Shown piece after piece: positions 1 to 64,000 of a stretch of DNA of 64,000 bases (position 1 is the stretch's first letter; each line of letters begins with the position of its first letter). The notes beneath the pieces were generated by a model. It was not told the origin of the DNA. It was given only the letters and a program-made list of their open reading frames with translations, and searched no databases. The DNA comes from Crocinitomicaceae bacterium (GTDB taxonomy: Bacteria > Bacteroidota > Bacteroidia > Flavobacteriales_D > Crocinitomicaceae): contig JAMLHA010000006.1 in assembly GCA_023957475.1 (NCBI GenBank), positions 1 to 64,000 of the forward strand, given 5' to 3'. A program made the translations under genes and the position numbers.

Positions 1-1172
1 GTAGTGGAACTTTGGGTACCGCAACAGCGAGTGTTACAGGAGGTACAGCTCCTTACAATTATAGTTGGAACACAACACCGGTTCAAACTGTCCAAACCGC
101 ATCAAACTTGTCTGCTGGAAACTATACGGTAACCGTTACAGATGATGCGGGATGTATCACAACCGAATCGGTAACTATCAATTCAGCACCAAATGCTCCA
201 ACAGTAACCATAACTTCAACAGATATTGACTGTAGTGGAACTTTGGGTACCGCAACAGCGAGTGTTACAGGAGGTACAGCTCCTTATAATTATAGTTGGA
301 ACACAACACCAGCTCAGACAACACCAACCGCTACAGGTTTAAGTGCAGGTACTTATACTGTAACAGTAACTGATAATGCAGGATGCTCAGCAATTGAGCA
401 GGTAGTAGTAATGAATCCTACGCAATTAACAGTTTCGTTGGATGTGACGGATACCGATTGTGGAGCAAGTAATGGTCAGATTACAGCAAACGTAATGGGA
501 GGAACAGGGACTTATTCATATACTTGGACACCTTCTGTTGGGGCTACTGCGACAGTTTCAAACCTTGATGTAGGCAACTATGATGTGACGGTAACAGATG
601 AAAATGGATGTACCGCTACAGCAACAGGAACAGTTAATACAGCAACAACATTTGTTTTAGATGCCATTCCTGTAAATTCAACTATTGACTTAGGGGGAAG
701 TGTTGGATTGGATATTATTGTAGAAAGTGGCATTACTGTTGGAACGGTTGATTGGAGTCCAGCAGTAGGCTTAAGTTGTACAGATTGTATTAACCCAACA
801 GCAAGCCCAAGTACAACTACCACCTATTATGTTATAGTTACTGATACTAGTGGTTGTATCGCTATGGATTCAGTAGTTGTTAACGTAAAACAACCTTGTG
901 GAGATTTATTTGTGCCAACTATGTTCTCTCCAAATAGTGACAATATGAATGATTTAGAGTGTGTCATGGGGACTTGTGTAATTGCAATTGATTTTACAAT
1001 CTTTGATAGATGGGGAGAAATTGTATTCCATACGAAAGATAGAAATAATTGTTGGGATGGAAATTTTAGAGGAAAACCAGTACAATCAGGGGTGTATGTC
1101 TATAAACTGATTGCTACATTGGAAAATGGTGATGTTGTTAAGGATACTGGAAATATCAACGTAGTAAGATAA
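1..1172 (+). CDS. SprB-like repetitive adhesin, C-terminal part (5' truncated by window)
   Basis: The frame is open from the first bases of the window, so this is the 3' end of a longer gene and the TTG at 12 is not a real start. The product is built of Ig-like SprB-type repeats with Thr/Ser-rich strands and the recurring pattern VTGGTAPYNYSWNT followed by VTDxxGC. One 77-residue unit is nearly identical at DNA level at about 1-80 and 232-311, so the gene evolves by tandem duplication. The last 90 residues, from about 900 onward (FDRWGEIVFHTK, then GVYVYKL), match the gliding-motility-associated C-terminal (T9SS type B) sorting domain. It is expected at the cell surface after type IX secretion. 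A PorP/SprF gene follows 5 bp downstream, the usual arrangement for such adhesins. Family confident, exact ligand unknown. Confidence 0.85.
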   Translation, partial: SGTLGTATASVTGGTAPYNYSWNTTPVQTVQTASNLSAGNYTVTVTDDAGCITTESVTINSAPNAPTVTITSTDIDCSGTLGTATASVTGGTAPYNYSWNTTPAQTTPTATGLSAGTYTVTVTDNAGCSAIEQVVVMNPTQLTVSLDVTDTDCGASNGQITANVMGGTGTYSYTWTPSVGATATVSNLDVGNYDVTVTDENGCTATATGTVNTATTFVLDAIPVNSTIDLGGSVGLDIIVESGITVGTVDWSPAVGLSCTDCINPTASPSTTTTYYVIVTDTSGCIAMDSVVVNVKQPCGDLFVPTMFSPNSDNMNDLECVMGTCVIAIDFTIFDRWGEIVFHTKDRNNCWDGNFRGKPVQSGVYVYKLIATLENGDVVKDTGNINVVR

Positions 1173-1177
1173 GTTGA

Positions 1178-2233
1178 ATGATAAACAAAAGAGTTATGAG
1201 AAGAATTTTACTAGGAGCTTTATTGTTGACATCGTTGGTAACGAGCGCACAAGATATACACTTTTCGCAAATGTCCTATTCTCCGTTAACTTTAAATCCG
1301 GGTTTAGCAGGAGCAAATTATGATTTAACAACAACTTTGAGTTTTAGAAGTCAATGGAATAGTGTTGCTGAACCATTTCAAACAGTTGCCTTTTCTGTAG
1401 ATTCTAGATTGAATGCAAAAAAGAAACGAAATAAAAAAGCACATTTTGCTGCAGGTATTAATTTCTTTAATGATAGAGCTGGTGAAGCAAAAGTTATTAC
1501 TAATAATGCAAACCTGCATTTGTCAACGCATATTATTTTGGATTATGGTCATACCTTGGGATTAGGTCTTTATGGTGGTTGGTTACAACGTACATTGAAC
1601 CCAAATGGAGGTAGATGGGCAAATCAGTATGATGGTATGCAGTACAATGAGCAATTTTCAAGTGGCGAAACTTTCAACACCTTATCATTTAGCAATTTTG
1701 ATACTGGTGCTGGTTTGGTTTATACATTTTACAATGGAAGAGAATCACGTATAGCAGCTAATGATTCAAAGATGATAAATATTGGATTTGCAGCTTATCA
1801 CTTGAATAGACCAGGTTATTCGTTTGTTGATAAGAAGCAAGAGCGATTGTATATGCGATTTTCTGCTTTTGCAAATGCCTCTTTTGGAATAAGAAATACA
1901 CATGTATTAGTAGAACCTGGCGTTTATTTTCACAACCAAGGAAATGCTAGAGAATTATTTTTTGGTATGTATTGGAAATACATTCTTAAGGGAGAATCAC
2001 ACATAACCAACTTCGTACAGCAAACAATGGTTGGGGTAGGTTTGTTTTGCAGGAATCAAGATGCTTTAGTAATTAAGGCAATGTTTGAATGGAACGGAAT
2101 AGGTATTGGTTTTGCTTATGACTTTAATTTATTTAATTCAATGGTCAAGATGTCAAAATCGAGAGGAGGAATAGAGGTTGCATTGAGATGGGTTGTTCCT
2201 GACTTATACAAATCATCATCAAGAATTAAGTAA
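1178..2233 (+). CDS. PorP/SprF family type IX secretion system membrane protein
   Basis: 351 residues with a signal peptide ending near TSAQD, then the family-defining start QDIHFSQMSYSPLTLNPGLA and an outer-membrane beta-barrel pattern of alternating aromatic strands. PorP/SprF proteins are partners of T9SS type B substrates and are needed to deliver or anchor the large adhesin encoded just upstream. The ATG at 1178 lies 5 bp after the adhesin stop; an internal ATG at 1196 is also possible and would leave a shorter signal peptide. The pair very likely forms one operon. The family call is firm; which substrate it serves is inferred from adjacency. Confidence 0.88.
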   Translation: MINKRVMRRILLGALLLTSLVTSAQDIHFSQMSYSPLTLNPGLAGANYDLTTTLSFRSQWNSVAEPFQTVAFSVDSRLNAKKKRNKKAHFAAGINFFNDRAGEAKVITNNANLHLSTHIILDYGHTLGLGLYGGWLQRTLNPNGGRWANQYDGMQYNEQFSSGETFNTLSFSNFDTGAGLVYTFYNGRESRIAANDSKMINIGFAAYHLNRPGYSFVDKKQERLYMRFSAFANASFGIRNTHVLVEPGVYFHNQGNARELFFGMYWKYILKGESHITNFVQQTMVGVGLFCRNQDALVIKAMFEWNGIGIGFAYDFNLFNSMVKMSKSRGGIEVALRWVVPDLYKSSSRIK

Positions 2234-2246
2234 AAAGTATTTAAAA

Positions 2247-2696
2247 ATGATTTTCGTATTAAATACAGTAATTTTGTTTTTAACACTTATTTCTCCTTTT
2301 GTGGAAGTGTATGCCGTGAAATTTGTGAAAAATGGTGAGTTGGCAAAACATGCAAAAATTCAAAAGACACTCTTTTTGGTTTGCATGACGGCTTTGGTGG
2401 TGCTTGAAATGCAAATTCGTGTTGCAGGTGGATCTGGAAGTATTGTAAAACACAGTGAATATTATGGAACACCGATTTTTAAAGGTATTTTGATTGCACA
2501 CATCATTGGTGCTGTTTTAACATACCTTATTTGGGCAATACTTGTATTAATAAGTAGCTTTAAATTTCGAAAAAAGCACCGTTTTGAGGGCAATTTCGGA
2601 AAAACACATAAAAAGTTGGGTATGATTACAATTATTGGATTGTTTTACACTGCTATTACTGCTTTAATTGTTTACTTATTGACATTCATACTATAA
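2247..2696 (+). CDS. DUF420-like small integral membrane protein
   Basis: 149 residues with four predicted transmembrane segments (roughly residues 2-22, 36-55, 70-98 and 118-145). The second half has a His in the third helix (LIAHIIGAV) and a HKKLGMITIIGLFYTA stretch before the last helix, which resembles DUF420/YozB proteins; the Bacillus member (CtaM) acts in cytochrome oxidase maturation. No respiratory gene is nearby, so the role is open. I chose the ATG at 2247 because the longer frame from 2193 would overlap the PorP gene by 41 bp and put a hydrophilic tail before the first helix. Confidence 0.5.
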   Translation: MIFVLNTVILFLTLISPFVEVYAVKFVKNGELAKHAKIQKTLFLVCMTALVVLEMQIRVAGGSGSIVKHSEYYGTPIFKGILIAHIIGAVLTYLIWAILVLISSFKFRKKHRFEGNFGKTHKKLGMITIIGLFYTAITALIVYLLTFIL

Positions 2697-2743
2697 TAAC
2701 AGAGATTCTTTGTGAAAACATTTTTTTTTCCAGTTGAACTTCG

Positions 2744-2751
2744 TAAATTTG
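2744..2751 (+). promoter_or_regulatory. Promoter -7 box TAAATTTG for ahcY
   Basis: Exact match to the Bacteroidota sigma-A -7 consensus TAnnTTTG, 30 bp before the ahcY ATG. I do not see a convincing TTTG element at the -33 distance. Confidence 0.5.
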
Positions 2752-2781
2752 CATTCTTAAAAATTGAAATAATACACTAAA

Positions 2782-4095
2782 ATGAGTAATACAACAGAAA
2801 AATTGGCTTACAAAGTAAAAGATATCAGTTTAGCCGACTGGGGAAGAAAAGAAATTAAATTAGCAGAAGCTGAAATGCCTGGATTAATGTCGCTTAGAGC
2901 TGAGTATGGCGCTTCTAAACCATTAGCTGGGGCACGTATCGCTGGATGTTTACACATGACTATCCAAACTGCTGTGTTAATTGAAACATTGGTTGAACTT
3001 GGTGCTGAAGTTACTTGGTCATCTTGTAATATTTTCTCTACTCAAGACCATGCTGCAGCAGCGATTGCAGCTGCAGGAATTCCTGTTTACGCTTGGAAAG
3101 GTATGAACGAACAAGAATTTGATTGGTGTATTGAACAAACATTGTTTGCTTTTGAAGGAGGAAAACCTTTAAATATGATTTTGGACGATGGTGGTGATTT
3201 AACAAATATGGTTTTTGACCGTTTCCCAGAATTAACTAAAGATATTAAAGGTCTTTCTGAAGAAACAACAACTGGCGTACATCGTTTATACGAACGTGTG
3301 AAAAACGGAACATTGGTGATGCCTGCAATCAATGTAAACGATTCTGTTACAAAATCTAAATTTGACAACAAATACGGTTGTAAAGAATCTTTGGTTGACT
3401 CTATTCGTCGTGCTACTGACGTAATGATGGCTGGTAAAGTGGCTGTGGTTTGTGGTTACGGTGACGTTGGTAAAGGTTCTGCTGCTTCATTAAGAGGTGC
3501 TGGAGCACGTGTTATCGTTACTGAAATTGACCCAATTTGTGCACTTCAAGCTGCCATGGATGGCTTTGAAGTAAAACAATTGGATTCTGTGGTTCACAAT
3601 GTTGATATCGTTGTTACAACAACTGGTAATAAAGACATCGTTGTTGGTCGCCATTTTGAAAAAATGAAAGATAAAACTATCGTTTGTAATATTGGTCACT
3701 TCGATAACGAAATCGATATGGCTTGGTTGAATAAAAACTATGGTTCAACAAAATACGAAGTAAAACCACAAGTGGATATTTACAACGTAAAAGGAAATGA
3801 AATCATTATTTTGGCTGAAGGCCGTTTGGTTAACTTAGGTTGCGCTACTGGTCACCCATCATTTGTAATGTCAAATTCATTCACCAACCAAACATTGGCT
3901 CAAATTGAGTTGTGGACAAACTCAAATAAATACGAAAATTTGGTGTATATGTTGCCTAAACATTTGGATGAAAAAGTTGCTCGTTTACACTTAGCAAAAA
4001 TTGGTGTTGAATTGGAAACTTTGACAGATGAACAAGCAAAATATATTGATGTTCCTGTTGCAGGACCATACAAATCAGAACATTACAGATATTAA
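2782..4095 (+). CDS. ahcY: Adenosylhomocysteinase (S-adenosyl-L-homocysteine hydrolase)
   Basis: 437 residues, normal family length. It hydrolyses S-adenosylhomocysteine to adenosine and homocysteine in the cytoplasm, keeping the methyl cycle running. Visible hallmarks are the N-terminal substrate region [16 protein letters not shown], the [14 protein letters not shown] segment, the Rossmann NAD-binding loop [13 protein letters not shown] at about residues 220-232, the GHFDNEID stretch, and the terminal tail ending KSEHYRY, whose Lys and Tyr reach into the partner subunit's NAD site. It stands alone, with its own promoter box and a strong terminator 55 bp downstream. Confidence 0.98.
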
Positions 4096-4149
4096 AAACA
4101 ATTTGAAAATCGCCAACGGTTTTCGAACGGTTTTGAATAACTAAAATAT

Positions 4150-4189
4150 AAAAGAGGGTGTCCAAATATGTAGGATGCCCTCTTTTTTA
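4150..4189 (+). terminator. Rho-independent terminator after ahcY
   Basis: The arms AAGAGGGTGTCC and GGATGCCCTCTT (with G-U pairs) enclose a short loop and are followed by a run of T. Confidence 0.85.
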
Positions 4190-4219
4190 ATCACTAATTA
4201 GTCAAATTACAATTATCAT

Positions 4220-4227
4220 TATCTTTG
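4220..4227 (+). promoter_or_regulatory. Promoter -7 box TATCTTTG for ileS
   Basis: Exact TAnnTTTG match 31 bp before the ileS ATG and just after the ahcY terminator, so ileS is probably transcribed separately. No clear -33 element. Confidence 0.5.
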
Positions 4228-4258
4228 TAGTCTGATTTATTCCAAGAATTAATAACAA

Positions 4259-7200
4259 ATGAACACAAAATATCAAGAATATAAAGGATTGAATTTGCCA
4301 GAAGTGGCAACAGAAGTGATGAAAAAATGGGATGCAGAACATGTTTTTCAAAAATCCATTACTTCTCGTGAAGGAAAAGCACCGTATGTTTTCTTTGAAG
4401 GACCACCTTCGGCAAACGGACTTCCAGGTATTCACCACGTGATGGCGCGTTCAATCAAAGATATTTTTTGTCGTTTTCAAACCCTAAAAGGAAAACAAGT
4501 AAAACGTAAAGCGGGTTGGGATACTCACGGTTTACCTGTTGAATTGGGGGTAGAAAAAGAATTGGGAATAACAAAAGAAGATATTGGTAAGAAAATATCT
4601 GTGGATGACTACAACAAAGCTTGTAAACAAGCTGTTATGCGCTACACGGATATATGGAATAATCTAACCAAACAAATGGGGTATTGGGTGGATATGGACA
4701 ATCCTTACATCACCTATGAACCAAAATATATGGAATCTGTTTGGTGGTTATTGGGGCAATTGTATAACAAAAATTTGTTGTACAAAGGCTATACCATTCA
4801 GCCATATTCACCAAAAGCAGGAACAGGATTGTCCTCTCACGAAATAAATCAACCAGGATGTTATAGAGATGTAACCGACACAACAATTGTTGCTCAATTT
4901 AAAGCGATAGAGGGGCAAAAATTACCGTTTGATATAGGGGTGACAAATACCTACTTCCTTGCTTGGACAACCACTCCTTGGACATTGCCTTCAAACACAG
5001 CTTTGACTGTAGGTCCAAAAATTGAATACGTATTGGTAAAAACCTACAATCAATATACTTTTCGCGAAATTCATGTGATTCTTGCGAAAAAACTAGTTAA
5101 TTTTCAATTTTCTGGAAAATATTTTGCTGTAGAAAATGTAGCTGAATTGACTTCGTTTTCAAAAGAGGATAAAAAAATTCCATACTTTGTAATGGGTGAA
5201 TGTTTGGGTGCCGATTTAGTGGGACTTAAATACGAACAATTGTTACCGTATGCACTGCCTTATGAAAATGCCGATAAAGCATTTCAAGTAATACCAGGTG
5301 ATTTCGTAACAACAGAAGATGGTACGGGAATTGTACATACTGCGCCTACATTTGGTGCTGATGATGCCAAAGTAGCTGCCGATGCTGGTGTGCCAGGCAT
5401 GTTGGTAGTAGATGAAAACGGCAAAGCTGTTCCGTTGGTTGATTTGCAAGGGAAATTTCGACCAGAAATGGGTGAATTTGCTGGAATGTATGTCAAAAAT
5501 GAATACTACAACGACAGTGAAGTCCCAGAAAAATCAGTTGATGTACAAATTGCCATCAAGCTGAAAGAAGAAAACAAGGCGTTTAAAGTTGAAAAGCACG
5601 TTCACAGTTACCCACATTGTTGGCGTACTGACAAACCGATATTGTATTACCCATTGGATTCTTGGTTTATTCGTGTTACAGACGTAAAAAACCGCATGAT
5701 TCAATTGAATAATACGATAAATTGGAAACCTGAATCTACTGGTTCTGGTCGTTTTGGAAAATGGTTGGAAAATGCCAATGATTGGAACCTATCACGTTCA
5801 CGTTATTGGGGTATTCCAATTCCAATTTGGAGAACTGAAGATGGAGCAGAGGAAATTTGTATTTCTTCCATCGAACAGTTGAAAAATGAATGTGATAAAG
5901 CAGTTCAAGCAGGCGTTATGAATAACAATCCATTGACTGGTTTTGAAATAGGAAATATGACAGATAGCAATTATGCCAAAGTAGATTTGCATAAAAACTA
6001 TGTGGATGAAATTACATTGGTGAGTCCATCAGGAAAACCAATGAAACGTGAATCTGATCTTATTGACGTTTGGTTTGATTCTGGCTCGATGCCGTATGCT
6101 CAATGGCACTATCCGTTTGAAAACAAAGAGTTGATTGACAACCAATTGAGTTATCCTGCAGATTTTATTGCTGAAGGTGTGGATCAAACGCGTGGATGGT
6201 TTTATACGCTTCATGCAATTGCTACAATGGTGTTTGATTCTGTAGCGTACAAAAACGTTGTTTCAAATGGTTTGGTACTGGATAAAAATGGACAAAAAAT
6301 GTCAAAACGACTTGGAAATGCAGTGGACCCATTTTCAACGTTAGAAAAATACGGTCCCGATGCTACTCGTTGGTACATGATTACCAATGCGCAACCATGG
6401 GATAATTTAAAATTTGATGTGGATGGTATTGCTGAAGTGCAACGCAAATTCTTTGGAACGCTTTACAACACCTATTCATTCTTTGCATTGTATGCCAATA
6501 TTGATGGTTTTAATTACAGTGAAGCTGAAGTTGCATTGGAAAAACGCCCAGAGATAGACCGTTGGATAGTATCAAAATTAAACACATTGATTGCTCAAGT
6601 GGATGAAGCGTATTCAACCTATGAACCAACTCGTGCTGGTCGTTTGATACAAGATTTTGTTGGTGATCAACTATCTAATTGGTATGTACGTTTGTGTCGT
6701 CGTCGTTTTTGGAAATCAGATGATGAACAAGATAAAATATCGGCCTATCAAACACTTTATACCTGTTTAGAAACGGTAGCTGTTTTAGGGTCGCCAATTG
6801 CACCATTCTTCATGGATCAATTGTTTAGTGATTTGAATAAAGTAACTGGTAAACATCAAGTAATATCTGTACATCTTGCTGACTTCCCACAAGTTGATAA
6901 AACAGTAATCAACGAACGTTTAGAAACACAAATGGAAATTGCACAACGTATTTCGTCATTGGTATTAGGAATCCGTAAAAAAGAACGTTTGAAAGTGCGT
7001 CAACCGCTTCAAAAAATAATGGTTCCGGTTCTTAATAAAACTTTTGCAACAGACTTGGCACACGTTTCCGATTTGATTCTTTCAGAAGTGAATGTAAAAG
7101 AATTGGAATTGATAGAGGAAAACAACGGCATGTTTGTGAAACAAATTAAGCCCAATTTCAAAACAATTGGTCCGAAATATGGTAAACAAATGAAGTCCAT

Positions 7201-7660
7201 TGCTGCATTGGTGGCACAATTTAACCAAAATGATATTTCAACGGTTGAGGCAAACAAAGGTTGGAAAGGCTTGGTGGATGGTGTTGATATACAGTTGGAC
7301 ATGACTGATTTTGAAATTGTGGCGCAAGACATTCCAGGATGGTTGGTTAGTTCCGAAGGAGACATTACTGTTGCCCTAGACAGCACCATCACAGAGGTTT
7401 TAAAACAAGAAGGAATTGCACGTGAATTTGTAAATCGTATTCAAAATTTACGAAAAGATGCTGGTTTTGATGTTACTGATAAAATTACGATATCGGTTGA
7501 ATCAACAAGTGAAATCATTGATGCAATAACTACAAACAAAGCATATATCTGCAACGAAGTATTGGCAAATGACATTCGTTTTGAAAACGTCAATGGAAAC
7601 GCAATTAGTGTAGATATTGAGCAAGAAGGTGATGCTAAAATTGTAATTGCTAAAAATTAA
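4259..7660 (+). CDS. ileS: Isoleucyl-tRNA synthetase, long (eukaryote-like, IleS2-type) form
   Basis: 1133 residues, class I synthetase that charges tRNA-Ile. The ATP-site HIGH element appears in the variant form GLPGIHHV at about residues 53-60, followed by KAGWDTHGLPVELGVEKELG. The editing (CP1) domain lies in the middle (LAWTTTPWTLPSN near 240, and a GTGIVHTAPTFGADD stretch near 357). DVWFDSGS is near 603 and the second ATP motif is KMSKR at about 680-684. The C-terminal third carries the anticodon-binding domain and an extra DUF5915-like tail (VKELELIEENNG onward) typical of long enzymes. Long forms are commonly less sensitive to mupirocin; that is family knowledge, not seen here. Confidence 0.97.
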   Translation: MNTKYQEYKGLNLPEVATEVMKKWDAEHVFQKSITSREGKAPYVFFEGPPSANGLPGIHHVMARSIKDIFCRFQTLKGKQVKRKAGWDTHGLPVELGVEKELGITKEDIGKKISVDDYNKACKQAVMRYTDIWNNLTKQMGYWVDMDNPYITYEPKYMESVWWLLGQLYNKNLLYKGYTIQPYSPKAGTGLSSHEINQPGCYRDVTDTTIVAQFKAIEGQKLPFDIGVTNTYFLAWTTTPWTLPSNTALTVGPKIEYVLVKTYNQYTFREIHVILAKKLVNFQFSGKYFAVENVAELTSFSKEDKKIPYFVMGECLGADLVGLKYEQLLPYALPYENADKAFQVIPGDFVTTEDGTGIVHTAPTFGADDAKVAADAGVPGMLVVDENGKAVPLVDLQGKFRPEMGEFAGMYVKNEYYNDSEVPEKSVDVQIAIKLKEENKAFKVEKHVHSYPHCWRTDKPILYYPLDSWFIRVTDVKNRMIQLNNTINWKPESTGSGRFGKWLENANDWNLSRSRYWGIPIPIWRTEDGAEEICISSIEQLKNECDKAVQAGVMNNNPLTGFEIGNMTDSNYAKVDLHKNYVDEITLVSPSGKPMKRESDLIDVWFDSGSMPYAQWHYPFENKELIDNQLSYPADFIAEGVDQTRGWFYTLHAIATMVFDSVAYKNVVSNGLVLDKNGQKMSKRLGNAVDPFSTLEKYGPDATRWYMITNAQPWDNLKFDVDGIAEVQRKFFGTLYNTYSFFALYANIDGFNYSEAEVALEKRPEIDRWIVSKLNTLIAQVDEAYSTYEPTRAGRLIQDFVGDQLSNWYVRLCRRRFWKSDDEQDKISAYQTLYTCLETVAVLGSPIAPFFMDQLFSDLNKVTGKHQVISVHLADFPQVDKTVINERLETQMEIAQRISSLVLGIRKKERLKVRQPLQKIMVPVLNKTFATDLAHVSDLILSEVNVKELELIEENNGMFVKQIKPNFKTIGPKYGKQMKSIAALVAQFNQNDISTVEANKGWKGLVDGVDIQLDMTDFEIVAQDIPGWLVSSEGDITVALDSTITEVLKQEGIAREFVNRIQNLRKDAGFDVTDKITISVESTSEIIDAITTNKAYICNEVLANDIRFENVNGNAISVDIEQEGDAKIVIAKN

Positions 7661-7667
7661 CAACAAT

Positions 7668-7692
7668 GCCCGCTAATAAAGTGGGCTTTTTT
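7668..7692 (+). terminator. Terminator between ileS and rnhA
   Basis: GCCCGCT-AATAA-AGTGGGC followed by six T. The run of T ends two bases before the rnhA ATG, so rnhA has almost no untranslated leader if transcription starts after it; otherwise it depends on read-through or an internal ileS promoter. Confidence 0.8.
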
Positions 7693-7694
7693 AT

Positions 7695-8183
7695 ATGACC
7701 AAGCAAATCGAAATATTCACAGACGGTGCCGCTAAGGGAAATCCTGGAAATGGTGGTTACGGAGCAATCCTTCGATTTGGTGGGAAAGAAAAAGAATTGT
7801 CGCAAGGTTTTCGCAAAACAACCAACAACAGAATGGAGTTGCTGGCTGTCGTTGTAGCTTTGGAAAGTTTGAAGACCAATCAATATCCTGTGGTTGTTTA
7901 TTCCGATTCAAAATATGTGGTAGATGCCGTTACCCAAAACTGGGTGCTTGGTTGGGTAAAAAAGAATTTTAAAGGCAAGAAAAACAAAGATTTATGGCTG
8001 CGTTATTTGGCTGTTGCTAAAAATTTTCAGATTCAATTTGTTTGGGTGAAAGGGCATAACAATCACCCCGAAAATGAACGTTGCGACCGTTTAGCTGTTG
8101 CAGCAGCAGAAAGCAATCAATTACTTATTGACGAAGAATACGAACGAATAGAACAAGAGGGTGATCAAGAATTATTTGATTGA
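7695..8183 (+). CDS. rnhA: Ribonuclease HI
   Basis: 162 residues. It degrades the RNA strand of RNA-DNA hybrids. All four catalytic carboxylates are visible: Asp10 (FTDGAAKGNPG), Glu48 (NNRMELLA), Asp71 (YSDSKYVVDAV) and Asp131 (NERCDRLA), plus the active-site His121 in WVKGHNNH. A short acidic tail (EEYERIEQEGDQELFD) extends beyond the core fold. The 3' end overlaps the convergent transporter gene by 19 bp. Start choice is secure because the catalytic first strand begins within six residues. Confidence 0.96.
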   Translation: MTKQIEIFTDGAAKGNPGNGGYGAILRFGGKEKELSQGFRKTTNNRMELLAVVVALESLKTNQYPVVVYSDSKYVVDAVTQNWVLGWVKKNFKGKKNKDLWLRYLAVAKNFQIQFVWVKGHNNHPENERCDRLAVAAAESNQLLIDEEYERIEQEGDQELFD

Positions 8184-9043
8184 TTTCTGTTTTGTCTGAA
8201 GATGATCCAACTGAAAAAGACAGCTGTCCAAAAAGAAAACATGGCATAAACAAGAGCAACTTTTCCAAAGTCAGGTTGATGCAAAAGAGAACCTGCAACT
8301 AAAAAAGCAATCGTTGTATTGTGAACAGCAGATTCTGTTGAGATAGTAATTTTATTTTTTACTCCTAATTTAAAAACAACAGCAATCAAATAACCAACAA
8401 GTAAACAAACAATATTGAGTAAGATGGCATAAGGTATAATATCTTTTACTTCTTGTTTAGAAATACCGGTTTCCGATTCTGTTCCAATAAACTTTAGTAA
8501 GAAAACGATACCAAGCAAAACAATCGAAACTGGTTTCGTAAATTTTTCAAGCAATAGAGCCACTTTTTCTTTTGTTTGCCGAATGATAATACCAATTGAC
8601 ACCGGAAGTAACGTAACAATAAAAATCTCCCTCATAGTGGCAAAAAATGGCAAATGAAATTCGTTTGCTTTACCATAAAAAATCGTGAGCGCCAAATTGA
8701 CAATGATAGGAATAGAAAAAATAGTCAGTATTGAATTAATGGATGTCAACACGATAGATAAAGCAACATTTCCATTGAATAAATAGGTGATAAATCCTGC
8801 GGTAGTTCCACCCGGACTGGCAATTAATAAAATCAATCCTATCTGTATGTACAATGGTAAATCAAAGTTAAAACAAATTGTAAAGGCAATGATGGGTAAT
8901 AAAACCATTTGAGATGTTAGAGAGACAAGAAGTGCTTTTGGTTTTAAAAACACTTCTTGAATAGCTCTAAGAGTGAGTGACATACCTATTCCAAACATAA
9001 TTAGAACAAGCACAAATGAAATCAATAAATCAATTGTTATCAT
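8165..9043 (-). CDS. Bile acid:sodium symporter (BASS)-like transporter
   Basis: 292 residues, about nine hydrophobic segments in the inner membrane. The early FGIGMSLTL motif and the IASPGGTTAGFITYLF unwound-helix motif near residues 79-94, followed by STESAVHNTTIAFLVAG near 235, match the BASS/SBF fold (sodium-coupled uptake of organic anions). Substrate cannot be told; bile acids are unlikely to be the real cargo in this setting. It lies 16 bp from the convergently oriented end of the TonB receptor gene on the same strand, so the two may be transcribed together, receptor first. Confidence 0.8.
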   Translation of the reverse strand: MITIDLLISFVLVLIMFGIGMSLTLRAIQEVFLKPKALLVSLTSQMVLLPIIAFTICFNFDLPLYIQIGLILLIASPGGTTAGFITYLFNGNVALSIVLTSINSILTIFSIPIIVNLALTIFYGKANEFHLPFFATMREIFIVTLLPVSIGIIIRQTKEKVALLLEKFTKPVSIVLLGIVFLLKFIGTESETGISKQEVKDIIPYAILLNIVCLLVGYLIAVVFKLGVKNKITISTESAVHNTTIAFLVAGSLLHQPDFGKVALVYAMFSFWTAVFFSWIIFRQNRNQSNNS

Positions 9044-9059
9044 TGATTTGTTTTACCGT

Positions 9060-11474
9060 TTAACTGTTTTTATCGAGTTTAAACGTATATTGTAACATAA
9101 TTGTTCTTGGCGATTCAATTTTCAATGGACGCAAAGAATATGATTTATTCAACAAATTGGCACTAATGATGGCGATTTTATGTTGCGTAGTAATGCTGTA
9201 TGAAATACGCGCATCAAAAATCCACACACCATGTTGGTGCTCTTTGAAGTAATCCATGTAACGGATACTTTGCATAAAAGGTCCAGATGTTGCATTTTCA
9301 AATTCTTCAATTACACCATCCATGTTGGTCATTTTACTAAAATATTTAGCACTTCCACCAAAGGCAACTTTCTTAAACAAAGTCCATTCAAAATCCATTT
9401 TTACATTGTGCAAGAAACGGTATTTTAAGATTTTCTTAGAAGGATCCAATGATGTAGATGTATAGCTATAATCTTTGTGAGTAATCATCGTATCTGTTGC
9501 ATATACATAATCAGGTGTTAATGTTTGTGGTAAAATGTAATTGTAACCAATCATAAATACCATATCCGCTTTTTTACCCAATTGTGCTTTCCCTGTAAAT
9601 GAAGCGTCTACACCAACCACTCTTGATCTACCTGTATTCAAAAATTTGAATCCCCAACCATCACTTAATTTTGTGAAAGAAGTACCCCAGAAACCAAATA
9701 AATATTCAATTGTGTTTTTGTATTCTTGCCAATAACCAGCGATATCAATGTAACCATATATGCTACCAAGTTTTAATCCTTGTTTCAAACCAACTTCAGC
9801 ATTCCAACTACTTTCTGGTTTTAGGTATGGGTTGGCAAATACTCCGAAGTTACCAACACCTGTTCGAATAAAACGCTCTGTAATTGTTGGAAAACGATAA
9901 CCTTGGCCATAAGAAGCTCGAAAATAAGTTTCTTGAAACACTTTTATGCTCGCTCCAGCTCTAAAAATTGGTTTTAAAGCAGTAATAGAATCATTCATTT
10001 GAAAATATTCCAATCTACCACCTAATGATAAATTCAAAACATTTAATAGTTTCTTTTCAACTTGAGCATACGCCGACATGTTTAAGAATTTATTATTTGG
10101 CGAGCCACCTCCCACATACATATTGGCATATGAATCGGTATATTTTCCAGTTAAGCCAGCAATGATATCGATTCCTTTAATCCATGGAACTGTTTTTTGG
10201 AACATGTAATCACCGTAAAACGTTGTTGATTTATTGGATTGATTAGCTGTCATTTCATTGTTTGCATACAAAACTCTTGTACGTAAAAAGTGTTTCCCTT
10301 CAGTTGCAGAAACAAACGTTAAGAACGGGTCAACATTGAAAATAAATTGATTTTGTAAAAATACAGCACCTGGATAACCTTGATACAAACCAGATGTATC
10401 ATTTAACCATGCAAATACCAATGGAGATTCAGAATACATGAAGTTTCCATTAATACCATAACTTAAACCTCTTAGTTTAGTACTTCTACGGCGGATATTA
10501 AAATTAATGCGTGCACGCTTAGAAACCATTTGTTTTTCTCTAAAATTAGAAATACTATCTTTTCCGAATAGATCAACAAGAGAATCTTGTACAGGTGGTC
10601 CCATGTAGCCATGATCGTAATTGAAATTCGCTCCCAATACTACATCCCAATTTCCAGCCATTCTGGAGTGCAATACATTCACACCTGCAATAATTGGAGC
10701 TTGTCTCCACCAAGTTGCATCTTCAATGCTTGGTTTAGAATAAAAACCACCGTACAAATTGACTTTCGTTAAAGGTTCAGATTTTGGATAAGCCGTACGA
10801 ATGTGAATAGCCCCCGAAAGTGCAGAACTTCCAGACAATACAGAAGAAGCTCCTTTTATTACTTCAATTTGATGAATATTTTCAACTGGAATAAATCCCC
10901 ATTCTGGTCGACCAGCATCTCCAGACAGCATTGGCATATCGTCAACAATGACAGCTACTTTAGAACCAACTCCAAACGTAAATCCACTACCACCGCGAAT
11001 TTGGGGTTCACCATCTAAAATATTTAACCCTGGCGTTTGATCCAAAGCTGATTCAATACTTCTCGTATTTTTATTTTCAATGAGTTCGGGTTTGATGATT
11101 TCTAATGAAACCGTTTGTTCTTCTATTGGGCGATCAAATTTCCCCACTTTAATTTCCACTCCTTCCATTTTTGTAACAACAGGAGCCATTTGAAAGTCCA
11201 TTTGTTTAACATCTCCCTCGGCAACATCAACACTTACAGTGTCGGTATTCATTCCAGAGTATCGAAATACTAAAATTGCTTTTCCGGCAGGTACTTCTAT
11301 AAGATAGTTACCATCTTCATCCGTATGTGCGCCCAATGTGATGTCCTTTCTGTAGAGAACAGTGGCACCATAAATAGGCTTGTTTTCATTATCCGTAACT
11401 TTACCAACAATTTTTGCATTTTGTGCAAAGGAGTTTGTTGCTATAAACAGGAAAGATAGAATTAATAACCTCAT
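9060..11474 (-). CDS. TonB-dependent outer-membrane receptor with carboxypeptidase-like N-terminal domain
   Basis: 804 residues: signal peptide (about 1-17), a CarboxypepD_reg-like beta-sandwich (about 20-103, IVGKVTDNENKPIYGATVLY), a plug domain (about 105-225, with PQIRGGSGFTFGVG and VEVIKG-like IEVIKGASSVLSGSSALSG), then a 22-strand-type barrel ending in a hydrophobic-aromatic last strand (TIMLQYTFKLDKN). It should import a ligand across the outer membrane with TonB energy. There is no SusD partner, so a siderophore, cobalamin or similar ligand is more likely than a glycan. The BASS transporter gene follows 16 bp downstream and may be part of the same system (inference). Confidence 0.9.
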   Translation of the reverse strand: MRLLILSFLFIATNSFAQNAKIVGKVTDNENKPIYGATVLYRKDITLGAHTDEDGNYLIEVPAGKAILVFRYSGMNTDTVSVDVAEGDVKQMDFQMAPVVTKMEGVEIKVGKFDRPIEEQTVSLEIIKPELIENKNTRSIESALDQTPGLNILDGEPQIRGGSGFTFGVGSKVAVIVDDMPMLSGDAGRPEWGFIPVENIHQIEVIKGASSVLSGSSALSGAIHIRTAYPKSEPLTKVNLYGGFYSKPSIEDATWWRQAPIIAGVNVLHSRMAGNWDVVLGANFNYDHGYMGPPVQDSLVDLFGKDSISNFREKQMVSKRARINFNIRRRSTKLRGLSYGINGNFMYSESPLVFAWLNDTSGLYQGYPGAVFLQNQFIFNVDPFLTFVSATEGKHFLRTRVLYANNEMTANQSNKSTTFYGDYMFQKTVPWIKGIDIIAGLTGKYTDSYANMYVGGGSPNNKFLNMSAYAQVEKKLLNVLNLSLGGRLEYFQMNDSITALKPIFRAGASIKVFQETYFRASYGQGYRFPTITERFIRTGVGNFGVFANPYLKPESSWNAEVGLKQGLKLGSIYGYIDIAGYWQEYKNTIEYLFGFWGTSFTKLSDGWGFKFLNTGRSRVVGVDASFTGKAQLGKKADMVFMIGYNYILPQTLTPDYVYATDTMITHKDYSYTSTSLDPSKKILKYRFLHNVKMDFEWTLFKKVAFGGSAKYFSKMTNMDGVIEEFENATSGPFMQSIRYMDYFKEHQHGVWIFDARISYSITTQHKIAIISANLLNKSYSLRPLKIESPRTIMLQYTFKLDKNS

Positions 11475-11491
11475 ATAGTTGTTTTTAAATT

Positions 11492-11524
11492 AAAAAGTCC
11501 CTTATTTATGACAATAAGGGACTT
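11492..11524 (-). terminator. Terminator after the T9SS surface protein gene
   Basis: A perfect 11-bp stem (AAGTCCCTTATT-type arms at 11496-11506 and 11513-11523), followed on the minus strand by a run of T (the A run at 11492-11496). It separates the surface-protein gene from the TonB receptor gene. Confidence 0.8.
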
Positions 11525-11542
11525 CAAAAATAGAAAATATTT

Positions 11543-13708
11543 TTATTGTTTAATTAATCTAACAGTTTTAGCATCTTGTGCTTGCTTTAATTGAAGCAAA
11601 TAGATACCGTTTTCTACATCTGATAAATCAATCATTGTTTCTGTTGTAGTTAATTCACCTTGACGAACAATTTGTCCAGCAGTTGAAATGATTACAAACA
11701 TAGTTGGAGCAGAAATATTATCAATTTTAACCATTCCATTTGTTGGGTTAGGATAAACAGTAACACTGCTTAAATTTTCGATTGTTTCAACACCTAAACA
11801 TTCATCTACAGTGATTGTTGCTGTTGTAAAGTTTGTACAGCTTGTTGATGCGTCTGTATAAGTATATTTAATGGTAGCTACACCACCGCCAGGGAACGCA
11901 GCAGGGTTAAATAAACCAGCTCCAACACCAGTACCAGTGTATGTACCACCAGCAGGTGCACCTCCAGTTAATAAAAATGCTGTGTTGTATGTACAAACAG
12001 TTGTTTGTGGCAATGTTAAACCGACAGTAGGTAAATCATTGACAACAACAGTATATGTTTTAGTTGATTGTGGACATCCTGTAATATTGATATCATTTGT
12101 TACGGTATAAGAACCTGCGCTACTTGCAGAAAGATCAATCACACCATTGTTTGGGTTGATTGAAAGTCCGCTACCTGCTGAAAACACACCAGCATTAGCA
12201 CCAGATACATAAATTGGAGCTGGGTCAACGTCATTGACACAATAACTCGCTTGGCCATAGCTAAATGTAGCATCTGGAGCTGAAGTTAAAGTAACATTAA
12301 CAGAATACGCTGCAGGACAAACATCAGGCACTGAATAAGTAATCTCATACGTGCCCTCATTACTTCCAGCAACATCAATCTCTCCACTAGATGCACTTAC
12401 AAAAATTAAGCCAGCATTGTCAGCTGTAAAAGTTCCACCAGAAGTACTAAACATTGGTGTTTGATTACCTCCTGATGTACAAATTGTATTTGAAGGATAA
12501 TTAAACGATGCATCTGGTGCTTGAAGAATAGTTACAGTTTGTGTTGCTGTACCTGGACAAGCACCACTTGTTGTGTGTGTAATTGTATATGCTCCTGCTG
12601 TACTTGCAGCCAAGTTGATCTCTCCTGTTGTTGCATCAGCAAAAACCAAACCAGATGTAGAAGTATATGTTCCAGTCTCTACTGCAGAAGGTGTAGGGTT
12701 AGCAATATTTGAACAGAAACTAGCACCAGAATAGTTAAATGAAGCATCTTGTGGATTATTAACAGTGATGTAGTTGTTCATTGTAATTGTTCTACTTCCA
12801 AATCCATTTGTAATAGTTAAAGTTACATCATAAGTTCCAGCAGTGTTATAAGTTACAGTTGGATTAGCAGCTGTACTTGTTGCAGGAGAACCACCAGGGA
12901 AAGACCAAGAATAAGATGTTACTCCAGAGCTAATTAATGATGTGTTGGAAAACGTAACGTTTCCACCTTTACAAACACTTGTTTTATTAGAAGATAACGA
13001 AGCTTGATTGTAAATTAATTCAACATCATCTACCCATAAGTAATCATCTGCAGCACCACCACCTGGTGTTTGATTTGTTGCAAATGTTATAAGGATATAA
13101 TTGATTGATGTTGCTTGACCGTCATAGACAAATGGCACAGATTTTCTTACCCATGTGCTATTTGTTTTTGGAAAATTAAGTAAAGCAGTTGCAACACGAT
13201 GAGGTGCTGCCGCTGTGTTTTCAGGATCACGATAAGCATAGTTGTCGTGCAAAGAAGCAATCATTCTAGCGTTTTGATTGTGTCCATTTGGGTTAAATTT
13301 CGCCCAAAACACAATTGAATCAGGAAAATCTGTTATTGCTTCCGAAAAGTTTGCATCACTTGTTACCGTATGGTTGTAGTTATCTGAACTTGATGGGCTA
13401 GAAGACCCCATATTCACTCTTCCTACTGTTAAAACACCATTGGCATTGATACCCAATACAGATCTTGAATGCAAACGAACACATTTTGTTCCTGTAGAAC
13501 CAGGTCGATTGTCAGTTACTTGCGTAATTTGATTTGAGGCAAAAGATGTCATAGAACCGCTGGCAGTTAAAAAACTATTCCAATTGGTAGGTTCAGAACC
13601 ACCTGTAACATTTTCCCATGATTCAAAACCGGAATTACCGATTTGAGTTTGAGCGTTTAAAGCAATACTCGTTGCTAAGGTTAATGTGGTTAAAATTATT
13701 TTTCTCAT
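11543..13708 (-). CDS. Secreted PKD-domain protein with T9SS type A sorting signal
   Basis: 721 residues from the ATG at 13708, chosen because it gives a clean signal peptide (MRKIILTTLTLATSIALNAQ); an upstream in-frame ATG at 13774 would bury it. A carbohydrate-binding-like region (about 22-235, NSGFESWENVTGG onward) is followed by a PKD domain (SYSWSFPGGSPATSTAANP, about 260-330), then three related repeats of about 75 residues each built on DASFNY...CxxxxNPTP...GEIDLAAS. The last 80 residues (TVYPNPTNGMVKI to ENGIYLLQLK) are the type A sorting domain, so the protein is exported by T9SS and anchored or released at the surface. Ligand unknown. Confidence 0.85.
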   Translation of the reverse strand: MRKIILTTLTLATSIALNAQTQIGNSGFESWENVTGGSEPTNWNSFLTASGSMTSFASNQITQVTDNRPGSTGTKCVRLHSRSVLGINANGVLTVGRVNMGSSSPSSSDNYNHTVTSDANFSEAITDFPDSIVFWAKFNPNGHNQNARMIASLHDNYAYRDPENTAAAPHRVATALLNFPKTNSTWVRKSVPFVYDGQATSINYILITFATNQTPGGGAADDYLWVDDVELIYNQASLSSNKTSVCKGGNVTFSNTSLISSGVTSYSWSFPGGSPATSTAANPTVTYNTAGTYDVTLTITNGFGSRTITMNNYITVNNPQDASFNYSGASFCSNIANPTPSAVETGTYTSTSGLVFADATTGEINLAASTAGAYTITHTTSGACPGTATQTVTILQAPDASFNYPSNTICTSGGNQTPMFSTSGGTFTADNAGLIFVSASSGEIDVAGSNEGTYEITYSVPDVCPAAYSVNVTLTSAPDATFSYGQASYCVNDVDPAPIYVSGANAGVFSAGSGLSINPNNGVIDLSASSAGSYTVTNDINITGCPQSTKTYTVVVNDLPTVGLTLPQTTVCTYNTAFLLTGGAPAGGTYTGTGVGAGLFNPAAFPGGGVATIKYTYTDASTSCTNFTTATITVDECLGVETIENLSSVTVYPNPTNGMVKIDNISAPTMFVIISTAGQIVRQGELTTTETMIDLSDVENGIYLLQLKQAQDAKTVRLIKQ

Positions 13709-13731
13709 AAAATTAAATTTATTAATGTTGG

Positions 13732-13764
13732 CAAATGTAAAGAACTTTAAACCAATATTACAAA
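13732..13764 (-). promoter_or_regulatory. Promoter for the PKD/T9SS gene
   Basis: On the minus strand, TTTTG (from 13764) and TACATTTG (13739-13732), separated by 21 bases, fit the Bacteroidota TTTG-N19-21-TAnnTTTG consensus. It lies 24 bp before the chosen start, which supports that start over the one at 13774. Confidence 0.7.
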
Positions 13765-13843
13765 ATTTTAACATTTTTACTTGTTAACAATTTGATTGTT
13801 AGTATGTTTTTTGTTTTTTTGTAAAAACAATTCTAATTAATTC

Positions 13844-13873
13844 TTTGATTTTCTGCTTTTTTAGTTAGTTTTG
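13844..13873 (+). promoter_or_regulatory. Promoter for the amino acid permease
   Basis: TTTG at 13844-13847 and TAGTTTTG at 13866-13873 with 18 bases between, 25 bp before the permease ATG. Confidence 0.65.
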
Positions 13874-13898
13874 ACAATCTCAAAATTAACTTTTAATT

Positions 13899-15338
13899 AT
13901 GGCAAGTTCTTGGAAAGCAAAAAAATCAATCGCTAGTTTACAACAAGAAGCATCAAGTGGAAACGCTTTAAAACGCTCATTAAGTTCAACATCACTGGTT
14001 GCTCTTGGTATTGGAGCAATTATTGGTGCTGGTTTATTTTCTTTAACGGGCATTGCTGCCGCAGAGCATGCGGGTCCAGCGGTTACTCTTTCATTTGTTT
14101 TAGCAGCTGTTGGTTGTGGTTTTGCAGGACTTTGTTATGCTGAATTTGCATCAATGATACCTGTTGCAGGGAGTGCTTATACGTATTCTTATGCAACAAT
14201 GGGAGAGTTTATTGCGTGGTTTATTGGATGGGATTTGGTGTTGGAATACGCGTTGGGAGCAGCAACAGTAGGTGTGAGTTGGTCGATGTATTTGAATAAA
14301 TTTTTAGAACATTATGGAATGGGATTACCAGAAAATTTTATCAACGGTCCTTTTGAAGGTGGAATTATCAACCTGCCAGCTATATTTATTGTGTCTTTAC
14401 TTTCGCTTGTCTTAATAAGAGGAACACGTGAATCTGCTATTATAAACAACATCTTGGTTGTGTTGAAAGTTGCAGTGGTGCTTTTGTTTATCGTTTTGGG
14501 ATGGCAATACATCAATCCAGAAAATCATGTGCCTTTTATCCCAGAACGTGACCCTTCTAAAGGAGATTTTGGTGGAATGCCTGGTATCGCAGCTGGTGCT
14601 GCAATGGTGTTTTTTGCATTTATCGGTTTTGATGCGGTTTCAACTGCTGCTCAAGAAGCCAAAAACCCTCAAAAAGGAATGCCTATTGGTATCATTGGTT
14701 CACTTGTGATTTGTACGATACTTTATGTGTTGTTTTCATACGTTATGACAGGTTTAGTGCCTTATACTACCTTTGCAGGTGATGCTTCTCCAGCTGCAAC
14801 AGCTTTTGCAGTAACTCCTTATCCATTTTTAAAACAAGGATTGATTGTTGCTATTTTAGCAGGTTATACATCTGTAATCATGGTGTTGCTTCTTGGACAA
14901 AGTCGTGTATTCTACTCTATGAGTAAAGATGGATTGTTACCAAAAGTATTTAGTGATGTACATCCTAAATATGCCACTCCTTGGAAAACAAACTTAATTT
15001 TCATGGTGTTTGTTTCGCTTTTTGCTGGATTTGTGCCAGTTAAAGATTTAGGCCACATGGTAAGTATCGGTACGTTGTTAGCATTCTGTTTGGTTTGTAT
15101 CGGTATTTTGGTAATGCGTAAGAAAATGCCAGATGCACCAAGAGCTTTCAAAACACCTTTGGTACCATTTGTGCCAATTGCAGGTGTAATTGTTTGTGGT
15201 TATCTGATGTATGCTCTTCCTTTAGAGAGTTGGTTACGTTTATTGGTTTGGATGTTGATTGGTGTTGTCATCTATTTCTTGTATGGAAATAAACACAGTA
15301 AATTAAACAAGCAAAATAAGGAAACACCGAAGGAATAA
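13899..15338 (+). CDS. APC-family amino acid permease (cationic amino acid transporter type)
   Basis: 479 residues with about 12-13 transmembrane helices in the inner membrane. The N-terminal LVALGIGAIIGAGLFSLTG is the signature unwound first helix of APC transporters, and the FFAFIGFDAVSTAAQEAKNP segment near residues 235-254 marks the CAT/YfnA-like subgroup. It likely takes up amino acids by proton symport. A hydrophilic N-terminal tail rich in Lys/Ser and a Lys-rich C-terminal tail flank the core. Monocistronic; a 9-bp inverted repeat follows 29 bp after the stop and belongs more likely to the next gene. Confidence 0.9.
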   Translation: MASSWKAKKSIASLQQEASSGNALKRSLSSTSLVALGIGAIIGAGLFSLTGIAAAEHAGPAVTLSFVLAAVGCGFAGLCYAEFASMIPVAGSAYTYSYATMGEFIAWFIGWDLVLEYALGAATVGVSWSMYLNKFLEHYGMGLPENFINGPFEGGIINLPAIFIVSLLSLVLIRGTRESAIINNILVVLKVAVVLLFIVLGWQYINPENHVPFIPERDPSKGDFGGMPGIAAGAAMVFFAFIGFDAVSTAAQEAKNPQKGMPIGIIGSLVICTILYVLFSYVMTGLVPYTTFAGDASPAATAFAVTPYPFLKQGLIVAILAGYTSVIMVLLLGQSRVFYSMSKDGLLPKVFSDVHPKYATPWKTNLIFMVFVSLFAGFVPVKDLGHMVSIGTLLAFCLVCIGILVMRKKMPDAPRAFKTPLVPFVPIAGVIVCGYLMYALPLESWLRLLVWMLIGVVIYFLYGNKHSKLNKQNKETPKE

Positions 15339-15367
15339 ATTTTGCTCAAAAGCATTTGACTTAAATA

Positions 15368-15388
15368 AATTTAGAAAGATTCTAAATT
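15368..15388 (+). promoter_or_regulatory. Inverted repeat AATTTAGAA-AGA-TTCTAAATT, candidate operator
   Basis: A perfect 9-bp inverted repeat just upstream of the response regulator promoter. The half-site TTCTAAATT recurs at 15426-15434, touching the ATG. Its position suggests binding by a dimeric regulator, possibly the adjacent NarL-type protein itself (inference). Confidence 0.45.
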
Positions 15389-15404
15389 AATCCGTTAATT
15401 TTTG

Positions 15405-15412
15405 TAATTTTG
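15405..15412 (+). promoter_or_regulatory. Promoter -7 box TAATTTTG for the response regulator
   Basis: Exact TAnnTTTG match, 22 bp before the ATG. Confidence 0.5.
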
Positions 15413-15434
15413 CTATTTGTAATAGTTCTAAATT

Positions 15435-16106
15435 ATGAAAGTTGTTATTGCTGATGGTAATTGCTTGATGAGAATTGGTTTAAAAACCACTTTGGCAAGC
15501 AAGCCTGTGATTGATATTGTTGGAGAGGCAACATCAGCTAAAGAATTATTAAGTTTTGTCAAAAAAAATGAAGTAGATATTGTGTTGGTTGACTATACGT
15601 CCGAACATTTCACAATTGATGTTATACCCAAAGTTCTTCAAGCCAACTCGTCTGTAAATATTGTGGCAATAACTCCAGAACAAAGTGCTCAAACCTTAGT
15701 TGATGCGTTAAGATCGGGTGTTCATAGTTACATAAAAAAGAATTGTGACCTAGATGAAATATTGGATGCTGTTATTGAAACGGCAAAAGGTAAAAAGTTC
15801 TTCTGTCGCCAGATTCTTGAAACCATTCGCCACTCTTCAATTGATGTAGAAGATATTGATATTGATTGGTGTACTTGTGCTTCTACTTCTTTGTCTGAAA
15901 GAGAGGTACAGATTATAAAGATGATTGCTGACGGTATGACCAATGCAGAAATAGCTGAAGAATTGTGTTTGAGCAATCATACTGTAAATACTCATAGAAA
16001 AAATATTTTATCTAAATTGGGAGTTAAAAACACAGCTGGAATTGTGATGTATGCTGTTAAAATGAACATCGTTTCACCCAATAAGTTTCTCTTTGCTAGC
16101 GAATAA
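15435..16106 (+). CDS. NarL/FixJ-type two-component response regulator
   Basis: 223 residues: receiver domain (about 1-118) with phospho-acceptor Asp53 (IVLVDYTS) and a conserved Lys near 108 (SYIKKNCDLDEIL), a short Cys-containing linker (VEDIDIDWCTCASTS), then a LuxR-type helix-turn-helix (about 150-210, LSEREVQIIKMIADGMTNAE, with SNHTVNTHRKNILSKLGV as recognition helix). Only one acidic residue (Asp7) is visible where two usually hold the metal. No histidine kinase is adjacent, so it is an orphan in this window. An inverted repeat upstream and a half-site at the start codon suggest autoregulation. Confidence 0.88.
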   Translation: MKVVIADGNCLMRIGLKTTLASKPVIDIVGEATSAKELLSFVKKNEVDIVLVDYTSEHFTIDVIPKVLQANSSVNIVAITPEQSAQTLVDALRSGVHSYIKKNCDLDEILDAVIETAKGKKFFCRQILETIRHSSIDVEDIDIDWCTCASTSLSEREVQIIKMIADGMTNAEIAEELCLSNHTVNTHRKNILSKLGVKNTAGIVMYAVKMNIVSPNKFLFASE

Positions 16107-16234
16107 TTTTTGCTGAATAACTATTTTTTAAAGTTTTTTTGCATTATTCCTATCAATTCCTTGATGAATATTTCTATTTTCGCAAGATTATTAATTTATT
16201 GTACGTAATTGACGACATTTACTAATTTAAAAAT

Positions 16235-19200
16235 ATGAACTACAGAAAACTTAATGTTTTAACAGGTTGGCTGGTTTTTTTAATCGCAACGGTTGTTTAT
16301 TTGTCCACAATTGAATCAACGGTGAGTTTGTGGGATTGTGGTGAATACATCATGGCAGCATTTAAATTGGAAGTTGGTCACCCCCCAGGTGCTCCGCTAT
16401 TCATGTTACTGGGTCGCCTCTTTACATTTTTTGTTGGAGATTTGACAAATGTGGCTGTTTGGATTAATAGGATGTCAGCCCTTTCTAGCTCTTTCACCAT
16501 TTTATTTATGTTTTGGTCCATCACACTTTTGGTGAAAAAGATGGTCTTGGAACGTAAAAACGAATTATCAACTGGTGATATCATTGCTATCATGGGTAGT
16601 GGTATTGTTGGTTCTTTGGCTTATACTTTTTCTGATACATTTTGGTTTTCTGCCGTTGAAGGTGAGGTTTATGCGATGTCGTCATTGTTTACAGCAATTG
16701 TTTTTTGGGCAATTCTAAAATGGGACGAAGAAATGGCTTTACTTCAAGGTGGAAAATTATCCATTGAAGTAGCACCAAATAGATGGTTGTTGTTTATCTT
16801 GTTTATGATTGGACTTGCTATTGGGGTTCACTTATTGGGTATTTTATTGGTACCTGCTATTGGATATGTTATTTATTTCAGACTTTGGAAAGAAGTGAAA
16901 CCTAAGACATTTATTTTAGTAGGTATCCTTTCTGTTGTTGTACTTGGTGTGATTCAAGAAGGTGTTATCCCTGGAACAATCTCTTTAGCATCATTTTTTG
17001 AGTTAAAATTTAGAAATAGTATTGGTTTGCCATTTAATACAGGAACAATTTTCTTCTTTGCGCTTTTATTTGGTGGATTGATATATGGAATTCGCTATGC
17101 TCGAAAGAACGGAAAGACTGTTTTATACAATAGCTTATTTGCATTAGCGTTCTTATTCATTGGTTATGGTTCATTTGCGGTGATTGTCATTCGTTCAAAT
17201 GCAGATACTCCGATGGATCAAAACAATCCAGAAAACTTGGTTAATCTTCGCTCGTACTTAAAGCGTGACCAATATGGTGCTGCACCACTATTAACAGGAC
17301 CTTATTGGAATTCCAAAGAAGCTGGTGGTCGATTTGATTCAGATGGCGGATGGGATCCTTATGCAGATCGTTCTGAATGGAAAGATAGAGATGCTATTTA
17401 TCAAAGAAGATTTATTGCTAAAAAGAACGACCAAGATTTAAAAACCTTCTTAAACAAAGAAGATGCTGAAAAATTTGCAAAAGAAAATGGCGCAGAAGTA
17501 AAAGAACTGTTTTATGAAATCAATCAAGATTCTCGTTTAAAATCAGAACCTGTTTACTCTCAATCCACTATTTTTCCTCGTATGTATAGCCCAGATGAGC
17601 CTCGAAAGGTAGATGGCTATAAATATTGGTCGGGTTACGATGCTTCCAGACGTGATGGAGAAATGGGTAAAGATAATTTACCGTTGCCAACATTTGGTGA
17701 AAACTTGAGATATTTCTTCAGTTACCAAGTGAATTGGATGTATTTCCGCTATTTTATGTGGAACTTTGCAGGTCGCCAAAACGATATTCAAGGCGATGGC
17801 GGTCAAATGGCTGGAAACTGGAAATCGGGTATTAATTTTGTAGATGCTCCTCGATTAGGTGATCAATCGATGGCACCATATTACACAACAAATAACAAAG
17901 GAAATAATAGTTTATTCTTTATTCCTTTGATTATGGGATTGATTGGATTGATTTTTCACGCTTATCGTTCTCCAAAGGATGCATTTGTTGTGTTTATGGG
18001 CTTCTTGTTGACGGGTGTTGCCATTCTTGTTTATCTGAATCAAAAAGTTTACGAACCAAGAGAGCGTGACTATGCTTATGCCGGTTCGTTTTATTTCTTT
18101 GCTATTTGGATAGGGTTTGGTGTATATGCACTGTATCATGCCTTTACTTCATTCAAGAAAGAACACTTTAAAAAGGCTGGTATCATTGCATTGGTTGGAT
18201 TAGTCGTATTCTTTATCTTTGACTTGGGAGGAGAAGCTGCAAATCCGAACACAAAAGCATGGTTGGTAATTTCACTTGTTGCATTGTTCCTTTTAGGTAT
18301 AATGAATGCCATTGGAAAAATCTTGAAAAACGAAAGCGCTGGTGCAATTTTGGCAACAATATTAGGTTTAACTGCTCCAATCATCATGGGTGCTCAAGAA
18401 TGGGATGACCATGATAGAAGCGGAAAAACAACAGCTCATGATGTGGCGTATAACTACATGAGTTCGGTGTCTCCAAATGGTATTATTTTCACCAATGGAG
18501 ATAACGATACATTCCCATTGTGGTACATTCAAGAAGTTGAAGGTTTTCGCTCTGATGTGCGTGTTTGTAATTTATCTTTGATGCAAACGGATTGGTACAC
18601 CGAGCAAATGATGAGAAAAAGCTATGAGTCTGATCCATTGCCAATTAAATTTACACGTGATCAAATTTTGATGTACACTGGAGGTACCGATCAAATTCAA
18701 TTTGTTTCCTTGATGGACTTGTATTTCTCCAATACCGCTTCGCAAGAAACGCTAAAACGCATAATAGAAATGCGATTGAAGAATAATAAAGACGCGGCAA
18801 TTAATGCGGTAAACGGATTTATTTCTTCTATGTCGATGGTTATCGGAAGTTTAGAAGTTTCCCAACCTGCGGCAATGCAACGTGTCAATCAATTGAAAGG
18901 TTTTATTGCTCAACCTGTTAAAACGGATGATTTGGTGAACGATATTCACAACCGTTACACTGCAATGCGTGAAATTTTTGGTGCATTGCAAAACAGAACG
19001 ATTACAGCCAACGAAACAGCTATTCAAGGTGTGCAAAGTGGATTGCAACAGTTGGATAAAGGTTGGGAATCGATGGATTTACTTGATGTTATGAACTTTG
19101 TACGAGATGACTCTAATATGTTGACTACGCAAGGTAGCAGTATTCGTTTCTTCCCTACCAATAGTTTTACATTGGTTGTAAACAAAGAGAATGTGTTAAA

Positions 19201-20374
19201 ATCAGGTGTTATTCCATCAACAACGGATAAGTCAAAAATTATGGATCGTGTTAACTTTAGAATTGATTCTAGAGCAATTACTCGTGAAGAAATAATGATG
19301 ATGGATATTCTTGCTAATAATGAATGGAAAAGAGGTATTTATTTTTCTAGCCCTTATGGTAGTAAACTTTCCAAAGCTTTGTTGAATGCTGGTGCGTTGA
19401 AACAAACTGGATCAACGTATGAAGTGAATCCTATCAAACAAGATCATCCAATTGATGTGGAAGAAATGTATGAAAGTTTGATGACTAAACAGCATTTTGG
19501 CGATATGAGAAACCCTAAAGTGTTGACAGATTACTATGCACGTCGTCACGTAATTCAATACAGAAGTCAGTTTGCTTCTTTGGTGAAGTATTATTTGAAT
19601 AGAAATGAGAATGTTAAACGAGCTCAATCTTATCCAGAAGAATATTTACAAATGTTGAGCAATCAACCAGGAAATGAAGATGCAAAAGAGATGTTGAATT
19701 TGCATAAAAATGGCGAACAAATTATTGCAGAAAACAACAAACACATAAGTGCTTTATTGAACCGTTGTCAAGAAGTGATGCCAATTGAGATTGTATTGGA
19801 TGCCGGTGAACCAAATCCAGTAAGCTCATTCAAATACCAAGGTTCTGATTACCCAAGATATTCTGACGGAATTGTTGTTGATTTTGTACAGTTCTATTAC
19901 GATGCTGGTGACAAGCAACAAGCTGAAAAATTAGGTGCTGAATTGGAAAAACAATACAGACAGGCTATTGAGTACTTCTTTAATAGTCCTGCTCACATTG
20001 TGCTTTCCACATTTAATCAAGCACATTTGTTTAGTTCATTAGATGCTTATTTCCAATTGTATGCAGCTTCTAATGCTGTAAGTGGAAATCCTTCTGGTGA
20101 ATTAGCAAAACAAACGAAAAAATATGTGGATGAATTGCTTAAATCCAAATTTGCAACGATGTATAAAAACATTGAATCGGATATTGCTGATGCAGGTGAT
20201 GGTGTGAAAAGTAGAAGAGCAGTTGATTTGTTGTCGTTGAAAGATTACATTGAGGCATTAACTGATAATTTTGGATTGGGAGCTGGCGAAGCAATCTCTA
20301 TAAATCCAGCAGATGTTGATTTTAATCAATTGATTGAAGAGCAGAATAAAAAAGACTCTGTTGTTCAACCATAA
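16235..20374 (+). CDS. DUF2723 family large membrane protein (probable protein O-glycosylation or lipid-linked glycosyl transfer)
   Basis: 1379 residues. The N-terminal DUF2723 block is unmistakable: TVYLSTIE-like start, VSLWDCGEYIMAAFKLEVGH, then PPGAPLFMLLGRLFTFF (about 30-66), with the Asp-Glu pair that resembles the catalytic acid loop of membrane GT-C glycosyltransferases. About a dozen helices extend to roughly residue 700, with a soluble insert near 330-520, followed by a long soluble C-terminal half with TPR-like helices. In Bacteroidota this family is nearly universal and has been tied to glycan transfer; the precise reaction is not visible here. A polysaccharide deacetylase gene starts 12 bp downstream, so they are probably one operon. 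Confidence 0.82.
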   Translation: MNYRKLNVLTGWLVFLIATVVYLSTIESTVSLWDCGEYIMAAFKLEVGHPPGAPLFMLLGRLFTFFVGDLTNVAVWINRMSALSSSFTILFMFWSITLLVKKMVLERKNELSTGDIIAIMGSGIVGSLAYTFSDTFWFSAVEGEVYAMSSLFTAIVFWAILKWDEEMALLQGGKLSIEVAPNRWLLFILFMIGLAIGVHLLGILLVPAIGYVIYFRLWKEVKPKTFILVGILSVVVLGVIQEGVIPGTISLASFFELKFRNSIGLPFNTGTIFFFALLFGGLIYGIRYARKNGKTVLYNSLFALAFLFIGYGSFAVIVIRSNADTPMDQNNPENLVNLRSYLKRDQYGAAPLLTGPYWNSKEAGGRFDSDGGWDPYADRSEWKDRDAIYQRRFIAKKNDQDLKTFLNKEDAEKFAKENGAEVKELFYEINQDSRLKSEPVYSQSTIFPRMYSPDEPRKVDGYKYWSGYDASRRDGEMGKDNLPLPTFGENLRYFFSYQVNWMYFRYFMWNFAGRQNDIQGDGGQMAGNWKSGINFVDAPRLGDQSMAPYYTTNNKGNNSLFFIPLIMGLIGLIFHAYRSPKDAFVVFMGFLLTGVAILVYLNQKVYEPRERDYAYAGSFYFFAIWIGFGVYALYHAFTSFKKEHFKKAGIIALVGLVVFFIFDLGGEAANPNTKAWLVISLVALFLLGIMNAIGKILKNESAGAILATILGLTAPIIMGAQEWDDHDRSGKTTAHDVAYNYMSSVSPNGIIFTNGDNDTFPLWYIQEVEGFRSDVRVCNLSLMQTDWYTEQMMRKSYESDPLPIKFTRDQILMYTGGTDQIQFVSLMDLYFSNTASQETLKRIIEMRLKNNKDAAINAVNGFISSMSMVIGSLEVSQPAAMQRVNQLKGFIAQPVKTDDLVNDIHNRYTAMREIFGALQNRTITANETAIQGVQSGLQQLDKGWESMDLLDVMNFVRDDSNMLTTQGSSIRFFPTNSFTLVVNKENVLKSGVIPSTTDKSKIMDRVNFRIDSRAITREEIMMMDILANNEWKRGIYFSSPYGSKLSKALLNAGALKQTGSTYEVNPIKQDHPIDVEEMYESLMTKQHFGDMRNPKVLTDYYARRHVIQYRSQFASLVKYYLNRNENVKRAQSYPEEYLQMLSNQPGNEDAKEMLNLHKNGEQIIAENNKHISALLNRCQEVMPIEIVLDAGEPNPVSSFKYQGSDYPRYSDGIVVDFVQFYYDAGDKQQAEKLGAELEKQYRQAIEYFFNSPAHIVLSTFNQAHLFSSLDAYFQLYAASNAVSGNPSGELAKQTKKYVDELLKSKFATMYKNIESDIADAGDGVKSRRAVDLLSLKDYIEALTDNFGLGAGEAISINPADVDFNQLIEEQNKKDSVVQP

Positions 20375-20386
20375 ATAAAAAATTAA

Positions 20387-20989
20387 ATGTTTAGATCCCC
20401 CACTGTTCTTAGAAGGATATTTCCTTTGAGGATTTGGGGGATTTCTGTATCCGATCAATCTCTTTTTCTTACGTTTGATGACGGACCCAACCCAGAAATT
20501 ACACCTTGGGTGCTTGAATTTTTAGAAAGAGAGGGAATAAAAGCCACTTTTTTCTGTGTAGGAGAAAATGTTCAAAAACACCCCGAAATTTACCAGCAAA
20601 TTCTTTCTTTTGGACATCGAGTTGGAAATCACACAATGAAGCATTTAAACGGCATGAAAACACCAAAAAATGACTATTTAGCGTCCATTTCAGAAACCGA
20701 GCAATACATACAATCCAATTTATTTCGTCCGCCTTATGGAAGGTTGCGAAAAACAATGGATGCAACATTGCGTCAACGTTTTCAAATTGTCATGTGGTCA
20801 TGGTTGTCAAAAGACTATGACAATACTATTGAAATTAGTAAAATCATCAAGGCTTCAAACCGTATCAAAGCTGGAGATATTCTTGTTTTTCACGACAACG
20901 TCAAGACAAAAGACCGTTTAAAAGAACTTTTACCCCCAATCATCAAAAATTTGAAAGAAAAAGGGTTTGCTTTTCGGTTGATAGAGTAA
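20387..20989 (+). CDS. Polysaccharide deacetylase (NodB/CE4 domain)
   Basis: 200 residues, a minimal CE4 fold. The five CE4 motifs can be followed: TFDDGPNPE with catalytic/metal Asp31-Asp32, GNHTMKH with metal ligands His82 and His86, RPPYGRLRK, the SWLSKDYDN segment, and LVFHDN near the end. It would remove N- or O-acetyl groups from a glycan. No signal peptide or membrane helix is obvious, so either the substrate is on the cytoplasmic side or the N-terminal 20 residues act in an unrecognised way. Coupled to the DUF2723 gene by a 12-bp gap. Confidence 0.9.
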   Translation: MFRSPTVLRRIFPLRIWGISVSDQSLFLTFDDGPNPEITPWVLEFLEREGIKATFFCVGENVQKHPEIYQQILSFGHRVGNHTMKHLNGMKTPKNDYLASISETEQYIQSNLFRPPYGRLRKTMDATLRQRFQIVMWSWLSKDYDNTIEISKIIKASNRIKAGDILVFHDNVKTKDRLKELLPPIIKNLKEKGFAFRLIE

Positions 20990-20994
20990 TTTAT

Positions 20995-21789
20995 TTACTT
21001 TTTTCTCTCAACAATTGCTACATCGATTAAAATTTGCATCAAATAGCCTTGATTGTCCATGTGTTTTTCAAATTGAACTTGCAATTCTTTTCCAATGGCT
21101 TTTTGGCCTTCACTTCTTAAAAATTTGAGCGTAGCATCTTCTTTTTGTATGGAAAGTGCAGAAGTAAAACCATCGTTTTCAACGTTTTCTCCAACGATTA
21201 AAAAGTGATAAGGCCCGCTATCTACAAAGCCTTGAAAAGTTGTCTTAAATTGTCCTTGTTGTTTTAATACATTAAACGCTTCTTCGGAACTATGAGAAAC
21301 AGGATCAATCTTTCTAAATTCCTCATTGGCAATGTATTCCTCAAAGTCGGAAATACGTTCTTTTGATTGTTTTACTTTTCCGTCAGGTGAATAGAATGTA
21401 ATTTCTTCTGAGAAATAAGCAGTATTTCCTTTTAATTTTTCACTGAGTTTTTTGGAGGCAAACAACACATCGTTTTGGTAATAGAAAGATGTTCTGGAAT
21501 TTAATTTTGTTTTCCCATCCAGTTTTTCTTCTTCTACCTTTGCAATGTGCTCTTCATCGTATAAATGAGCTACCACACTGATGTTTGTCCCATCTTCTTT
21601 TGAATACTCTAAACTTTCAACTCGATTGAAAGTTTCTAATTTTTGATCAATATCTTCAATTAAGCCATCTTCGGAACTTGCGGCTATTGATGGCGCTTTT
21701 TGTTCCTCAGAATCTGTCAGTTCTGCATTTTTATTACCACACGAAAAAGTAATGAATGAAAGCAAGATTAATACAATTAAATTTTTCAT
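20995..21789 (-). CDS. Putative lipoprotein of unknown function
   Basis: 264 residues from the ATG at 21789, chosen because it opens a lipoprotein signal (MKNLIVLILLSFITFSCGNK, lipobox Cys18); the frame extends 17 codons further upstream without sense as a signal. The mature part is acidic, with a Ser/Glu-rich linker followed by mixed alpha/beta sequence and an ...IQKEDATLKFLRSEGQKAIG stretch. I do not recognise a domain. Convergent with the deacetylase gene (5 bp gap). Confidence 0.7.
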   Translation of the reverse strand: MKNLIVLILLSFITFSCGNKNAELTDSEEQKAPSIAASSEDGLIEDIDQKLETFNRVESLEYSKEDGTNISVVAHLYDEEHIAKVEEEKLDGKTKLNSRTSFYYQNDVLFASKKLSEKLKGNTAYFSEEITFYSPDGKVKQSKERISDFEEYIANEEFRKIDPVSHSSEEAFNVLKQQGQFKTTFQGFVDSGPYHFLIVGENVENDGFTSALSIQKEDATLKFLRSEGQKAIGKELQVQFEKHMDNQGYLMQILIDVAIVERKK

Positions 21790-21821
21790 ATTCTTAGCTG
21801 ATTTAAGTTCAAAGATAATTA

Positions 21822-21862
21822 AAAAACGAAAAGGTAGCATACTTTATTGTACACTACCTTTT
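21822..21862 (-). terminator. Terminator after the beta-oxidation gene
   Basis: AAAAGGTAG (21829-21837) pairs with CTACCTTTT (21854-21862); on the minus strand it is followed by six T (the A run at 21822-21827). Confidence 0.6.
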
Positions 21863-21888
21863 GTGGAGATTTATAAATATTAAATAGA

Positions 21889-24294
21889 CTAATTTCTTAG
21901 TATTTTTCCAAACTTAACTAGACTTTGTAAACGCTCTAGTGTTTTTGGTTCAGCACAAAGCTCTAAGAACGCTTTTCTTTCCAAATCTAAGAGGTACTGC
22001 TCTGATACAACGGTGTTTTCAGATAAGTCACCTCCACAAAGTACAAATCCTAATTTTTCTGAAATTAATTTATCGTGTTCTGAAATGTAATTTCCAGAAG
22101 TCATAGAGTTGGCACCAACATAAACGATACCCAATCCCTCTTGACCAATGACGGTAATGTTTTTTTCTCTTTTTGGTGCGATGTATCCTTTGTTAGCCAT
22201 TTCTAAAGCAGCTTGTTTTGCTCTGGTTAATTGATGACTTCTACTAACAACTACTTCATCTATTCCTTCACGCAAATAACCCAATTCAAATGCTTCGTAA
22301 GCAGATGTGGCTACTTTTGCTTGACCAATTGTTAAGAAGCGATCTCTAAAACGATTGATTTTGATATCGCCTTGCTTCATATCGTCAGAAAAACGTTTTG
22401 CAAACTCTTTAGAGCCTCCACCACCAGGTATTAAACCGACACCAAACTCTACCAATCCCATGTATAGCTCAGCGTGAGCAACAACTTTGTCAGAGTGCAT
22501 AGATAATTCGCAACCACCACCAAGCGCCATGTTGTGTGGAGCAACAACTACTGGAATATTTGAGTAGCGAACACGCATCATGGTGTCTTGAAAGGCTTTG
22601 ATCGCAAAATTCAACTCATCGTAATCTTGCTCTGCTGCCATCATGAATATCAAGCCAACATTTGCACCAGCTGAAAAGTTTTGACCATTATTTGAAATAA
22701 CCAATCCTTTGTAATTTGCTTCAGTAATGTCAATAGCTTTATTAATTCCCTCGATGACACCACCTCCAATAGTGTTCATTTTAGTGTGGAACTCTAAATT
22801 TAAAATTCCGTCACCTAAATCAACAAGTGTTACATCAGAATTGCCCCAAACTTTTTTCTCTGCTCTCAATGTTTCCAAGTCAACCAGATTTTCTGTTCCT
22901 GGGATCACCTTATAGGATTTACTTACGATGTCGTAATAGAATTTATTACCACCTTCAGATTTGTAAAAAGAAGTGATACCTGCTGCTTTCATATCGGCAA
23001 CCCATTGAGCTGCGTTTTTGTTGTTGGCTGCAATTAATTTTAACCCTTGATCGATACCGATTAAATCCCAAGTTTCAAAAGGTCCCAATTCCCAGCCAAA
23101 ACCAGCTTTGATAGCATCGTCAATTTTGTACAAATCGTCGGCAATTTCTGGGATTCTGTTGCTTACATAAGCAAATAAGCCACCGAACAATTGGTTAAAC
23201 AACTTGCCAGCAGCATCTTGTCCCATAAACAACATTTTAGTGCGTTGTTTTAAGTCCTCGATAGGTTTCACCATATCAAGTGTTGGGAATTTTACTTTCT
23301 CTTGAGATCTGTATTCCAATGTATTTAAATCCAACACTAAAATTTCGCTACTACCATCGTCCTTTTTGACTTTTTTATAGAAACCTTGTCCAGCTTTTGA
23401 ACCAATCCATCCATTTTCTACCATTTTTGTGATGTATGTTGGTAGTTCAAACAATGCTTTTTCTTCATCGTTCGGACAATTGTCTTTTAAACCGTTAGCA
23501 ACGTGAACAAGTGTGTCTAAACCAACAACGTCACACGTTCTAAAAGTCGCAGATTTTGGACGCCCCATTACTGGACCGGTTAACTTATCTACTTGTTCTA
23601 CAGTTAGGCCAGCCTCTTGAATAACATGGAACAACGCCATGATTGAGTAAACACCCACTCTATTAGCAATAAACGCAGGCGTATCTTTACACAATACTGT
23701 TTTCTTACCAAGGAAACGACTACCAAAATCCATTAAGAAATCAACAACTTCTTGATTGGTTTCTTTTGTTGGTATTATTTCCAATAATTGCAAATATCTT
23801 GGCGGGTTAAAGAAGTGTGTTCCAAGGAAATGAGCCTTGAAATCATCGCTTCTACCATCGAGCATCAAATGGATTGGAATTCCAGAAGTATTCGAAGAAA
23901 TGATGGTTCCTTGTTTGCGGAATTGCTCCACTTTTTCAAATACTTGCTTTTTAATATCCAAGCGTTCAATAACGACTTCAATTACCCAATCACAAGTGGC
24001 AATTTCTTTCAAATCATCATCGAAATTTCCAGTTTTGATACGTTGTGCAAATGATTGTAAATAGATTGGAGATGGATTTGATTTCAATGTAGATTGAAGA
24101 GCTTCATTCACAATTCTATTTCTAACAGTCTTATCTTCCAAGGTTAAACCTTTTGCTTTTTCTAAATCATTTAATTCTCTTGGAACAATGTCCAACAAAA
24201 CAACTTCACAGCCAATATTTGCAAAATGACAAGCTATTCTTGAGCCCATCACCCCAGAACCAAGTATGGCAACTTTTCTAATTATTCTGCTCAT
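21889..24294 (-). CDS. Bifunctional 3-hydroxyacyl-CoA dehydrogenase / enoyl-CoA hydratase
   Basis: 801 residues. It performs the second and third steps of fatty-acid beta-oxidation. Domain order is dehydrogenase first: a Rossmann fold with VAILGSGVMGSRIACHFANI (about 8-27), an SSNTSGIPI segment and GTHFFNPPRYLQLLEIIP, then the C-terminal 3HCDH helical domain (about 190-430). The hydratase (crotonase) domain follows at about 480-700 with FSAGANVGLIF and NMALGGGCELSMHSDKVVAH, including a GLIPGGGG loop. This order is the reverse of E. coli FadB. A MarR regulator is 9 bp upstream in the same operon. A thiolase, often next in this operon, is absent here. Confidence 0.93.
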   Translation of the reverse strand: MSRIIRKVAILGSGVMGSRIACHFANIGCEVVLLDIVPRELNDLEKAKGLTLEDKTVRNRIVNEALQSTLKSNPSPIYLQSFAQRIKTGNFDDDLKEIATCDWVIEVVIERLDIKKQVFEKVEQFRKQGTIISSNTSGIPIHLMLDGRSDDFKAHFLGTHFFNPPRYLQLLEIIPTKETNQEVVDFLMDFGSRFLGKKTVLCKDTPAFIANRVGVYSIMALFHVIQEAGLTVEQVDKLTGPVMGRPKSATFRTCDVVGLDTLVHVANGLKDNCPNDEEKALFELPTYITKMVENGWIGSKAGQGFYKKVKKDDGSSEILVLDLNTLEYRSQEKVKFPTLDMVKPIEDLKQRTKMLFMGQDAAGKLFNQLFGGLFAYVSNRIPEIADDLYKIDDAIKAGFGWELGPFETWDLIGIDQGLKLIAANNKNAAQWVADMKAAGITSFYKSEGGNKFYYDIVSKSYKVIPGTENLVDLETLRAEKKVWGNSDVTLVDLGDGILNLEFHTKMNTIGGGVIEGINKAIDITEANYKGLVISNNGQNFSAGANVGLIFMMAAEQDYDELNFAIKAFQDTMMRVRYSNIPVVVAPHNMALGGGCELSMHSDKVVAHAELYMGLVEFGVGLIPGGGGSKEFAKRFSDDMKQGDIKINRFRDRFLTIGQAKVATSAYEAFELGYLREGIDEVVVSRSHQLTRAKQAALEMANKGYIAPKREKNITVIGQEGLGIVYVGANSMTSGNYISEHDKLISEKLGFVLCGGDLSENTVVSEQYLLDLERKAFLELCAEPKTLERLQSLVKFGKILRN

Positions 24295-24303
24295 TATCTT
24301 TAA

Positions 24304-24753
24304 TTATTTAATTTTTACTTCGTTTAATTCACTATCTATTATTTCATCTATCTTTTGAATGGCTTCAAAAAAGACTTTCAATTTTGATGGAGCAATGTTT
24401 TCCACTACTTTATTATTAAAGTCAATTAAGAAGTTGCGGACTTCCCTTCGTCTATCAACACCAGTATCAGTTAAAAAAATCAATACTTTTCTTTTATCGT
24501 TTCCCTCTCCTTTTCTTCTTATTAAGCCTTTGTCTTCCATTGTTTTTAAGGTTCGAGATAGGGAGGTCGCTTTCATTCCCATTCTTGGACCCAATTGCGT
24601 ACTTGGAGTACCTTCTTTGTCAATGTTCATCAAAATAAATCCAATAGACATGGTCATTCCATGTTCGATTGCTTTTTGGTTGTACATTCTCGATAATTTA
24701 AACCAAGCAGAACGGATAGAAGAATCTATTATTAATTGAAGATTGTCTGACAT
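24304..24753 (-). CDS. MarR family transcriptional regulator
   Basis: 149 residues, normal MarR length. The winged-helix core spans about 45-110, with TPSTQLGPRMGMKATSLSRT as helix-turn-helix and GLIRRKGEGNDKRKVLIFLT as the wing. It begins the operon that contains the beta-oxidation enzyme 9 bp downstream, so it most likely senses an acyl-CoA or related aromatic/lipid signal and represses the operon (inference from context). An imperfect -7 box (TAGCATTG on the minus strand) precedes it. Confidence 0.88.
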   Translation of the reverse strand: MSDNLQLIIDSSIRSAWFKLSRMYNQKAIEHGMTMSIGFILMNIDKEGTPSTQLGPRMGMKATSLSRTLKTMEDKGLIRRKGEGNDKRKVLIFLTDTGVDRRREVRNFLIDFNNKVVENIAPSKLKVFFEAIQKIDEIIDSELNEVKIK

Positions 24754-24856
24754 TGAAATGTTATTTACAATGCTAAAATTAATAAAATATTTTATGCGAG
24801 CATAATATTTTTAGAAAAATTATGAGTTCAGAACACTCAAAATCCAATTTTGTGTA

Positions 24857-27163
24857 CTATCGAATGGCTCTTGCATTAAACAAAACATAACCAAAACTTA
24901 ATTGGAACGCATAAGGCTGTGTTTGTTTTGGAAAGTAATTAAATGTTGCACGAAGTGGCCCAATAGGTGAATGGTAAATAATTGAAGCAGAAGCAACAAA
25001 TGATTCACCTTTAAAAGGCTTGGCATATCCAAATGTACCATCATCGTTCCGAATAATTGATCGAAATGGTTGGTAGTAATAACCATCAGCACGAATATCT
25101 ACAACTTTTCGTATTGTAAAAACCAAATTTAGTCCAGCACCTACGTATTGTGGACTCCTAAATTCAGGCATAAAATACGTAGCCATATCTGGTAGAGGTG
25201 TATAAGCCGTCATTGCCAATACTGAAGCTGTATAATTAGAGAATAACGATTGCGAATTAAATACGGCATTTCCATGTATTCCTAAGTGAAAAAACTTCAT
25301 ACTAACGGGAAATGATTGAAATTCTGCAGCAATATTAATCCACGAGTGGTATTTGTAATTATCAAAAAACAATGGAGCAGTTGTTCCAGAACGAGAGTGT
25401 TCACGACCATATACATACCTTATCTTTAAGGCAGCAAAATGGCCAGAAGTGGCAAATTGCTTACGATTTAATGTGTTTTGCACCAATTCCCAGCTACCTG
25501 TAGCCCCTTGAAACTGCGTAAAATCAGTGGTGTCTGCATTGGTAAAATTTTGGTCTTGATAATACCGGTCTTCCAATAAAAAATACCGACCTTCTAATGT
25601 GCTCTTGATGGAGTTCCAAATGGGCTGTTTAAAATCCAACCCTGTAAACATCTCGTTTTGCACCAAAAATGATGGTCGCTCCGGAGCAAAGAACGTAGCA
25701 AAACTTCTAAAATAATCAAACTTGTTTAAGATGAAATACCCTGAAATGTTTACGGGATAGGTAGATGGGATATCCATTCCTAATTCCGTTTTCACTGAGG
25801 TATAAAATTTTCCAAAATAGGTATTGGCATAAACATTGGCAGCAACTTTACCTATGTGACTATAGGAAACACCGATAAAACCAGTGTTTACAGCTCGTGT
25901 AGAAAAATGCCCACCTACTTCAAAATTAAAATCCTTTGCTTTGTTTATCGTTAAATCTAAGTTGTAGGTGCTGTCATTATTTAATGTGAGGGTGGGAAAC
26001 ATGAAACCAATTTGAGGTGTTGCTCGCAAACGAAAATACCTTCTTTCAAATGTTTTTGAATTAACGATTTCATTTTTACGTCTAATCATTGAGTTTTTTG
26101 CAAAGCTAAGGGGTTTGTTTTTTCTAAAATTTGTTGAAACGCTTCTAATCTGAATAGGTAGAATTCGATTTCTAAATACATCCCTTCGCTGTTGCACTTC
26201 CTCTTTGGATATTCTTCTATCAATTTGACTAAGAATTGAATCAACATAAGGCAATGCTTGTCGATAACCTTCATCAATGATTTCTGCTGCATCCTTAAAA
26301 TCAAATGTCGTGGCATTAATTTTGGGTTCAAACATGATGCCATGATCGCATGGAATAGTAAAGTTGGAGTAATAAACCAACATATTTGTTAGCTGGCTTA
26401 CAATGTTGTTCTTTTTAGGTTTGGGTGCGTTGTACGAGACATTACTTCCAATTATATAGTCTGGATTAAAATCGTTGTACATCACATCGGCAGGGAAGTT
26501 GTTGTATAAGCCACCATCAAATAAGAGGATTTTATCAATCTCAATAGCTTCAAAGTAAAAAGGATAGGTCATGGATGCCCGAACTGCTTGATTGAGTTTT
26601 CCCGAACTAAATACAACCGATTTTTTATTAGCAATGTCAGAAGCTACACAACGATATGGGATAAACAAATTATTAAAATCTTCTCCTGCAATTGCTCCAG
26701 CAGGTGCATAAAGTTTAGTGAGTGTATAGTCCACATAAGCAGAAGAACGATAGTGGGTTGGAATTGATGTTAAAATAGTGCTGTCAATTGCAATTCCAAA
26801 TTTAAACATGGAAGCATTGTCATCAGGCTCTCGAAACGTAAAACGTTGATGTGACTCAATTTGACCAGTTGCCATTTTTAAAAAAGCTTCTGATTTTGCA
26901 AATTCTTCTATTTCTTCAGGGCTATATCCTGCTGCATACATTCCTCCAACCAATGCACCAGCAGACGTTCCAGTAATGTAATCAATTGGTACACCTTTTT
27001 CTTCAAGTGCTTTTAATAAACCAATATGTGCCAATCCAGTAGCGCCACCACCACTCAAAACAATGCCTATTTTCTCTTGTCCAAACATAAAAAATGAATG
27101 GAAAAACACAACAATTGCAAAAAGATAATGGTTTATTGCTCTCAATTTGTTTCTTTTGTACAA
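24857..27163 (-). CDS. Patatin-like phospholipase fused to a BamA/Omp85-like outer-membrane barrel
   Basis: About 768 residues. Signal-anchor-like N-terminus, then a patatin domain (about 30-260): the oxyanion loop LSGGGATGLAHIGLLKALEE, nucleophile Ser in GTSAGALVGGMYAAG, and catalytic Asp in LLFDGGLYNNFP. After a linker with a short POTRA-like portion (about 330-380), the C-terminal half is a beta-barrel ending in an aromatic strand. This resembles PlpD-type secreted lipases. The start is uncertain: 27163 is a TTG, with another TTG at 27145 that gives a cleaner signal peptide; two CAAATTTA boxes (minus-strand TAAATTTG) at 27161-27168 and 27172-27179 suggest a very short leader. Divergent from the RNA methyltransferase gene. 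Confidence 0.85.
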   Translation of the reverse strand: MYKRNKLRAINHYLFAIVVFFHSFFMFGQEKIGIVLSGGGATGLAHIGLLKALEEKGVPIDYITGTSAGALVGGMYAAGYSPEEIEEFAKSEAFLKMATGQIESHQRFTFREPDDNASMFKFGIAIDSTILTSIPTHYRSSAYVDYTLTKLYAPAGAIAGEDFNNLFIPYRCVASDIANKKSVVFSSGKLNQAVRASMTYPFYFEAIEIDKILLFDGGLYNNFPADVMYNDFNPDYIIGSNVSYNAPKPKKNNIVSQLTNMLVYYSNFTIPCDHGIMFEPKINATTFDFKDAAEIIDEGYRQALPYVDSILSQIDRRISKEEVQQRRDVFRNRILPIQIRSVSTNFRKNKPLSFAKNSMIRRKNEIVNSKTFERRYFRLRATPQIGFMFPTLTLNNDSTYNLDLTINKAKDFNFEVGGHFSTRAVNTGFIGVSYSHIGKVAANVYANTYFGKFYTSVKTELGMDIPSTYPVNISGYFILNKFDYFRSFATFFAPERPSFLVQNEMFTGLDFKQPIWNSIKSTLEGRYFLLEDRYYQDQNFTNADTTDFTQFQGATGSWELVQNTLNRKQFATSGHFAALKIRYVYGREHSRSGTTAPLFFDNYKYHSWINIAAEFQSFPVSMKFFHLGIHGNAVFNSQSLFSNYTASVLAMTAYTPLPDMATYFMPEFRSPQYVGAGLNLVFTIRKVVDIRADGYYYQPFRSIIRNDDGTFGYAKPFKGESFVASASIIYHSPIGPLRATFNYFPKQTQPYAFQLSFGYVLFNARAIR

Positions 27164-27191
27164 ATTTAATACAAATTTAAATTAAAAAGCT

Positions 27192-28376
27192 GTGAAAAAG
27201 TATAGCCAACCTTCAAAATCAGATGATAACTTATTAATTACCATAAAAACATTGTATGGATTAGAGGATGTTTTAAAGGAAGAGCTAGAGGAGTTGGGTT
27301 TTTTTAATATTAAGTTATTAAACCGTGCGGTTCAGTTGGAAGCAACATGGAAAGATGTTTATTTTCTTAATTTACACCTACGCTGTGCACTTGCTATCTT
27401 AGTTGAGATTGCATTTTTTAGAATTAGAGACGAGCAAGATTTATACAAACAAGCTAAAAAAATTGATTGGACGCAGTTTTTTAGTGAAGATAAAACATTT
27501 GCAGTGAAAGGTGTTGTCATGTCGCACGTATTTAGACACACTAAATTCCCTTTATTGTTGTTGAAAGATGCTATTGTTGACGTATTTCGTGATAAAACAG
27601 GTAAGCGCCCTGATGTGAATCTTAAAAAACCTCAGGTTTTGATAGATGTTCACATCAATGAAGATAAAGTTACGGTGTCACTTAATTCCAGTGGTTCACC
27701 ATTGTATCAACGTGGATATAGAGACGATGCTGGAGAAGCTCCATTGAATGAAGTGTTGGCTGCTGGTATGATTCGCTTAGCAAAATGGGATAAACAAACG
27801 CCTTTTATTGACCCTTTTTGTGGTTCTGGAACTATCTTAATAGAAGCTGCTCTGTATGCAACAGGAGTTCCATCAATGATTGAACGTCAACATTATGCAT
27901 TTAAGAATTTCTCCAACTTTGATGCTAATGTTTGGGAAAAAATGTACCAAGATGCTGTTGATTTATCTAAATCTATCAAAAAATTGCCAGTTGAGATTTT
28001 AGGTTCAGATATCAGTGCTGAAATGATGCTGAAAGCGAAGCGTAATTTGAGAAGATTGAGTATTGGTCGTTTTGTTGATGTTAAAACTTGTTCTTTTGAA
28101 GAACATAAAAATTTACCTTTTGAAAAAGGAATCATGGTGACCAATCCGCCTTATGGTGAACGAATCGGTGAAGATATTCCTGAATTGTATTCAAAAATTG
28201 GTGATTGGATGAAAACAGAATTACAAGGTTTTGATTGTTGGATTATTTCTTCAAATGAAGGAGCAATGAAAACGGTTGGTTTACGCCCTAATGCAAAGAT
28301 AAAATTGTTTAATGGTAGCTTGGAATGTAGTTTTCGTAAATACAGTATTTATGCAGGCTCCAAACGAGATCAATAG
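27192..28376 (+). CDS. THUMP-domain class I SAM-dependent RNA methyltransferase (RlmL/RlmKL-N type)
   Basis: 394 residues. N-terminal THUMP RNA-binding domain (about 15-165, starting at LYGLEDVLKEELEELGF) and a C-terminal methyltransferase domain with the SAM-binding motif FIDPFCGSGTILIEAA (about 200) and the catalytic NPPYGERIG motif (about 316), which methylates an exocyclic base amine. The best-known relatives methylate 23S rRNA G2445 at N2. GTG start at 27192 has no ATG alternative near it. Only 29 bp separates it from the divergent patatin gene, so the two share promoter space. A glycosyltransferase gene follows 19 bp downstream. Confidence 0.9.
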   Translation: MKKYSQPSKSDDNLLITIKTLYGLEDVLKEELEELGFFNIKLLNRAVQLEATWKDVYFLNLHLRCALAILVEIAFFRIRDEQDLYKQAKKIDWTQFFSEDKTFAVKGVVMSHVFRHTKFPLLLLKDAIVDVFRDKTGKRPDVNLKKPQVLIDVHINEDKVTVSLNSSGSPLYQRGYRDDAGEAPLNEVLAAGMIRLAKWDKQTPFIDPFCGSGTILIEAALYATGVPSMIERQHYAFKNFSNFDANVWEKMYQDAVDLSKSIKKLPVEILGSDISAEMMLKAKRNLRRLSIGRFVDVKTCSFEEHKNLPFEKGIMVTNPPYGERIGEDIPELYSKIGDWMKTELQGFDCWIISSNEGAMKTVGLRPNAKIKLFNGSLECSFRKYSIYAGSKRDQ

Positions 28377-28395
28377 TTGAATAAAGAAGAATAGT

Positions 28396-29514
28396 ATGCG
28401 CATTTTAATTGTGACTACGTCCACCGGCTGGGGAGGCTTAGAGATGAATGTTATCAAGTTGGCAAAAGAATTGCAATTAAAGGGAATTGAATTGCATGTT
28501 GTTTGTCAGCAAGGTACTTCATTTTCCGAGAAAATTCACAACCAATTTGAACACATTGTCCAATTAAAAAATGTCAAAAAGTATTTTGATTTTAAAAACG
28601 CTTCTATTCTTGCAAATTATTGTAAGTCAAAACAAATTTCGGTTGCTTTTACCGCCTATCGACCAGATTTGGATTTGTTAGCTTGGACAAAACGTAAAGT
28701 AAACAACTTCAAAATTATTCACCAGCAACAGATGCAAATAGGTATTCCCAAAAAAGGTTTTTTTCAGCGTTTGCGTTTTAAAGCTGTTGATAGTTGGTTA
28801 ACCCCACTTGAATGGTTAAAAAATGAAGTTATTGAAAAAACGATTATTCATCCGTCAATAATTCGTATTGTTCCGTTGGGTGTACGTATTGCTCCATTCT
28901 TAGAACAGTTACCAGATAGAAAAAAAGCTCAATCATTTTTTGGTTTTCAATCCGATGCTTTTGTAATAGGAGTTTTAGGACGTATTGATGAAAAGAAAGG
29001 ACAGTTATTTTTGTTAAAAGTATTGCAAAAGTTAGTTGCAAAAGGCGAAGACATTGTTTTGTTAATTGTCGGAAACCCTACAATTGATGATCCAAAAGGT
29101 ATTCAATACTATGAAAAAATGAAGCAATTCATTACCGATAATCAGTTGGAAGATTGTGTAAAATTTGCTCCTTCAACCAATGAAATTATGCACTTCTATT
29201 CAGCTATCGACTTGTTTGTAATGTCGAGCGAAGGTGAAACTTTTGGAATGGTGACTGTTGAAGCTATGTTTTCTAAAACACCAGTTATTGGAACAAATAC
29301 GAGTGGAACACCTGAGGTTCTTGGTCATGGAAGTCGTGGAGTTTTGTATCAATTTAACAACGAACAATCGTTTATTGACGCTTATACTACCTTGCGAAAA
29401 AAATTGACTTCAAAAGAAATAGATTTAGATGTAATTCAGCAAGAAGCGATGAATTTGTATTCATTGGATAGAGAAGTAAGTGGAGTGTTGAAAGCAATTG
29501 ATGAGGTAAAATAA
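28396..29514 (+). CDS. Glycosyltransferase family 4 (GT-B)
   Basis: 372 residues. GT-B fold with N-terminal acceptor domain (GWGGLEMNVIKLAKELQLKG near residue 11) and C-terminal nucleotide-sugar domain carrying VLGRIDEKKGQLFLLKVLQK (about 195-214) and the EX7E-type motif around SSEGETFGMVTVEAMFSKTP (about 275). It likely adds a hexose to a cell-surface glycan or lipid in the cytoplasmic face of the membrane. No polysaccharide cluster surrounds it; it sits 19 bp after an RNA methyltransferase, probably in one transcript without functional link. Confidence 0.88.
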   Translation: MRILIVTTSTGWGGLEMNVIKLAKELQLKGIELHVVCQQGTSFSEKIHNQFEHIVQLKNVKKYFDFKNASILANYCKSKQISVAFTAYRPDLDLLAWTKRKVNNFKIIHQQQMQIGIPKKGFFQRLRFKAVDSWLTPLEWLKNEVIEKTIIHPSIIRIVPLGVRIAPFLEQLPDRKKAQSFFGFQSDAFVIGVLGRIDEKKGQLFLLKVLQKLVAKGEDIVLLIVGNPTIDDPKGIQYYEKMKQFITDNQLEDCVKFAPSTNEIMHFYSAIDLFVMSSEGETFGMVTVEAMFSKTPVIGTNTSGTPEVLGHGSRGVLYQFNNEQSFIDAYTTLRKKLTSKEIDLDVIQQEAMNLYSLDREVSGVLKAIDEVK

Positions 29515-29545
29515 AAAAAACCTGCCCCTCAAAGAGAAACAGGTT
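29513..29545 (-). terminator. Terminator after superoxide dismutase gene
   Basis: AACCTG ... CAGGTT with an inner CTC-AAA-GAG helix. On the minus strand the stem is followed by eight T (A run at 29513-29520). It may also act weakly on the plus-strand glycosyltransferase transcript. Confidence 0.65.
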
Positions 29546-29565
29546 CTTTATATAATCAACAAAAA

Positions 29566-30162
29566 TTATTTTGCAGCGTTGTATCTTCTTGTAACTTCAT
29601 CCCAATTGATGATATTGAAGAAAGCTGAAATATAATCTGGACGACGGTTTTGGTAATTCAAATAATAGGCGTGTTCCCAAACGTCAATTCCTAAGATTGG
29701 TGTGGCAGAAGAGCCCTCGATGATTGGATTGTCTTGATTTGGACTAGAAGTAACGGTTAATTTACCTCCGTCAACATTTAACCAAGCCCAACCAGATCCA
29801 AAACGTGTAGCAGCAGCTTTAGAGAATGCATCTTTGAAAGCATCAAAAGAACCAAATGATTGATTGATTGCTTCAGCTAATACTCCTGTTGGTTGTCCAC
29901 CTCCATTTGGAGATAAAACAGTCCAAAACAAGTTATGGTTGTAAAAACCACCTCCGTTGTTTCTTACTGCTGGTTTATCAGCGCTTGCTTTTAAGATTTC
30001 TTCGATTGTTTTTCCTTCTAACTCAGTACCTGCAACGGCATTGTTTAAGTTTGTTGTATAACCTTGGTGGTGCTTTGTATGGTGAATTTCCATAGTTCTT
30101 GCATCAAAATGAGGTTCCAATGCATCGTATGCATAAGGTAGATTTGGTAGTTCAAATGACAT
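29566..30162 (-). CDS. Superoxide dismutase (Fe/Mn type)
   Basis: 198 residues, normal length. It disproportionates superoxide in the cytoplasm. Family landmarks: [16 protein letters not shown] at the N-terminus, [14 protein letters not shown] (first metal His), [15 protein letters not shown] (second His), and [18 protein letters not shown] (metal Asp and His). Motifs alone do not settle iron versus manganese, so I leave sodA/sodB open. It has its own promoter and terminator, so it is monocistronic. Confidence 0.96.
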
Positions 30163-30201
30163 AATTATTATTTTTAATGATTAAACTTTTTATTTCTACC
30201 T

Positions 30202-30234
30202 CAAAATTAATGATAATGTACTAATTTTACAAAA
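30202..30234 (-). promoter_or_regulatory. Promoter for superoxide dismutase
   Basis: Minus-strand TTTTG (complement of CAAAA at 30230-30234), 20 bases, then TAATTTTG (30209-30202), 39 bp before the ATG. Confidence 0.65.
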
Positions 30235-30264
30235 CAAATAACAAAAGATTAACGTAGGCTAAGT

Positions 30265-31128
30265 TTATAAAGGCAATTTTTTAACTTCTTCTTCCCAATA
30301 ATCATTGAGAAGGTGGTTTAAACGCTTGGAGATGTTGTTGAAATAACGTTTTGTGCGGTAGCCACTTACCCAAGTTATGCCCGAAATAGCATTTGTCAGT
30401 AGTATTTCGTCTGCGATGAGTAAATTTTGTGGCGTGATATTTGATTCATAAACACGAATACCGTTGCGTAATGCCAAATTAATGATTTGCATACGCATTG
30501 TGCCAGCCAGGCAACCTTCTTCCAAGCCAGGAGTGTAAAGAATATTGTTTGAAACAACGAATAGATTGCTACTCGAACTTTCCAAGATACCTCCATTTTC
30601 ATTGGTAATCAATAAGTCGTCAAGTTGTTTTTCTTGGGCTTTGATACTAGCAAGAATGTATAGCAAACAATTTTTTGTTTTGAAGTTGGCAATCGTATTT
30701 TTTTGCTTCTTCAAATCGGTATAAATATCGACTTCAAGTCCCTTTGAGTTTAAGGAAAAATTGTTGGAATCGAGTGGTTTGACCTCAATAAAAAATTGAC
30801 TATCATTTGTTTCTGGTTTAAATTTACCACCAGGCATTCTGTCGAGTGACAAGCGGCAATATCCACCCATTGTTATGTTTGATTTTTTACACAATTCACG
30901 AATACGTATTGCAAAAAAATCAATGGTATAGTAGGAGGGAACCCTCATTCTAATTGCTTTAGCACCTTCGAGCAAACGTTTGATGTGATTTTCCAGATTA
31001 ATTGGCACACCATGCATGATACGGATACTTTCAAATACACCATCACCATATAAATAGGCGCGACTTCCAGCATGAATGCTAAATTCCTCAGCGGACAAAA
31101 TTATATCGTTGTTATTGACGTAAAGCAT
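30265..31128 (-). CDS. Class IV aminotransferase (PabC / branched-chain aminotransferase-like)
   Basis: 287 residues, PLP enzyme of fold type IV. Visible are the N-terminal GDGVFESIRIMHGVPINLEN stretch, the PLP-lysine region FKTKNCLLYILASIKA (about 148-163), LLITNENGGILESSSSNLF and the phosphate-binding GTMRMQIINLA. Length and motifs fit 4-amino-4-deoxychorismate lyase (folate synthesis) as well as a D- or branched-chain-amino-acid aminotransferase; no folate gene is adjacent to decide. Its start overlaps the rhomboid gene stop by one base, so it is the last gene of a three-gene operon (M23 peptidase, rhomboid, this). Confidence 0.85.
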   Translation of the reverse strand: MLYVNNNDIILSAEEFSIHAGSRAYLYGDGVFESIRIMHGVPINLENHIKRLLEGAKAIRMRVPSYYTIDFFAIRIRELCKKSNITMGGYCRLSLDRMPGGKFKPETNDSQFFIEVKPLDSNNFSLNSKGLEVDIYTDLKKQKNTIANFKTKNCLLYILASIKAQEKQLDDLLITNENGGILESSSSNLFVVSNNILYTPGLEEGCLAGTMRMQIINLALRNGIRVYESNITPQNLLIADEILLTNAISGITWVSGYRTKRYFNNISKRLNHLLNDYWEEEVKKLPL

Positions 31129-31799
31129 TAAAAAATCAATTCCAAAAATCGTTTTCCGACTTCAATATTAGTAAATAAAACGAATAAAACACCAAAAATA
31201 GCACCACCTAAATGGGCATCATGCGCAATTCCTGTTCCTCCACGCTTATCCATGTATATTTCATAAGCGATATACAACGGTCCAAAAATATATGCTGGAA
31301 TCCCTATTGGAATAAACATAATGTTTAATTTCATTGTTGGATTCCATAGTATAGCAGCAAAAATTACTGCCGATACAGCGCCCGAGGCTCCTAAAGAACA
31401 ATAATTGGGGTTATTCTTATTGCGAATATACGGAATTATTGTGGCAAACAACCCTCCAGCAAAATATAAAAGCCCAAACATGATTTGCCCAATGATATAA
31501 CCATATTCCTGCATCCACCCATCTTGAATAACAATTAATTCACCGCTACCGCCGATATATGTGCCTCCTTGTGCGTCTAACATAAAACTCCCCAAGAAAT
31601 ACAAGGAAAGCATGTTGAAGATTAAATGGCCAAAATCGGCATGAATAAAAATGTGAGAAAAAAAACGGTAGTATTCTTTTGTTTCCTGAATATGAGAAGG
31701 AATAAATAAAAAGCGATAAAGCTTTTCTTGGTTCTTAAATGCAGAAATTGAAATAATTGAAGTTATTGCTATAATAACTGTTAATACAGTAAAATCCAT
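31128..31799 (-). CDS. Rhomboid family intramembrane serine protease
   Basis: 223 residues with six hydrophobic segments. The family elements are HIFIHADFGHLIFNMLSLYF (about 48-67, oxyanion His/Asn region), the catalytic Ser in LGASGAVSAVIFAAILW (about 138) and catalytic His in HDAHLGGAIFG (about 193). It cleaves transmembrane substrates inside the membrane; its target is unknown. It overlaps its neighbours by one base on each side (stop/start sharing), so translation is coupled with the M23 peptidase upstream and the aminotransferase downstream. Confidence 0.9.
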   Translation of the reverse strand: MDFTVLTVIIAITSIISISAFKNQEKLYRFLFIPSHIQETKEYYRFFSHIFIHADFGHLIFNMLSLYFLGSFMLDAQGGTYIGGSGELIVIQDGWMQEYGYIIGQIMFGLLYFAGGLFATIIPYIRNKNNPNYCSLGASGAVSAVIFAAILWNPTMKLNIMFIPIGIPAYIFGPLYIAYEIYMDKRGGTGIAHDAHLGGAIFGVLFVLFTNIEVGKRFLELIF

Positions 31800-32773
31800 T
31801 AATCGTATGCTTTAAATGATTGTTGACTAATTTCTATTAATTTTTCATATTCTTCTGGTGTTAAATCAGAATGGAAGAATTGTATTGGGTTTAATTTTCG
31901 ACCATTTAATTCAACTTCATAATGCAAATGAGAGCCTGTGCTCTTACCAGTATTTCCAACAAGTGCGATTAAATTCCCTCGTTTCACTTTGTCGCCTTTT
32001 TTCACTTTAAAAGCACTCAAATGTGCATAGCGGGTTTTATAACCAAAACCGTGATTAATAACAATGCTCTTTCCATATCCCCACACATTTTTTTCAACTA
32101 CTTCTACAACGCCATCGCCTGTAGCGTAAACATCTGTACCAGTATCGGCAGAAAAATCAACGCCCTCATGCACTTTTGATGTTTTATATATTGGGTCAAT
32201 TCGTGCTCCAAACCCAGAAGACAAACGCTTTAGTTCTTTGTTGTTTATTGGTTGGATAGCAGGAATACTCATTAATAGTTTTTCTTTGTCTTTTGCTATT
32301 GTTTGAAGTTCTCTAAGTGATAAACTTTGACCAAGGATGCGTTGTTGTAGATAATTGATTTTTTCGGAAGTTTCTTGTATTAATTTACCATAAGACAAAT
32401 TGTCTAAATCTTTGAATTTATCAGAACTACCTTTCCCCATCATGCGGTATTCTTCAGGAAAATCGTCTGCATATAGAGCAACACGATACAAGTCTTTGTC
32501 TCGTTGCTCCAAGGCATCTAATGCATCGTGAATCGTACTCATTTCATCATTTAATTCACTATAACGCATATTCAAAGCATCTAATTCATTTTGCAATCTC
32601 GTTTCTTTTGGTGTTGCAATTGTTCGAGTGAAAAAAAACGACAAAATAATGGCTAATAATATACTTGAAGATGCATAAAGTAGCCACTTGAATATACGCT
32701 TCAATAAGCTGTCTTCTACTGCTTCATAGGATAATTTATCTGGGTTAAAACGATATTTTTGCTTTGCCATCAC
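31799..32773 (-). CDS. M23 family peptidase (membrane-anchored peptidoglycan endopeptidase-like)
   Basis: 324 residues. A cytoplasmic N-terminal tail, one transmembrane helix (about 31-51), a coiled coil (about 60-110 and 145-180), then the LytM/M23 domain (about 205-300). Zinc ligands appear in KVHEGVDFSADTG (His and Asp) and TGSHLHYEVELNG (HxH motif), with the GGG-free GDGVVEVVEK strand between them. It probably cleaves or regulates cross-link cleavage in the cell wall during growth or division. First gene of the operon with rhomboid and aminotransferase. Confidence 0.92.
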   Translation of the reverse strand: MMAKQKYRFNPDKLSYEAVEDSLLKRIFKWLLYASSSILLAIILSFFFTRTIATPKETRLQNELDALNMRYSELNDEMSTIHDALDALEQRDKDLYRVALYADDFPEEYRMMGKGSSDKFKDLDNLSYGKLIQETSEKINYLQQRILGQSLSLRELQTIAKDKEKLLMSIPAIQPINNKELKRLSSGFGARIDPIYKTSKVHEGVDFSADTGTDVYATGDGVVEVVEKNVWGYGKSIVINHGFGYKTRYAHLSAFKVKKGDKVKRGNLIALVGNTGKSTGSHLHYEVELNGRKLNPIQFFHSDLTPEEYEKLIEISQQSFKAYD

Positions 32774-32826
32774 TCAAAAATAATGATTTTAATTGATAGT
32801 AACATGTAAAAATGATGAATTGATTG

Positions 32827-32834
32827 TATCTTTA
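32827..32834 (+). promoter_or_regulatory. Promoter-like box TATCTTTA abutting an epimerase start
   Basis: One mismatch to TAnnTTTG. It ends four bases before the GTG at 32839, so transcription would begin at or next to the start codon, implying a leaderless message if the box is used. Confidence 0.35.
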
Positions 32835-32838
32835 CGTC

Positions 32839-33843
32839 GTGATTCTAGTAACAGGAGGAACCGGATTAGTGGGAAGTCATGTTCTTTATGAGCTTCTGAA
32901 AACAGAAAGAAAAGTTCGTGCAATATACCGTGATGCTGAAAAAATCAATCAAGTGAAGCTGCTTTTTGATTATTATTCCAATGATGAAAATCATCGTTTT
33001 GATAGCATTGAATGGGTAAAGGCGGATATTTTAGACTTGGTGAGTTTGGAAGATGCATTTCAAGGTGTAGAACAAGTATATCATTGTGCTGCATTGGTAT
33101 CTTTTAGTAGAAAAGACTTTAAATCGCTTATTCAAATTAACAGAAAAGGAACGGCAAATGTTGTCAATTTTGCGTTAAAATATGCCGTTAAGAAGTTTGG
33201 ATACATTAGTTCAACTGCTGCTATTGGTGGGGTTGAGGGTAAATGTGTAACAGAAGATGTCAAATGGCAAATGACAGATACCACTAGCGGATATGCAATA
33301 AGCAAATACAATGCAGAACGAGAAGTGTGGAGAGGTTGCGAAGAAGGCATGGACGTTGTTATTATCAATCCATCTATCATATTTGGCGCTGGAAAATTGG
33401 ATGAAAGTTCATTGACAATTTTTAAGACCGTAAAAAATGGTTTAAAAGTTTATTCACTAGGGAGTAATGCTTTTGTGGATGCAAGGGATGTTGCCCATTG
33501 TTTCTCTCGCCTGATGGACGGTGACACTAAAAACGAGCGATTTTTACTAATTGGTCATAATTTGAAGTTCAAAGATTCCATTGCAACCATTGCAAATGCT
33601 TTTCAATTAAAACCACCAATGATTTGTCCGCCAAAATGGATTGCTCTTCTAATGGGGCGTGTAAATGAATTATTGTACCGCTTGTTCAACATCAAACCGA
33701 CAATTACCATAGATAGTGCCAGATCTGCTTATTCCAACATGGTTTACTCCAATGAAAAAATAATCAACACACTCAACGTTTCTTTTTACCCTTTTGAAGA
33801 AACAGTAAAAAATGTGGTTGATTTTGATAAAAAGAATCGTTAG
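32839..33843 (+). CDS. NAD-dependent epimerase/dehydratase (extended SDR)
   Basis: 334 residues from the GTG at 32839, chosen because it opens directly on MILVTGGTGLVGSHVL, the usual N-terminus of this family; the longer frame from a TTG at 32824 adds five unlikely residues that overlap a promoter box. Rossmann motif GGTGLVGSH, catalytic tyrosine and lysine in GYAISKYNAEREVW (about 151), and INPSIIFGAGKLDESS downstream. Likely acts on a sugar-nucleotide, steroid-like or dihydroflavonol-like substrate; not resolvable. Stands alone, convergent with the FGE-sulfatase gene. Confidence 0.85.
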   Translation: MILVTGGTGLVGSHVLYELLKTERKVRAIYRDAEKINQVKLLFDYYSNDENHRFDSIEWVKADILDLVSLEDAFQGVEQVYHCAALVSFSRKDFKSLIQINRKGTANVVNFALKYAVKKFGYISSTAAIGGVEGKCVTEDVKWQMTDTTSGYAISKYNAEREVWRGCEEGMDVVIINPSIIFGAGKLDESSLTIFKTVKNGLKVYSLGSNAFVDARDVAHCFSRLMDGDTKNERFLLIGHNLKFKDSIATIANAFQLKPPMICPPKWIALLMGRVNELLYRLFNIKPTITIDSARSAYSNMVYSNEKIINTLNVSFYPFEETVKNVVDFDKKNR

Positions 33844-33873
33844 AAATCCTATTATCAAGAACACATTTATCTG

Positions 33874-34764
33874 TTACTTTCTATAACTATCTTCTGTATA
33901 AGTCATAACGGGTCTAAAACCTACTAATGGACTTGCTCCGTTCACGTATTTGTAGCTTTCATTACGAACATCGTGACCTCCGCTAAACCAATCTCCACCA
34001 ACAACCATGTCTTGCTCTTGAACCATTTCAGAAACATTGCCATTCAAATTGTACAAACCATAAACATTCGGGTAATACGATTTTACACTTGCCATCATGT
34101 TCTGTACAGAAGGTTTTAAGACTGATTTTAAAATTTCCAACTCACCCGTTTCTGTATTTCTTGTCACCAATGCTTGATTTAGTTGTAAAAAATTACACAA
34201 ATAGTCTCCCTTTGCATTATTCAGATATGGTCCAGTCCAAGCATAAGGATGGTATTCACTGTTAGCTGTTGCTAAAAGAAATTCTGCACGCAACGGTAAA
34301 CGAAAATGGATGTTTTTATTTCCTGTGTTTTTTTGCCAAACCATTGACAACCAATCGCAGTATTTCTCGGCTTGCTCTCTTGTTATATTAACCACTGGAA
34401 AATCACGATAGGCTGAATGGTATGAATAAACATTTGATAATGGCAATAAATCCTTGTCCAATTCAGTCCACTTGGTTGTATCAGGAAAAGCTACATTATA
34501 AGCATCTAACTGATTGTTATTTTTCAACCAACTGAGGTATTCTTTGTAATCAAAATTACTTACTTCTGTTTTCCGCATAAAGAAAGATTGACAAGCAACT
34601 GTTTGTCCATCAATTACTGTTGTACCTCCAGGAATGAAAGAATAACCATCTTTCATCATTTTTTTAAGCGTTTTTAAATCGGTAACCGGATTTTTTGGTT
34701 GTTTAAAGGAAAACAAGACAAAAATGGAGCAAAAAAAAACAAAGCAAAACTTCAAAATTCTCAT
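33874..34764 (-). CDS. FGE-sulfatase (SUMF1/EgtB/GldJ-K-like) domain exported protein
   Basis: 296 residues with an N-terminal hydrophobic export signal (CFVFFCSIFVLFSF). The formylglycine-generating-enzyme fold is shown by FIPGGTTVIDGQ, TEVSNFDYKEYL, FPVVNITREQAEKYCDWLS, FRLPLRAEFLLA and the C-terminal GNVSEMVQEQDMVVGGDWFS with VGFRPVM. In Bacteroidota this fold is also used in gliding/T9SS lipoproteins GldJ and GldK; this one lacks a lipobox Cys and the longer GldJ length, so I do not name it. The catalytic Cys pair of true FGE is not evident. Monocistronic. Confidence 0.75.
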   Translation of the reverse strand: MRILKFCFVFFCSIFVLFSFKQPKNPVTDLKTLKKMMKDGYSFIPGGTTVIDGQTVACQSFFMRKTEVSNFDYKEYLSWLKNNNQLDAYNVAFPDTTKWTELDKDLLPLSNVYSYHSAYRDFPVVNITREQAEKYCDWLSMVWQKNTGNKNIHFRLPLRAEFLLATANSEYHPYAWTGPYLNNAKGDYLCNFLQLNQALVTRNTETGELEILKSVLKPSVQNMMASVKSYYPNVYGLYNLNGNVSEMVQEQDMVVGGDWFSGGHDVRNESYKYVNGASPLVGFRPVMTYTEDSYRK

Positions 34765-34959
34765 TCTAACTAATTTTAGTAAAATAACGAAAAAAATTAG
34801 TTATGTTACAGGATTAATTATCAATCTGATAACTAAATGTTTAAAGATTTTAATTTTTTTCTATCCATTAAATCCTAAAAAAAGTGAATGTAAATGCAAC
34901 TATTATACTTATTTTTAAGTCTTATTAATAATACAGTCTTTAATTAGAATTAGAAAAAT

Positions 34960-35315
34960 ATGAAAAAAGTAGCAATAATATCATTTGCTACTCTACTGCT
35001 TAGTTTAACAATCAATGCTCAATTAGTTGTAAACCCATATAATAATGGAGCTGGGAACAATGGCGCAGGTTCTAACTTGCAACAATTTGTTCAGACAAAT
35101 TTAATTGGATCGGGGATAACAATCTCCAATGTCACATTCGTTGGTGCAAATCGACAAATGGGAAGTTTTAATATTCAAGTAGTTTGACTGATTTCTGGAA
35201 TGGAAAAGTTAAGAATTCTGATGCTGCGGAAGGCGTGTATTACATTGACTACAAAGCAACTGGTTTTAATGGAGATGTATTAGAAGGACATTCGTTTTTC
35301 CACTTGGAACGATAA
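34960..35315 (+). pseudogene. Collapsed adhesin gene: signal and N-terminus joined out of frame to a gliding-type C-terminal domain
   Basis: The first 75 codons (34960-35187) give a signal peptide and the start of a choice-of-anchor-L type surface protein (LVVNPYNNGAGNNG, then NLIGSGITISNVTF). The frame then hits TGA. In another frame from about 35181 to a stop at 35313-35315, the sequence encodes FWNGKVKNSDAAEGVYYIDY and ends GHSFFHLER, a typical end of a T9SS type B / gliding-motility C-terminal domain. The thousands of bases normally between them are missing. I read this as an internal deletion with loss of frame. Confidence 0.75.
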
Positions 35316-35406
35316 ACATACAACCTGAATAGTAATTTTTACTCCATCTATTAAAGTTTTCTTTTTTGAATACTGAATTTGGAGTAAATTTTATTAATTT
35401 CGTTGT

Positions 35407-36771
35407 ATGGCAAAACTGAAATCAGCTTATTTCTGTCAAAATTGTGGCTACGAAGCTCCTAAATGGTTGGGAAAGTGTCCATCGTGCAATGAATGGAACA
35501 CTTTTGTTGAAGAGATGATTGAAAAAAATCTCCCAGGCAATATTGTTGCTTTTTCAAAATCTGGAAAAACATCAAAACCAACAGCAATTTTGGAAATTCA
35601 AGGTGTTGAACAAGAACGTTATCAGTTGGCCGATAAAGAATTAAACAGAGTTCTTGGAAATGGTTTAGTTTTGGGGTCGTTGGTGTTATTTGGTGGAGAA
35701 CCAGGTATTGGAAAATCAACATTGATGTTGCAATTGGCAATAGCAAATACATCGTTACCTGTACTCTATGTTTCTGGAGAGGAAAGTGAGCAACAAATAA
35801 AAATGCGTGCCGAGCGTATTGGGGTAAAAAATTCCAATTGCTTTATTCTTTCCGAAACCAACATTCAAAACATCTTTAAACAAGCGGAAGAAATTCAACC
35901 CAAATTATTGGTTATTGACTCCATTCAAACATTATACAGTTCAGATATTGAAAGTTCACCGGGTAGTATTTCGCAAGTTAGAGAATGTACTGCTCAATTG
36001 TTGCGCTACGCAAAAACAACCAACATTCCCGTATTTTTAATTGGTCACATCACCAAAGAAGGCTCGTTGGCTGGTCCAAAAGTATTGGAACACATGGTGG
36101 ATACCGTTTTGCAATTTGAAGGAGACAGAAACCACGTTTACCGCCTGTTGCGTTCTGTAAAAAATCGTTTTGGTAGTACCAATGAATTGGGTATCTACGA
36201 AATGGTTGGATCTGGCTTGCGACAAGTAGAAAATCCTTCAGAAATATTGATTACCAATTCTGACAGTTCCTTGAGTGGAATCTCAATTGGTGCTACATTG
36301 GAAGGCTTGCGACCAATGTTAATCGAAGTACAAGCTTTGGTGAGTACGGCAGCTTATGGTACGCCTCAACGATCTTCCACAGGTTTTGATAGCAAACGGT
36401 TAAACATGTTGTTGGCTGTGATGGAAAAACGCTGCGGATTTAAACTCGGAGCAAAAGATGTCTTTCTTAACATTGCTGGTGGCATCAAAGTAGATGACCC
36501 TGCGTTGGATTTGGCTGTAGTAGCTTCTGTTTTATCGTCCAATGCCGATATAGCGATTAATAAAAGTATTTGTTTATCTGCTGAAGTTGGACTTTCTGGA
36601 GAAGTGCGACCAGTGAACCGTATCGATCAACGTATTTACGAAGCCGAGAAACTAGGCTTCGAAAAAATCATCATTTCCAAATACAACAAAGGCATTCATC
36701 AAAAAGATTTTAAGATCGAATTGGTGCAATGTGGAAAGTTGGATGAAGTAGTTCGGGCGTTGTTTGCGTAA
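35407..36771 (+). CDS. radA: DNA repair protein RadA
   Basis: 454 residues. N-terminal four-cysteine zinc finger (CQNCGYEAPKWLGKCPSC, about 10-27), RecA-like ATPase with Walker A GGEPGIGKST (about 96), Walker B LLVIDSIQTLY, and the RadA-specific KNRFG motif (SVKNRFGSTNELG, about 257). The C-terminal third is the Lon-protease-like domain (FLNIAGGIKVDDPALDLAV). It promotes branch migration in recombinational repair. Stands alone with no link to the flanking pseudogene. Confidence 0.97.
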   Translation: MAKLKSAYFCQNCGYEAPKWLGKCPSCNEWNTFVEEMIEKNLPGNIVAFSKSGKTSKPTAILEIQGVEQERYQLADKELNRVLGNGLVLGSLVLFGGEPGIGKSTLMLQLAIANTSLPVLYVSGEESEQQIKMRAERIGVKNSNCFILSETNIQNIFKQAEEIQPKLLVIDSIQTLYSSDIESSPGSISQVRECTAQLLRYAKTTNIPVFLIGHITKEGSLAGPKVLEHMVDTVLQFEGDRNHVYRLLRSVKNRFGSTNELGIYEMVGSGLRQVENPSEILITNSDSSLSGISIGATLEGLRPMLIEVQALVSTAAYGTPQRSSTGFDSKRLNMLLAVMEKRCGFKLGAKDVFLNIAGGIKVDDPALDLAVVASVLSSNADIAINKSICLSAEVGLSGEVRPVNRIDQRIYEAEKLGFEKIIISKYNKGIHQKDFKIELVQCGKLDEVVRALFA

Positions 36772-36798
36772 AAAATAAGAGAGGTCATCTCTTTCGGA
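36770..36798 (-). terminator. Possible weak terminator after the lipoprotein gene
   Basis: AAGAGA-GGTCA-TCTCTT; on the minus strand it is followed by TTATTTTTTA. Short stem, so uncertain. Confidence 0.4.
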
Positions 36799-36832
36799 CA
36801 ACTTCACTAATAAACAACCTTAATTCGATAGA

Positions 36833-37330
36833 TTATTTCTTCGGTAAATTTACAAATGTTGCTTGAATGGAGGCAATTGAACCACCAGTTATTGAAATGG
36901 TAAAGTTACCACTCAATTTATTGTTACTAAATGCTGTAATGGCGATATTACTTGTTCCAGAATTTGAATAAGTAGTTCCTCCTTTGATATATGTAAACCC
37001 ATACGAAGAATTTAATGTTTTTGTTCCAACAGAAGTATTGTCTTGATTGTCCCAATTAATTTCAAACATGTTACTATTTCCGCCTTTATAAGCTCTGATT
37101 CCTGTACCCCAACTTCCTGTTGTCCAAAAAGCACTGTCAGCTACAATTTCAGACCCACCATCTTCTTTCCATCTAAAACCATCTTGAGCGATTGGTGCAT
37201 ACTGACAACTTCCATCATCTTTTTTAGCTTCAACATTAAAATTTGTTGCTGTGTTGTCTGTGCAACCTTCTTTTTTACATGAGTTGAAAGAGATTAACCC
37301 AACAATTGCTACTACTACTATTTTTTTCAT
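36833..37330 (-). CDS. Putative lipoprotein with a GCTDxxA...DDGSC motif
   Basis: 165 residues from the ATG at 37330, selected for its lipoprotein signal (MKKIVVVAIVGLISFNSCKK, Cys18). The mature N-terminus has GCTDNTATNFNVEAKKDDGSCQY, a motif common at the start of Bacteroidota surface lipoproteins and thought to hold calcium or a disulfide. The rest is beta-rich (GSWGTGIRAYKGG, then FTISITGGSIASIQATF). No enzymatic domain recognised. It lies between radA and the transketolase operon, transcribed with neither. Confidence 0.7.
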   Translation of the reverse strand: MKKIVVVAIVGLISFNSCKKEGCTDNTATNFNVEAKKDDGSCQYAPIAQDGFRWKEDGGSEIVADSAFWTTGSWGTGIRAYKGGNSNMFEINWDNQDNTSVGTKTLNSSYGFTYIKGGTTYSNSGTSNIAITAFSNNKLSGNFTISITGGSIASIQATFVNLPKK

Positions 37331-37407
37331 CTGTTTAAGTTTTATTGCAACAAAAATAATGATTGGAAACAAACTGTAAAATACGTAATTGTTCCTATAT
37401 TCATACA

Positions 37408-37437
37408 AAAAGCTGCTCCAATGATGAAGCAGCTTTT
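37408..37437 (-). terminator. Terminator of the transketolase operon
   Basis: Perfect 10-bp stem AAAAGCTGCT / AGCAGCTTTT around a 10-base loop, 17 bp after the tkt C-subunit stop. Confidence 0.75.
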
Positions 37438-37453
37438 CAACTATTCATCAAGA

Positions 37454-38407
37454 TTACTTTCTTTTAATCACTTTTAACGCTGCTGCAACAACATCTGGAG
37501 TATCAATGTGGTATTTTGCCATCAATTCATCTGGAGTACCAGATTCGCCAAATGTATCGTTTACTGCAACGTATTCTTGTGGTGTTGGAGCTGTTCTTGC
37601 CAATAATTGTGCTATCGAATCACCCAACCCACCGTGGTACATGTGCTCTTCGGCTGTAACGACACATTTTGTCTTCGCAATTGATTTCAATACAGCTTCT
37701 TCATCCAATGGTTTGATGGTATGCATATTGATTACTTCTGCTGAAATACCTTGTTTTTCCAATTCTTTAGCAGCCTCAATTGATTTCCAAACCAAGTGAC
37801 CACAAGCGATGATCGTTACATCCGTCCCCTCAATAATGGTATCTGCTTTACCGATAACAAAATTGGCATCTTCTCTAACGAAAATTGGCACACTTGGGCG
37901 GCCAAAACGCAAGTAAACAGGTCCATTGTGCTTTGTACATGCAATCGTTGCTTGTTTTGTTTGGTTGAAATCAGCAGGAACGATAACCGTCATGTGAGGC
38001 AACATTTTCATCATACCGATATCTTCCAAAATTTGGTGTGTTGCTCCATCCTCACCCAATGTTAAACCAGCATGAGAAGCAGCAATTTTTACATTTTTAT
38101 TGGAATAAGCAACCGATTGACGAATTTGATCATAAACACGACCAGTTGAGAAATTGGCAAATGTACCCGTAAACGGAATTTTACCACCAATGGTCATACC
38201 GGCAGCAATACTAATCATGTTTGCTTCTGCAATACCAACTTGAAAAAAGCGTTCTGGAAACTCTTTTTGAAAGGCGTCCATTTTTAACGAACCGGTTAAG
38301 TCAGCACACAATGCCAGCACATCTGGGTTTGTTCTACCTAATTCTAACAATCCCTCTCCAAAACCAGAACGGGTATCCTTTTTTCCAAAAACTTCTATTT
38401 CAATCAT
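37454..38407 (-). CDS. Transketolase, C-terminal subunit
   Basis: 317 residues covering the pyrimidine-binding (PYR) and C-terminal domains of a split transketolase. Visible: [27 protein letters not shown] at the start, [26 protein letters not shown] (the catalytic Glu of the PYR domain), [20 protein letters not shown] and PVYLRFGR. It works with the N-terminal subunit encoded two genes upstream in the non-oxidative pentose phosphate pathway. A VWA-protein gene lies between them, with three-base gaps on either side, so the three are one transcript. Confidence 0.93.
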
Positions 38408-38410
38408 TGT

Positions 38411-39766
38411 TTAAAAATTTAATGAGGTTATTTTATTTGAATAAATTCTAAATTCTTTTTCTACCGTGTACATCGTACTTTTAATCTTTTTAAAACGATA
38501 CACCACTTTGTAATTTCCGGGTTGTAAATTATAATTACCTTGAGTTGGCTTATCATCTAAGTTACAAACCCACGTATAAGTGCCATCACCATTTACCGTA
38601 AACACTTGCCCGGTTATAGCACTCGATGCTTTGTAGCTAAATTGACCAGGTGCCACAATATCTACCTTTGTTACACTACTTTGCGTCACATCAATAGTCA
38701 TATATGTTCTTGGCAACGTTAAGATCTCCAAATCGTATTTTCCAACGATGTATTTATCAACCTCATCCACTTGTTGTACGTTTAACGTCGAAGGATTTCC
38801 ATTTTCCATCACGCGAGTTGGAATAACGTATTGACGATTGCCATGAATGACACGCGTTTGAATGTATCCTTGCGGTGCATCAACAATGATTGTATTGTGA
38901 ACATTGCGTTTCAATTTTATGTTTTTCAACACTCGATTGGGTAATGTGTTGACAATCATATCGTATTCAATTGCAGGATCCAGCACCAATGTATCGGGCA
39001 ATCCTGCACTATTTAACGTATGTGTAAAGGTGTATTTCAACTCTTTTGTGCCAGCCTTATAAATAAACAGTGTTACATCAGTTTCCTTAGGTTGTTTGGC
39101 TGTATTGTTCAAATTAATCTGAACAGTTGTGTTAACCAATGCTTTACTAACGATGTTTTGCAATACTTTTTCAAAACTTTCAGGCGTTTCAGCATCTGCA
39201 TACTCACCGATACAGCGAAATTTTTCTAAGTAAGACAAATCCATTCCGACACCAATCACAAAAGGTTTCACGTTTACCCCTTTTTCGTGTAGTTTTCTGG
39301 CAATTACACACGGATCATTGTCACAAGCTTCCAAACCATCGGTAATCAAAATAATGACGTTTCTGGATTTATTATCCGGGAAATCTTCGGCAGCAGCTTC
39401 CAATGAACGTGCAATAGGCGTTGTTCCCTTTGCTTGAATGGTTTTTATCCTATTTTTAATGCTTTCGTGATTATTTTTCCCAAAAGGTATTTCTAATTTT
39501 GTATCACTACAATCTTGATATGTTGCGGTAACCTCCGATTGATGTCCATACACACGTAAAGCAATTTCTAAATTTTCAACACCTTCTAAATCTGTAACCG
39601 ATTTAGACAATATGCGTTTTGCAGCAGCAAATCGTGTTTCTTTGGCATCCCATAAATTATTCATGCTATTGGAAGCATCCAAAATAAAAAGAATGCGCGT
39701 TAGTTGCTCTTGTCCGTATGCAATCGTACTAATAAAAATAACTACTATTAAGAAAAATCTTTTCAT
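38411..39766 (-). CDS. VWA-domain protein encoded between the transketolase halves
   Basis: 451 residues with a signal peptide (FFLIVVIFISTIAYGQ) and a von Willebrand factor A domain (about 25-205) with the metal-site motif LDASNSMNNLWD (DxSxS), a conserved Thr in GTTPIARSL, and an ITDGLEACDND loop (Asp of the third metal-site loop). The C-terminal half is beta-rich with Ig-like repeats. It is exported and probably binds a protein or glycan partner. Its position inside the transketolase operon, with three-base intergenic gaps, looks like an insertion that kept co-transcription; no biochemical tie to sugar metabolism is visible. Confidence 0.85.
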   Translation of the reverse strand: MKRFFLIVVIFISTIAYGQEQLTRILFILDASNSMNNLWDAKETRFAAAKRILSKSVTDLEGVENLEIALRVYGHQSEVTATYQDCSDTKLEIPFGKNNHESIKNRIKTIQAKGTTPIARSLEAAAEDFPDNKSRNVIILITDGLEACDNDPCVIARKLHEKGVNVKPFVIGVGMDLSYLEKFRCIGEYADAETPESFEKVLQNIVSKALVNTTVQINLNNTAKQPKETDVTLFIYKAGTKELKYTFTHTLNSAGLPDTLVLDPAIEYDMIVNTLPNRVLKNIKLKRNVHNTIIVDAPQGYIQTRVIHGNRQYVIPTRVMENGNPSTLNVQQVDEVDKYIVGKYDLEILTLPRTYMTIDVTQSSVTKVDIVAPGQFSYKASSAITGQVFTVNGDGTYTWVCNLDDKPTQGNYNLQPGNYKVVYRFKKIKSTMYTVEKEFRIYSNKITSLNF

Positions 39767-39769
39767 CGT

Positions 39770-40612
39770 TTAATAATCTCCGATGGTCTCTTCTAATTGA
39801 TTCAACGCTTTTTCCAATTGCTCAGCATTTGGTGCCGAACCATGCCATTTGTGAGTACCCATCATGTAGTCAACGCCTTGACCCATTTCTGTCTTCATCA
39901 AAATAACAATCGGCTTACCTTGACCTGTTTTTGCCTTCGCTTCTGCAAGGGTTTTTCGCATATCATCAAAGTTGTGACCATCCATTTCTAAAACTACCCA
40001 TCCAAAAGCTTGCCATTTTTCTTTCAAATTGCCTAAACTGATTACATCGTCGCAATCTCCATCGATTTGGCGACCGTTGTAATCAACCGTTGCAATCAAA
40101 TTATCTACCTTGTGAGCCGCTGCATACATCGCTGCTTCCCAGATTTGTCCTTCTTGCAATTCACCATCACCGTGAAGCGTGTAAACCAAACAATTATCTC
40201 CGTTTAATTTTTTCACTTGCGCTGTACCAATCGCATTTGAAAGCCCTTGTCCCAAAGAACCAGATGCCATACGAATACCTTCCAATCCTTTTTCTGGGGT
40301 TGGGTGACCTTGTAAACGCGATGAAAGCTTACGAAAAGTGTTTAATTCCGGTACAGGAAAATATCCTCTTCTTGACAAAACGCTATACCAAACCGGGCTT
40401 ATGTGTCCGTTTGAAAGGAAGAAAATATCCTCATTTTTACCATCCATGGTAAAGTTTTTTGGATCTTGTTTCATTACTTCAAAATACATTAAAGTAAAGA
40501 AATCGGCGCAACCCAAAGAACCTCCTGGATGGCCAGAGCTAACGGCAGCAACCATTCTAACAATATCTCTTCTAACTTGCGATGCAATTCTTTTTAATTC
40601 GGCGTTTTCCAT
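39770..40612 (-). CDS. Transketolase, N-terminal (thiamine diphosphate) subunit
   Basis: 280 residues, the diphosphate-binding half of a split transketolase. GHPGGSLGCADFFTLMYF near the start, HGHP-like GHPTPEKGLEGIRMASGSLG, and the ThDP motif GDGELQEGQIWEAAMYAAAH ending in VDYNGRQIDG are visible. It needs the C-terminal subunit encoded at 37454-38407 for activity. First gene of the operon tktN-VWA-tktC. Confidence 0.95.
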   Translation of the reverse strand: MENAELKRIASQVRRDIVRMVAAVSSGHPGGSLGCADFFTLMYFEVMKQDPKNFTMDGKNEDIFFLSNGHISPVWYSVLSRRGYFPVPELNTFRKLSSRLQGHPTPEKGLEGIRMASGSLGQGLSNAIGTAQVKKLNGDNCLVYTLHGDGELQEGQIWEAAMYAAAHKVDNLIATVDYNGRQIDGDCDDVISLGNLKEKWQAFGWVVLEMDGHNFDDMRKTLAEAKAKTGQGKPIVILMKTEMGQGVDYMMGTHKWHGSAPNAEQLEKALNQLEETIGDY

Positions 40613-40696
40613 TTTTTGTATAATTTATTACAAAATTAGGCAATATTCTATTTTTAAAGGTAATTTTTTTTTCGAGTTATCAAAGATTATTAACAT

Positions 40697-40735
40697 AAAA
40701 AACAAGGGTGACTAATAGATAGCCACCCTTGTTTT
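40697..40735 (-). terminator. Terminator after the M28 peptidase gene
   Basis: Perfect 10-bp stem AACAAGGGTG / CACCCTTGTT. The minus-strand T run is the complement of the A run at 40697-40702; four T also follow on the plus strand. Confidence 0.75.
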
Positions 40736-40761
40736 GAACACTACTTTATTTATTTCTGTTT

Positions 40762-42981
40762 CTAAAATACAGCTTTTAACTTCATTTCTTGCCCGTTTCT
40801 AACAATGATTAACTCACGTTCATCACCAGCCTGAAGTTTTGACAAACATTCCATGTATCCATACACATCTTTAATTTTGCAATCACCAATACCGATTAAT
40901 ACATCACCAGATTTTACACCTGCTTTATCTGCCACTTTACCATCAACAACACCATCAATGTGCAATCCGTCACCATAATCGGCATAATCCGGCATGATTC
41001 CCAATGTCACCTTGTATTGTGGTGCTCTTTTACCAGCATCTACTTTGGTTTTGGTAAATGTTAATTGATCTTTTTCTGCCAATTGATTTGCAACTCTAAA
41101 TACATACGAAGTAATCATTCTCAACCCGTAGTAATTGATTTTTTCTTCGTCATCGCTTGGTTTGTGGTAATCCATGTGTGTTCCTGTAAAGAAAAACAAC
41201 ACTGGAATATCTTTTAAGTAGAATGACGTATGATCTGACGGACCAACACCAGAAGAGTCTATTGTAATGTTAAATCCTGCAGGTTTTGTTTTATCAATAA
41301 TTGGAGCAAAATCAGGACTTGTTCCAAAACCACCAACAACCAATGATTTTTCGTGATTCAAGCGTCCAATCATGTCCATATTGATCATTGCTGACACATT
41401 TGGATACTTACTTTTTATCGATTCTGCCAAGTGTTTTGAACCGATCAAACCATCTTCTTCTCCAGAGAAAAATGCAAAAATGTAATTCACTTTTTCTTTG
41501 GTTTTGTTTTGAGAATAGATTCTTGCCAACTCCAATAGAGCTGTTGTTCCAGAAGCATTGTCATCAGCTCCGTTGTGGATTTGACCTTCTGAATTAACTT
41601 GTGTAGAATGGTGGTGCTCATTTCTTCCAAGGTGATCGTAGTGTGCTCCTATAACAATCGTGTTTTTAGCACCATTATCCAATACACCAACAACGTTTGT
41701 ACCATGCCAATCTTTTACACTTGTGCTATCGTGTGGGTTTAAACGAACTTTATAATTGAACTTTTGCAAATAGCTGTTTCCCTCATAAGGTTTTAAACCA
41801 TATTTTTTCAATTCTTGTGCAAGATAGTTAGCAGCTTTTTCTTCACCTTTTGAACCTGTCAAGCGACCTTCTAATTCATCTGAAGCCAAATAAGACAAAT
41901 GTTTTTTCAATTGACCATCTTGAACCACTTCAGCAGCATCTGTTTCTACCCAATCAGCAATGTAAACATTGGTTTCTTTTGGATTTTCTGGTATTCTGTT
42001 GCTCGCAAAAACAATCTTCTTTCCATCTGGAGAGAACATTGGAAATGCATTGAAGTTGCTTTCAAATGTAATTTGACGAAGATTTGTACCATCCACATCA
42101 ATCATAAACAATTGAAAGTCATATCCATGTGTTGAATGGTGGTTAGAAGAGAAAATAATGCTTTTGTCAGAAGGATGGAAATAAGGTGACCAGTTGGCTT
42201 TACCCAAATTGGTAACTTGTTTCAAATCAGTACCATCTACATTTACGGTATAGATTTCCATGTTTGTAGGAGCAACCAATCCTTGGCTCAACAAATCTTT
42301 GTATTCTTTGATTTCCTCTTCAGTTTTTGGACGAGATGAGCGGAATACTAATTTTTTACTATCGTGTGAGAAGAAAGCACCACCGTCATAACCCAAACCA
42401 AAGGTGACTTGTTTCACATTGGAACCATCCACATTCATGGTGTAAATTTCCAAATCACCACTTCTCATACTTGTAAACGCAATTTTCTTACCATCTGGAG
42501 ACAATACAGCTTCTGCGTCGTAACCTGGTGTGTTGGTCAATTGTTTTACAATTTTACCATTCAAATCGGCAACATAAATATCAAATTCTGGAAAAATCGG
42601 CCATAAATACTTACCATCTTTAGATTTTGGTGGAGCTGGGCACGAATGATTTCCTTCGTGGGTAGAAGCATACAAAATATGTTTTCCATCAGGCATAAAG
42701 AAAGAACAAGTTGTGCGCCCCAAACCAGTTGATATTAACTTCATATCTTTGAAAGAGGGGTTTTCAATGCTCAAATCCAATTCATAAATTTGATCACATT
42801 CCACACCTTCTTTCGGGTTTGTCACCTGCATGGTTAGCTTTTTCCCATCTGGACTAAAATAAGCCTCTGCATTATCACCTCCAAAGGTTAACTGCTTTAG
42901 ATTTTTAAAATTTCTTTCTTGTGCGCTAACTTGATTTCCAATTAACGATAGAAACAAGATTCCAACTAACGTTTTGTTCAT
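40762..42981 (-). CDS. M28 family peptidase with TolB-like propeller and PDZ domain
   Basis: 739 residues. Signal peptide (FLSLIGNQVSAQ), then a PD40/TolB-like beta-propeller (about 25-340, repeats of the type FSPDGKKIVFAS and VDGTNLRQITF), an M28 zinc aminopeptidase domain (about 390-610; metal ligands in VIGAHYDHLG, NGADDNASGTTALLELAR, FSGEEDGLIGS and DMIGR), and a C-terminal PDZ domain (KAGVKSGDVLIGIGDCKIKD). It is likely a periplasmic or surface peptidase acting on peptides held by the propeller. Monocistronic, with a -7 box (minus TACTTTTG at 43017-43010). Confidence 0.92.
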   Translation of the reverse strand: MNKTLVGILFLSLIGNQVSAQERNFKNLKQLTFGGDNAEAYFSPDGKKLTMQVTNPKEGVECDQIYELDLSIENPSFKDMKLISTGLGRTTCSFFMPDGKHILYASTHEGNHSCPAPPKSKDGKYLWPIFPEFDIYVADLNGKIVKQLTNTPGYDAEAVLSPDGKKIAFTSMRSGDLEIYTMNVDGSNVKQVTFGLGYDGGAFFSHDSKKLVFRSSRPKTEEEIKEYKDLLSQGLVAPTNMEIYTVNVDGTDLKQVTNLGKANWSPYFHPSDKSIIFSSNHHSTHGYDFQLFMIDVDGTNLRQITFESNFNAFPMFSPDGKKIVFASNRIPENPKETNVYIADWVETDAAEVVQDGQLKKHLSYLASDELEGRLTGSKGEEKAANYLAQELKKYGLKPYEGNSYLQKFNYKVRLNPHDSTSVKDWHGTNVVGVLDNGAKNTIVIGAHYDHLGRNEHHHSTQVNSEGQIHNGADDNASGTTALLELARIYSQNKTKEKVNYIFAFFSGEEDGLIGSKHLAESIKSKYPNVSAMINMDMIGRLNHEKSLVVGGFGTSPDFAPIIDKTKPAGFNITIDSSGVGPSDHTSFYLKDIPVLFFFTGTHMDYHKPSDDEEKINYYGLRMITSYVFRVANQLAEKDQLTFTKTKVDAGKRAPQYKVTLGIMPDYADYGDGLHIDGVVDGKVADKAGVKSGDVLIGIGDCKIKDVYGYMECLSKLQAGDERELIIVRNGQEMKLKAVF

Positions 42982-43009
42982 TTTCTTTTGATTTAATTCA
43001 ATTTTGGTG

Positions 43010-43017
43010 CAAAAGTA
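43010..43017 (-). promoter_or_regulatory. Promoter -7 box TACTTTTG for the M28 peptidase
   Basis: Exact TAnnTTTG match on the minus strand, 28 bp before the ATG. No obvious -33 element. Confidence 0.5.
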
Positions 43018-43426
43018 GAGCCTACATTTGATTGAAAAGTCATGGTTTTGTCATAATGAGGGAAATAATCATTTTACACCATTATTTATAGTTATTCTTT
43101 ATAATTTTTTTAAAAAATGGGGAAAGAAAAGATAAAACCATTGTTTGATGATTTGTAACTTTTTATTTAATATTGCACATGAATAGGCGAAACATTTTAT
43201 CCCTTTAGAACGAAAATATTGGCTAAAGGGAAGTTTTGACTGAATATATAAAAGAGTTATGGGCAAGCTAAGACAAAAAAAGACACCTCGAACTATAATT
43301 AAACGGTTTCAAGAACCTCCTTAATTTTATTTTGCAAAACTGACGGCAAGTGAAGTCGAGCAATCACTTTAAAAAACAGGGTGTTTCTGAAAAACCAAAC
43401 GAGTAGGCAACTTTAATAAAGAAAAA
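43018..43426 (+). other. Non-coding stretch at the left boundary of the cassette array
   Basis: No convincing gene. It holds a hairpin (CCCTTTAG at 43201-43208 pairing with CTAAAGGG at 43223-43230), then the first cassette core GTTATGGGC at 43256-43264. Sequence left of 43256 does not form an attC-type inverted repeat, so this is either a degenerate attI-like or secondary insertion point. From 43257 onward it is the leader of the first cassette. Confidence 0.5.
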
Positions 43427-43990
43427 ATGGGATTAACGGACAAATCATTAAGCTTTTCATTACCATATAAAAAAGAAACTGTTCAAGAAGCGGTTAATTC
43501 AACTATAAATCAAATGAAAGGGTTTAAAATTAAATCTTCTAATAAACTTACTGGAGTAATTTCTATTCAAACAGGTGTGTCAGCTACTTCTTGGGGTGAA
43601 AACATTACCCTATCTTTAGATGAAATAAGCGATAATAAAACTCAAATTACAGTTACATCTTCCTCAAAAACGGGAATACTTGCAGGTGGTGCATTTACCC
43701 CAAAAAATCAAGCAAATATTGATTTAATTGTTAATAATATTGGAGCCTACTTGGAAGGTAAATCCATAAAGTCAAAATCGGGTTCTGAAAAATCAGCTTT
43801 AGTAACAGTGTTATTAATTATTTTTCTTGGATATTTCGGAGTTCATCGTTTTTATCTCGGAAAAACAAAAACAGGAGTTTTGTATTTATTCACTCTTGGT
43901 CTTTTAGGTTTAGGAGTTATTATAGACTTTTTTAGATTGATAATCGGAAACTTAACTGATAAAAATGGAAACCCTGTGATTAACTGGTAG
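43427..43990 (+). CDS. TM2-domain membrane protein (cassette 1)
   Basis: 187 residues. The N-terminal 115 residues form a soluble beta-rich domain I do not recognise (LSFSLPYKKETVQEAVNSTI onward). The C-terminal 65 residues are a TM2 domain: two helices separated by GYFGVHRFYLGKTKTGVLYL and IIDFFRLIIG, a motif found in many small membrane proteins of unknown role. ATG at 43427 follows 170 bp of cassette leader. It opens a compact three-gene set that ends at the first attC. Function unknown. Confidence 0.75.
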   Translation: MGLTDKSLSFSLPYKKETVQEAVNSTINQMKGFKIKSSNKLTGVISIQTGVSATSWGENITLSLDEISDNKTQITVTSSSKTGILAGGAFTPKNQANIDLIVNNIGAYLEGKSIKSKSGSEKSALVTVLLIIFLGYFGVHRFYLGKTKTGVLYLFTLGLLGLGVIIDFFRLIIGNLTDKNGNPVINW

Positions 43991-44010
43991 TTATTTTATT
44001 GATAATAGGT

Positions 44011-44424
44011 ATGTCTAAAAAAAACAAAACAACTAATAAAGTAAAGAATATTTTATACTTTGTAATATTTCCATTGTTGTTAGGGACTGTCATATATGTT
44101 TCTACAAGAACAAATAACATCTATTTCCTAAAAGCACTTAATTTGGAAAACAGCAAGATAAGTTTGCCAAACTGGATTATGTTTAATCTTCCTGATGGGC
44201 TTTGGGCTTTTTCATTTTCATCTTTAATTGCAATAATTTGGCAAAATTCAATAAGAAAAGAATATATGTTCTGGCTGATTTTTAGCTGTATTGTTTCAAT
44301 TATAATTGAAATATCTTACGGAACTTTTGACCTTTTAGATTTAATTTTTATCTTAATAGGTTTTCTAATTCCATTTATTTATTTTAAACATTTATATTTA
44401 CTAACAAAAATTCAAAATTTATGA
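44011..44424 (+). CDS. Small four-helix membrane protein, VanZ-like appearance (cassette 1)
   Basis: 137 residues from the ATG at 44011; an upstream TTG (43999) is less likely. Four hydrophobic segments, with NLPDGLWAFSFSSLIAIIW between helices 1 and 2 and YGTFDLLDLIFILIGFLIP near the end, reminiscent of VanZ-like proteins but not diagnostic. Its stop overlaps the next ATG by four bases (ATGA), so the two are translationally coupled. Confidence 0.5.
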   Translation: MSKKNKTTNKVKNILYFVIFPLLLGTVIYVSTRTNNIYFLKALNLENSKISLPNWIMFNLPDGLWAFSFSSLIAIIWQNSIRKEYMFWLIFSCIVSIIIEISYGTFDLLDLIFILIGFLIPFIYFKHLYLLTKIQNL

Positions 44425-44975
44425 AAAAAAATGTATTATCTGCAATCGCAGTTTCAACAATGCTATTTATAGCTTTTGCATCAGGTAGTTCTGATGAGTC
44501 GTCTGTATCATCGGACAATAATTCAACAACTTCTGAAGAAGTTAAAAATGAATCTAAATCCAATTGGTCATATAGCGAAAGCACAGACGAAATGGATGGA
44601 ACAACAAGAAAAGTTGCTTCTACTACTTCTACCAACTCCATTAAATTTGACTTTCCTTATGGTAATTCTGATTTTTCTTTAAATATTAGGAATTGGAATG
44701 GTGAAACTGATGTTTTTTTAACCTGTTCAAAATGTCAATTTATAGCAGGAGTTATGGGAGAAAAAACATATCGCATAAAATTTGATGATGAAACCCCAAT
44801 AGATGTTACGGCAAGTTTTTCTTCATCTGGCTCAGCCGATGTTGTGTTTTTAGGCAATGAAAAGAAACTAATTTCTAAATTAAAAACAGCTGAGAAATTA
44901 ATTATTGAACCTGAATTTTATGATGTGGGTAGGAAAACTGTAAGATTTGATGTAAAAGGGCTTGAATGGGAATAG
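44421..44975 (+). CDS. Secreted or lipid-free unknown protein with low-complexity linker (cassette 1)
   Basis: 184 residues. Signal-like N-terminus (VLSAIAVSTMLFIAFASGSS), a Ser/Glu/Asn-rich linker, then a domain of about 120 residues with a Trp-Ser-Tyr start (NWSYSESTDEMDGTTRK), FDFPYGNSDFSLNIR, a CSKCQF pair of cysteines, FDDETPIDVTASFSSSGSA and a FDVKGLEW ending. I recall similar uncharacterised proteins in other bacteria but can name no family. The stop lies 17 bp before the first attC. Confidence 0.6.
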   Translation: MKKNVLSAIAVSTMLFIAFASGSSDESSVSSDNNSTTSEEVKNESKSNWSYSESTDEMDGTTRKVASTTSTNSIKFDFPYGNSDFSLNIRNWNGETDVFLTCSKCQFIAGVMGEKTYRIKFDDETPIDVTASFSSSGSADVVFLGNEKKLISKLKTAEKLIIEPEFYDVGRKTVRFDVKGLEWE

Positions 44976-44991
44976 GGCTTTGAAATAGCCT

Positions 44992-45190
44992 GCCCATAAC
45001 AAGCAGTTTGGCAAAAGAGCGGGTTTAGTGCAAGGTTGAACACTTGTGCATTTAATCCGCAAAACCATTTTTCATTTGCTCCTTTTTGTAATTTAGCAAA
45101 AGAAAAAATGGTTTTGCTAACGTTGGTGTAAAATTGAAAGTTCCGTCTTTCTAATCCGCTCCTTCGCCAAGCTGCAAAACCGTTACATGC
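44992..45190 (+). other. attC site A (ends cassette 1, expanded to about 199 bp)
   Basis: Starts GCCCATAAC, ends CCGTTACATGC. Outer arms AAGCAGTTTGGCaaaAGAGCGG and CCGCTCcttCGCCAAGCTGC pair with extrahelical bases. It is longer than its siblings because of a second hairpin inside (45059-45072 GCAAAACCATTTTT with 45104-45117), which looks like an insertion or nested site. Confidence 0.82.
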
Positions 45191-45261
45191 AAGCGTAAAC
45201 AAACACTCCATCCATAAACTAAAGACAATAATTAAGACTACCCATTTCAAAATGCTAATTA

Positions 45262-45287
45262 TAGTATGTGGTATATTATGAATACTA
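45262..45287 (+). promoter_or_regulatory. Candidate operator for the R-M controller protein
   Basis: The inverted repeat TAGTAT...ATACTA spans the region just upstream of the -7 box TAGCTTTG (45292-45299), where a controller dimer could block or boost its own promoter. Confidence 0.4.
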
Positions 45288-45291
45288 AAGT

Positions 45292-45299
45292 TAGCTTTG
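45292..45299 (+). promoter_or_regulatory. Promoter -7 box TAGCTTTG for the controller gene
   Basis: Exact TAnnTTTG match, 18 bp before the ATG at 45318. Confidence 0.5.
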
Positions 45300-45317
45300 T
45301 GCAGACTTTGGTTAGCA

Positions 45318-45557
45318 ATGATTTCAGAACATGACATTTTAAATATTTTTGGTGAAAACGTTAGAAAATTTAGACGTTTACTTAATCTATCGCAAGAGGA
45401 TTTAGCTGACCGAGCAGATTTGCATAGAACTTACATCGGTATGATTGAACGTGCCGAAAAAAATATTACGCTTGTCAATATTCAAAAAATCGCTAATGCT
45501 TTAGAAGTCAATATTGAAGATTTACTAAAAATTAGCAATGATGAACATAAGCGTTAA
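45318..45557 (+). CDS. XRE-type helix-turn-helix controller (C) protein of an R-M system (cassette 2)
   Basis: 79 residues. HTH_3 fold spanning the whole protein (FGENVRKFRRLLNLSQEDLA, then DRADLHRTYIGMIERAEKN as recognition part). Size, position and the 20-bp overlap with the restriction gene match C proteins that delay restriction enzyme expression until methylation is complete. ATG at 45318 preferred over an upstream TTG at 45297, which overlaps the promoter box. Confidence 0.85.
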   Translation: MISEHDILNIFGENVRKFRRLLNLSQEDLADRADLHRTYIGMIERAEKNITLVNIQKIANALEVNIEDLLKISNDEHKR

Positions 45558-46458
45558 AGAACTTAATGAACTTTTCAAAAAAACAGGTATTGAAATTCTT
45601 GAACTGAGAGAAGATTTAAAATCTTCTGAAAAGTATGTAGATGTTAAAATTACTCAAGACAATGGTTTTGAGTGGATTGGTTCGATTCCATATTTTTATC
45701 GTAGAACAGGACTTTTCATTGAAACACCGAAAGATTTATTTACTCATTTAACAAAAATCAAGACTTTTTTTACAAAAGAAAATATTGCAAAATTTCAAAA
45801 GGAAGAAAAGAAATTTTGGCAGGAGAATATGAAAGGAAGCGATGTTACAATTCATTTCTTCAACGAACTTGTAAAAATGAAATGGACTTCTAGTTTTCCA
45901 CAAAACGATAATCCACAACGAAGAATACAAGATATTAAAGAAAAAGGATACACTATTGCTTCAAGAAGAAACGGAAGAAAAGCTGAAAGGCTTTTATTAC
46001 CAATTCCAAGAGGAGCAGAAACAGGATATGAAGTTTTTTCGTCAGCTTTCAGAAAGAAAGCTTTGAAAACGCTTAACGAAATAAATATTTACGAGTTAAG
46101 TTCAGCAAATAAACACGGTTTATTGCCCGACCACAAGTTCCCTGAAATTAGATGGGATGAAGAAACCCGAGCAGAAAATCCTGATGAAATGCCAGAAGCA
46201 GAAATTAAGCAAAAATTTCAATTATTAGATAACCAAAGAAACCAACAAAAACGAGAGGTTTGTAGAAAATGTTTTCAGACAGGAGAAAGGGGAAAACTGT
46301 TTGGATTAAACTATTTCTATCAAGGAACTGATAAATGGGACGCTCAAATTCCAAAAATTGGTAAAGAAGCAGAAAAAGGTTGTATCGGTTGCGGGTGGTA
46401 CGATATACAAGCGTGGAGAGAAAGTTTAAATAAGTTAGTTATTAAAAAAACAAAATAA
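45538..46458 (+). CDS. Type II restriction endonuclease, HNH-like (cassette 2)
   Basis: 306 residues. Assigned as the nuclease by position between the controller and the C5-methyltransferase and by an HNH/beta-beta-alpha-metal-like C-terminal part: SSANKHGLLPDHKFPEIRWD (about 200-219) with CRKC near 241 and a CIGCGWYD segment at the end, which could be zinc-binding. The family cannot be named from sequence. It may recognise the same site as the methyltransferase that follows 51 bp downstream. Overlaps the controller by 20 bp, typical of C-R pairs. Start 45538 or 45541. Confidence 0.65.
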   Translation: MMNISVKELNELFKKTGIEILELREDLKSSEKYVDVKITQDNGFEWIGSIPYFYRRTGLFIETPKDLFTHLTKIKTFFTKENIAKFQKEEKKFWQENMKGSDVTIHFFNELVKMKWTSSFPQNDNPQRRIQDIKEKGYTIASRRNGRKAERLLLPIPRGAETGYEVFSSAFRKKALKTLNEINIYELSSANKHGLLPDHKFPEIRWDEETRAENPDEMPEAEIKQKFQLLDNQRNQQKREVCRKCFQTGERGKLFGLNYFYQGTDKWDAQIPKIGKEAEKGCIGCGWYDIQAWRESLNKLVIKKTK

Positions 46459-46461
46459 AAC

Positions 46462-46492
46462 TTGCATACTATTATTAGCATTTGTATCTTTG
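46462..46492 (+). promoter_or_regulatory. Independent promoter of the methyltransferase gene
   Basis: TTG at 46462-46464, 20 bases, TATCTTTG at 46485-46492, 18 bp before the ATG. It would let the methyltransferase be made early, before restriction. Confidence 0.7.
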
Positions 46493-46509
46493 TTGCAAAG
46501 TTGTAAGAT

Positions 46510-47871
46510 ATGGAAAGAGAAGTAACCTTTGGTAGTGTGTGTTCAGGCATTGAAGCTGCACAGCTTGCTTTTAATCCTTTTGGATTAAAACAAGTGTGGA
46601 GTTCTGAAATTGCAGAATTTCCATGTAAAGTGTTAGCACATCATTTTCCCTATGTACCTAATGTAGGCGACATGACAAATATTCCGCAACTAATTTTAGA
46701 CAAAAAGCATATTGCACCCGATTTGTTTTGCGGAGGAACACCTTGTCAAGCCTTTTCATTAGCAGGATGGAAAAATGGCTTAGCAGACGAAAGAGGGCAA
46801 TTAACAATGACATTTATTGAGATTGCAAACGCAATTGATACAATAAGAGCCAAGGAGAACAAAAAACCTGCTATTGTGCTTTGGGAAAATGTTGAGGGAG
46901 TATTAAACGACAAAACAAATGCGTTCGGGAATTTTTTAGCTGGACTTGCAGGATATGATACAGAACTCATTGTAAATAAATGGTCAAAATCAGGCGTGAT
47001 TTTTGGAAAAACAAGGAATGTTGCTTGGCGTGTTATTGATGCTAAACATTTTGGGTTACCACAACAACGTAAGCGTTTGTATGTACTTGCTGGGGGAACA
47101 GATTTTAGACCTGACCAAATTCTATTTGAATTTGACGATAAAAATATATCAACCAAATTTAAACTTCAAAACTCGAAAAAAACAAACGATTTTGGCAATC
47201 TATTTGCCGAGTTTGAAACAATTGAAACTGATGAGGAACAAACTCTTTTTAAAGGAAAGGAAAAGTTTGAATTTTTTAGAAAATATACAGATTGCCTTTA
47301 TTCAGCATATGGCACAAAGTGGAATGGTAATGCTGCCGCATACAACGGTTCATTATATGTTGCACAAAATGACCGAATAAGGAGATTTACGCCATTAGAG
47401 TGTGAAAGACTTATGGGTTTCCCTGATAATTATACTTTAATTAATGGCAATAGCGACACCAATCGTTATCAAGCAGTTGGAAATTCTTGGGCTGTACCTG
47501 TTGTAAAATGGCTTGGAGAAAGAATTTCTAAATATTTTGAATTTGGACATTCTCAAATAATTGAATGGCAAAAAAGTGTAAGACAAGGAAAAGATAACAA
47601 AAACAAAAACTTATATTTACTCGGAGATGTTCATCAGATAGAAACGGGCAAATTCCTAAATGCATCTTTAATTCCAAATAATCCGCTTGAGGGTAATATA
47701 TCAGACATTGTGCAAGATGAAGATGTGCCTGAAAAATTTTATTTAAGCCCACAAGCTTGTAAAGGAATTTTAAGACGTAAAAATGAAAGAAACATTAAAA
47801 TGAACTCTGAATTAGAAAGATTAATGACAATAATAAGTGAAGAATTAAATTATCAAAACGCCAGCATGTAA
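46510..47871 (+). CDS. DNA cytosine C5-methyltransferase (cassette 2)
   Basis: 453 residues. All main Dcm-family motifs: SAM site (FGSVCSGIEAAQLAFNPFG, about 6-24), catalytic Cys in DLFCGGTPCQAFSLAGW (about 75-91), the ENV motif (IVLWENVEGVL, about 130), QQRKRLYVLA and the C-terminal GNSWAVPVVKWLGERI. It protects the host from the restriction enzyme encoded before it. An extra C-terminal 80 residues follow the core. The stop codon TAA (47869-47871) lies inside the attC start (GCATGTAAC), a common feature of integron cassettes. Confidence 0.92.
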   Translation: MEREVTFGSVCSGIEAAQLAFNPFGLKQVWSSEIAEFPCKVLAHHFPYVPNVGDMTNIPQLILDKKHIAPDLFCGGTPCQAFSLAGWKNGLADERGQLTMTFIEIANAIDTIRAKENKKPAIVLWENVEGVLNDKTNAFGNFLAGLAGYDTELIVNKWSKSGVIFGKTRNVAWRVIDAKHFGLPQQRKRLYVLAGGTDFRPDQILFEFDDKNISTKFKLQNSKKTNDFGNLFAEFETIETDEEQTLFKGKEKFEFFRKYTDCLYSAYGTKWNGNAAAYNGSLYVAQNDRIRRFTPLECERLMGFPDNYTLINGNSDTNRYQAVGNSWAVPVVKWLGERISKYFEFGHSQIIEWQKSVRQGKDNKNKNLYLLGDVHQIETGKFLNASLIPNNPLEGNISDIVQDEDVPEKFYLSPQACKGILRRKNERNIKMNSELERLMTIISEELNYQNASM

Positions 47872-48000
47872 CAAACAAATTGGCAATAGAGCCGGTGAAG
47901 TGCTTCTATTGAGCTTTTGTGCAAGGTTGAAGAGTAGTAATTCTATTCAATATTTGTGCTAAAAGTCGGCTCCATCGCCAATTTTCAACACGTTATCGGC
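47864..48000 (+). other. attC site B (ends cassette 2, 137 bp)
   Basis: GCATGTAAC ... CGTTATCGGC. Arms AAATTGGCaatAGAGCCG and CGGCTCcatCGCCAATTT pair with unpaired bases on one side. Loop holds AATATTTG (47949-47956), one base off TAnnTTTG. Confidence 0.9.
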
Positions 48001-48024
48001 AAGTATTTTCCAAGACACACCCGA

Positions 48025-48822
48025 ATGAAAATCCAAATTTTTAAATATAAAAACCCTCACCCAACTATTCACGAAATACGATTAGTTAAGTCGGACAGTG
48101 AAGCAGACATCTTGACTCACTTTGTTCCACCTCTTGGGAATCCGGAATTATTGTTTTATATAGACAATGAGTATCAAATAAAAAATGCCCTTTGCAAAAA
48201 AGGACTAATAAAAGGACAATACACCATTGCTCAAAAAATAGATTTTAACCCCAACTATCATTTTCTTTCTGTTTCACTTCACCCTTATGGATTAAAACAA
48301 TTATTCAATGTTGATGCCAGCGAATTTATAAATACCGTTGTAGATATTGAGAGCCACCCAATGACAACTTTCTTGTTATCGCTATTTCAAGGTAAAAAAG
48401 AAATAGACATTCCATTTATTGAACTACTTTCAAAAGAAATCAGTTCATTTTCTTTATACCCCATATCATCCATAACGAAAGATTATCTTCAAGCAATTAA
48501 AGAACAGAAAGACTTGTCTCATTCTGTTAAAGAACTTATTAAAGATAAGGGTATTGGTTTGCGGACGCTACAAAGAGCATTCAAAAATGAAACAGGATTG
48601 ACACCTAAAGAATATCTGAGCATCATAAGAATGAATAGAATTGAACTGCGTTTGAAAGATAAGCCCAACGTGTTTGAATTGATTTCAGATTTTGATTTTA
48701 CTGACCAATCTCATTTTATCAGAGAAGTGAAACATTGGCGGAATTATTCACCCAACGAACTGATAAAGAAAAAATTATTACTCTCCGACCAACTTCCTCA
48801 TCCCGACTTAATCCATCTTTGA
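48025..48822 (+). CDS. AraC-family transcriptional regulator (cassette 3)
   Basis: 265 residues from the ATG at 48025; the frame from 47956 would start inside the attC and is rejected. An N-terminal sensory domain of about 150 residues (unclassified) and a C-terminal double helix-turn-helix (GIGLRTLQRAFKNETGLTPK, about 195-214, and FDFTDQSHFIREVKHW). It is the first gene of the cassette that holds a serine hydrolase, a methyltransferase and a DinB protein and may regulate them. Confidence 0.82.
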   Translation: MKIQIFKYKNPHPTIHEIRLVKSDSEADILTHFVPPLGNPELLFYIDNEYQIKNALCKKGLIKGQYTIAQKIDFNPNYHFLSVSLHPYGLKQLFNVDASEFINTVVDIESHPMTTFLLSLFQGKKEIDIPFIELLSKEISSFSLYPISSITKDYLQAIKEQKDLSHSVKELIKDKGIGLRTLQRAFKNETGLTPKEYLSIIRMNRIELRLKDKPNVFELISDFDFTDQSHFIREVKHWRNYSPNELIKKKLLLSDQLPHPDLIHL

Positions 48823-48842
48823 TTTTGTCGCTTTTTTACAAT
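48818..48842 (+). repeat. Direct repeat copy 1, TTTGATTTTGTCGCTTTTTTACAAT
   Basis: 25 identical bases recur at 50253-50277, flanking the serine hydrolase gene. Copy 1 overlaps the end of the AraC gene. Confidence 0.8.
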
Positions 48843-48905
48843 AATCTCTTCAATAGACAGTTTACTTTTACCCATTCAATTGATTATTCATCAACAAACA
48901 ATAAA

Positions 48906-50231
48906 ATGAGAGCAAAATTTTTATCCACATTATTAGTCGGGACATTGTGCCAAATCGGGCTTGCTCAAAACTTTGATAAAACAAAGTTGGATAACTATTT
49001 CAATACACTTGAAACAAATAACAAGTTTATGGGAAGTGTTGCCGTTTCAAAAGACGGTGCAATTATTTACTCAAAGACCGTTGGATTTTCAGACATTGAA
49101 AACCATGTAAAAGCGAACGATACTACTAAATACAGAATAGGCTCAATTACCAAAACTTTTACAGCAGTATTGGTGCTAAAAGCTATGGAAGAAAATAAAA
49201 TCAAACTGAATGAAAAACTTTCTAAGTATTATCCAACCATTAAAAATGCAGACAAAATTACCATTGAAGATTTGCTTTATCACAGAAGCGGTATTCACAG
49301 TTTTACCGATGATGAAGATTATGAAAGTTGGAGTACACAATCCAAAAGCAAGGATGAATTAGTAAGCATTATCAGCAAAGGAGAAAGTGAGTTTGAACCG
49401 GGAAGCAAATTTGCTTACAGCAACCCAAATTTTATTTTGTTATCCTTTATTCTTCAGGATATTTACGGAAAATCGTATGCTGATTTATTGCAGGAAAAAA
49501 TAATAAAGCCGATAGGATTAAGCAATACCTATTTTGGTAATAAAATTGAAACAAAAAAGAACGAATGTTATTCCTATTCTTATACTAAAAACTGGAGTAA
49601 AGAAAGAGAAACAAATACTTCTATTCCAATGGGAGCCGGAGGAATAGTCTCCACATCAACCGATCTAACTAAGTTTTCCGAGGCACTTTTTTCAGGAAAA
49701 ATTATATCTGAAAAAAGCCTTGAAATGATGACGACCTTAAAAGATAATTTTGGTATGGGAATTTTTCCATTGCCATTTTATGAAACCAAAGGCTGGGGCC
49801 ATACAGGAGCAATAGATGGGTTTAGTTCTATGTTAGTCTATTTTCCTGAAAGTAAAGTTTCGTTTGCTTTAACCTCTAATGGAGTCAATTATAACAACAA
49901 TACAATTTCTATTGCTGTTTTAAGTGCTGTGTTTGATAAGCCTTACGATATTCCTGATTTCAAAACATACAATGTTACGTCAGAGGAATTAGATAAATAT
50001 TTAGGAACTTACTCAACAAATGATTTGCCTCTGAAATTGACCATTACCAAAGAAGGGACAACATTAATTGCACAGGCAACCGGGCAACAACAACTACCTC
50101 TTGAAGCAAGAGGGAAAAACGTATTTGCCTTTGATAGGGCAGGAATTGTTTTAGAGTTTAATCCCGAAAAGAAAACGGCTGTTCTCAAACAAGGCGGAGG
50201 GAAGTTTACGTTTACGAAAGAAAACAAATAA
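48906..50231 (+). CDS. Serine hydrolase of the beta-lactamase family (cassette 3)
   Basis: 441 residues from the ATG at 48906, which opens a signal peptide (KFLSTLLVGTLCQIGLAQ). The class C/DD-peptidase fold is shown by the SxxK motif in GSITKTFTAVLVLKAM, YSN in KFAYSNPNFILLSF and HTG in WGHTGAIDGFS. A C-terminal beta-barrel-like domain (KYLGTYSTND, then VLEFNPEKKTAVLK) follows. It is more likely an esterase or peptidase than a true beta-lactamase. The upstream frame from 48735 is rejected. Confidence 0.85.
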   Translation: MRAKFLSTLLVGTLCQIGLAQNFDKTKLDNYFNTLETNNKFMGSVAVSKDGAIIYSKTVGFSDIENHVKANDTTKYRIGSITKTFTAVLVLKAMEENKIKLNEKLSKYYPTIKNADKITIEDLLYHRSGIHSFTDDEDYESWSTQSKSKDELVSIISKGESEFEPGSKFAYSNPNFILLSFILQDIYGKSYADLLQEKIIKPIGLSNTYFGNKIETKKNECYSYSYTKNWSKERETNTSIPMGAGGIVSTSTDLTKFSEALFSGKIISEKSLEMMTTLKDNFGMGIFPLPFYETKGWGHTGAIDGFSSMLVYFPESKVSFALTSNGVNYNNNTISIAVLSAVFDKPYDIPDFKTYNVTSEELDKYLGTYSTNDLPLKLTITKEGTTLIAQATGQQQLPLEARGKNVFAFDRAGIVLEFNPEKKTAVLKQGGGKFTFTKENK

Positions 50232-50252
50232 AATCATACAAACATTGCAAAA

Positions 50253-50277
50253 TTTGATTTTGTCGCTTTTTTACAAT
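50253..50277 (+). repeat. Direct repeat copy 2
   Basis: Same 25-mer as 48818-48842, 1435 bp away, between the hydrolase and methyltransferase genes. Confidence 0.8.
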
Positions 50278-50324
50278 GAAACGATGCAAAATGAAGCGAC
50301 ATTTGCAACAGAAAATAATTTGAA

Positions 50325-51098
50325 ATGAAGAGAATTCACGCACTTGAATGGGAAGATTTACGATGGTTTCCTGCAAGTTGGAGAGATTTTGGAACAGATT
50401 ACTTAAAATTTGTTGCAACGAAGTTTAAAATCTACCAACCAATCTTACCTTTAATGCAAAAAGGCTTAGACAAAAGTTTTCAAAAACATTGGGTAGATTT
50501 GGCATCTGGTGGTGGTAGTGGTTTGATTTGCCTTGCAAAAGAATTAAAGAAAGATAATCCCAACTTGCAAATAACACTCACCGATTTTTACCCTAACATC
50601 AAAGCATTTGAACAACTTCAGGGAGAAGTTCCCAACATTTTTTCTTTTGAAAAGTTATCCGTAGATGCAGCTAATCCACCTCTACATTTACAAGGAAAAA
50701 TGCAAACAATTTTTGGAGCATTCCACCATTTTCGTCCCCAAAAAGCCAAACAAATTTTGCAAAATGCTGTAAATTCAAATTCTACTATCGCCATATTTGA
50801 GCCAGTAGGTAGAAACTTTGGAAGTTGGTTTTCTATGCTTTTTGTTCCACTGAATGTCTTAATTTTCGCTTTATTTATACGCCCTGTTCGGTGGAATGTA
50901 CTACCTTTTATTTACCTCATTCCGTTAGTACCGCTTTATATTTTATGGGATGGAATAGCTTCTATTATAAGAACTTATTCTGAGGCGGAATTACGAGAAA
51001 TGGTTGCTTCATTAGAAAACAGCGATACTTATGAATGGGAAATTGGTAAAACGTCAGGGAAAATGCCGATTTATTATCTGTTGGGTTATAAAAAATAA
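50325..51098 (+). CDS. Class I SAM-dependent methyltransferase-like membrane-associated protein (cassette 3)
   Basis: 257 residues. Rossmann-like SAM region WVDLASGGGSGLICLAKEL followed by ITLTDFYPNI (acidic end of the second strand), with a mid-domain FGAFHHFRP typical of small-molecule methyltransferases. The C-terminal part has two hydrophobic segments (WFSMLFVPLNVLIFALFI, then LPFIYLIPLVPLYILWDGI), so it may sit at the membrane. Substrate unknown. DinB gene 6 bp downstream. Confidence 0.7.
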   Translation: MKRIHALEWEDLRWFPASWRDFGTDYLKFVATKFKIYQPILPLMQKGLDKSFQKHWVDLASGGGSGLICLAKELKKDNPNLQITLTDFYPNIKAFEQLQGEVPNIFSFEKLSVDAANPPLHLQGKMQTIFGAFHHFRPQKAKQILQNAVNSNSTIAIFEPVGRNFGSWFSMLFVPLNVLIFALFIRPVRWNVLPFIYLIPLVPLYILWDGIASIIRTYSEAELREMVASLENSDTYEWEIGKTSGKMPIYYLLGYKK

Positions 51099-51104
51099 TT
51101 TGCA

Positions 51105-51650
51105 ATGAATTGGAAAGTAGGAATTGACAAGGTAACGGAAGATGCCAAGTTGCTTTTTATTCATTTAGCCGCATCCGAATTAAATTGGAAACCCAATCCG
51201 AATACGTGGAGTATTGCTCAAAATTTAGAACATCTAATTGTTGTCAATGAAACCTATTTCCCAATTTTGGATGCTTTAAAAGCAGGTACTTACAAAACGC
51301 CTTTTATGGCTAAGTTTGGCTTTATTGTCTCATTTTCTGGAAAGACAGTTTTAAAAGCTGTTAAACCTGAAAGGAAGAAAAAAATGAAAACATTTCCCAT
51401 TTGGGAACCAAGCAATAGTAATGTTCAAACGGACATTCTTCTGCGTTTTGAAAAACATCAAAACGAATTAAAGCGAAGAATAACAGATGCAGAAATATTT
51501 ATTAATAAAGGTTGCGTTATTTCTTCGCCAGCAAATAAAAACATTGTGTATAAATTAGAAACTGCATTTGACATTATTGTTTCTCACGAACAAAGACACT
51601 TAGTACAAGCTTCTGAAATTTTAGATCACCTAAAAAATACTAGCCGATAA
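51105..51650 (+). CDS. DinB family protein (cassette 3)
   Basis: 181 residues. Four-helix DinB/YfiT-like metal-binding fold, with NTWSIAQNLEHLIVVNETYF (His in helix 2) and SHEQRHLVQASEILDHL near the end supplying the other His ligands. The family includes thiol transferases and proteins of unknown action; here it is linked to an AraC gene and a methyltransferase. Its stop TAA lies inside the attC start (GCCGATAAC). Confidence 0.78.
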   Translation: MNWKVGIDKVTEDAKLLFIHLAASELNWKPNPNTWSIAQNLEHLIVVNETYFPILDALKAGTYKTPFMAKFGFIVSFSGKTVLKAVKPERKKKMKTFPIWEPSNSNVQTDILLRFEKHQNELKRRITDAEIFINKGCVISSPANKNIVYKLETAFDIIVSHEQRHLVQASEILDHLKNTSR

Positions 51651-51778
51651 CAAGCGGTTTGAACGCAAGGCGGTTAAATCGCTTCGATTGAACATTTTCG
51701 GTAAGAAAAAAGTATTATCTTCGTATCAACATTTGTCGGTAAAATCCGCCCTGCGTCAAGCCGCAAACCGTTACCAGC
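51643..51778 (+). other. attC site C (ends cassette 3, 136 bp)
   Basis: GCCGATAAC ... CCGTTACCAGC. Arms AAGCGGTTTGaaCGCaaGGCGG and CCGCCctGCGtCAAGCCGC pair. The loop shares about 55 bases with site H, including AAATCGCTTCGATT and TATCTTCG (51716-51723, offset 73). Confidence 0.92.
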
Positions 51779-51786
51779 AATAAACA

Positions 51787-52980
51787 ATGAAGATAATTCT
51801 AACAACTATTTTTTTAATCATCACATTTTTTGGCTTAACTCAAAAAACTGAATATCTCTATTCTATTAAATTTTTAAAATGTTGTGGAGAACCGACTCAT
51901 TATGATCCGACTTGGGAATTGGTAGGATTAAATGGTCAGATATATATCCCCATAAACAATAAATTATTGGTTCCAATCAATGGGCAATATGAGTTGGTTT
52001 GTAGTTATTTCGATGACCAACCTATTCCAATTCAGATTGATAATACGAATCAAACAGACACCATTTATCTCAAATGCTTAGATATTGAATATTCCGATTT
52101 GGTTGAAGCTAAAAACCATAAAGAAACTGACCCAATTTACATTACTTGTATGGGAAAAATTGAGTCAACATATAGGGAATTTTTTCCTAATGGTAAACTC
52201 AAACTTATAGGAAACTTTCATCATGGTATTCTCATAGATTCTTTAGTTGAATATTATTATTCGGGTTATATTAAGTCAAAAGTTTTAAAGAATAAAACAA
52301 CCTATGAGCATTGGTACTATTACCCCAGCGGAAAACTAAAGAAAAGATACAGATATGATTTAAAAAAGAGAAATCGATATCAATTATTCGAATATGACGA
52401 ACTTGGGAAGATTATAACCGAAATAGATTATTCAAAAAAATACTCCTTCCGTTACTACGATACAGGTACAATTAAGACAACAACTCCTGAAAGAAAGTAT
52501 GAGCAACATTTTATTGTAAATGATACTCTTATATATCTCTGTAAAAATGGAATTGAAACAACTTTTTATTCAAATGGGAATAAACGATTGGTGTTTTCAT
52601 GTAAACCTTTGTCTTGGTGGAATCGATTTCGTAGCTCAAAAAAAACTACACGTAAAGAATACAAGTTGCAATATTTTGAGGAGGACAGTGCAGATATCAA
52701 AATTCAAGAAATCAGATTTTGGTTAGAAGATGAAATATCTATTTATAATGGTAAGCTAAGTAAATTAGACGTTGCCGATGCATTTTCAATCTCGTTTTAC
52801 AAAAACAATAAACTTTGGATAACAATATACCCAATCGTTTATGAAAAAGAAAATATTAAGGAAATTGTTCTTTATGAACTTTATGATTTTTCAAAAGAGC
52901 AGGTTCTTTATCAAAAACTTAAGCCAAACGAAATGGAAGATTATTTAAACGATAGAAAACTAAAAATAAAATGCTGGTAA
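51787..52980 (+). CDS. MORN/YwqK-like repeat protein, exported (cassette 4)
   Basis: 397 residues with a signal peptide (IILTTIFLIITFFGLTQ). Mid-part has short Tyr/Gly repeats (YREFFPNGKLKLIGNFHHGI, YYYPSGKLKKRY, FYSNGNKRLVF) of the MORN / YwqK type, which form beta-hairpin strips in surface or toxin-antitoxin-associated proteins. The C-terminal third is beta-rich. The stop TAA is inside attC D (GCTGGTAAC). Function unknown. Confidence 0.65.
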   Translation: MKIILTTIFLIITFFGLTQKTEYLYSIKFLKCCGEPTHYDPTWELVGLNGQIYIPINNKLLVPINGQYELVCSYFDDQPIPIQIDNTNQTDTIYLKCLDIEYSDLVEAKNHKETDPIYITCMGKIESTYREFFPNGKLKLIGNFHHGILIDSLVEYYYSGYIKSKVLKNKTTYEHWYYYPSGKLKKRYRYDLKKRNRYQLFEYDELGKIITEIDYSKKYSFRYYDTGTIKTTTPERKYEQHFIVNDTLIYLCKNGIETTFYSNGNKRLVFSCKPLSWWNRFRSSKKTTRKEYKLQYFEEDSADIKIQEIRFWLEDEISIYNGKLSKLDVADAFSISFYKNNKLWITIYPIVYEKENIKEIVLYELYDFSKEQVLYQKLKPNEMEDYLNDRKLKIKCW

Positions 52981-53111
52981 CATGTGGTTCAGAGAAATGG
53001 CAAATAAACTTTTCAAGTTTTAATTTTTTTGTTTAACTTTAAATCGTCGCTTCGAGTTTTGGTTTTTATCGTAAAAGTTGCCACTTCTCTGAGCCACTTC
53101 CCGTTATGGGC
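52973..53111 (+). other. attC site D (ends cassette 4, 139 bp)
   Basis: GCTGGTAAC ... CCGTTATGGGC. Arms TGTGGTTCAGAGaaATGGCAA and TTGCCActTCTCTGAGCCAC pair. Loop TAACTTTA (53034-53041, offset 61) is one base off TAnnTTTG. Confidence 0.9.
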
Positions 53112-53867
53112 AAGTTTACAAACCAGACGGGACGGCAAGGTCGGACACTGACAAAAATTTCAATAGCGTTAAACATTGTTTTCATTTGCGGGACAATCTT
53201 TTTGATAGCTTTTTTAGTACGGAAAAATTATTTCCAGAAGTTTTTTGCACACTCAAATTTAAGCGAGTGGCATTATACCAACAATGAACGTTACGGCAAC
53301 TACACAACTGTTTATCCTTTGTATAGCAAACAGAAAAACATTGTAATGCTAGGTAATTCATTGACAAACTACGCTAATTGGGAAGAACTACTTGACCGAA
53401 CAGACGTAGCAAATAGAGGAATCGGTGGTGACATTACAGAAGGATTTCTTGGACGACTTAAGTATATCATATACGTAAAACCCAAAATCGTTTTCATAGA
53501 AGGCGGTGTGAACGATTTGAGTAGAAATATTTCACAAGAAAATATAATCAAAAACCTAACTTCAATAATTGACACACTTCAAAAAAATGACATAAAACCC
53601 GTTCTGACAACAGTAACTTTGTTAGCAGAACACTATAAATCAAGAAATCCTGTTGAACAAAACAAAAAAATAAAAAAATTAAACAAACAAATTTTCAAAC
53701 TTGCAAAGGACAAAAATATTGACCTTATAGATTTGAATCAATTTGTAAGTAATGAAAATTTTTGCAACCCAGAATATGTAGTTAAAGACGGCATTCATTT
53801 TTCAGACAAGACATACGTGATTTGGAAACAGGAAGTTGAAAAAGTTTTAACAAAGGAAAATCTATGA
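53106..53867 (+). CDS. SGNH/GDSL hydrolase (cassette 5), start codon in the recombination core
   Basis: 253 residues. One N-terminal membrane helix (IVFICGTIFLIAFLV, about 24-38), then an SGNH hydrolase domain with the variant first block IVMLGNSLTNYANW (Ser nucleophile), RGIGGDI (Gly), FIEGGVNDLSR (Asn) and the C-terminal DGIHFSD (Asp-His). It probably deacylates a glycan or lipid near the membrane. The only ATG in reach, 53106, lies in GTTATGGGC, so the cassette's own core bases supply the start codon. Confidence 0.8.
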   Translation: MGKFTNQTGRQGRTLTKISIALNIVFICGTIFLIAFLVRKNYFQKFFAHSNLSEWHYTNNERYGNYTTVYPLYSKQKNIVMLGNSLTNYANWEELLDRTDVANRGIGGDITEGFLGRLKYIIYVKPKIVFIEGGVNDLSRNISQENIIKNLTSIIDTLQKNDIKPVLTTVTLLAEHYKSRNPVEQNKKIKKLNKQIFKLAKDKNIDLIDLNQFVSNENFCNPEYVVKDGIHFSDKTYVIWKQEVEKVLTKENL

Positions 53868-53900
53868 AGAAATGCTGACCAACTTTCAGACAAAAAACCA

Positions 53901-54039
53901 GCCCATAACAAGCAGTTTTGCGTCAGGCGGGTCGAACGTTTCCGTTCGACATTTTTTTTGTAAATTTACGCTTTGTGCTCGCACGGAATTTTCGGTTGAA
54001 AATCCCGCCCGAACGCAAAGCTGCCAAAACGTTAGTGGT
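53901..54039 (+). other. attC site E (ends cassette 5, 139 bp)
   Basis: GCCCATAAC ... CGTTAGTGGT. Arms AAGCAGTTTTGCGtcAGGCGGG and CCCGCCcgaACGCAAAGCTGC pair. Loop has hairpin GTCGAACGTTTCCGTTCGAC and TAAATTTA (53961-53968, offset 60). Confidence 0.92.
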
Positions 54040-54051
54040 AAAAAGAAAAAT

Positions 54052-54654
54052 ATGATAAATAATTTATACAAAACACTTATTATTTGGGTTATACATTTTG
54101 TATTAATCTCAAACACAAATATTAATGCACAAGAACCACAATCAACTTGGCTAAACTTAACATATAATGGATTTCTTCCAAAAGTATTTGACATTAAGGA
54201 TAAAACCACTGCTGAATTATATAATAAAGCGGTTGAGTGGGCTAATTCATTCTATCCGAACATTAAGAATGACCTAATATTTGACAGTACCAATTATCAA
54301 CTTAAAATTCGGACAATCAAGACTGAAGCTTTCTATATTGGATTAAAAAGAAATTTATATGACGTTGATTATACCTTAACAATATCGTTTAAAGATCAGA
54401 AATACCGAGTTCAAGTTGATTTAAACACATTCTATTATAACCCGAGAAATACAAAATATAGATCAGGTGGTGAACCACAAGAGACTGGTTGGGATCAAAG
54501 AGAATTTTATCTTTCAGAAAAAGAAATAGACCCAAAAAATAGTTTGGCTTATTCCGAATTGTATTTTGCAATGTATGAAGTTTCAACTTCGCTATTTCAA
54601 GCAATGAATTCAAAAACATTTGTAATTGAAAAACAAAAAAATGATGACTGGTAA
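54052..54654 (+). CDS. Secreted DUF4468-like protein (cassette 6)
   Basis: 200 residues from the ATG at 54052 with a signal peptide ending NINAQ; the longer frame from 53872 starts inside the attC and is rejected. The pattern TAELYNKAVEWANSFYP, YDVDYTLTISFKDQKYRVQV and an aromatic-rich middle resemble DUF4468 (TBP-like fold) proteins. Cargo of the smallest cassette, single gene. Function unknown. Confidence 0.6.
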   Translation: MINNLYKTLIIWVIHFVLISNTNINAQEPQSTWLNLTYNGFLPKVFDIKDKTTAELYNKAVEWANSFYPNIKNDLIFDSTNYQLKIRTIKTEAFYIGLKRNLYDVDYTLTISFKDQKYRVQVDLNTFYYNPRNTKYRSGGEPQETGWDQREFYLSEKEIDPKNSLAYSELYFAMYEVSTSLFQAMNSKTFVIEKQKNDDW

Positions 54655-54656
54655 AA

Positions 54657-54738
54657 TACCACTAACAGCAAATAAACAAAAGCGCCGAAACGATTATATT
54701 TGAAAGGCGCCTTTGCCTATTTGCAAACCGTTAGTGGT
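54657..54738 (+). other. attC site F (ends cassette 6, short 82-bp form)
   Basis: TACCACTAAC ... CCGTTAGTGGT. Arms AACAGCAAATAaacAAaaGCGCC and GGCGCCTTtgccTATTTGC pair. The loop is shortened, but keeps an exact TATATTTG box (54695-54702). Confidence 0.9.
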
Positions 54739-54859
54739 CATTGGAGAGAAATGTATAGATAAGATTACATTTCTTCTATAAATTTCACTATACGAAAAGA
54801 TGAAAAAATACACACTATACCATTTGAATTTGAAATGAATGACTTCAACTGCGTATGTA

Positions 54860-55414
54860 TTACTTCTGAACTCTTTTTACAGAGTATTTTTTACAAAATA
54901 AAACAAAAGAGTAAATACTGTTAAGTAACAAAATAGTATGAGATAAAAGAAGATAGTATTTAACTTGTGCTTGCAATCTATATAATACAGCATTTATTCC
55001 GATAATGGAAAGTGTAAATAAGATTAAATGAAATATTTTCTGAAATGAATTGTTAATATAAAAGATAACCATTTGTAAAATAACCGTAACTATGGTTACA
55101 AAGAATATTCCTACCAAATCATATGGACTTCCAAAAATAATAAGAGAACCTGTAGGAAATAAATATAGAAAGAAACAAAATAAAAGAATTATATATTTAT
55201 TAATCGTAATAATTTGCGTTCTTTTTTTATTTGATTTTAGATAACTTATAATGAAATTGATGAGTAAAAAAGAAGAAAAATCTAGGTAATGTATAACACC
55301 CGCAGTGAGGTAATCCAGCACCCTATTAGGAAGAAAAATTAAGGCTGTTATATTTAAGGTAATAATAGAAACTAACAGAATATATAAACTAAATATTAAT
55401 TTAAAATTTCGCAT
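54860..55414 (-). CDS. Multi-helix membrane protein of unknown function (cassette 7)
   Basis: 184 residues, five or six hydrophobic segments (FSLYILLVSIITLNITALIFL, IILLFCFFLYLFPTGSLIIF, GIFFVTIVTVILQMVIFYI and others) with a Lys/Arg-rich end. No family recognised. It reads against the direction of the array. A small overlapping frame (55401-55526) immediately upstream may be co-translated. Confidence 0.5.
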   Translation of the reverse strand: MRNFKLIFSLYILLVSIITLNITALIFLPNRVLDYLTAGVIHYLDFSSFLLINFIISYLKSNKKRTQIITINKYIILLFCFFLYLFPTGSLIIFGSPYDLVGIFFVTIVTVILQMVIFYINNSFQKIFHLILFTLSIIGINAVLYRLQAQVKYYLLLSHTILLLNSIYSFVLFCKKYSVKRVQK

Positions 55415-55526
55415 CTCTATTGAACTTCATTTCTTTAATAATTTTTGTCTTCTTTTTTGGAAAGTATTCTTCGTCTGTTGAACCAACGGTGATTGGTGGA
55501 TCTTTAGGAAATTGTTCTAAATACAT
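55401..55526 (-). CDS. Possible 41-residue ORF upstream of the membrane protein (cassette 7)
   Basis: Starts MYLEQFPKDPPITVGSTDEE, a hydrophilic sequence with Lys-rich end, and overlaps the next start by 14 bases. It could be a leader peptide, a small protein or part of a frameshifted N-terminus. Confidence 0.3.
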   Translation of the reverse strand: MYLEQFPKDPPITVGSTDEEYFPKKKTKIIKEMKFNRDAKF

Positions 55527-55568
55527 TTTTTTAATTAAGTTACATTTGTCGTGTTAATCTGTTGAATA

Positions 55569-56249
55569 TTATTGCCCCAAACAGCTTCTATCTCGTTTAT
55601 AAACTACTCTCTTTCCGAGAAAATTCTCAATAGTCAATTTGTTCTTTTTTATGTTAAGTATTTCTCGCGTACCATAACTACCTTCAACCCATTTTATAAA
55701 AATTCTAGTGCCAATTATCTCTAAACTAAAAAATGGAAATGAATTAATATACACCCTCCCGTATTCACTTCCAAAGTTTCTTTCCTTGTTATATTCAAAT
55801 TGATGAGACTTTGTTTTCCAACACCCGACCATTTCGTTTTGAATTATTTTGAATTTTGTACTATCTACGGAAACAATACAACCAATATTTCGTTTATAAA
55901 CTACCCTCTTTCCGTTAACATTCTCAACCGTTAATTTGTTCTTTTTTATGCTAACTATTTTTTGCAGATTACTACCGCCTGTCAACTCAACCCATTCTAT
56001 AAAGATTTCATTGTCAATTATTTTCAAAATAAAAAATGGAGCTGAAGAATGAATTCTGCTTTTATATTCATATCCAAAATTTCTTTCCTTTTCATATTTG
56101 AATTGATAATACTTTGTGTTCCAACACCCGACCATTTCGTTTTGGATTAATCTGAATTTTGTGCTATCTACGGAAACAGTATTTGAAGTCTGTGCCTTGG
56201 CAAGTGACATAGACGCCATTAACATAACCGTAAAAACGAAGAATTTCAT
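55569..56249 (-). CDS. Secreted protein with two tandem copies of a lipocalin-like domain (cassette 7)
   Basis: 226 residues from the ATG at 56249 (signal KFFVFTVMLMASMSLAKAQ). After the signal there are two consecutive domains of about 100 residues that align throughout: SVDSTKFRLIQNEMVGCWNT and SVDSTKFKIIQNEMVGCWKT open them, KERNFG sits in both, and GKRVVYKRNIGC / GKRVVYKRDRSC close them. This is a recent internal duplication. The conserved GCW and beta-rich pattern suggest a lipocalin-like beta-barrel. No ligand inferred. Confidence 0.65.
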   Translation of the reverse strand: MKFFVFTVMLMASMSLAKAQTSNTVSVDSTKFRLIQNEMVGCWNTKYYQFKYEKERNFGYEYKSRIHSSAPFFILKIIDNEIFIEWVELTGGSNLQKIVSIKKNKLTVENVNGKRVVYKRNIGCIVSVDSTKFKIIQNEMVGCWKTKSHQFEYNKERNFGSEYGRVYINSFPFFSLEIIGTRIFIKWVEGSYGTREILNIKKNKLTIENFLGKRVVYKRDRSCLGQ

Positions 56250-56307
56250 ACTAAATTGCATTTCGAAGAGCGTGTATAAAAAAAGAGAATTGTACTGATT
56301 TAAGTCA

Positions 56308-59115
56308 TTAATTTTTTACAAATATTGCTGAATTTACATCTGTTTTTAGCATATAAATACCTAGTGATAATTGCTCAACATTCAGTATGTTTTTCCCTTT
56401 TTTAAGTGAGTAGGAACAAATTATTTTTCCGAGAACATCAACAATCTCAACATAGGAATCTGTGGCTAATTCCACAATCAATTCCGTTTTTGTCGGATTT
56501 GGATAAATTTTCCAGTCGTTTTGGTTAATTGATTTTAGCCCCAAATGAGAAATCGAGATGCAATCTGAAATTACAGAACACCCATCTTTTGTTATTTTTA
56601 CAGCATAAATGCCATTCGTTTCAGGAGTGAATGACTGTGAGATTGCTCCTGAAATTGGTTTATTACCATTGCAATTAATCCATTGATAACTTGCTCCCGT
56701 CTGATTAGATGTTATTGTTGTATCATCTATATTAATGGAGATATCAATGTAATCAATGTTGAGATTTAGTGTAACAATGCTGTCACAACCCTTAACATTT
56801 GTTAAAGCAAATGTAGCCGTGGTGTTGTCAGAAGTGTATTCAATGTTGTCAATCCAAGTGTATGAATTACAAGCCGATATATTATCAATTCCTGTATTGG
56901 AATAATTAACTTCTAATTTCAAAAATATAATACTGTCACACCCAATATTGTTCTGAAAACTTACCAAAGCAGTATTATTGCTCTCAGTATATGTCTCTCC
57001 GTTAATCCAAGTAAAGCTATCACAAGCAATTACCTCCTGCACAATACTATCTGCTGTTCCAATTGTTAGATTTAATGTAATTATACTATCACAACCAAGA
57101 GCATTTGGAAGTAAATAAGTGTCTATAATGGAGTTATAATAGGTAACACCATTTATCCAAGTAAAACTATCACACGCTGCTACCGTTTGAATGGAACTAG
57201 ATGAATTTAAAATTGTTAAATCCAATTTGACGACACTATCACAACCATTCATGTTTGTTAAAGTATGTGTTGCTAATGAATTATCAGCATAATAGCTATT
57301 TCCGTCTATCCATGTCATACTGTCACAGGCAACAACGGTCATTACTGTGGTGTCGGAATAATTGACGGTTAATTTTAAAGACTTTACAAGATTACAACCT
57401 GTTGGATTTGAGATTGTAAATAGTGCAGTATCATTATCTGCTGTGTAAGTATTTCCGTCTATCCATGTAAAACTATTACATACTATAATTGTATCTGTTG
57501 CATAACTCGTATATGACAGACTTAAATCAAGATAGACGGTACTGTCACACCCTGTTGCGTTTGGTATTATAACAGACGCTGTGCTATTACTAGAAGTGTA
57601 AGTAATTCCATCTATCCACTTGAGGCTATCGCAAGCAAAAACGACATCTGTCCCGACAGAATTACATGTTAGTTTAACAACAAAAATATCATTCGATGAC
57701 GCTTTTGAGGTTAAATTTTTTACGGCTGTTCCTGGGTCGAAGTCAGCTGTTCCACTATAATAACCAGCTATAACAACATCTCCTCTTCCCGTTACTGCAA
57801 TAGCTTTTCCATAATCGTCTGATGCACCGCCCATCGCTTTTGCAAATATATATTCTCCATTCCTATCTAGTTTCAGCACAAAAACATCTTGTGTTACAGT
57901 TACATTATCATGTGTAGGTTTGGACTTTATTATTGAAGTTCCAACTCCGGGATTAAAATCAACCTCGCCTTTAAATGTCCCTGTTACATAAACATTAATC
58001 GAATCATCTAATGCAATTCCGTAACCATAATCACCAAAATGACTTCCTATTTTCTTAGCCCATAGATAATCACCATTTTCATCAAGTTTTGCAACGAAAA
58101 CATCACTGGAGCTTGCTGTACTTGTCAGAATATTACCTCCTATACCAGGATTAAAGTCCACTGTATTCCAAAAGTAACCAGAAATAAATACATTTTCTAA
58201 AGTATCAACGGCTATGGCAGAACCTGTTCCCCTGCCATAAAAACTTTTTGCCCATACAAAATCCCCATTCGTATCAAGTTTTACAATAAACACATCCTGA
58301 CTACCTTCTGAAGTTAATTCAAAAACACCTACTCCTGGGTCAAAATCAACAGTACCACGAAAGGAGCCTGTTGTATAAACAAAGCCATTATTATCAGCCG
58401 TTATACCATTTCCCATATCAGTGAAACCTCCTCCAAATTTTCTTGCCCATTTAAAGTGTCCATCAGTATCTAAGTTCAAAATAAAAATATCTTTATCTCC
58501 TGCTGCAGTTAGTACAGATTCTTCAATTCCAGGGTCAAAGTCAACAGATAACGAAAAATATCCCGTTACATAAATATTGTTATTCATTACCTTTATAGAT
58601 TGCCCAACATCACTATTACCTCCTCCCATCGTTTTGACCCAAACGAAATTTCCGTCAATGTCTAGTTTTACAATAAAAATATCGTCTCCACCATTTGAAG
58701 TTATTGACAGCTCTCCTTCTCCTGGGTCAAAATCAACAGGCCCTGTTCTGAAAGAGCCTGTTATATAAACATTCTGGTTGTCATCAACACTAATGGAATA
58801 CCCACTGTCAAAACTTGCTCCTCCGATTGATTTCGCCCAAATCAAATTACCAAAAGCATTTAGCTTTTGAATAAAAATATCGTAATTACCAGCACTTGTT
58901 AACGTCATTACGGTACTGCTTGGGTCAAAATCACCTGACTCATTAAAATAGCCTGTGGTGTAAACATTTCCCAAATCATCAATAGTCGTAGAAAAACCTT
59001 GGTCGTTTTCTATTCCACCCATAGATTTTGCCCATTCATAACTTTGGGAAACTGCTGATAATGAAATGAAAAATAATATAATTAATAAACTTAATTTACG
59101 TAAAAGCATTTTCAT
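56308..59115 (-). CDS. SBBP-type beta-propeller surface protein with T9SS type A sorting signal (cassette 7)
   Basis: 935 residues with a signal peptide. Seven propeller-like repeats of about 60 residues (WAKSMGG, then VYVTGSF, then VDFDPG) span about 30-490. Six repeats of a second type, CDSFTWINGxxYT with GCDSIxxLxL, follow to about 830. The end (IYPNPTKTELIVEL, ...GIYMLKTDVNSAIF) is a type A sorting domain. It is exported by T9SS and displayed, and is much larger than a normal cassette gene, reading in the opposite direction to the array. Confidence 0.85.
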   Translation of the reverse strand: MKMLLRKLSLLIILFFISLSAVSQSYEWAKSMGGIENDQGFSTTIDDLGNVYTTGYFNESGDFDPSSTVMTLTSAGNYDIFIQKLNAFGNLIWAKSIGGASFDSGYSISVDDNQNVYITGSFRTGPVDFDPGEGELSITSNGGDDIFIVKLDIDGNFVWVKTMGGGNSDVGQSIKVMNNNIYVTGYFSLSVDFDPGIEESVLTAAGDKDIFILNLDTDGHFKWARKFGGGFTDMGNGITADNNGFVYTTGSFRGTVDFDPGVGVFELTSEGSQDVFIVKLDTNGDFVWAKSFYGRGTGSAIAVDTLENVFISGYFWNTVDFNPGIGGNILTSTASSSDVFVAKLDENGDYLWAKKIGSHFGDYGYGIALDDSINVYVTGTFKGEVDFNPGVGTSIIKSKPTHDNVTVTQDVFVLKLDRNGEYIFAKAMGGASDDYGKAIAVTGRGDVVIAGYYSGTADFDPGTAVKNLTSKASSNDIFVVKLTCNSVGTDVVFACDSLKWIDGITYTSSNSTASVIIPNATGCDSTVYLDLSLSYTSYATDTIIVCNSFTWIDGNTYTADNDTALFTISNPTGCNLVKSLKLTVNYSDTTVMTVVACDSMTWIDGNSYYADNSLATHTLTNMNGCDSVVKLDLTILNSSSSIQTVAACDSFTWINGVTYYNSIIDTYLLPNALGCDSIITLNLTIGTADSIVQEVIACDSFTWINGETYTESNNTALVSFQNNIGCDSIIFLKLEVNYSNTGIDNISACNSYTWIDNIEYTSDNTTATFALTNVKGCDSIVTLNLNIDYIDISINIDDTTITSNQTGASYQWINCNGNKPISGAISQSFTPETNGIYAVKITKDGCSVISDCISISHLGLKSINQNDWKIYPNPTKTELIVELATDSYVEIVDVLGKIICSYSLKKGKNILNVEQLSLGIYMLKTDVNSAIFVKN

Positions 59116-59171
59116 AGCTGTATTGTTTAAGAATAAAGTAATGATACAAATTTAATATTAATTAACTGCTG

Positions 59172-59203
59172 TTTGTGAAACGAGAGAAAAAAATGTATTT
59201 TTG
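59172..59203 (+). promoter_or_regulatory. Promoter for the truncated 59222 gene
   Basis: TTTG at 59172-59175, 20 bases, TATTTTTG at 59196-59203, 18 bp before the ATG. Confidence 0.7.
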
Positions 59204-59221
59204 AACTTCATTATAATAACT

Positions 59222-59890
59222 ATGGCAACATTTAAGTCAAAAGAAGAATTACTAAAAGCGATTGAAGTCGGTTTTGAGGCGATTAACCAAGGAACAATTA
59301 ATTTGGAACAGATGGACGAATTGGTAAATTCTGCACGTGATTTGTACGAGCGAACGGTTATCATTCGTCATAAATCGTTGGAATTACTTGTTGCAAATCA
59401 GTCTGTTAGCTTTGAAAAAGACGTTCACGAAACCGTTGCGCCTGTTATAGAACACGCAACACCAGCGTTTGCAACAGAAGAATTGATTATTGAAGAACCG
59501 CTTACGCCAAGCGAAGACGAAACCCCGATTTTAGTTGCCAATGATGTGGTAGAAGACAAGTCGGAGTTTACTTCCTCTTTTTCGGTGCAAGACAAAGAAG
59601 ACGGTTTTGCGTTTGATTTATTTGAGCAGCCAATCGAAGACGAACCGCAAAATCTTTTTGCAGGCGAAGTTGTTGAAGAAACGTTTGTGCAAGAAGAACC
59701 GCTAGCGGAAATTCACGCCGAAGAACCTGAGGTGGAAATGCCTAAAGCGATTCACGAAATCATGCAGGAAAATATTGGTGAATTTTCAGTTGAGGCGATT
59801 TTGGAAGAAGAGCAACGTACTGAAAAAGAATATGTTGAAGATACTTTTTCCGAACCAACGTTTGAAAATCCTGTGGCAGAAACACCTGCA
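59222..59890 (+). pseudogene. 5' part of an acidic conserved gene, cut off near 59890 (cassette 7)
   Basis: The first ~220 residues (ATFKSKEELLKAIEVGFEAI, DELVNSARDLYERTVIIRHK, then an acidic linker) look like a real conserved Bacteroidota protein of unknown function. After about residue 222 the reading switches to Cys/Ser-rich sequence that is the antisense of the opposite gene. The missing C-terminus would be a small alpha-helical domain. The gene keeps its own promoter. Confidence 0.6.
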
Positions 59891-61317
59891 TCAAACTGCG
59901 TTGATTGTGCGGTTAGTTTATTTACTTCTTTGGAAAGTTCAAAACGGTCACTTGTTCGAGTGTTCGTTTCTGTCTCTTGGTTGGTTTCGTGTTCTGAAAA
60001 AGAAAGTTCTTCTTGTGTTTTTTTGTTACGGTGTGTTTTTTCTTTTTTCTCGCCTGCTAAAACATTTTCGATATGTGCAATTTCATCTGCCTCATAACGC
60101 ACTAATTCTTGACGAATAACATTGGCGTAACCAGTTCCCAAAATCTGTATGTATGATTTTTCGGGATTATCCGCCATGAGTTGGTGCAACAAACGACAAT
60201 GCGAAACAGCTTCTTCTTTCGGTCTACAAATTACATCTTCTTGTATAGCATTGTTTATCGAAATTAAAGTATTTCCGATTAAAACAACTTTTTCACGTTT
60301 AGCGTACAGTGCCAATTCTTTGGAAATACTCGTAATTTTTGCGTCAATTTTCTTTACCGCAAAAAGAACATTTATATTATTTCCTTGAATACCGAGATTA
60401 CTGAAAACCGTTTTTGTAGGGAGTGACAAGGTTTCATAATAGGCAACAGTTAATTCTTCGGCAAAAGGTTCATTAATGTATCTTTCATAAGCTAAGTTTA
60501 ACTCCTCATCAATATTTTTAGGTGAAATGTTGTTCCTGCCTAAAAATTCTGTTTCGATAGCATTTTTGAGTGATGTTTTATATTCATCAGCCGACATTTT
60601 AGCTTTTTTGAGTTGTTGCGTTTGAAATTCATACGTTGAAAGAATTTCTTCTTTTGCGGACTGATATAAATTTAATTCCTCCAAGAGCTCCTCGTAATGC
60701 GTATCGGGAACAGGTGGCGGAGGTGTTGGCTCATTGGTTGCTTTTTTCGGTAAAGGAAAAATTGGTTTGGGCAATATCACCCGAGATTTGTTCCAATATT
60801 CCAGTAATTCTTCTTTTTTAATCGGTTCAGGTTTAGACGCTAAAGTTGTTACTTGTATTTTCTTTAGTATTCCAATAAATTTTGTAACCAACACTAAATC
60901 ATTGGTCAATGGATTAATTTTGTGTATAATAAAATGTGCAATCGTATTATCCCAAAAAATCGATTCATGCTCGATTAAATCAAATAACGGATTATCGGGT
61001 TCAATATCGGGAATTTCATCGGGGTCATTTTTTGAGAGTATTTCAATCGCTACATCAAAAGCAGGAAATAAATCTAACAAGTCTGATTTTTCATGAATAG
61101 CATCTGCATTATTATCCAAATAACCTTGGGCAATGCTTTCAAAAGCAGTTAACGATTCGTTTTCTTCGCTTGCTTGAGTTAGTTCTTCTATGAGCGTACT
61201 CGCAGGTTCGACATCGTATTTTACGAGAAATTTTTGTATAATTTCCGTTGAAACTTTAGCAATATTACCAACTACTAAATGCGGGTAATAAGAGTGTTGA
61301 ACTTTTTTATCTGACAT
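59890..61317 (-). pseudogene. 5' part of a large unknown gene, cut off near 59890 (cassette 7)
   Basis: About 476 residues from the ATG at 61317 read as real protein (YPHLVVGNIAKVSTEII at the start, a Pro-rich linker, coiled coils, and the segment RYEADEIAHIENVLAGEKKE followed by Lys/Glu-rich coil). A similar segment is known to me from very large uncharacterised Bacteroidota proteins linked to contractile injection or toxin loci, but I cannot confirm this. Beyond about 59890 the frame is only the antisense of the plus-strand gene, so it is 3' truncated. Confidence 0.5.
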
Positions 61318-61503
61318 AGCCGTACGTTTTTGTTGTTTAGCAACTAGATTTTAGAAACAAATTTACGATTTATTTTGAATAATAAAAAATATATCTCGAA
61401 AAAAACTTACCAGCTTAGGGCATCATTAAGCTCCTTGAATTTCTGTGATTTATAAAAAGATTAGGGGAATATATTCAAAATAAATACAAGAAATTTCCAA
61501 CGA

Positions 61504-61640
61504 ACCACTAACAAGGCGTTCAGAGCAAAAGCCAAAAAACGCTTCGTGTTTAAGATTTTTGTTTAAATTTGAGTTCGTGCTTTGTGCTTGAAATCTTCGC
61601 AAGAATGGCTTCTGCTCCGAGCGCCTAAAACGTTATGCAC
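61504..61640 (+). other. attC site G (ends cassette 7, 137 bp)
   Basis: ACCACTAAC ... CGTTATGCAC. Arms AAGGCGTTCAGAGCAaAAGCCA and TGGCTTCTGCTCCGAGCGCCT pair. Loop has the exact box TAAATTTG (61564-61571, offset 60). Confidence 0.92.
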
Positions 61641-61722
61641 AAGCAAATTTAACAATTAAAAATTTGTATTTTATGAAAATAATTCGTAATATTTGAAAAA
61701 TAAACATAAAAAAACGAACATT

Positions 61723-62076
61723 ATGGGACGTATTTGGAATGGCGAGAATGCCAAATTAAAACTAGATGAGCTTTATGTTCTTTCCGATGGTGAGAGAATA
61801 AAGCAAGCACAGATGATTCGAACTGACCTGAAAGCATGGGCGCTGGAAAACTTCTGTTTCTCTGATTTACAAAAAAGATGTTTAGAAAGTATTTCTGAAA
61901 CTTATCTTGAAGAAGTCGGACAAATGATAGCAAGAGCTATCGAAAAAAGGTATCCTATAGAACTTGCTGTTACTGATGACACTTTGCCAGTAGCACAAAG
62001 AGTTAGAAAAGGCGGTGTAGATGTGGGATGGTCTAAGGATGGTGGATTTTATATTAGAATCTGGTTTGAATGGTAA
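61723..62076 (+). CDS. Small acidic-basic protein of unknown function (cassette 8)
   Basis: 117 residues. It starts at the ATG at 61723 (RIWNGENAKLKLDELYVLS); a TTG at 61693 is less likely. A helical middle (IKQAQMIRTDLKAWALENF, CLESISETYLEEVGQMIARA) and a short tail (VDVGWSKDGGFYIRIWFEW). No family recognised. A strong terminator follows 12 bp after the stop. Confidence 0.5.
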   Translation: MGRIWNGENAKLKLDELYVLSDGERIKQAQMIRTDLKAWALENFCFSDLQKRCLESISETYLEEVGQMIARAIEKRYPIELAVTDDTLPVAQRVRKGGVDVGWSKDGGFYIRIWFEW

Positions 62077-62088
62077 TTAATTTTAATT

Positions 62089-62123
62089 AAAGCACAACAA
62101 TCTCAAAATTGTTGTGCTTTTTT
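62089..62123 (+). terminator. Strong terminator within cassette 8
   Basis: Perfect 13-bp stem AAAGCACAACAAT / ATTGTTGTGCTTT followed by six T, separating the two genes of the cassette. Confidence 0.85.
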
Positions 62124-62135
62124 ATTTGAATAATC

Positions 62136-63167
62136 ATGAAATATTTTATATCTTTTACCCTACTAATATTTACTTATTCTTTGAGTTTTAGTCAAAATAA
62201 GTATAAAACAAGTTTTGAAACTAACAATGATACAACACTGATTATTTTAAAAGTAAATTTAGATGGTAATAACTATCGTTTTATTTTTGATACAGGTGCA
62301 CAAATTAGTGTCATTTTCAATCAAAGTAATATTGACTTATCAAAATCAAGAACCGTGAAGGCTATTGACGTGTATGGTAAATCTTCTGATGTTTCTATAA
62401 TTAGAAAAAAAATCACTATACCTTCGATTAAGGCAGCAAATAAAGGTTATTGTCTAATTATGAATAATAAGCCTGCTTTTATGGATTATCTGAATATTGA
62501 CGGTATTATTGGCGCTGATTTAATAAACAAATATGATTGGAAAATTGACTTAAAGAAATTGGAAGTAATCCGTATAGATAAAAAGGATAAACCTAATTCT
62601 GATAGCTTATTTACCATCCCCACTCATTACGAAAATGAACGCACTAGAGTAATTGATACTTATGTAATAAATAATGGAGATACTTCTTCTTACACTATTG
62701 ACACAGGTGCAAGTTTAATTATAGCAGCCTATAAACCTGATTCTTTAATCAAAACCAACCAAGCAAATATACTTCAATCATACACCTATAATTTCACTAT
62801 AACAAGTAGTTATCTTGAAGATACTTCATATATTAGCATGGAAAATATTAAAATAGGGGATCTTAATATTGAAGAAATTCCATTTTCAAATCGACGTAAA
62901 ATAGGTACTCATAACACTATTGGCTTGTCTTTTTTCAAACCCTTTGGAGAGTTTTATATTTTAAATTCTAATAATATTGTTCTAACTCCAAAAGTAGAAA
63001 AATATCAATATTATTTCCCGAACTTCAAAATAATTAACGGTACAATAATGTCTCAATATCAAAAGATTAATGAACCAATATCTCCTTCTTATTTAGGAAA
63101 AAAAATTAATGAGTCAGACGAATTCAAAGTTACAGACATAAACGTTCCAATAACTAAATACAGATAA
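62136..63167 (+). CDS. Retropepsin-like aspartic protease with two active-site motifs (cassette 8)
   Basis: 343 residues with a signal peptide (ISFTLLIFTYSLSFSQ). Two pepsin-retropepsin motifs lie in one chain: FDTGAQISVIF at about 51 and IDTGASLIIAA at about 189, each followed by a glycine-containing strand (IDGIIGADL near 128 and a second near 266), so it can fold as a single-chain dimer like pepsin. Members of the gag-asp/aspartyl protease family in Bacteroidota are periplasmic. Substrate unknown. Confidence 0.72.
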   Translation: MKYFISFTLLIFTYSLSFSQNKYKTSFETNNDTTLIILKVNLDGNNYRFIFDTGAQISVIFNQSNIDLSKSRTVKAIDVYGKSSDVSIIRKKITIPSIKAANKGYCLIMNNKPAFMDYLNIDGIIGADLINKYDWKIDLKKLEVIRIDKKDKPNSDSLFTIPTHYENERTRVIDTYVINNGDTSSYTIDTGASLIIAAYKPDSLIKTNQANILQSYTYNFTITSSYLEDTSYISMENIKIGDLNIEEIPFSNRRKIGTHNTIGLSFFKPFGEFYILNSNNIVLTPKVEKYQYYFPNFKIINGTIMSQYQKINEPISPSYLGKKINESDEFKVTDINVPITKYR

Positions 63168-63174
63168 TAAGCCA

Positions 63175-63308
63175 GTGCATAACAAGTCATCTTGTGCAAG
63201 CTGGGTAAATCGCTTCGATTTACCATTTATCGAAAGAAAAATAGTTGTATCTTCGTGTCTAAGTTTAACGTAAAGAGCCAGCCTGCACAAGGTGCCAAAC
63301 CGTCAAAC
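63175..63308 (+). other. attC site H (ends cassette 8), with atypical core
   Basis: GTGCATAAC ... CCGTCAAAC. Arms TCATCTTGTGCAaGCTGG and CCAGCcTGCACAAGGTGc pair and the loop matches site C, with TATCTTCG at 63248-63255 (offset 73). The end is GTC instead of GTT at the crossover. Confidence 0.85.
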
Positions 63309-63427
63309 TGTCTAAACCACGAAGTAGCAGCGAAGCTAAACCCTCCAATCCTTATTAACACTCTAATTGTCAATAAATTAACATTAATCAAATTGTTTAA
63401 TTAATTGATATTCAGTATATTTACCTT

Positions 63428-64000
63428 ATGAAATACATTGTTGGTAAAAATAGAAGTCAGATGGAGTTTTACAGTTTGGAAGAGCTAATTAGTCAAGACA
63501 ACGAGGTACGGCTAATCGATTTATTTGTAGATAGCTTACCGCTTTCCAATTTTGGTTTTGAAGCACCTAAACAAAACGAGCAAGGTGGAAGACCGGCATA
63601 TCACCCTTCGGATTTGTTGAAGTTGTTTATTTACGGGTATTTGAACCGCATACGTTCGTCCAAGCAACTCGAGAAAGAATGTGTTCGCAACTTGGAGGTG
63701 AAATGGTTGATGCGTGAGTTGGTTCCCGATCACAATACTATTTCCAACTTTCGAAGAGATAACCCAAGAGCCATTAAAAAAGTGTTCCGATCAACCGTTG
63801 AACTAGCCAAAAACTTTGAGTTGATTGGTGGAAAATTATTGGCTGGAGACGGTACAAAATTACGTGCTCAAAATTCTAAAAAGAACAATTTTAATCAGAA
63901 GAAAATCGACCGACATTTGGCTTATATTGAGGCGAAATTAGAAGAATACAATGCTATTCTTGCTCAAGAAGATGGTGATGCAGAGCAAAAAACAAATGCG
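63428..64000 (+). CDS. IS1182-type transposase, 3' end beyond the window
   Basis: 191 codons read open to the window edge with no stop. MKYIVGKNRSQMEFYSLEEL, GRPAYHPSDLLKLFIYGYLN, then VPDHNTISNFRRDN and LLAGDGTKLRAQNSKKNN (DDE first Asp) are typical of IS1182-family (DDE) transposases. Its left end lies somewhere in 63303-63427, an AT-rich stretch. It sits directly past the last attC. Confidence 0.85.
   Translation, partial: MKYIVGKNRSQMEFYSLEELISQDNEVRLIDLFVDSLPLSNFGFEAPKQNEQGGRPAYHPSDLLKLFIYGYLNRIRSSKQLEKECVRNLEVKWLMRELVPDHNTISNFRRDNPRAIKKVFRSTVELAKNFELIGGKLLAGDGTKLRAQNSKKNNFNQKKIDRHLAYIEAKLEEYNAILAQEDGDAEQKTNA

What the first reader, a model, noticed from the sequence alone, without database searches (positions are those of the whole stretch)
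43257..63302. Integron cassette array with eight attC-like sites in a Bacteroidota chromosome
Eight imperfect inverted repeats with ..AAC and GTT.. ends, extrahelical bases and uniform orientation separate unrelated gene sets. For every one of the eight cassettes the first 9-10 bases are the reverse complement of the bases opening the attC at its other end. This is seen directly and follows from circular-cassette recombination; repeats alone would not give it. Sites B, C, D, E, G are 136-139 bp. No integrase is present, so it may be a distal array or CALIN. Integrons are well described in Gammaproteobacteria and less so in Bacteroidota, so the site family, its loops and its host are of real interest.
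Basis: partly seen in the sequence, partly recalled or inferred. Interest (0 to 1): 0.95.

Follow-up and report, generated by a model that had tools for sequence, protein, structure and literature searches.

The report
Integron with a patchless integrase
This stretch of a Bacteroidota chromosome is a row of eight gene cassettes separated by palindromic sites, one of six such rows headed by the same start site in this genome, and it is likely filled and shuffled by a recombinase that lacks the protein part so far held to be essential for integrons.

Summary
Window 43256-63304 is an array of eight cassettes, each starting with 9-10 bases complementary to the start of the attC-like site at its other end. 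The array begins with an attI copy (about 43143-43256). That element occurs six times in the genome, once directly behind a 360-aa tyrosine recombinase on contig C2. One window cassette (54031-54730) recurs in the C2 array: 1 mismatch in 709 bp, with identity ending at or within 6 bases of the predicted G|TTA. A covariance model gives 53 hits in the genome (E <= 0.1); no IntI over NCBIfam's cut-off was found. The recombinase family has 58-59 residues where 28 of 28 compared IntI proteins have 100, so the IntI insertion is missing. Around 80 family genes, 100 sites lie downstream in array orientation and 2 upstream. Of 296 genomes of the phylum (this one included), 79 of 88 with the recombinase have the sites, against 67 of 208 without it. 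Site stems keep pairing through compensating changes; 102 of 137 lack a bulge in their first 18 columns. I read this as an integron variant of Bacteroidota. Recombination, and a folded single strand as its substrate, are inferred; nothing was tested at the bench.

The parts
43143..43256 (+). attI copy (array head); it opens with the sequence of the last five codons of the integrase gene; crossover G|TTA at 43256
   Evidence: 6 copies in the genome, the other five 88-94% identical to this one; all six align up to GTTA and then part; one copy lies directly behind the integrase gene on C2
43257..45182 (+). cassette 1: DUF805 RNA leader, TM2-domain protein, two ORFs without Pfam match; its attC is 44998-45184
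44991..45192 (+). attC-like site B
45183..47992 (+). cassette 2: type II restriction-modification genes (control protein, REase, C5 methylase)
47861..48002 (+). attC-like site C
47993..51770 (+). cassette 3: AraC-type regulator, beta-lactamase-fold hydrolase, protein without Pfam match, DinB-like protein
51640..51780 (+). attC-like site D
51771..53103 (+). cassette 4: MORN-repeat-like protein (below the Pfam cut-off)
52970..53113 (+). attC-like site E
53104..54031 (+). cassette 5: GDSL-type hydrolase
53898..54041 (+). attC-like site F
54032..54730 (+). cassette 6 (DUF4468 protein): same cassette as at about C2:24082-24780, 1 mismatch in the 709 bp identical block 54025-54733
54655..54740 (+). 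attC-like site G (short, 69 nt AAC..GTT)
54731..61632 (+). cassette 7: 6.9 kb with several ORFs, most on the - strand; unusually long
61501..61642 (+). attC-like site H
61633..63302 (+). cassette 8: small protein + aspartyl-protease-like protein; 61628-62081 is 76% identical to the start of a cassette in the C2 array
63172..63312 (+). attC-like site I, cut at its crossover by an insertion sequence
63304..64000 (+). left end of an insertion sequence (the transposase frame continues past the window)

Best explanation
The region is an attI-headed array of eight gene cassettes, one of six attI-headed arrays in this Bacteroidota genome, and is likely filled and shuffled in trans by a tyrosine recombinase, encoded on contig C2, that lacks the IntI-specific insertion. 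Shown: the sites, the cassette-end pairing, the six attI copies, the recombinase directly upstream of one of them, the same association around family members in other genomes, and one cassette present in two arrays with breaks at the crossover. Inferred: the recombinase binds a folded bottom strand of attC (stem kept by compensating changes, near-constant hairpin length, 3-4 nt spacer asymmetry, strand-biased mismatches) and joins it at G|TT to attI or to another attC, so that cassettes enter and leave as circles. Inferred too: position-specific mismatches and the lopsided central spacer do the strand-marking work that bulged extrahelical bases do for IntI.
For: Cassette-end pairing 75 of 80 bases, reached by 2 of 40320 permutations. 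Genome-wide, 38 of 47 consecutive elements match in 7 or more bases, including 5 of 6 attI heads with their first attC (51 of the 53 model hits entered, the two weakest left out, 2 more dropped for want of sequence). 53 hits in the genome at E <= 0.1. Shared cassette: 709 bp, 1 mismatch, identity ends 6 bases before the crossover on the left and after GTTA on the right. Six attI copies. Around 80 family genes: 100 sites downstream in array orientation in 320,543 bp, 2 upstream in 647,175 bp; 3 and 1 in the other orientation. 46 of 59 consecutive pairs there match in 8 or more bases against 2.8% for shuffled partners; an attI crossover (7 or more bases) lies within 450 bp of the gene's end in 30 of the 41 loci with a site, at 94-108 bp in 24 of them. 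In 296 genomes, this one included: recombinase with sites 79 of 88, without it 67 of 208 (Fisher 7e-21); IntI with sites 33 of 84, without IntI 113 of 212. 18 of 19 stem pairs show compensating changes. Insertion missing: 58-59 residues in 79 of 79 family proteins, 100 in 28 of 28 IntI.
Against: No recombination was observed. 9 of 47 and 13 of 59 neighbours fail the pairing test, and one attI head (C28:199409) does not pair with the next site. 67 genomes have sites without a family recombinase at E <= 1e-50, and 9 of 88 have the recombinase without sites. The recombinase piece on C21 (72 aa, cut by the contig end behind the patch region) matches the family best (87.4 bits) but IntI almost as well (84.0), so a patch-bearing enzyme there is not excluded. 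The bottom strand folds better in only 26 of 37 own and 63 of 100 other sites. 35 of 137 stems do have a gap in the first 18 columns, 8 of 137 in the first nine, and no classical attC set was run as a control. Cassette 7 is 6.9 kb with most ORFs reversed. The shared cassette was found in none of the 398 other genomes searched, so transfer between species is not shown at the DNA level. The structure model is of middling confidence (pLDDT 79.6, pTM 0.49).
Confidence: 0.78

Rival explanations
1. A CALIN or ordinary integron array laid down by a classical IntI (with patch) that is now lost from this lineage, or is the enzyme cut off at the end of contig C21.
For: The sites share the classical plan (R''-L''-L'-R', AAC/GTT). 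IntI over the cut-off exists in the phylum, 84 of 296 genomes. The C21 piece resembles IntI almost as much as the family.
Against: No IntI over the cut-off in this genome. Of the 84 genomes with IntI over the cut-off, 1 is listed as same class (G095), where 52 of 70 listed same-class genomes have R1-type sites (my count of the listing). R1-type sites go with the patchless recombinase (79 of 88) and are rarer with IntI (33 of 84 against 113 of 212). In 30 IntI genomes 12 have R1-type sites (29 hits); in G154 (4 of 4 hits) and G340 (6 of 8) these lie on the contig of the patchless recombinase, not on IntI's. One weak hit in G338 is on IntI's contig, 19 kb away.
Confidence: 0.1
2. The same array, but the recombinase works on double-stranded attC sites (Xer-like), the hairpin being only a by-product of two inverted binding sites.
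For: The recombinase resembles XerA and other Xer enzymes and lacks the IntI insertion held essential for folded substrates (PMC7790495, passages).
Against: Stem sequences differ widely while pairing is kept (18 of 19 pairs with compensating changes); a double-strand binder should conserve sequence instead. AAC..GTT is 122-127 nt in 99 of 132 sites, and the spacer asymmetry is 3-4 nt in 128 of 132.
Confidence: 0.17
3. Intergenic palindromes (REP-like or terminator-like repeats) in a gene island, with no recombination.
For: Sites lie between genes, and a simple motif is no more frequent in the window than in shuffles.
Against: Cassette-end complementarity, attI heads, strict placing downstream of the recombinase and the duplicated cassette with breaks at the crossover.
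Confidence: 0.02

Closest known systems
Classical integron (IntI / attI / attC), including chromosomal integrons
   Same: Cassettes in one orientation, attC with complementary 9-10 nt ends, AAC/GTT boxes, an attI at the head, crossover at G|TT, many unrelated cassettes including defence genes
   Different: Integrase lacks the IntI insertion (58-59 against 100 residues between the catalytic K and H-x-x-R); 102 of 137 stems without a bulge in 18 columns; integrase gene points into the array; six attI heads for one intact integrase gene of this family
CALIN (attC cluster lacking an integrase)
   Same: No integrase gene beside the window array
   Different: The window array has its own attI head, and an integrase is elsewhere in the same genome
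Integron-like subgroup of simple tyrosine recombinases (PMC8138268, passages read)
   Different: In the passages read it calls the insertion essential for integron function and ties no patchless member to cassette arrays
XerA / XerH-type recombinases
   Same: Closest solved folds together with IntI4
   Different: The sites are palindromic elements of about 124 nt bounding cassettes, not single short dif-like sites (dif length recalled)
Delta-attI gene cassettes of mobile integrons (PMC12901181, abstract read)
   Same: On C28 an attI lies at the end of a cassette-like 1.26 kb unit present twice
   Different: Here the attI is of the new type and heads new arrays

Membership tests
Classical integron | Integrase IntI with the additional domain (patch, I2 helix) | tested here: not met
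   For the C2 recombinase: TIGR02249 195 bits against a cut-off of 265; 58-59 residues against 100 in 28 of 28 IntI. No match over the cut-off in the genome. The C21 piece is too short to judge
Classical integron | attI next to the integrase gene, receiving cassettes | tested here: met
   C2 copy with its crossover 100 bp after the stop; attI crossover found in 30 of the 41 relatives' loci that have a site
Classical integron | Array of cassettes whose first 9-11 bases pair with the start of their own attC | tested here: met
   9-11 nt as stated in PMC2727003 (passage)
Classical integron | Bulged extrahelical bases in every attC stem | tested here: inconclusive
   102 of 137 stems have no gap in the first 18 columns and 129 of 137 none in the first nine; 35 of 137 have one. 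No classical attC set was put through the same script
Classical integron | Unpaired central spacer differing between strands, and a terminal part of its own | tested here: met
   Right spacer 3-4 nt longer than left in 128 of 132 sites
Classical integron | Bottom-strand, single-stranded attC recombination | not testable with these tools
   Only indirect: compensating changes, mismatches that leave a G.T wobble on the bottom strand 185 to 53
Classical integron | Cassette mobility | tested here: met
   One cassette in two arrays, breaks at the crossover; comparative evidence only, no movement observed
CALIN | attC cluster without integrase nearby | tested here: met
   No integrase match near the array on contig C30; the nearest PF00589 match there is at 146960. 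An attI head is present
CALIN | Not a platform of its own (no attI head; my wording, not a published definition) | tested here: not met
   attI copy at 43143-43256
Xer/dif-type modules | Short double-stranded dif-like sites (recalled) | tested here: not met
   AAC..GTT is 122-127 nt in 99 of 132 sites

The most novel reading that the evidence does not exclude
A second, widespread class of integron in the phylum Bacteroidota uses an integrase without the I2 insertion to recombine folded attC hairpins that mostly lack bulged extrahelical bases. Integrase and site would have lost, or never had, the two matching halves of the classical recognition, and one integrase gene serves several dispersed attI heads in the same genome.
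Probability: 0.55. Interest if true: 0.95.

Novelty: new variant of a known kind. Interest (0 to 1): 0.87.

Why it matters
The integron field holds that recombination of a folded single strand became possible through the I2 insertion, which docks extrahelical bases (PMC7790495, passages). Detection leans on the same feature: intI genes were selected by this domain in PMC2426708 (passage), and PMC9668308 (passage) says that IntegronFinder overlaps the general recombinase profile with a second profile (its description was cut off in the passage I saw; from memory it is the IntI-specific region). A patchless family tied to hairpin sites that occur in 146 of 296 sampled genomes of the phylum would mean that a large cassette reservoir has been overlooked. 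It would also turn the question of how single-strand recombination arose into a direct experiment on living enzymes.

Tried and rejected
Led nowhere or was set aside. A short motif alone is not enriched in the window (17 matches against 12.8 in shuffles). A first stem detector without spacers missed most sites. Rfam gave no attC family match; its one hit in the window, DUF805 RNA, lies inside cassette 1, and no DUF805 match was found in six other loci of this genome. The shared cassette was sought in 399 genomes of the order, this one included, and found only in this one, twice. The first permutation run had one start off by one base; one search is the corrected one. The IntI pattern caught 7 of 30 loci; one search took 28 of 30 with a pattern that asks for patch-like motifs, so the 28 are chosen for having the patch. 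Of the two left out, L096 also shows the insertion, and for L078 no frame was found. Two of the 80 family loci had internal stops and were left out of the spacing count (78 plus the C2 protein). The spacing counts were spoilt by a loose pattern and are replaced by the alignment. A first bulge count (14 of 137) allowed up to 6 ungapped mismatches and was too low; the alignment count (35 of 137) replaces it, and I lowered the novel case from 0.60 to 0.55. For the C21 piece I lowered the best explanation from 0.80 to 0.78 and raised the first rival from 0.08 to 0.10. The tree keeps 28 IntI rows as one clade (100/99) apart from the family, but the program warns of long branches between the Xer rows and IntI, so I draw no root or sister claim from it. 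The co-location count (46 sites; 40 downstream, 40 in array orientation) used 30 listed recombinase rows and 55 listed site rows, picked because most share contigs; it illustrates and is not a test. Six of those 46 lie upstream of the nearest recombinase (42-56% identical members), which may be inverted platforms or other arrays. Homologues carry a precomputed Pfam label, PF22823, that my Pfam scans did not return; I did not see where it lies.

Papers. Outline with abstract: PMC12901181. Passages only: PMC9024848, PMC8618304, PMC9668308, PMC7790495, PMC8352920, PMC2426708, PMC2727003, PMC8138268, PMC8876359. Others: search listings and the starts of abstracts only. Searches for a Bacteroidota integron with a patchless integrase. 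None of the listed titles and abstract starts describes one, but one search listed 20 of 454 papers and one search listed 25 of 29, and the library holds no preprints and few subscription papers, so prior description elsewhere is possible.
Full report
Eight inverted-repeat sites lie in one orientation between 44998 and 63304. A stem detector with a shuffle control finds seven of them in the window, and nothing in 1-43000 on either strand. The eighth was missed because its R' reads GTC: an insertion sequence starts at that point.

The array has a head. Window 43143-43256 is one of six copies of an element in this genome, the other five being 88-94% identical to it. All six agree up to GTTA and then part. 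The copy at C2:17229 has its crossover 100 bp behind the stop of a 360-aa tyrosine recombinase. Copies on C28 and C5 carry 35-83 bases of the 3' end of such a gene in front of them. Five of the six heads pair with the first attC behind them; the sixth, at C28:199409, does not. I therefore read the element as attI, and the genome as having one intact recombinase of this family and six attI-headed arrays. A second recombinase is cut off at the end of contig C21, again followed by attC-type sites. Its 72 residues match the patchless family best but IntI almost as well (87.4 against 84.0 bits), and the patch region is not on the contig, so I cannot say which it is.

Cassettes have moved between arrays. 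Window 54025-54733 and C2 (L017:18075-18783) are the same sequence with one mismatch; identity begins 6 bases before the crossover at one end and stops after GTTA at the other. The neighbours differ on both sides. Cassette 8 has a 76% identical counterpart over 455 bp in the C2 array. The shared cassette occurs in none of 398 other genomes of the order, which fits a rare accessory gene but leaves transfer between species unshown.

The site family is widespread and travels with this recombinase. A covariance model from 21 sites of this genome gives 53 hits in it at E <= 0.1, hits in 45 of 58 relatives at E <= 0.01 (46 of 59 with this genome), and in 146 of 296 genomes of the phylum at E <= 1e-4 (this one included). 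In those 296, the recombinase at E <= 1e-50 is present in 88, and 79 of these have sites, against 67 of 208 without it; IntI over the curated cut-off is in 84, of which 33 have sites, against 113 of 212 without it. Around 80 recombinase genes from titled genome records, among them Flavobacterium, Kaistella, Pedobacter and Algoriphagus, the stem detector finds 100 sites downstream in array orientation and 2 upstream, and 3 and 1 in the other orientation. Upstream sequence was twice as long as downstream (647,175 against 320,543 bp). 41 of the 80 have at least one downstream site in array orientation. 46 of 59 neighbouring sites pair in 8 or more bases, against 2.8% for shuffled partners, and in 30 of the 41 loci an attI crossover was found, at 94-108 bp after the gene's match in 24 of the 30. 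In 15 of the 80 the contig ends within 340 bp behind the gene, and in two relatives exactly at GTTA, as expected if attI is repeated in those genomes.

The C2 recombinase is not an IntI. It scores below the IntI cut-off, in two separate pieces (195 against 265 bits). In an alignment all 79 family proteins used have 58-59 residues between the catalytic lysine strand and H-x-x-R where 28 of 28 IntI have 100 (the 28 of 30 loci were picked with patch-like motifs). The nearest solved structures are XerA, XerC-like and IntI4. Against IntI4 the sequence match breaks there, 25 residues facing 67. The predicted model (pLDDT 79.6, pTM 0.49) shows a 17-residue linker between two helices at that place. 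The protein has an N-terminal segment of about 75 residues for which my Pfam scan gave no match.

The site differs too, though less sharply than I first counted. Stem sequences vary widely, yet 18 of 19 pairs show compensating changes, which speaks for a folded strand as the substrate. 102 of 137 stems have no gap in their first 18 columns, and 129 of 137 none in the first nine; 35 of 137 do have one. The commoner irregularities are mismatches at set positions, mostly ones that leave a G.T wobble on the bottom strand (185 against 53 of the opposite kind), and a central spacer 3-4 nt longer on the right in 128 of 132 sites. The classical literature assigns strand choice to extrahelical bases and the central spacer (PMC2727003, passages) and their docking to the I2 insertion (PMC7790495, passages). 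Here the insertion is missing and bulges are not a constant feature, which hangs together, but no classical attC set was run as a control. Folding energies favour the bottom strand only modestly (26 of 37 own, 63 of 100 other sites).

How it most likely works: the recombinase is made on C2, acts on attI copies in cis and in trans, and joins circular cassettes at G|TT through their folded attC; attC x attC exchange releases them. Cargo includes a restriction-modification set in the window and a type VI retron-like pair in the first C2 cassette, so the arrays hold defence genes among others. The chemistry, the strand and the circles are inferred, not shown.

Against what is known: it works like an integron, but as a member of the classical family its C2 enzyme fails the integrase criterion, and the extrahelical-base criterion is inconclusive. 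IntegronFinder 2.0 reported, for Bacteroidetes proper, one complete integron in Salinibacter ruber, after only integrase-without-cassette elements in the earlier study (PMC9024848, passages), and intI genes have been selected by the additional domain (PMC2426708, passage). A survey of tyrosine recombinases noted that the insertion is not fully conserved in an integron-like subgroup but called it essential for function (PMC8138268, passages). Eight full-text searches listed no title or abstract start that describes patchless integrons; one search showed only 20 of 454 papers. I file it as a new variant of a known kind.

Noticed in passing
window 63304; C29:110949; C29:118636: An insertion sequence (same left end in all three, transposase frame continuing past the window) starts right after CG|T of attC-type right arms in all three copies seen in the loci searched, as if it targeted attC crossovers (attC-targeting IS are known from memory).
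   Followed up: partly
L021:9375-10633 and L022:3795-5053 (C28): A 1.26 kb unit that starts in an attC and ends at an attI crossover is present twice at 97% identity, like a cassette whose site is an attI.
   Followed up: partly
L018 (C21), 4547-4765: The C-terminal 72 residues of a second recombinase, cut by the contig end, with a different attI-like palindrome and attC-type sites behind it; too short to tell whether it has the patch.
   Followed up: partly
L017:11963-14209: First cassette of the C2 array carries a type VI retron-like HTH + reverse transcriptase pair and a D12 methylase.
   Followed up: partly
window 43345-43413: DUF805 RNA (RF03081) lies in the leader of cassette 1, in front of a TM2-domain gene.
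   Followed up: partly
phylum sample: Classical IntI over the cut-off in 84 of 296 genomes of the phylum, 83 of them outside the window's class; more than the literature passages that I read suggest.
   Followed up: no
G338:C13:150550: One weak R1-type site (E 2.8e-4) lies on the same contig as an IntI gene, 19 kb away.
   Followed up: no
G009:C138 / L169: A same-family relative matches a contig titled Crocinitomicaceae by length (13388 bp) and by the attI sequence, so the host is probably of or near that family.
   Followed up: partly
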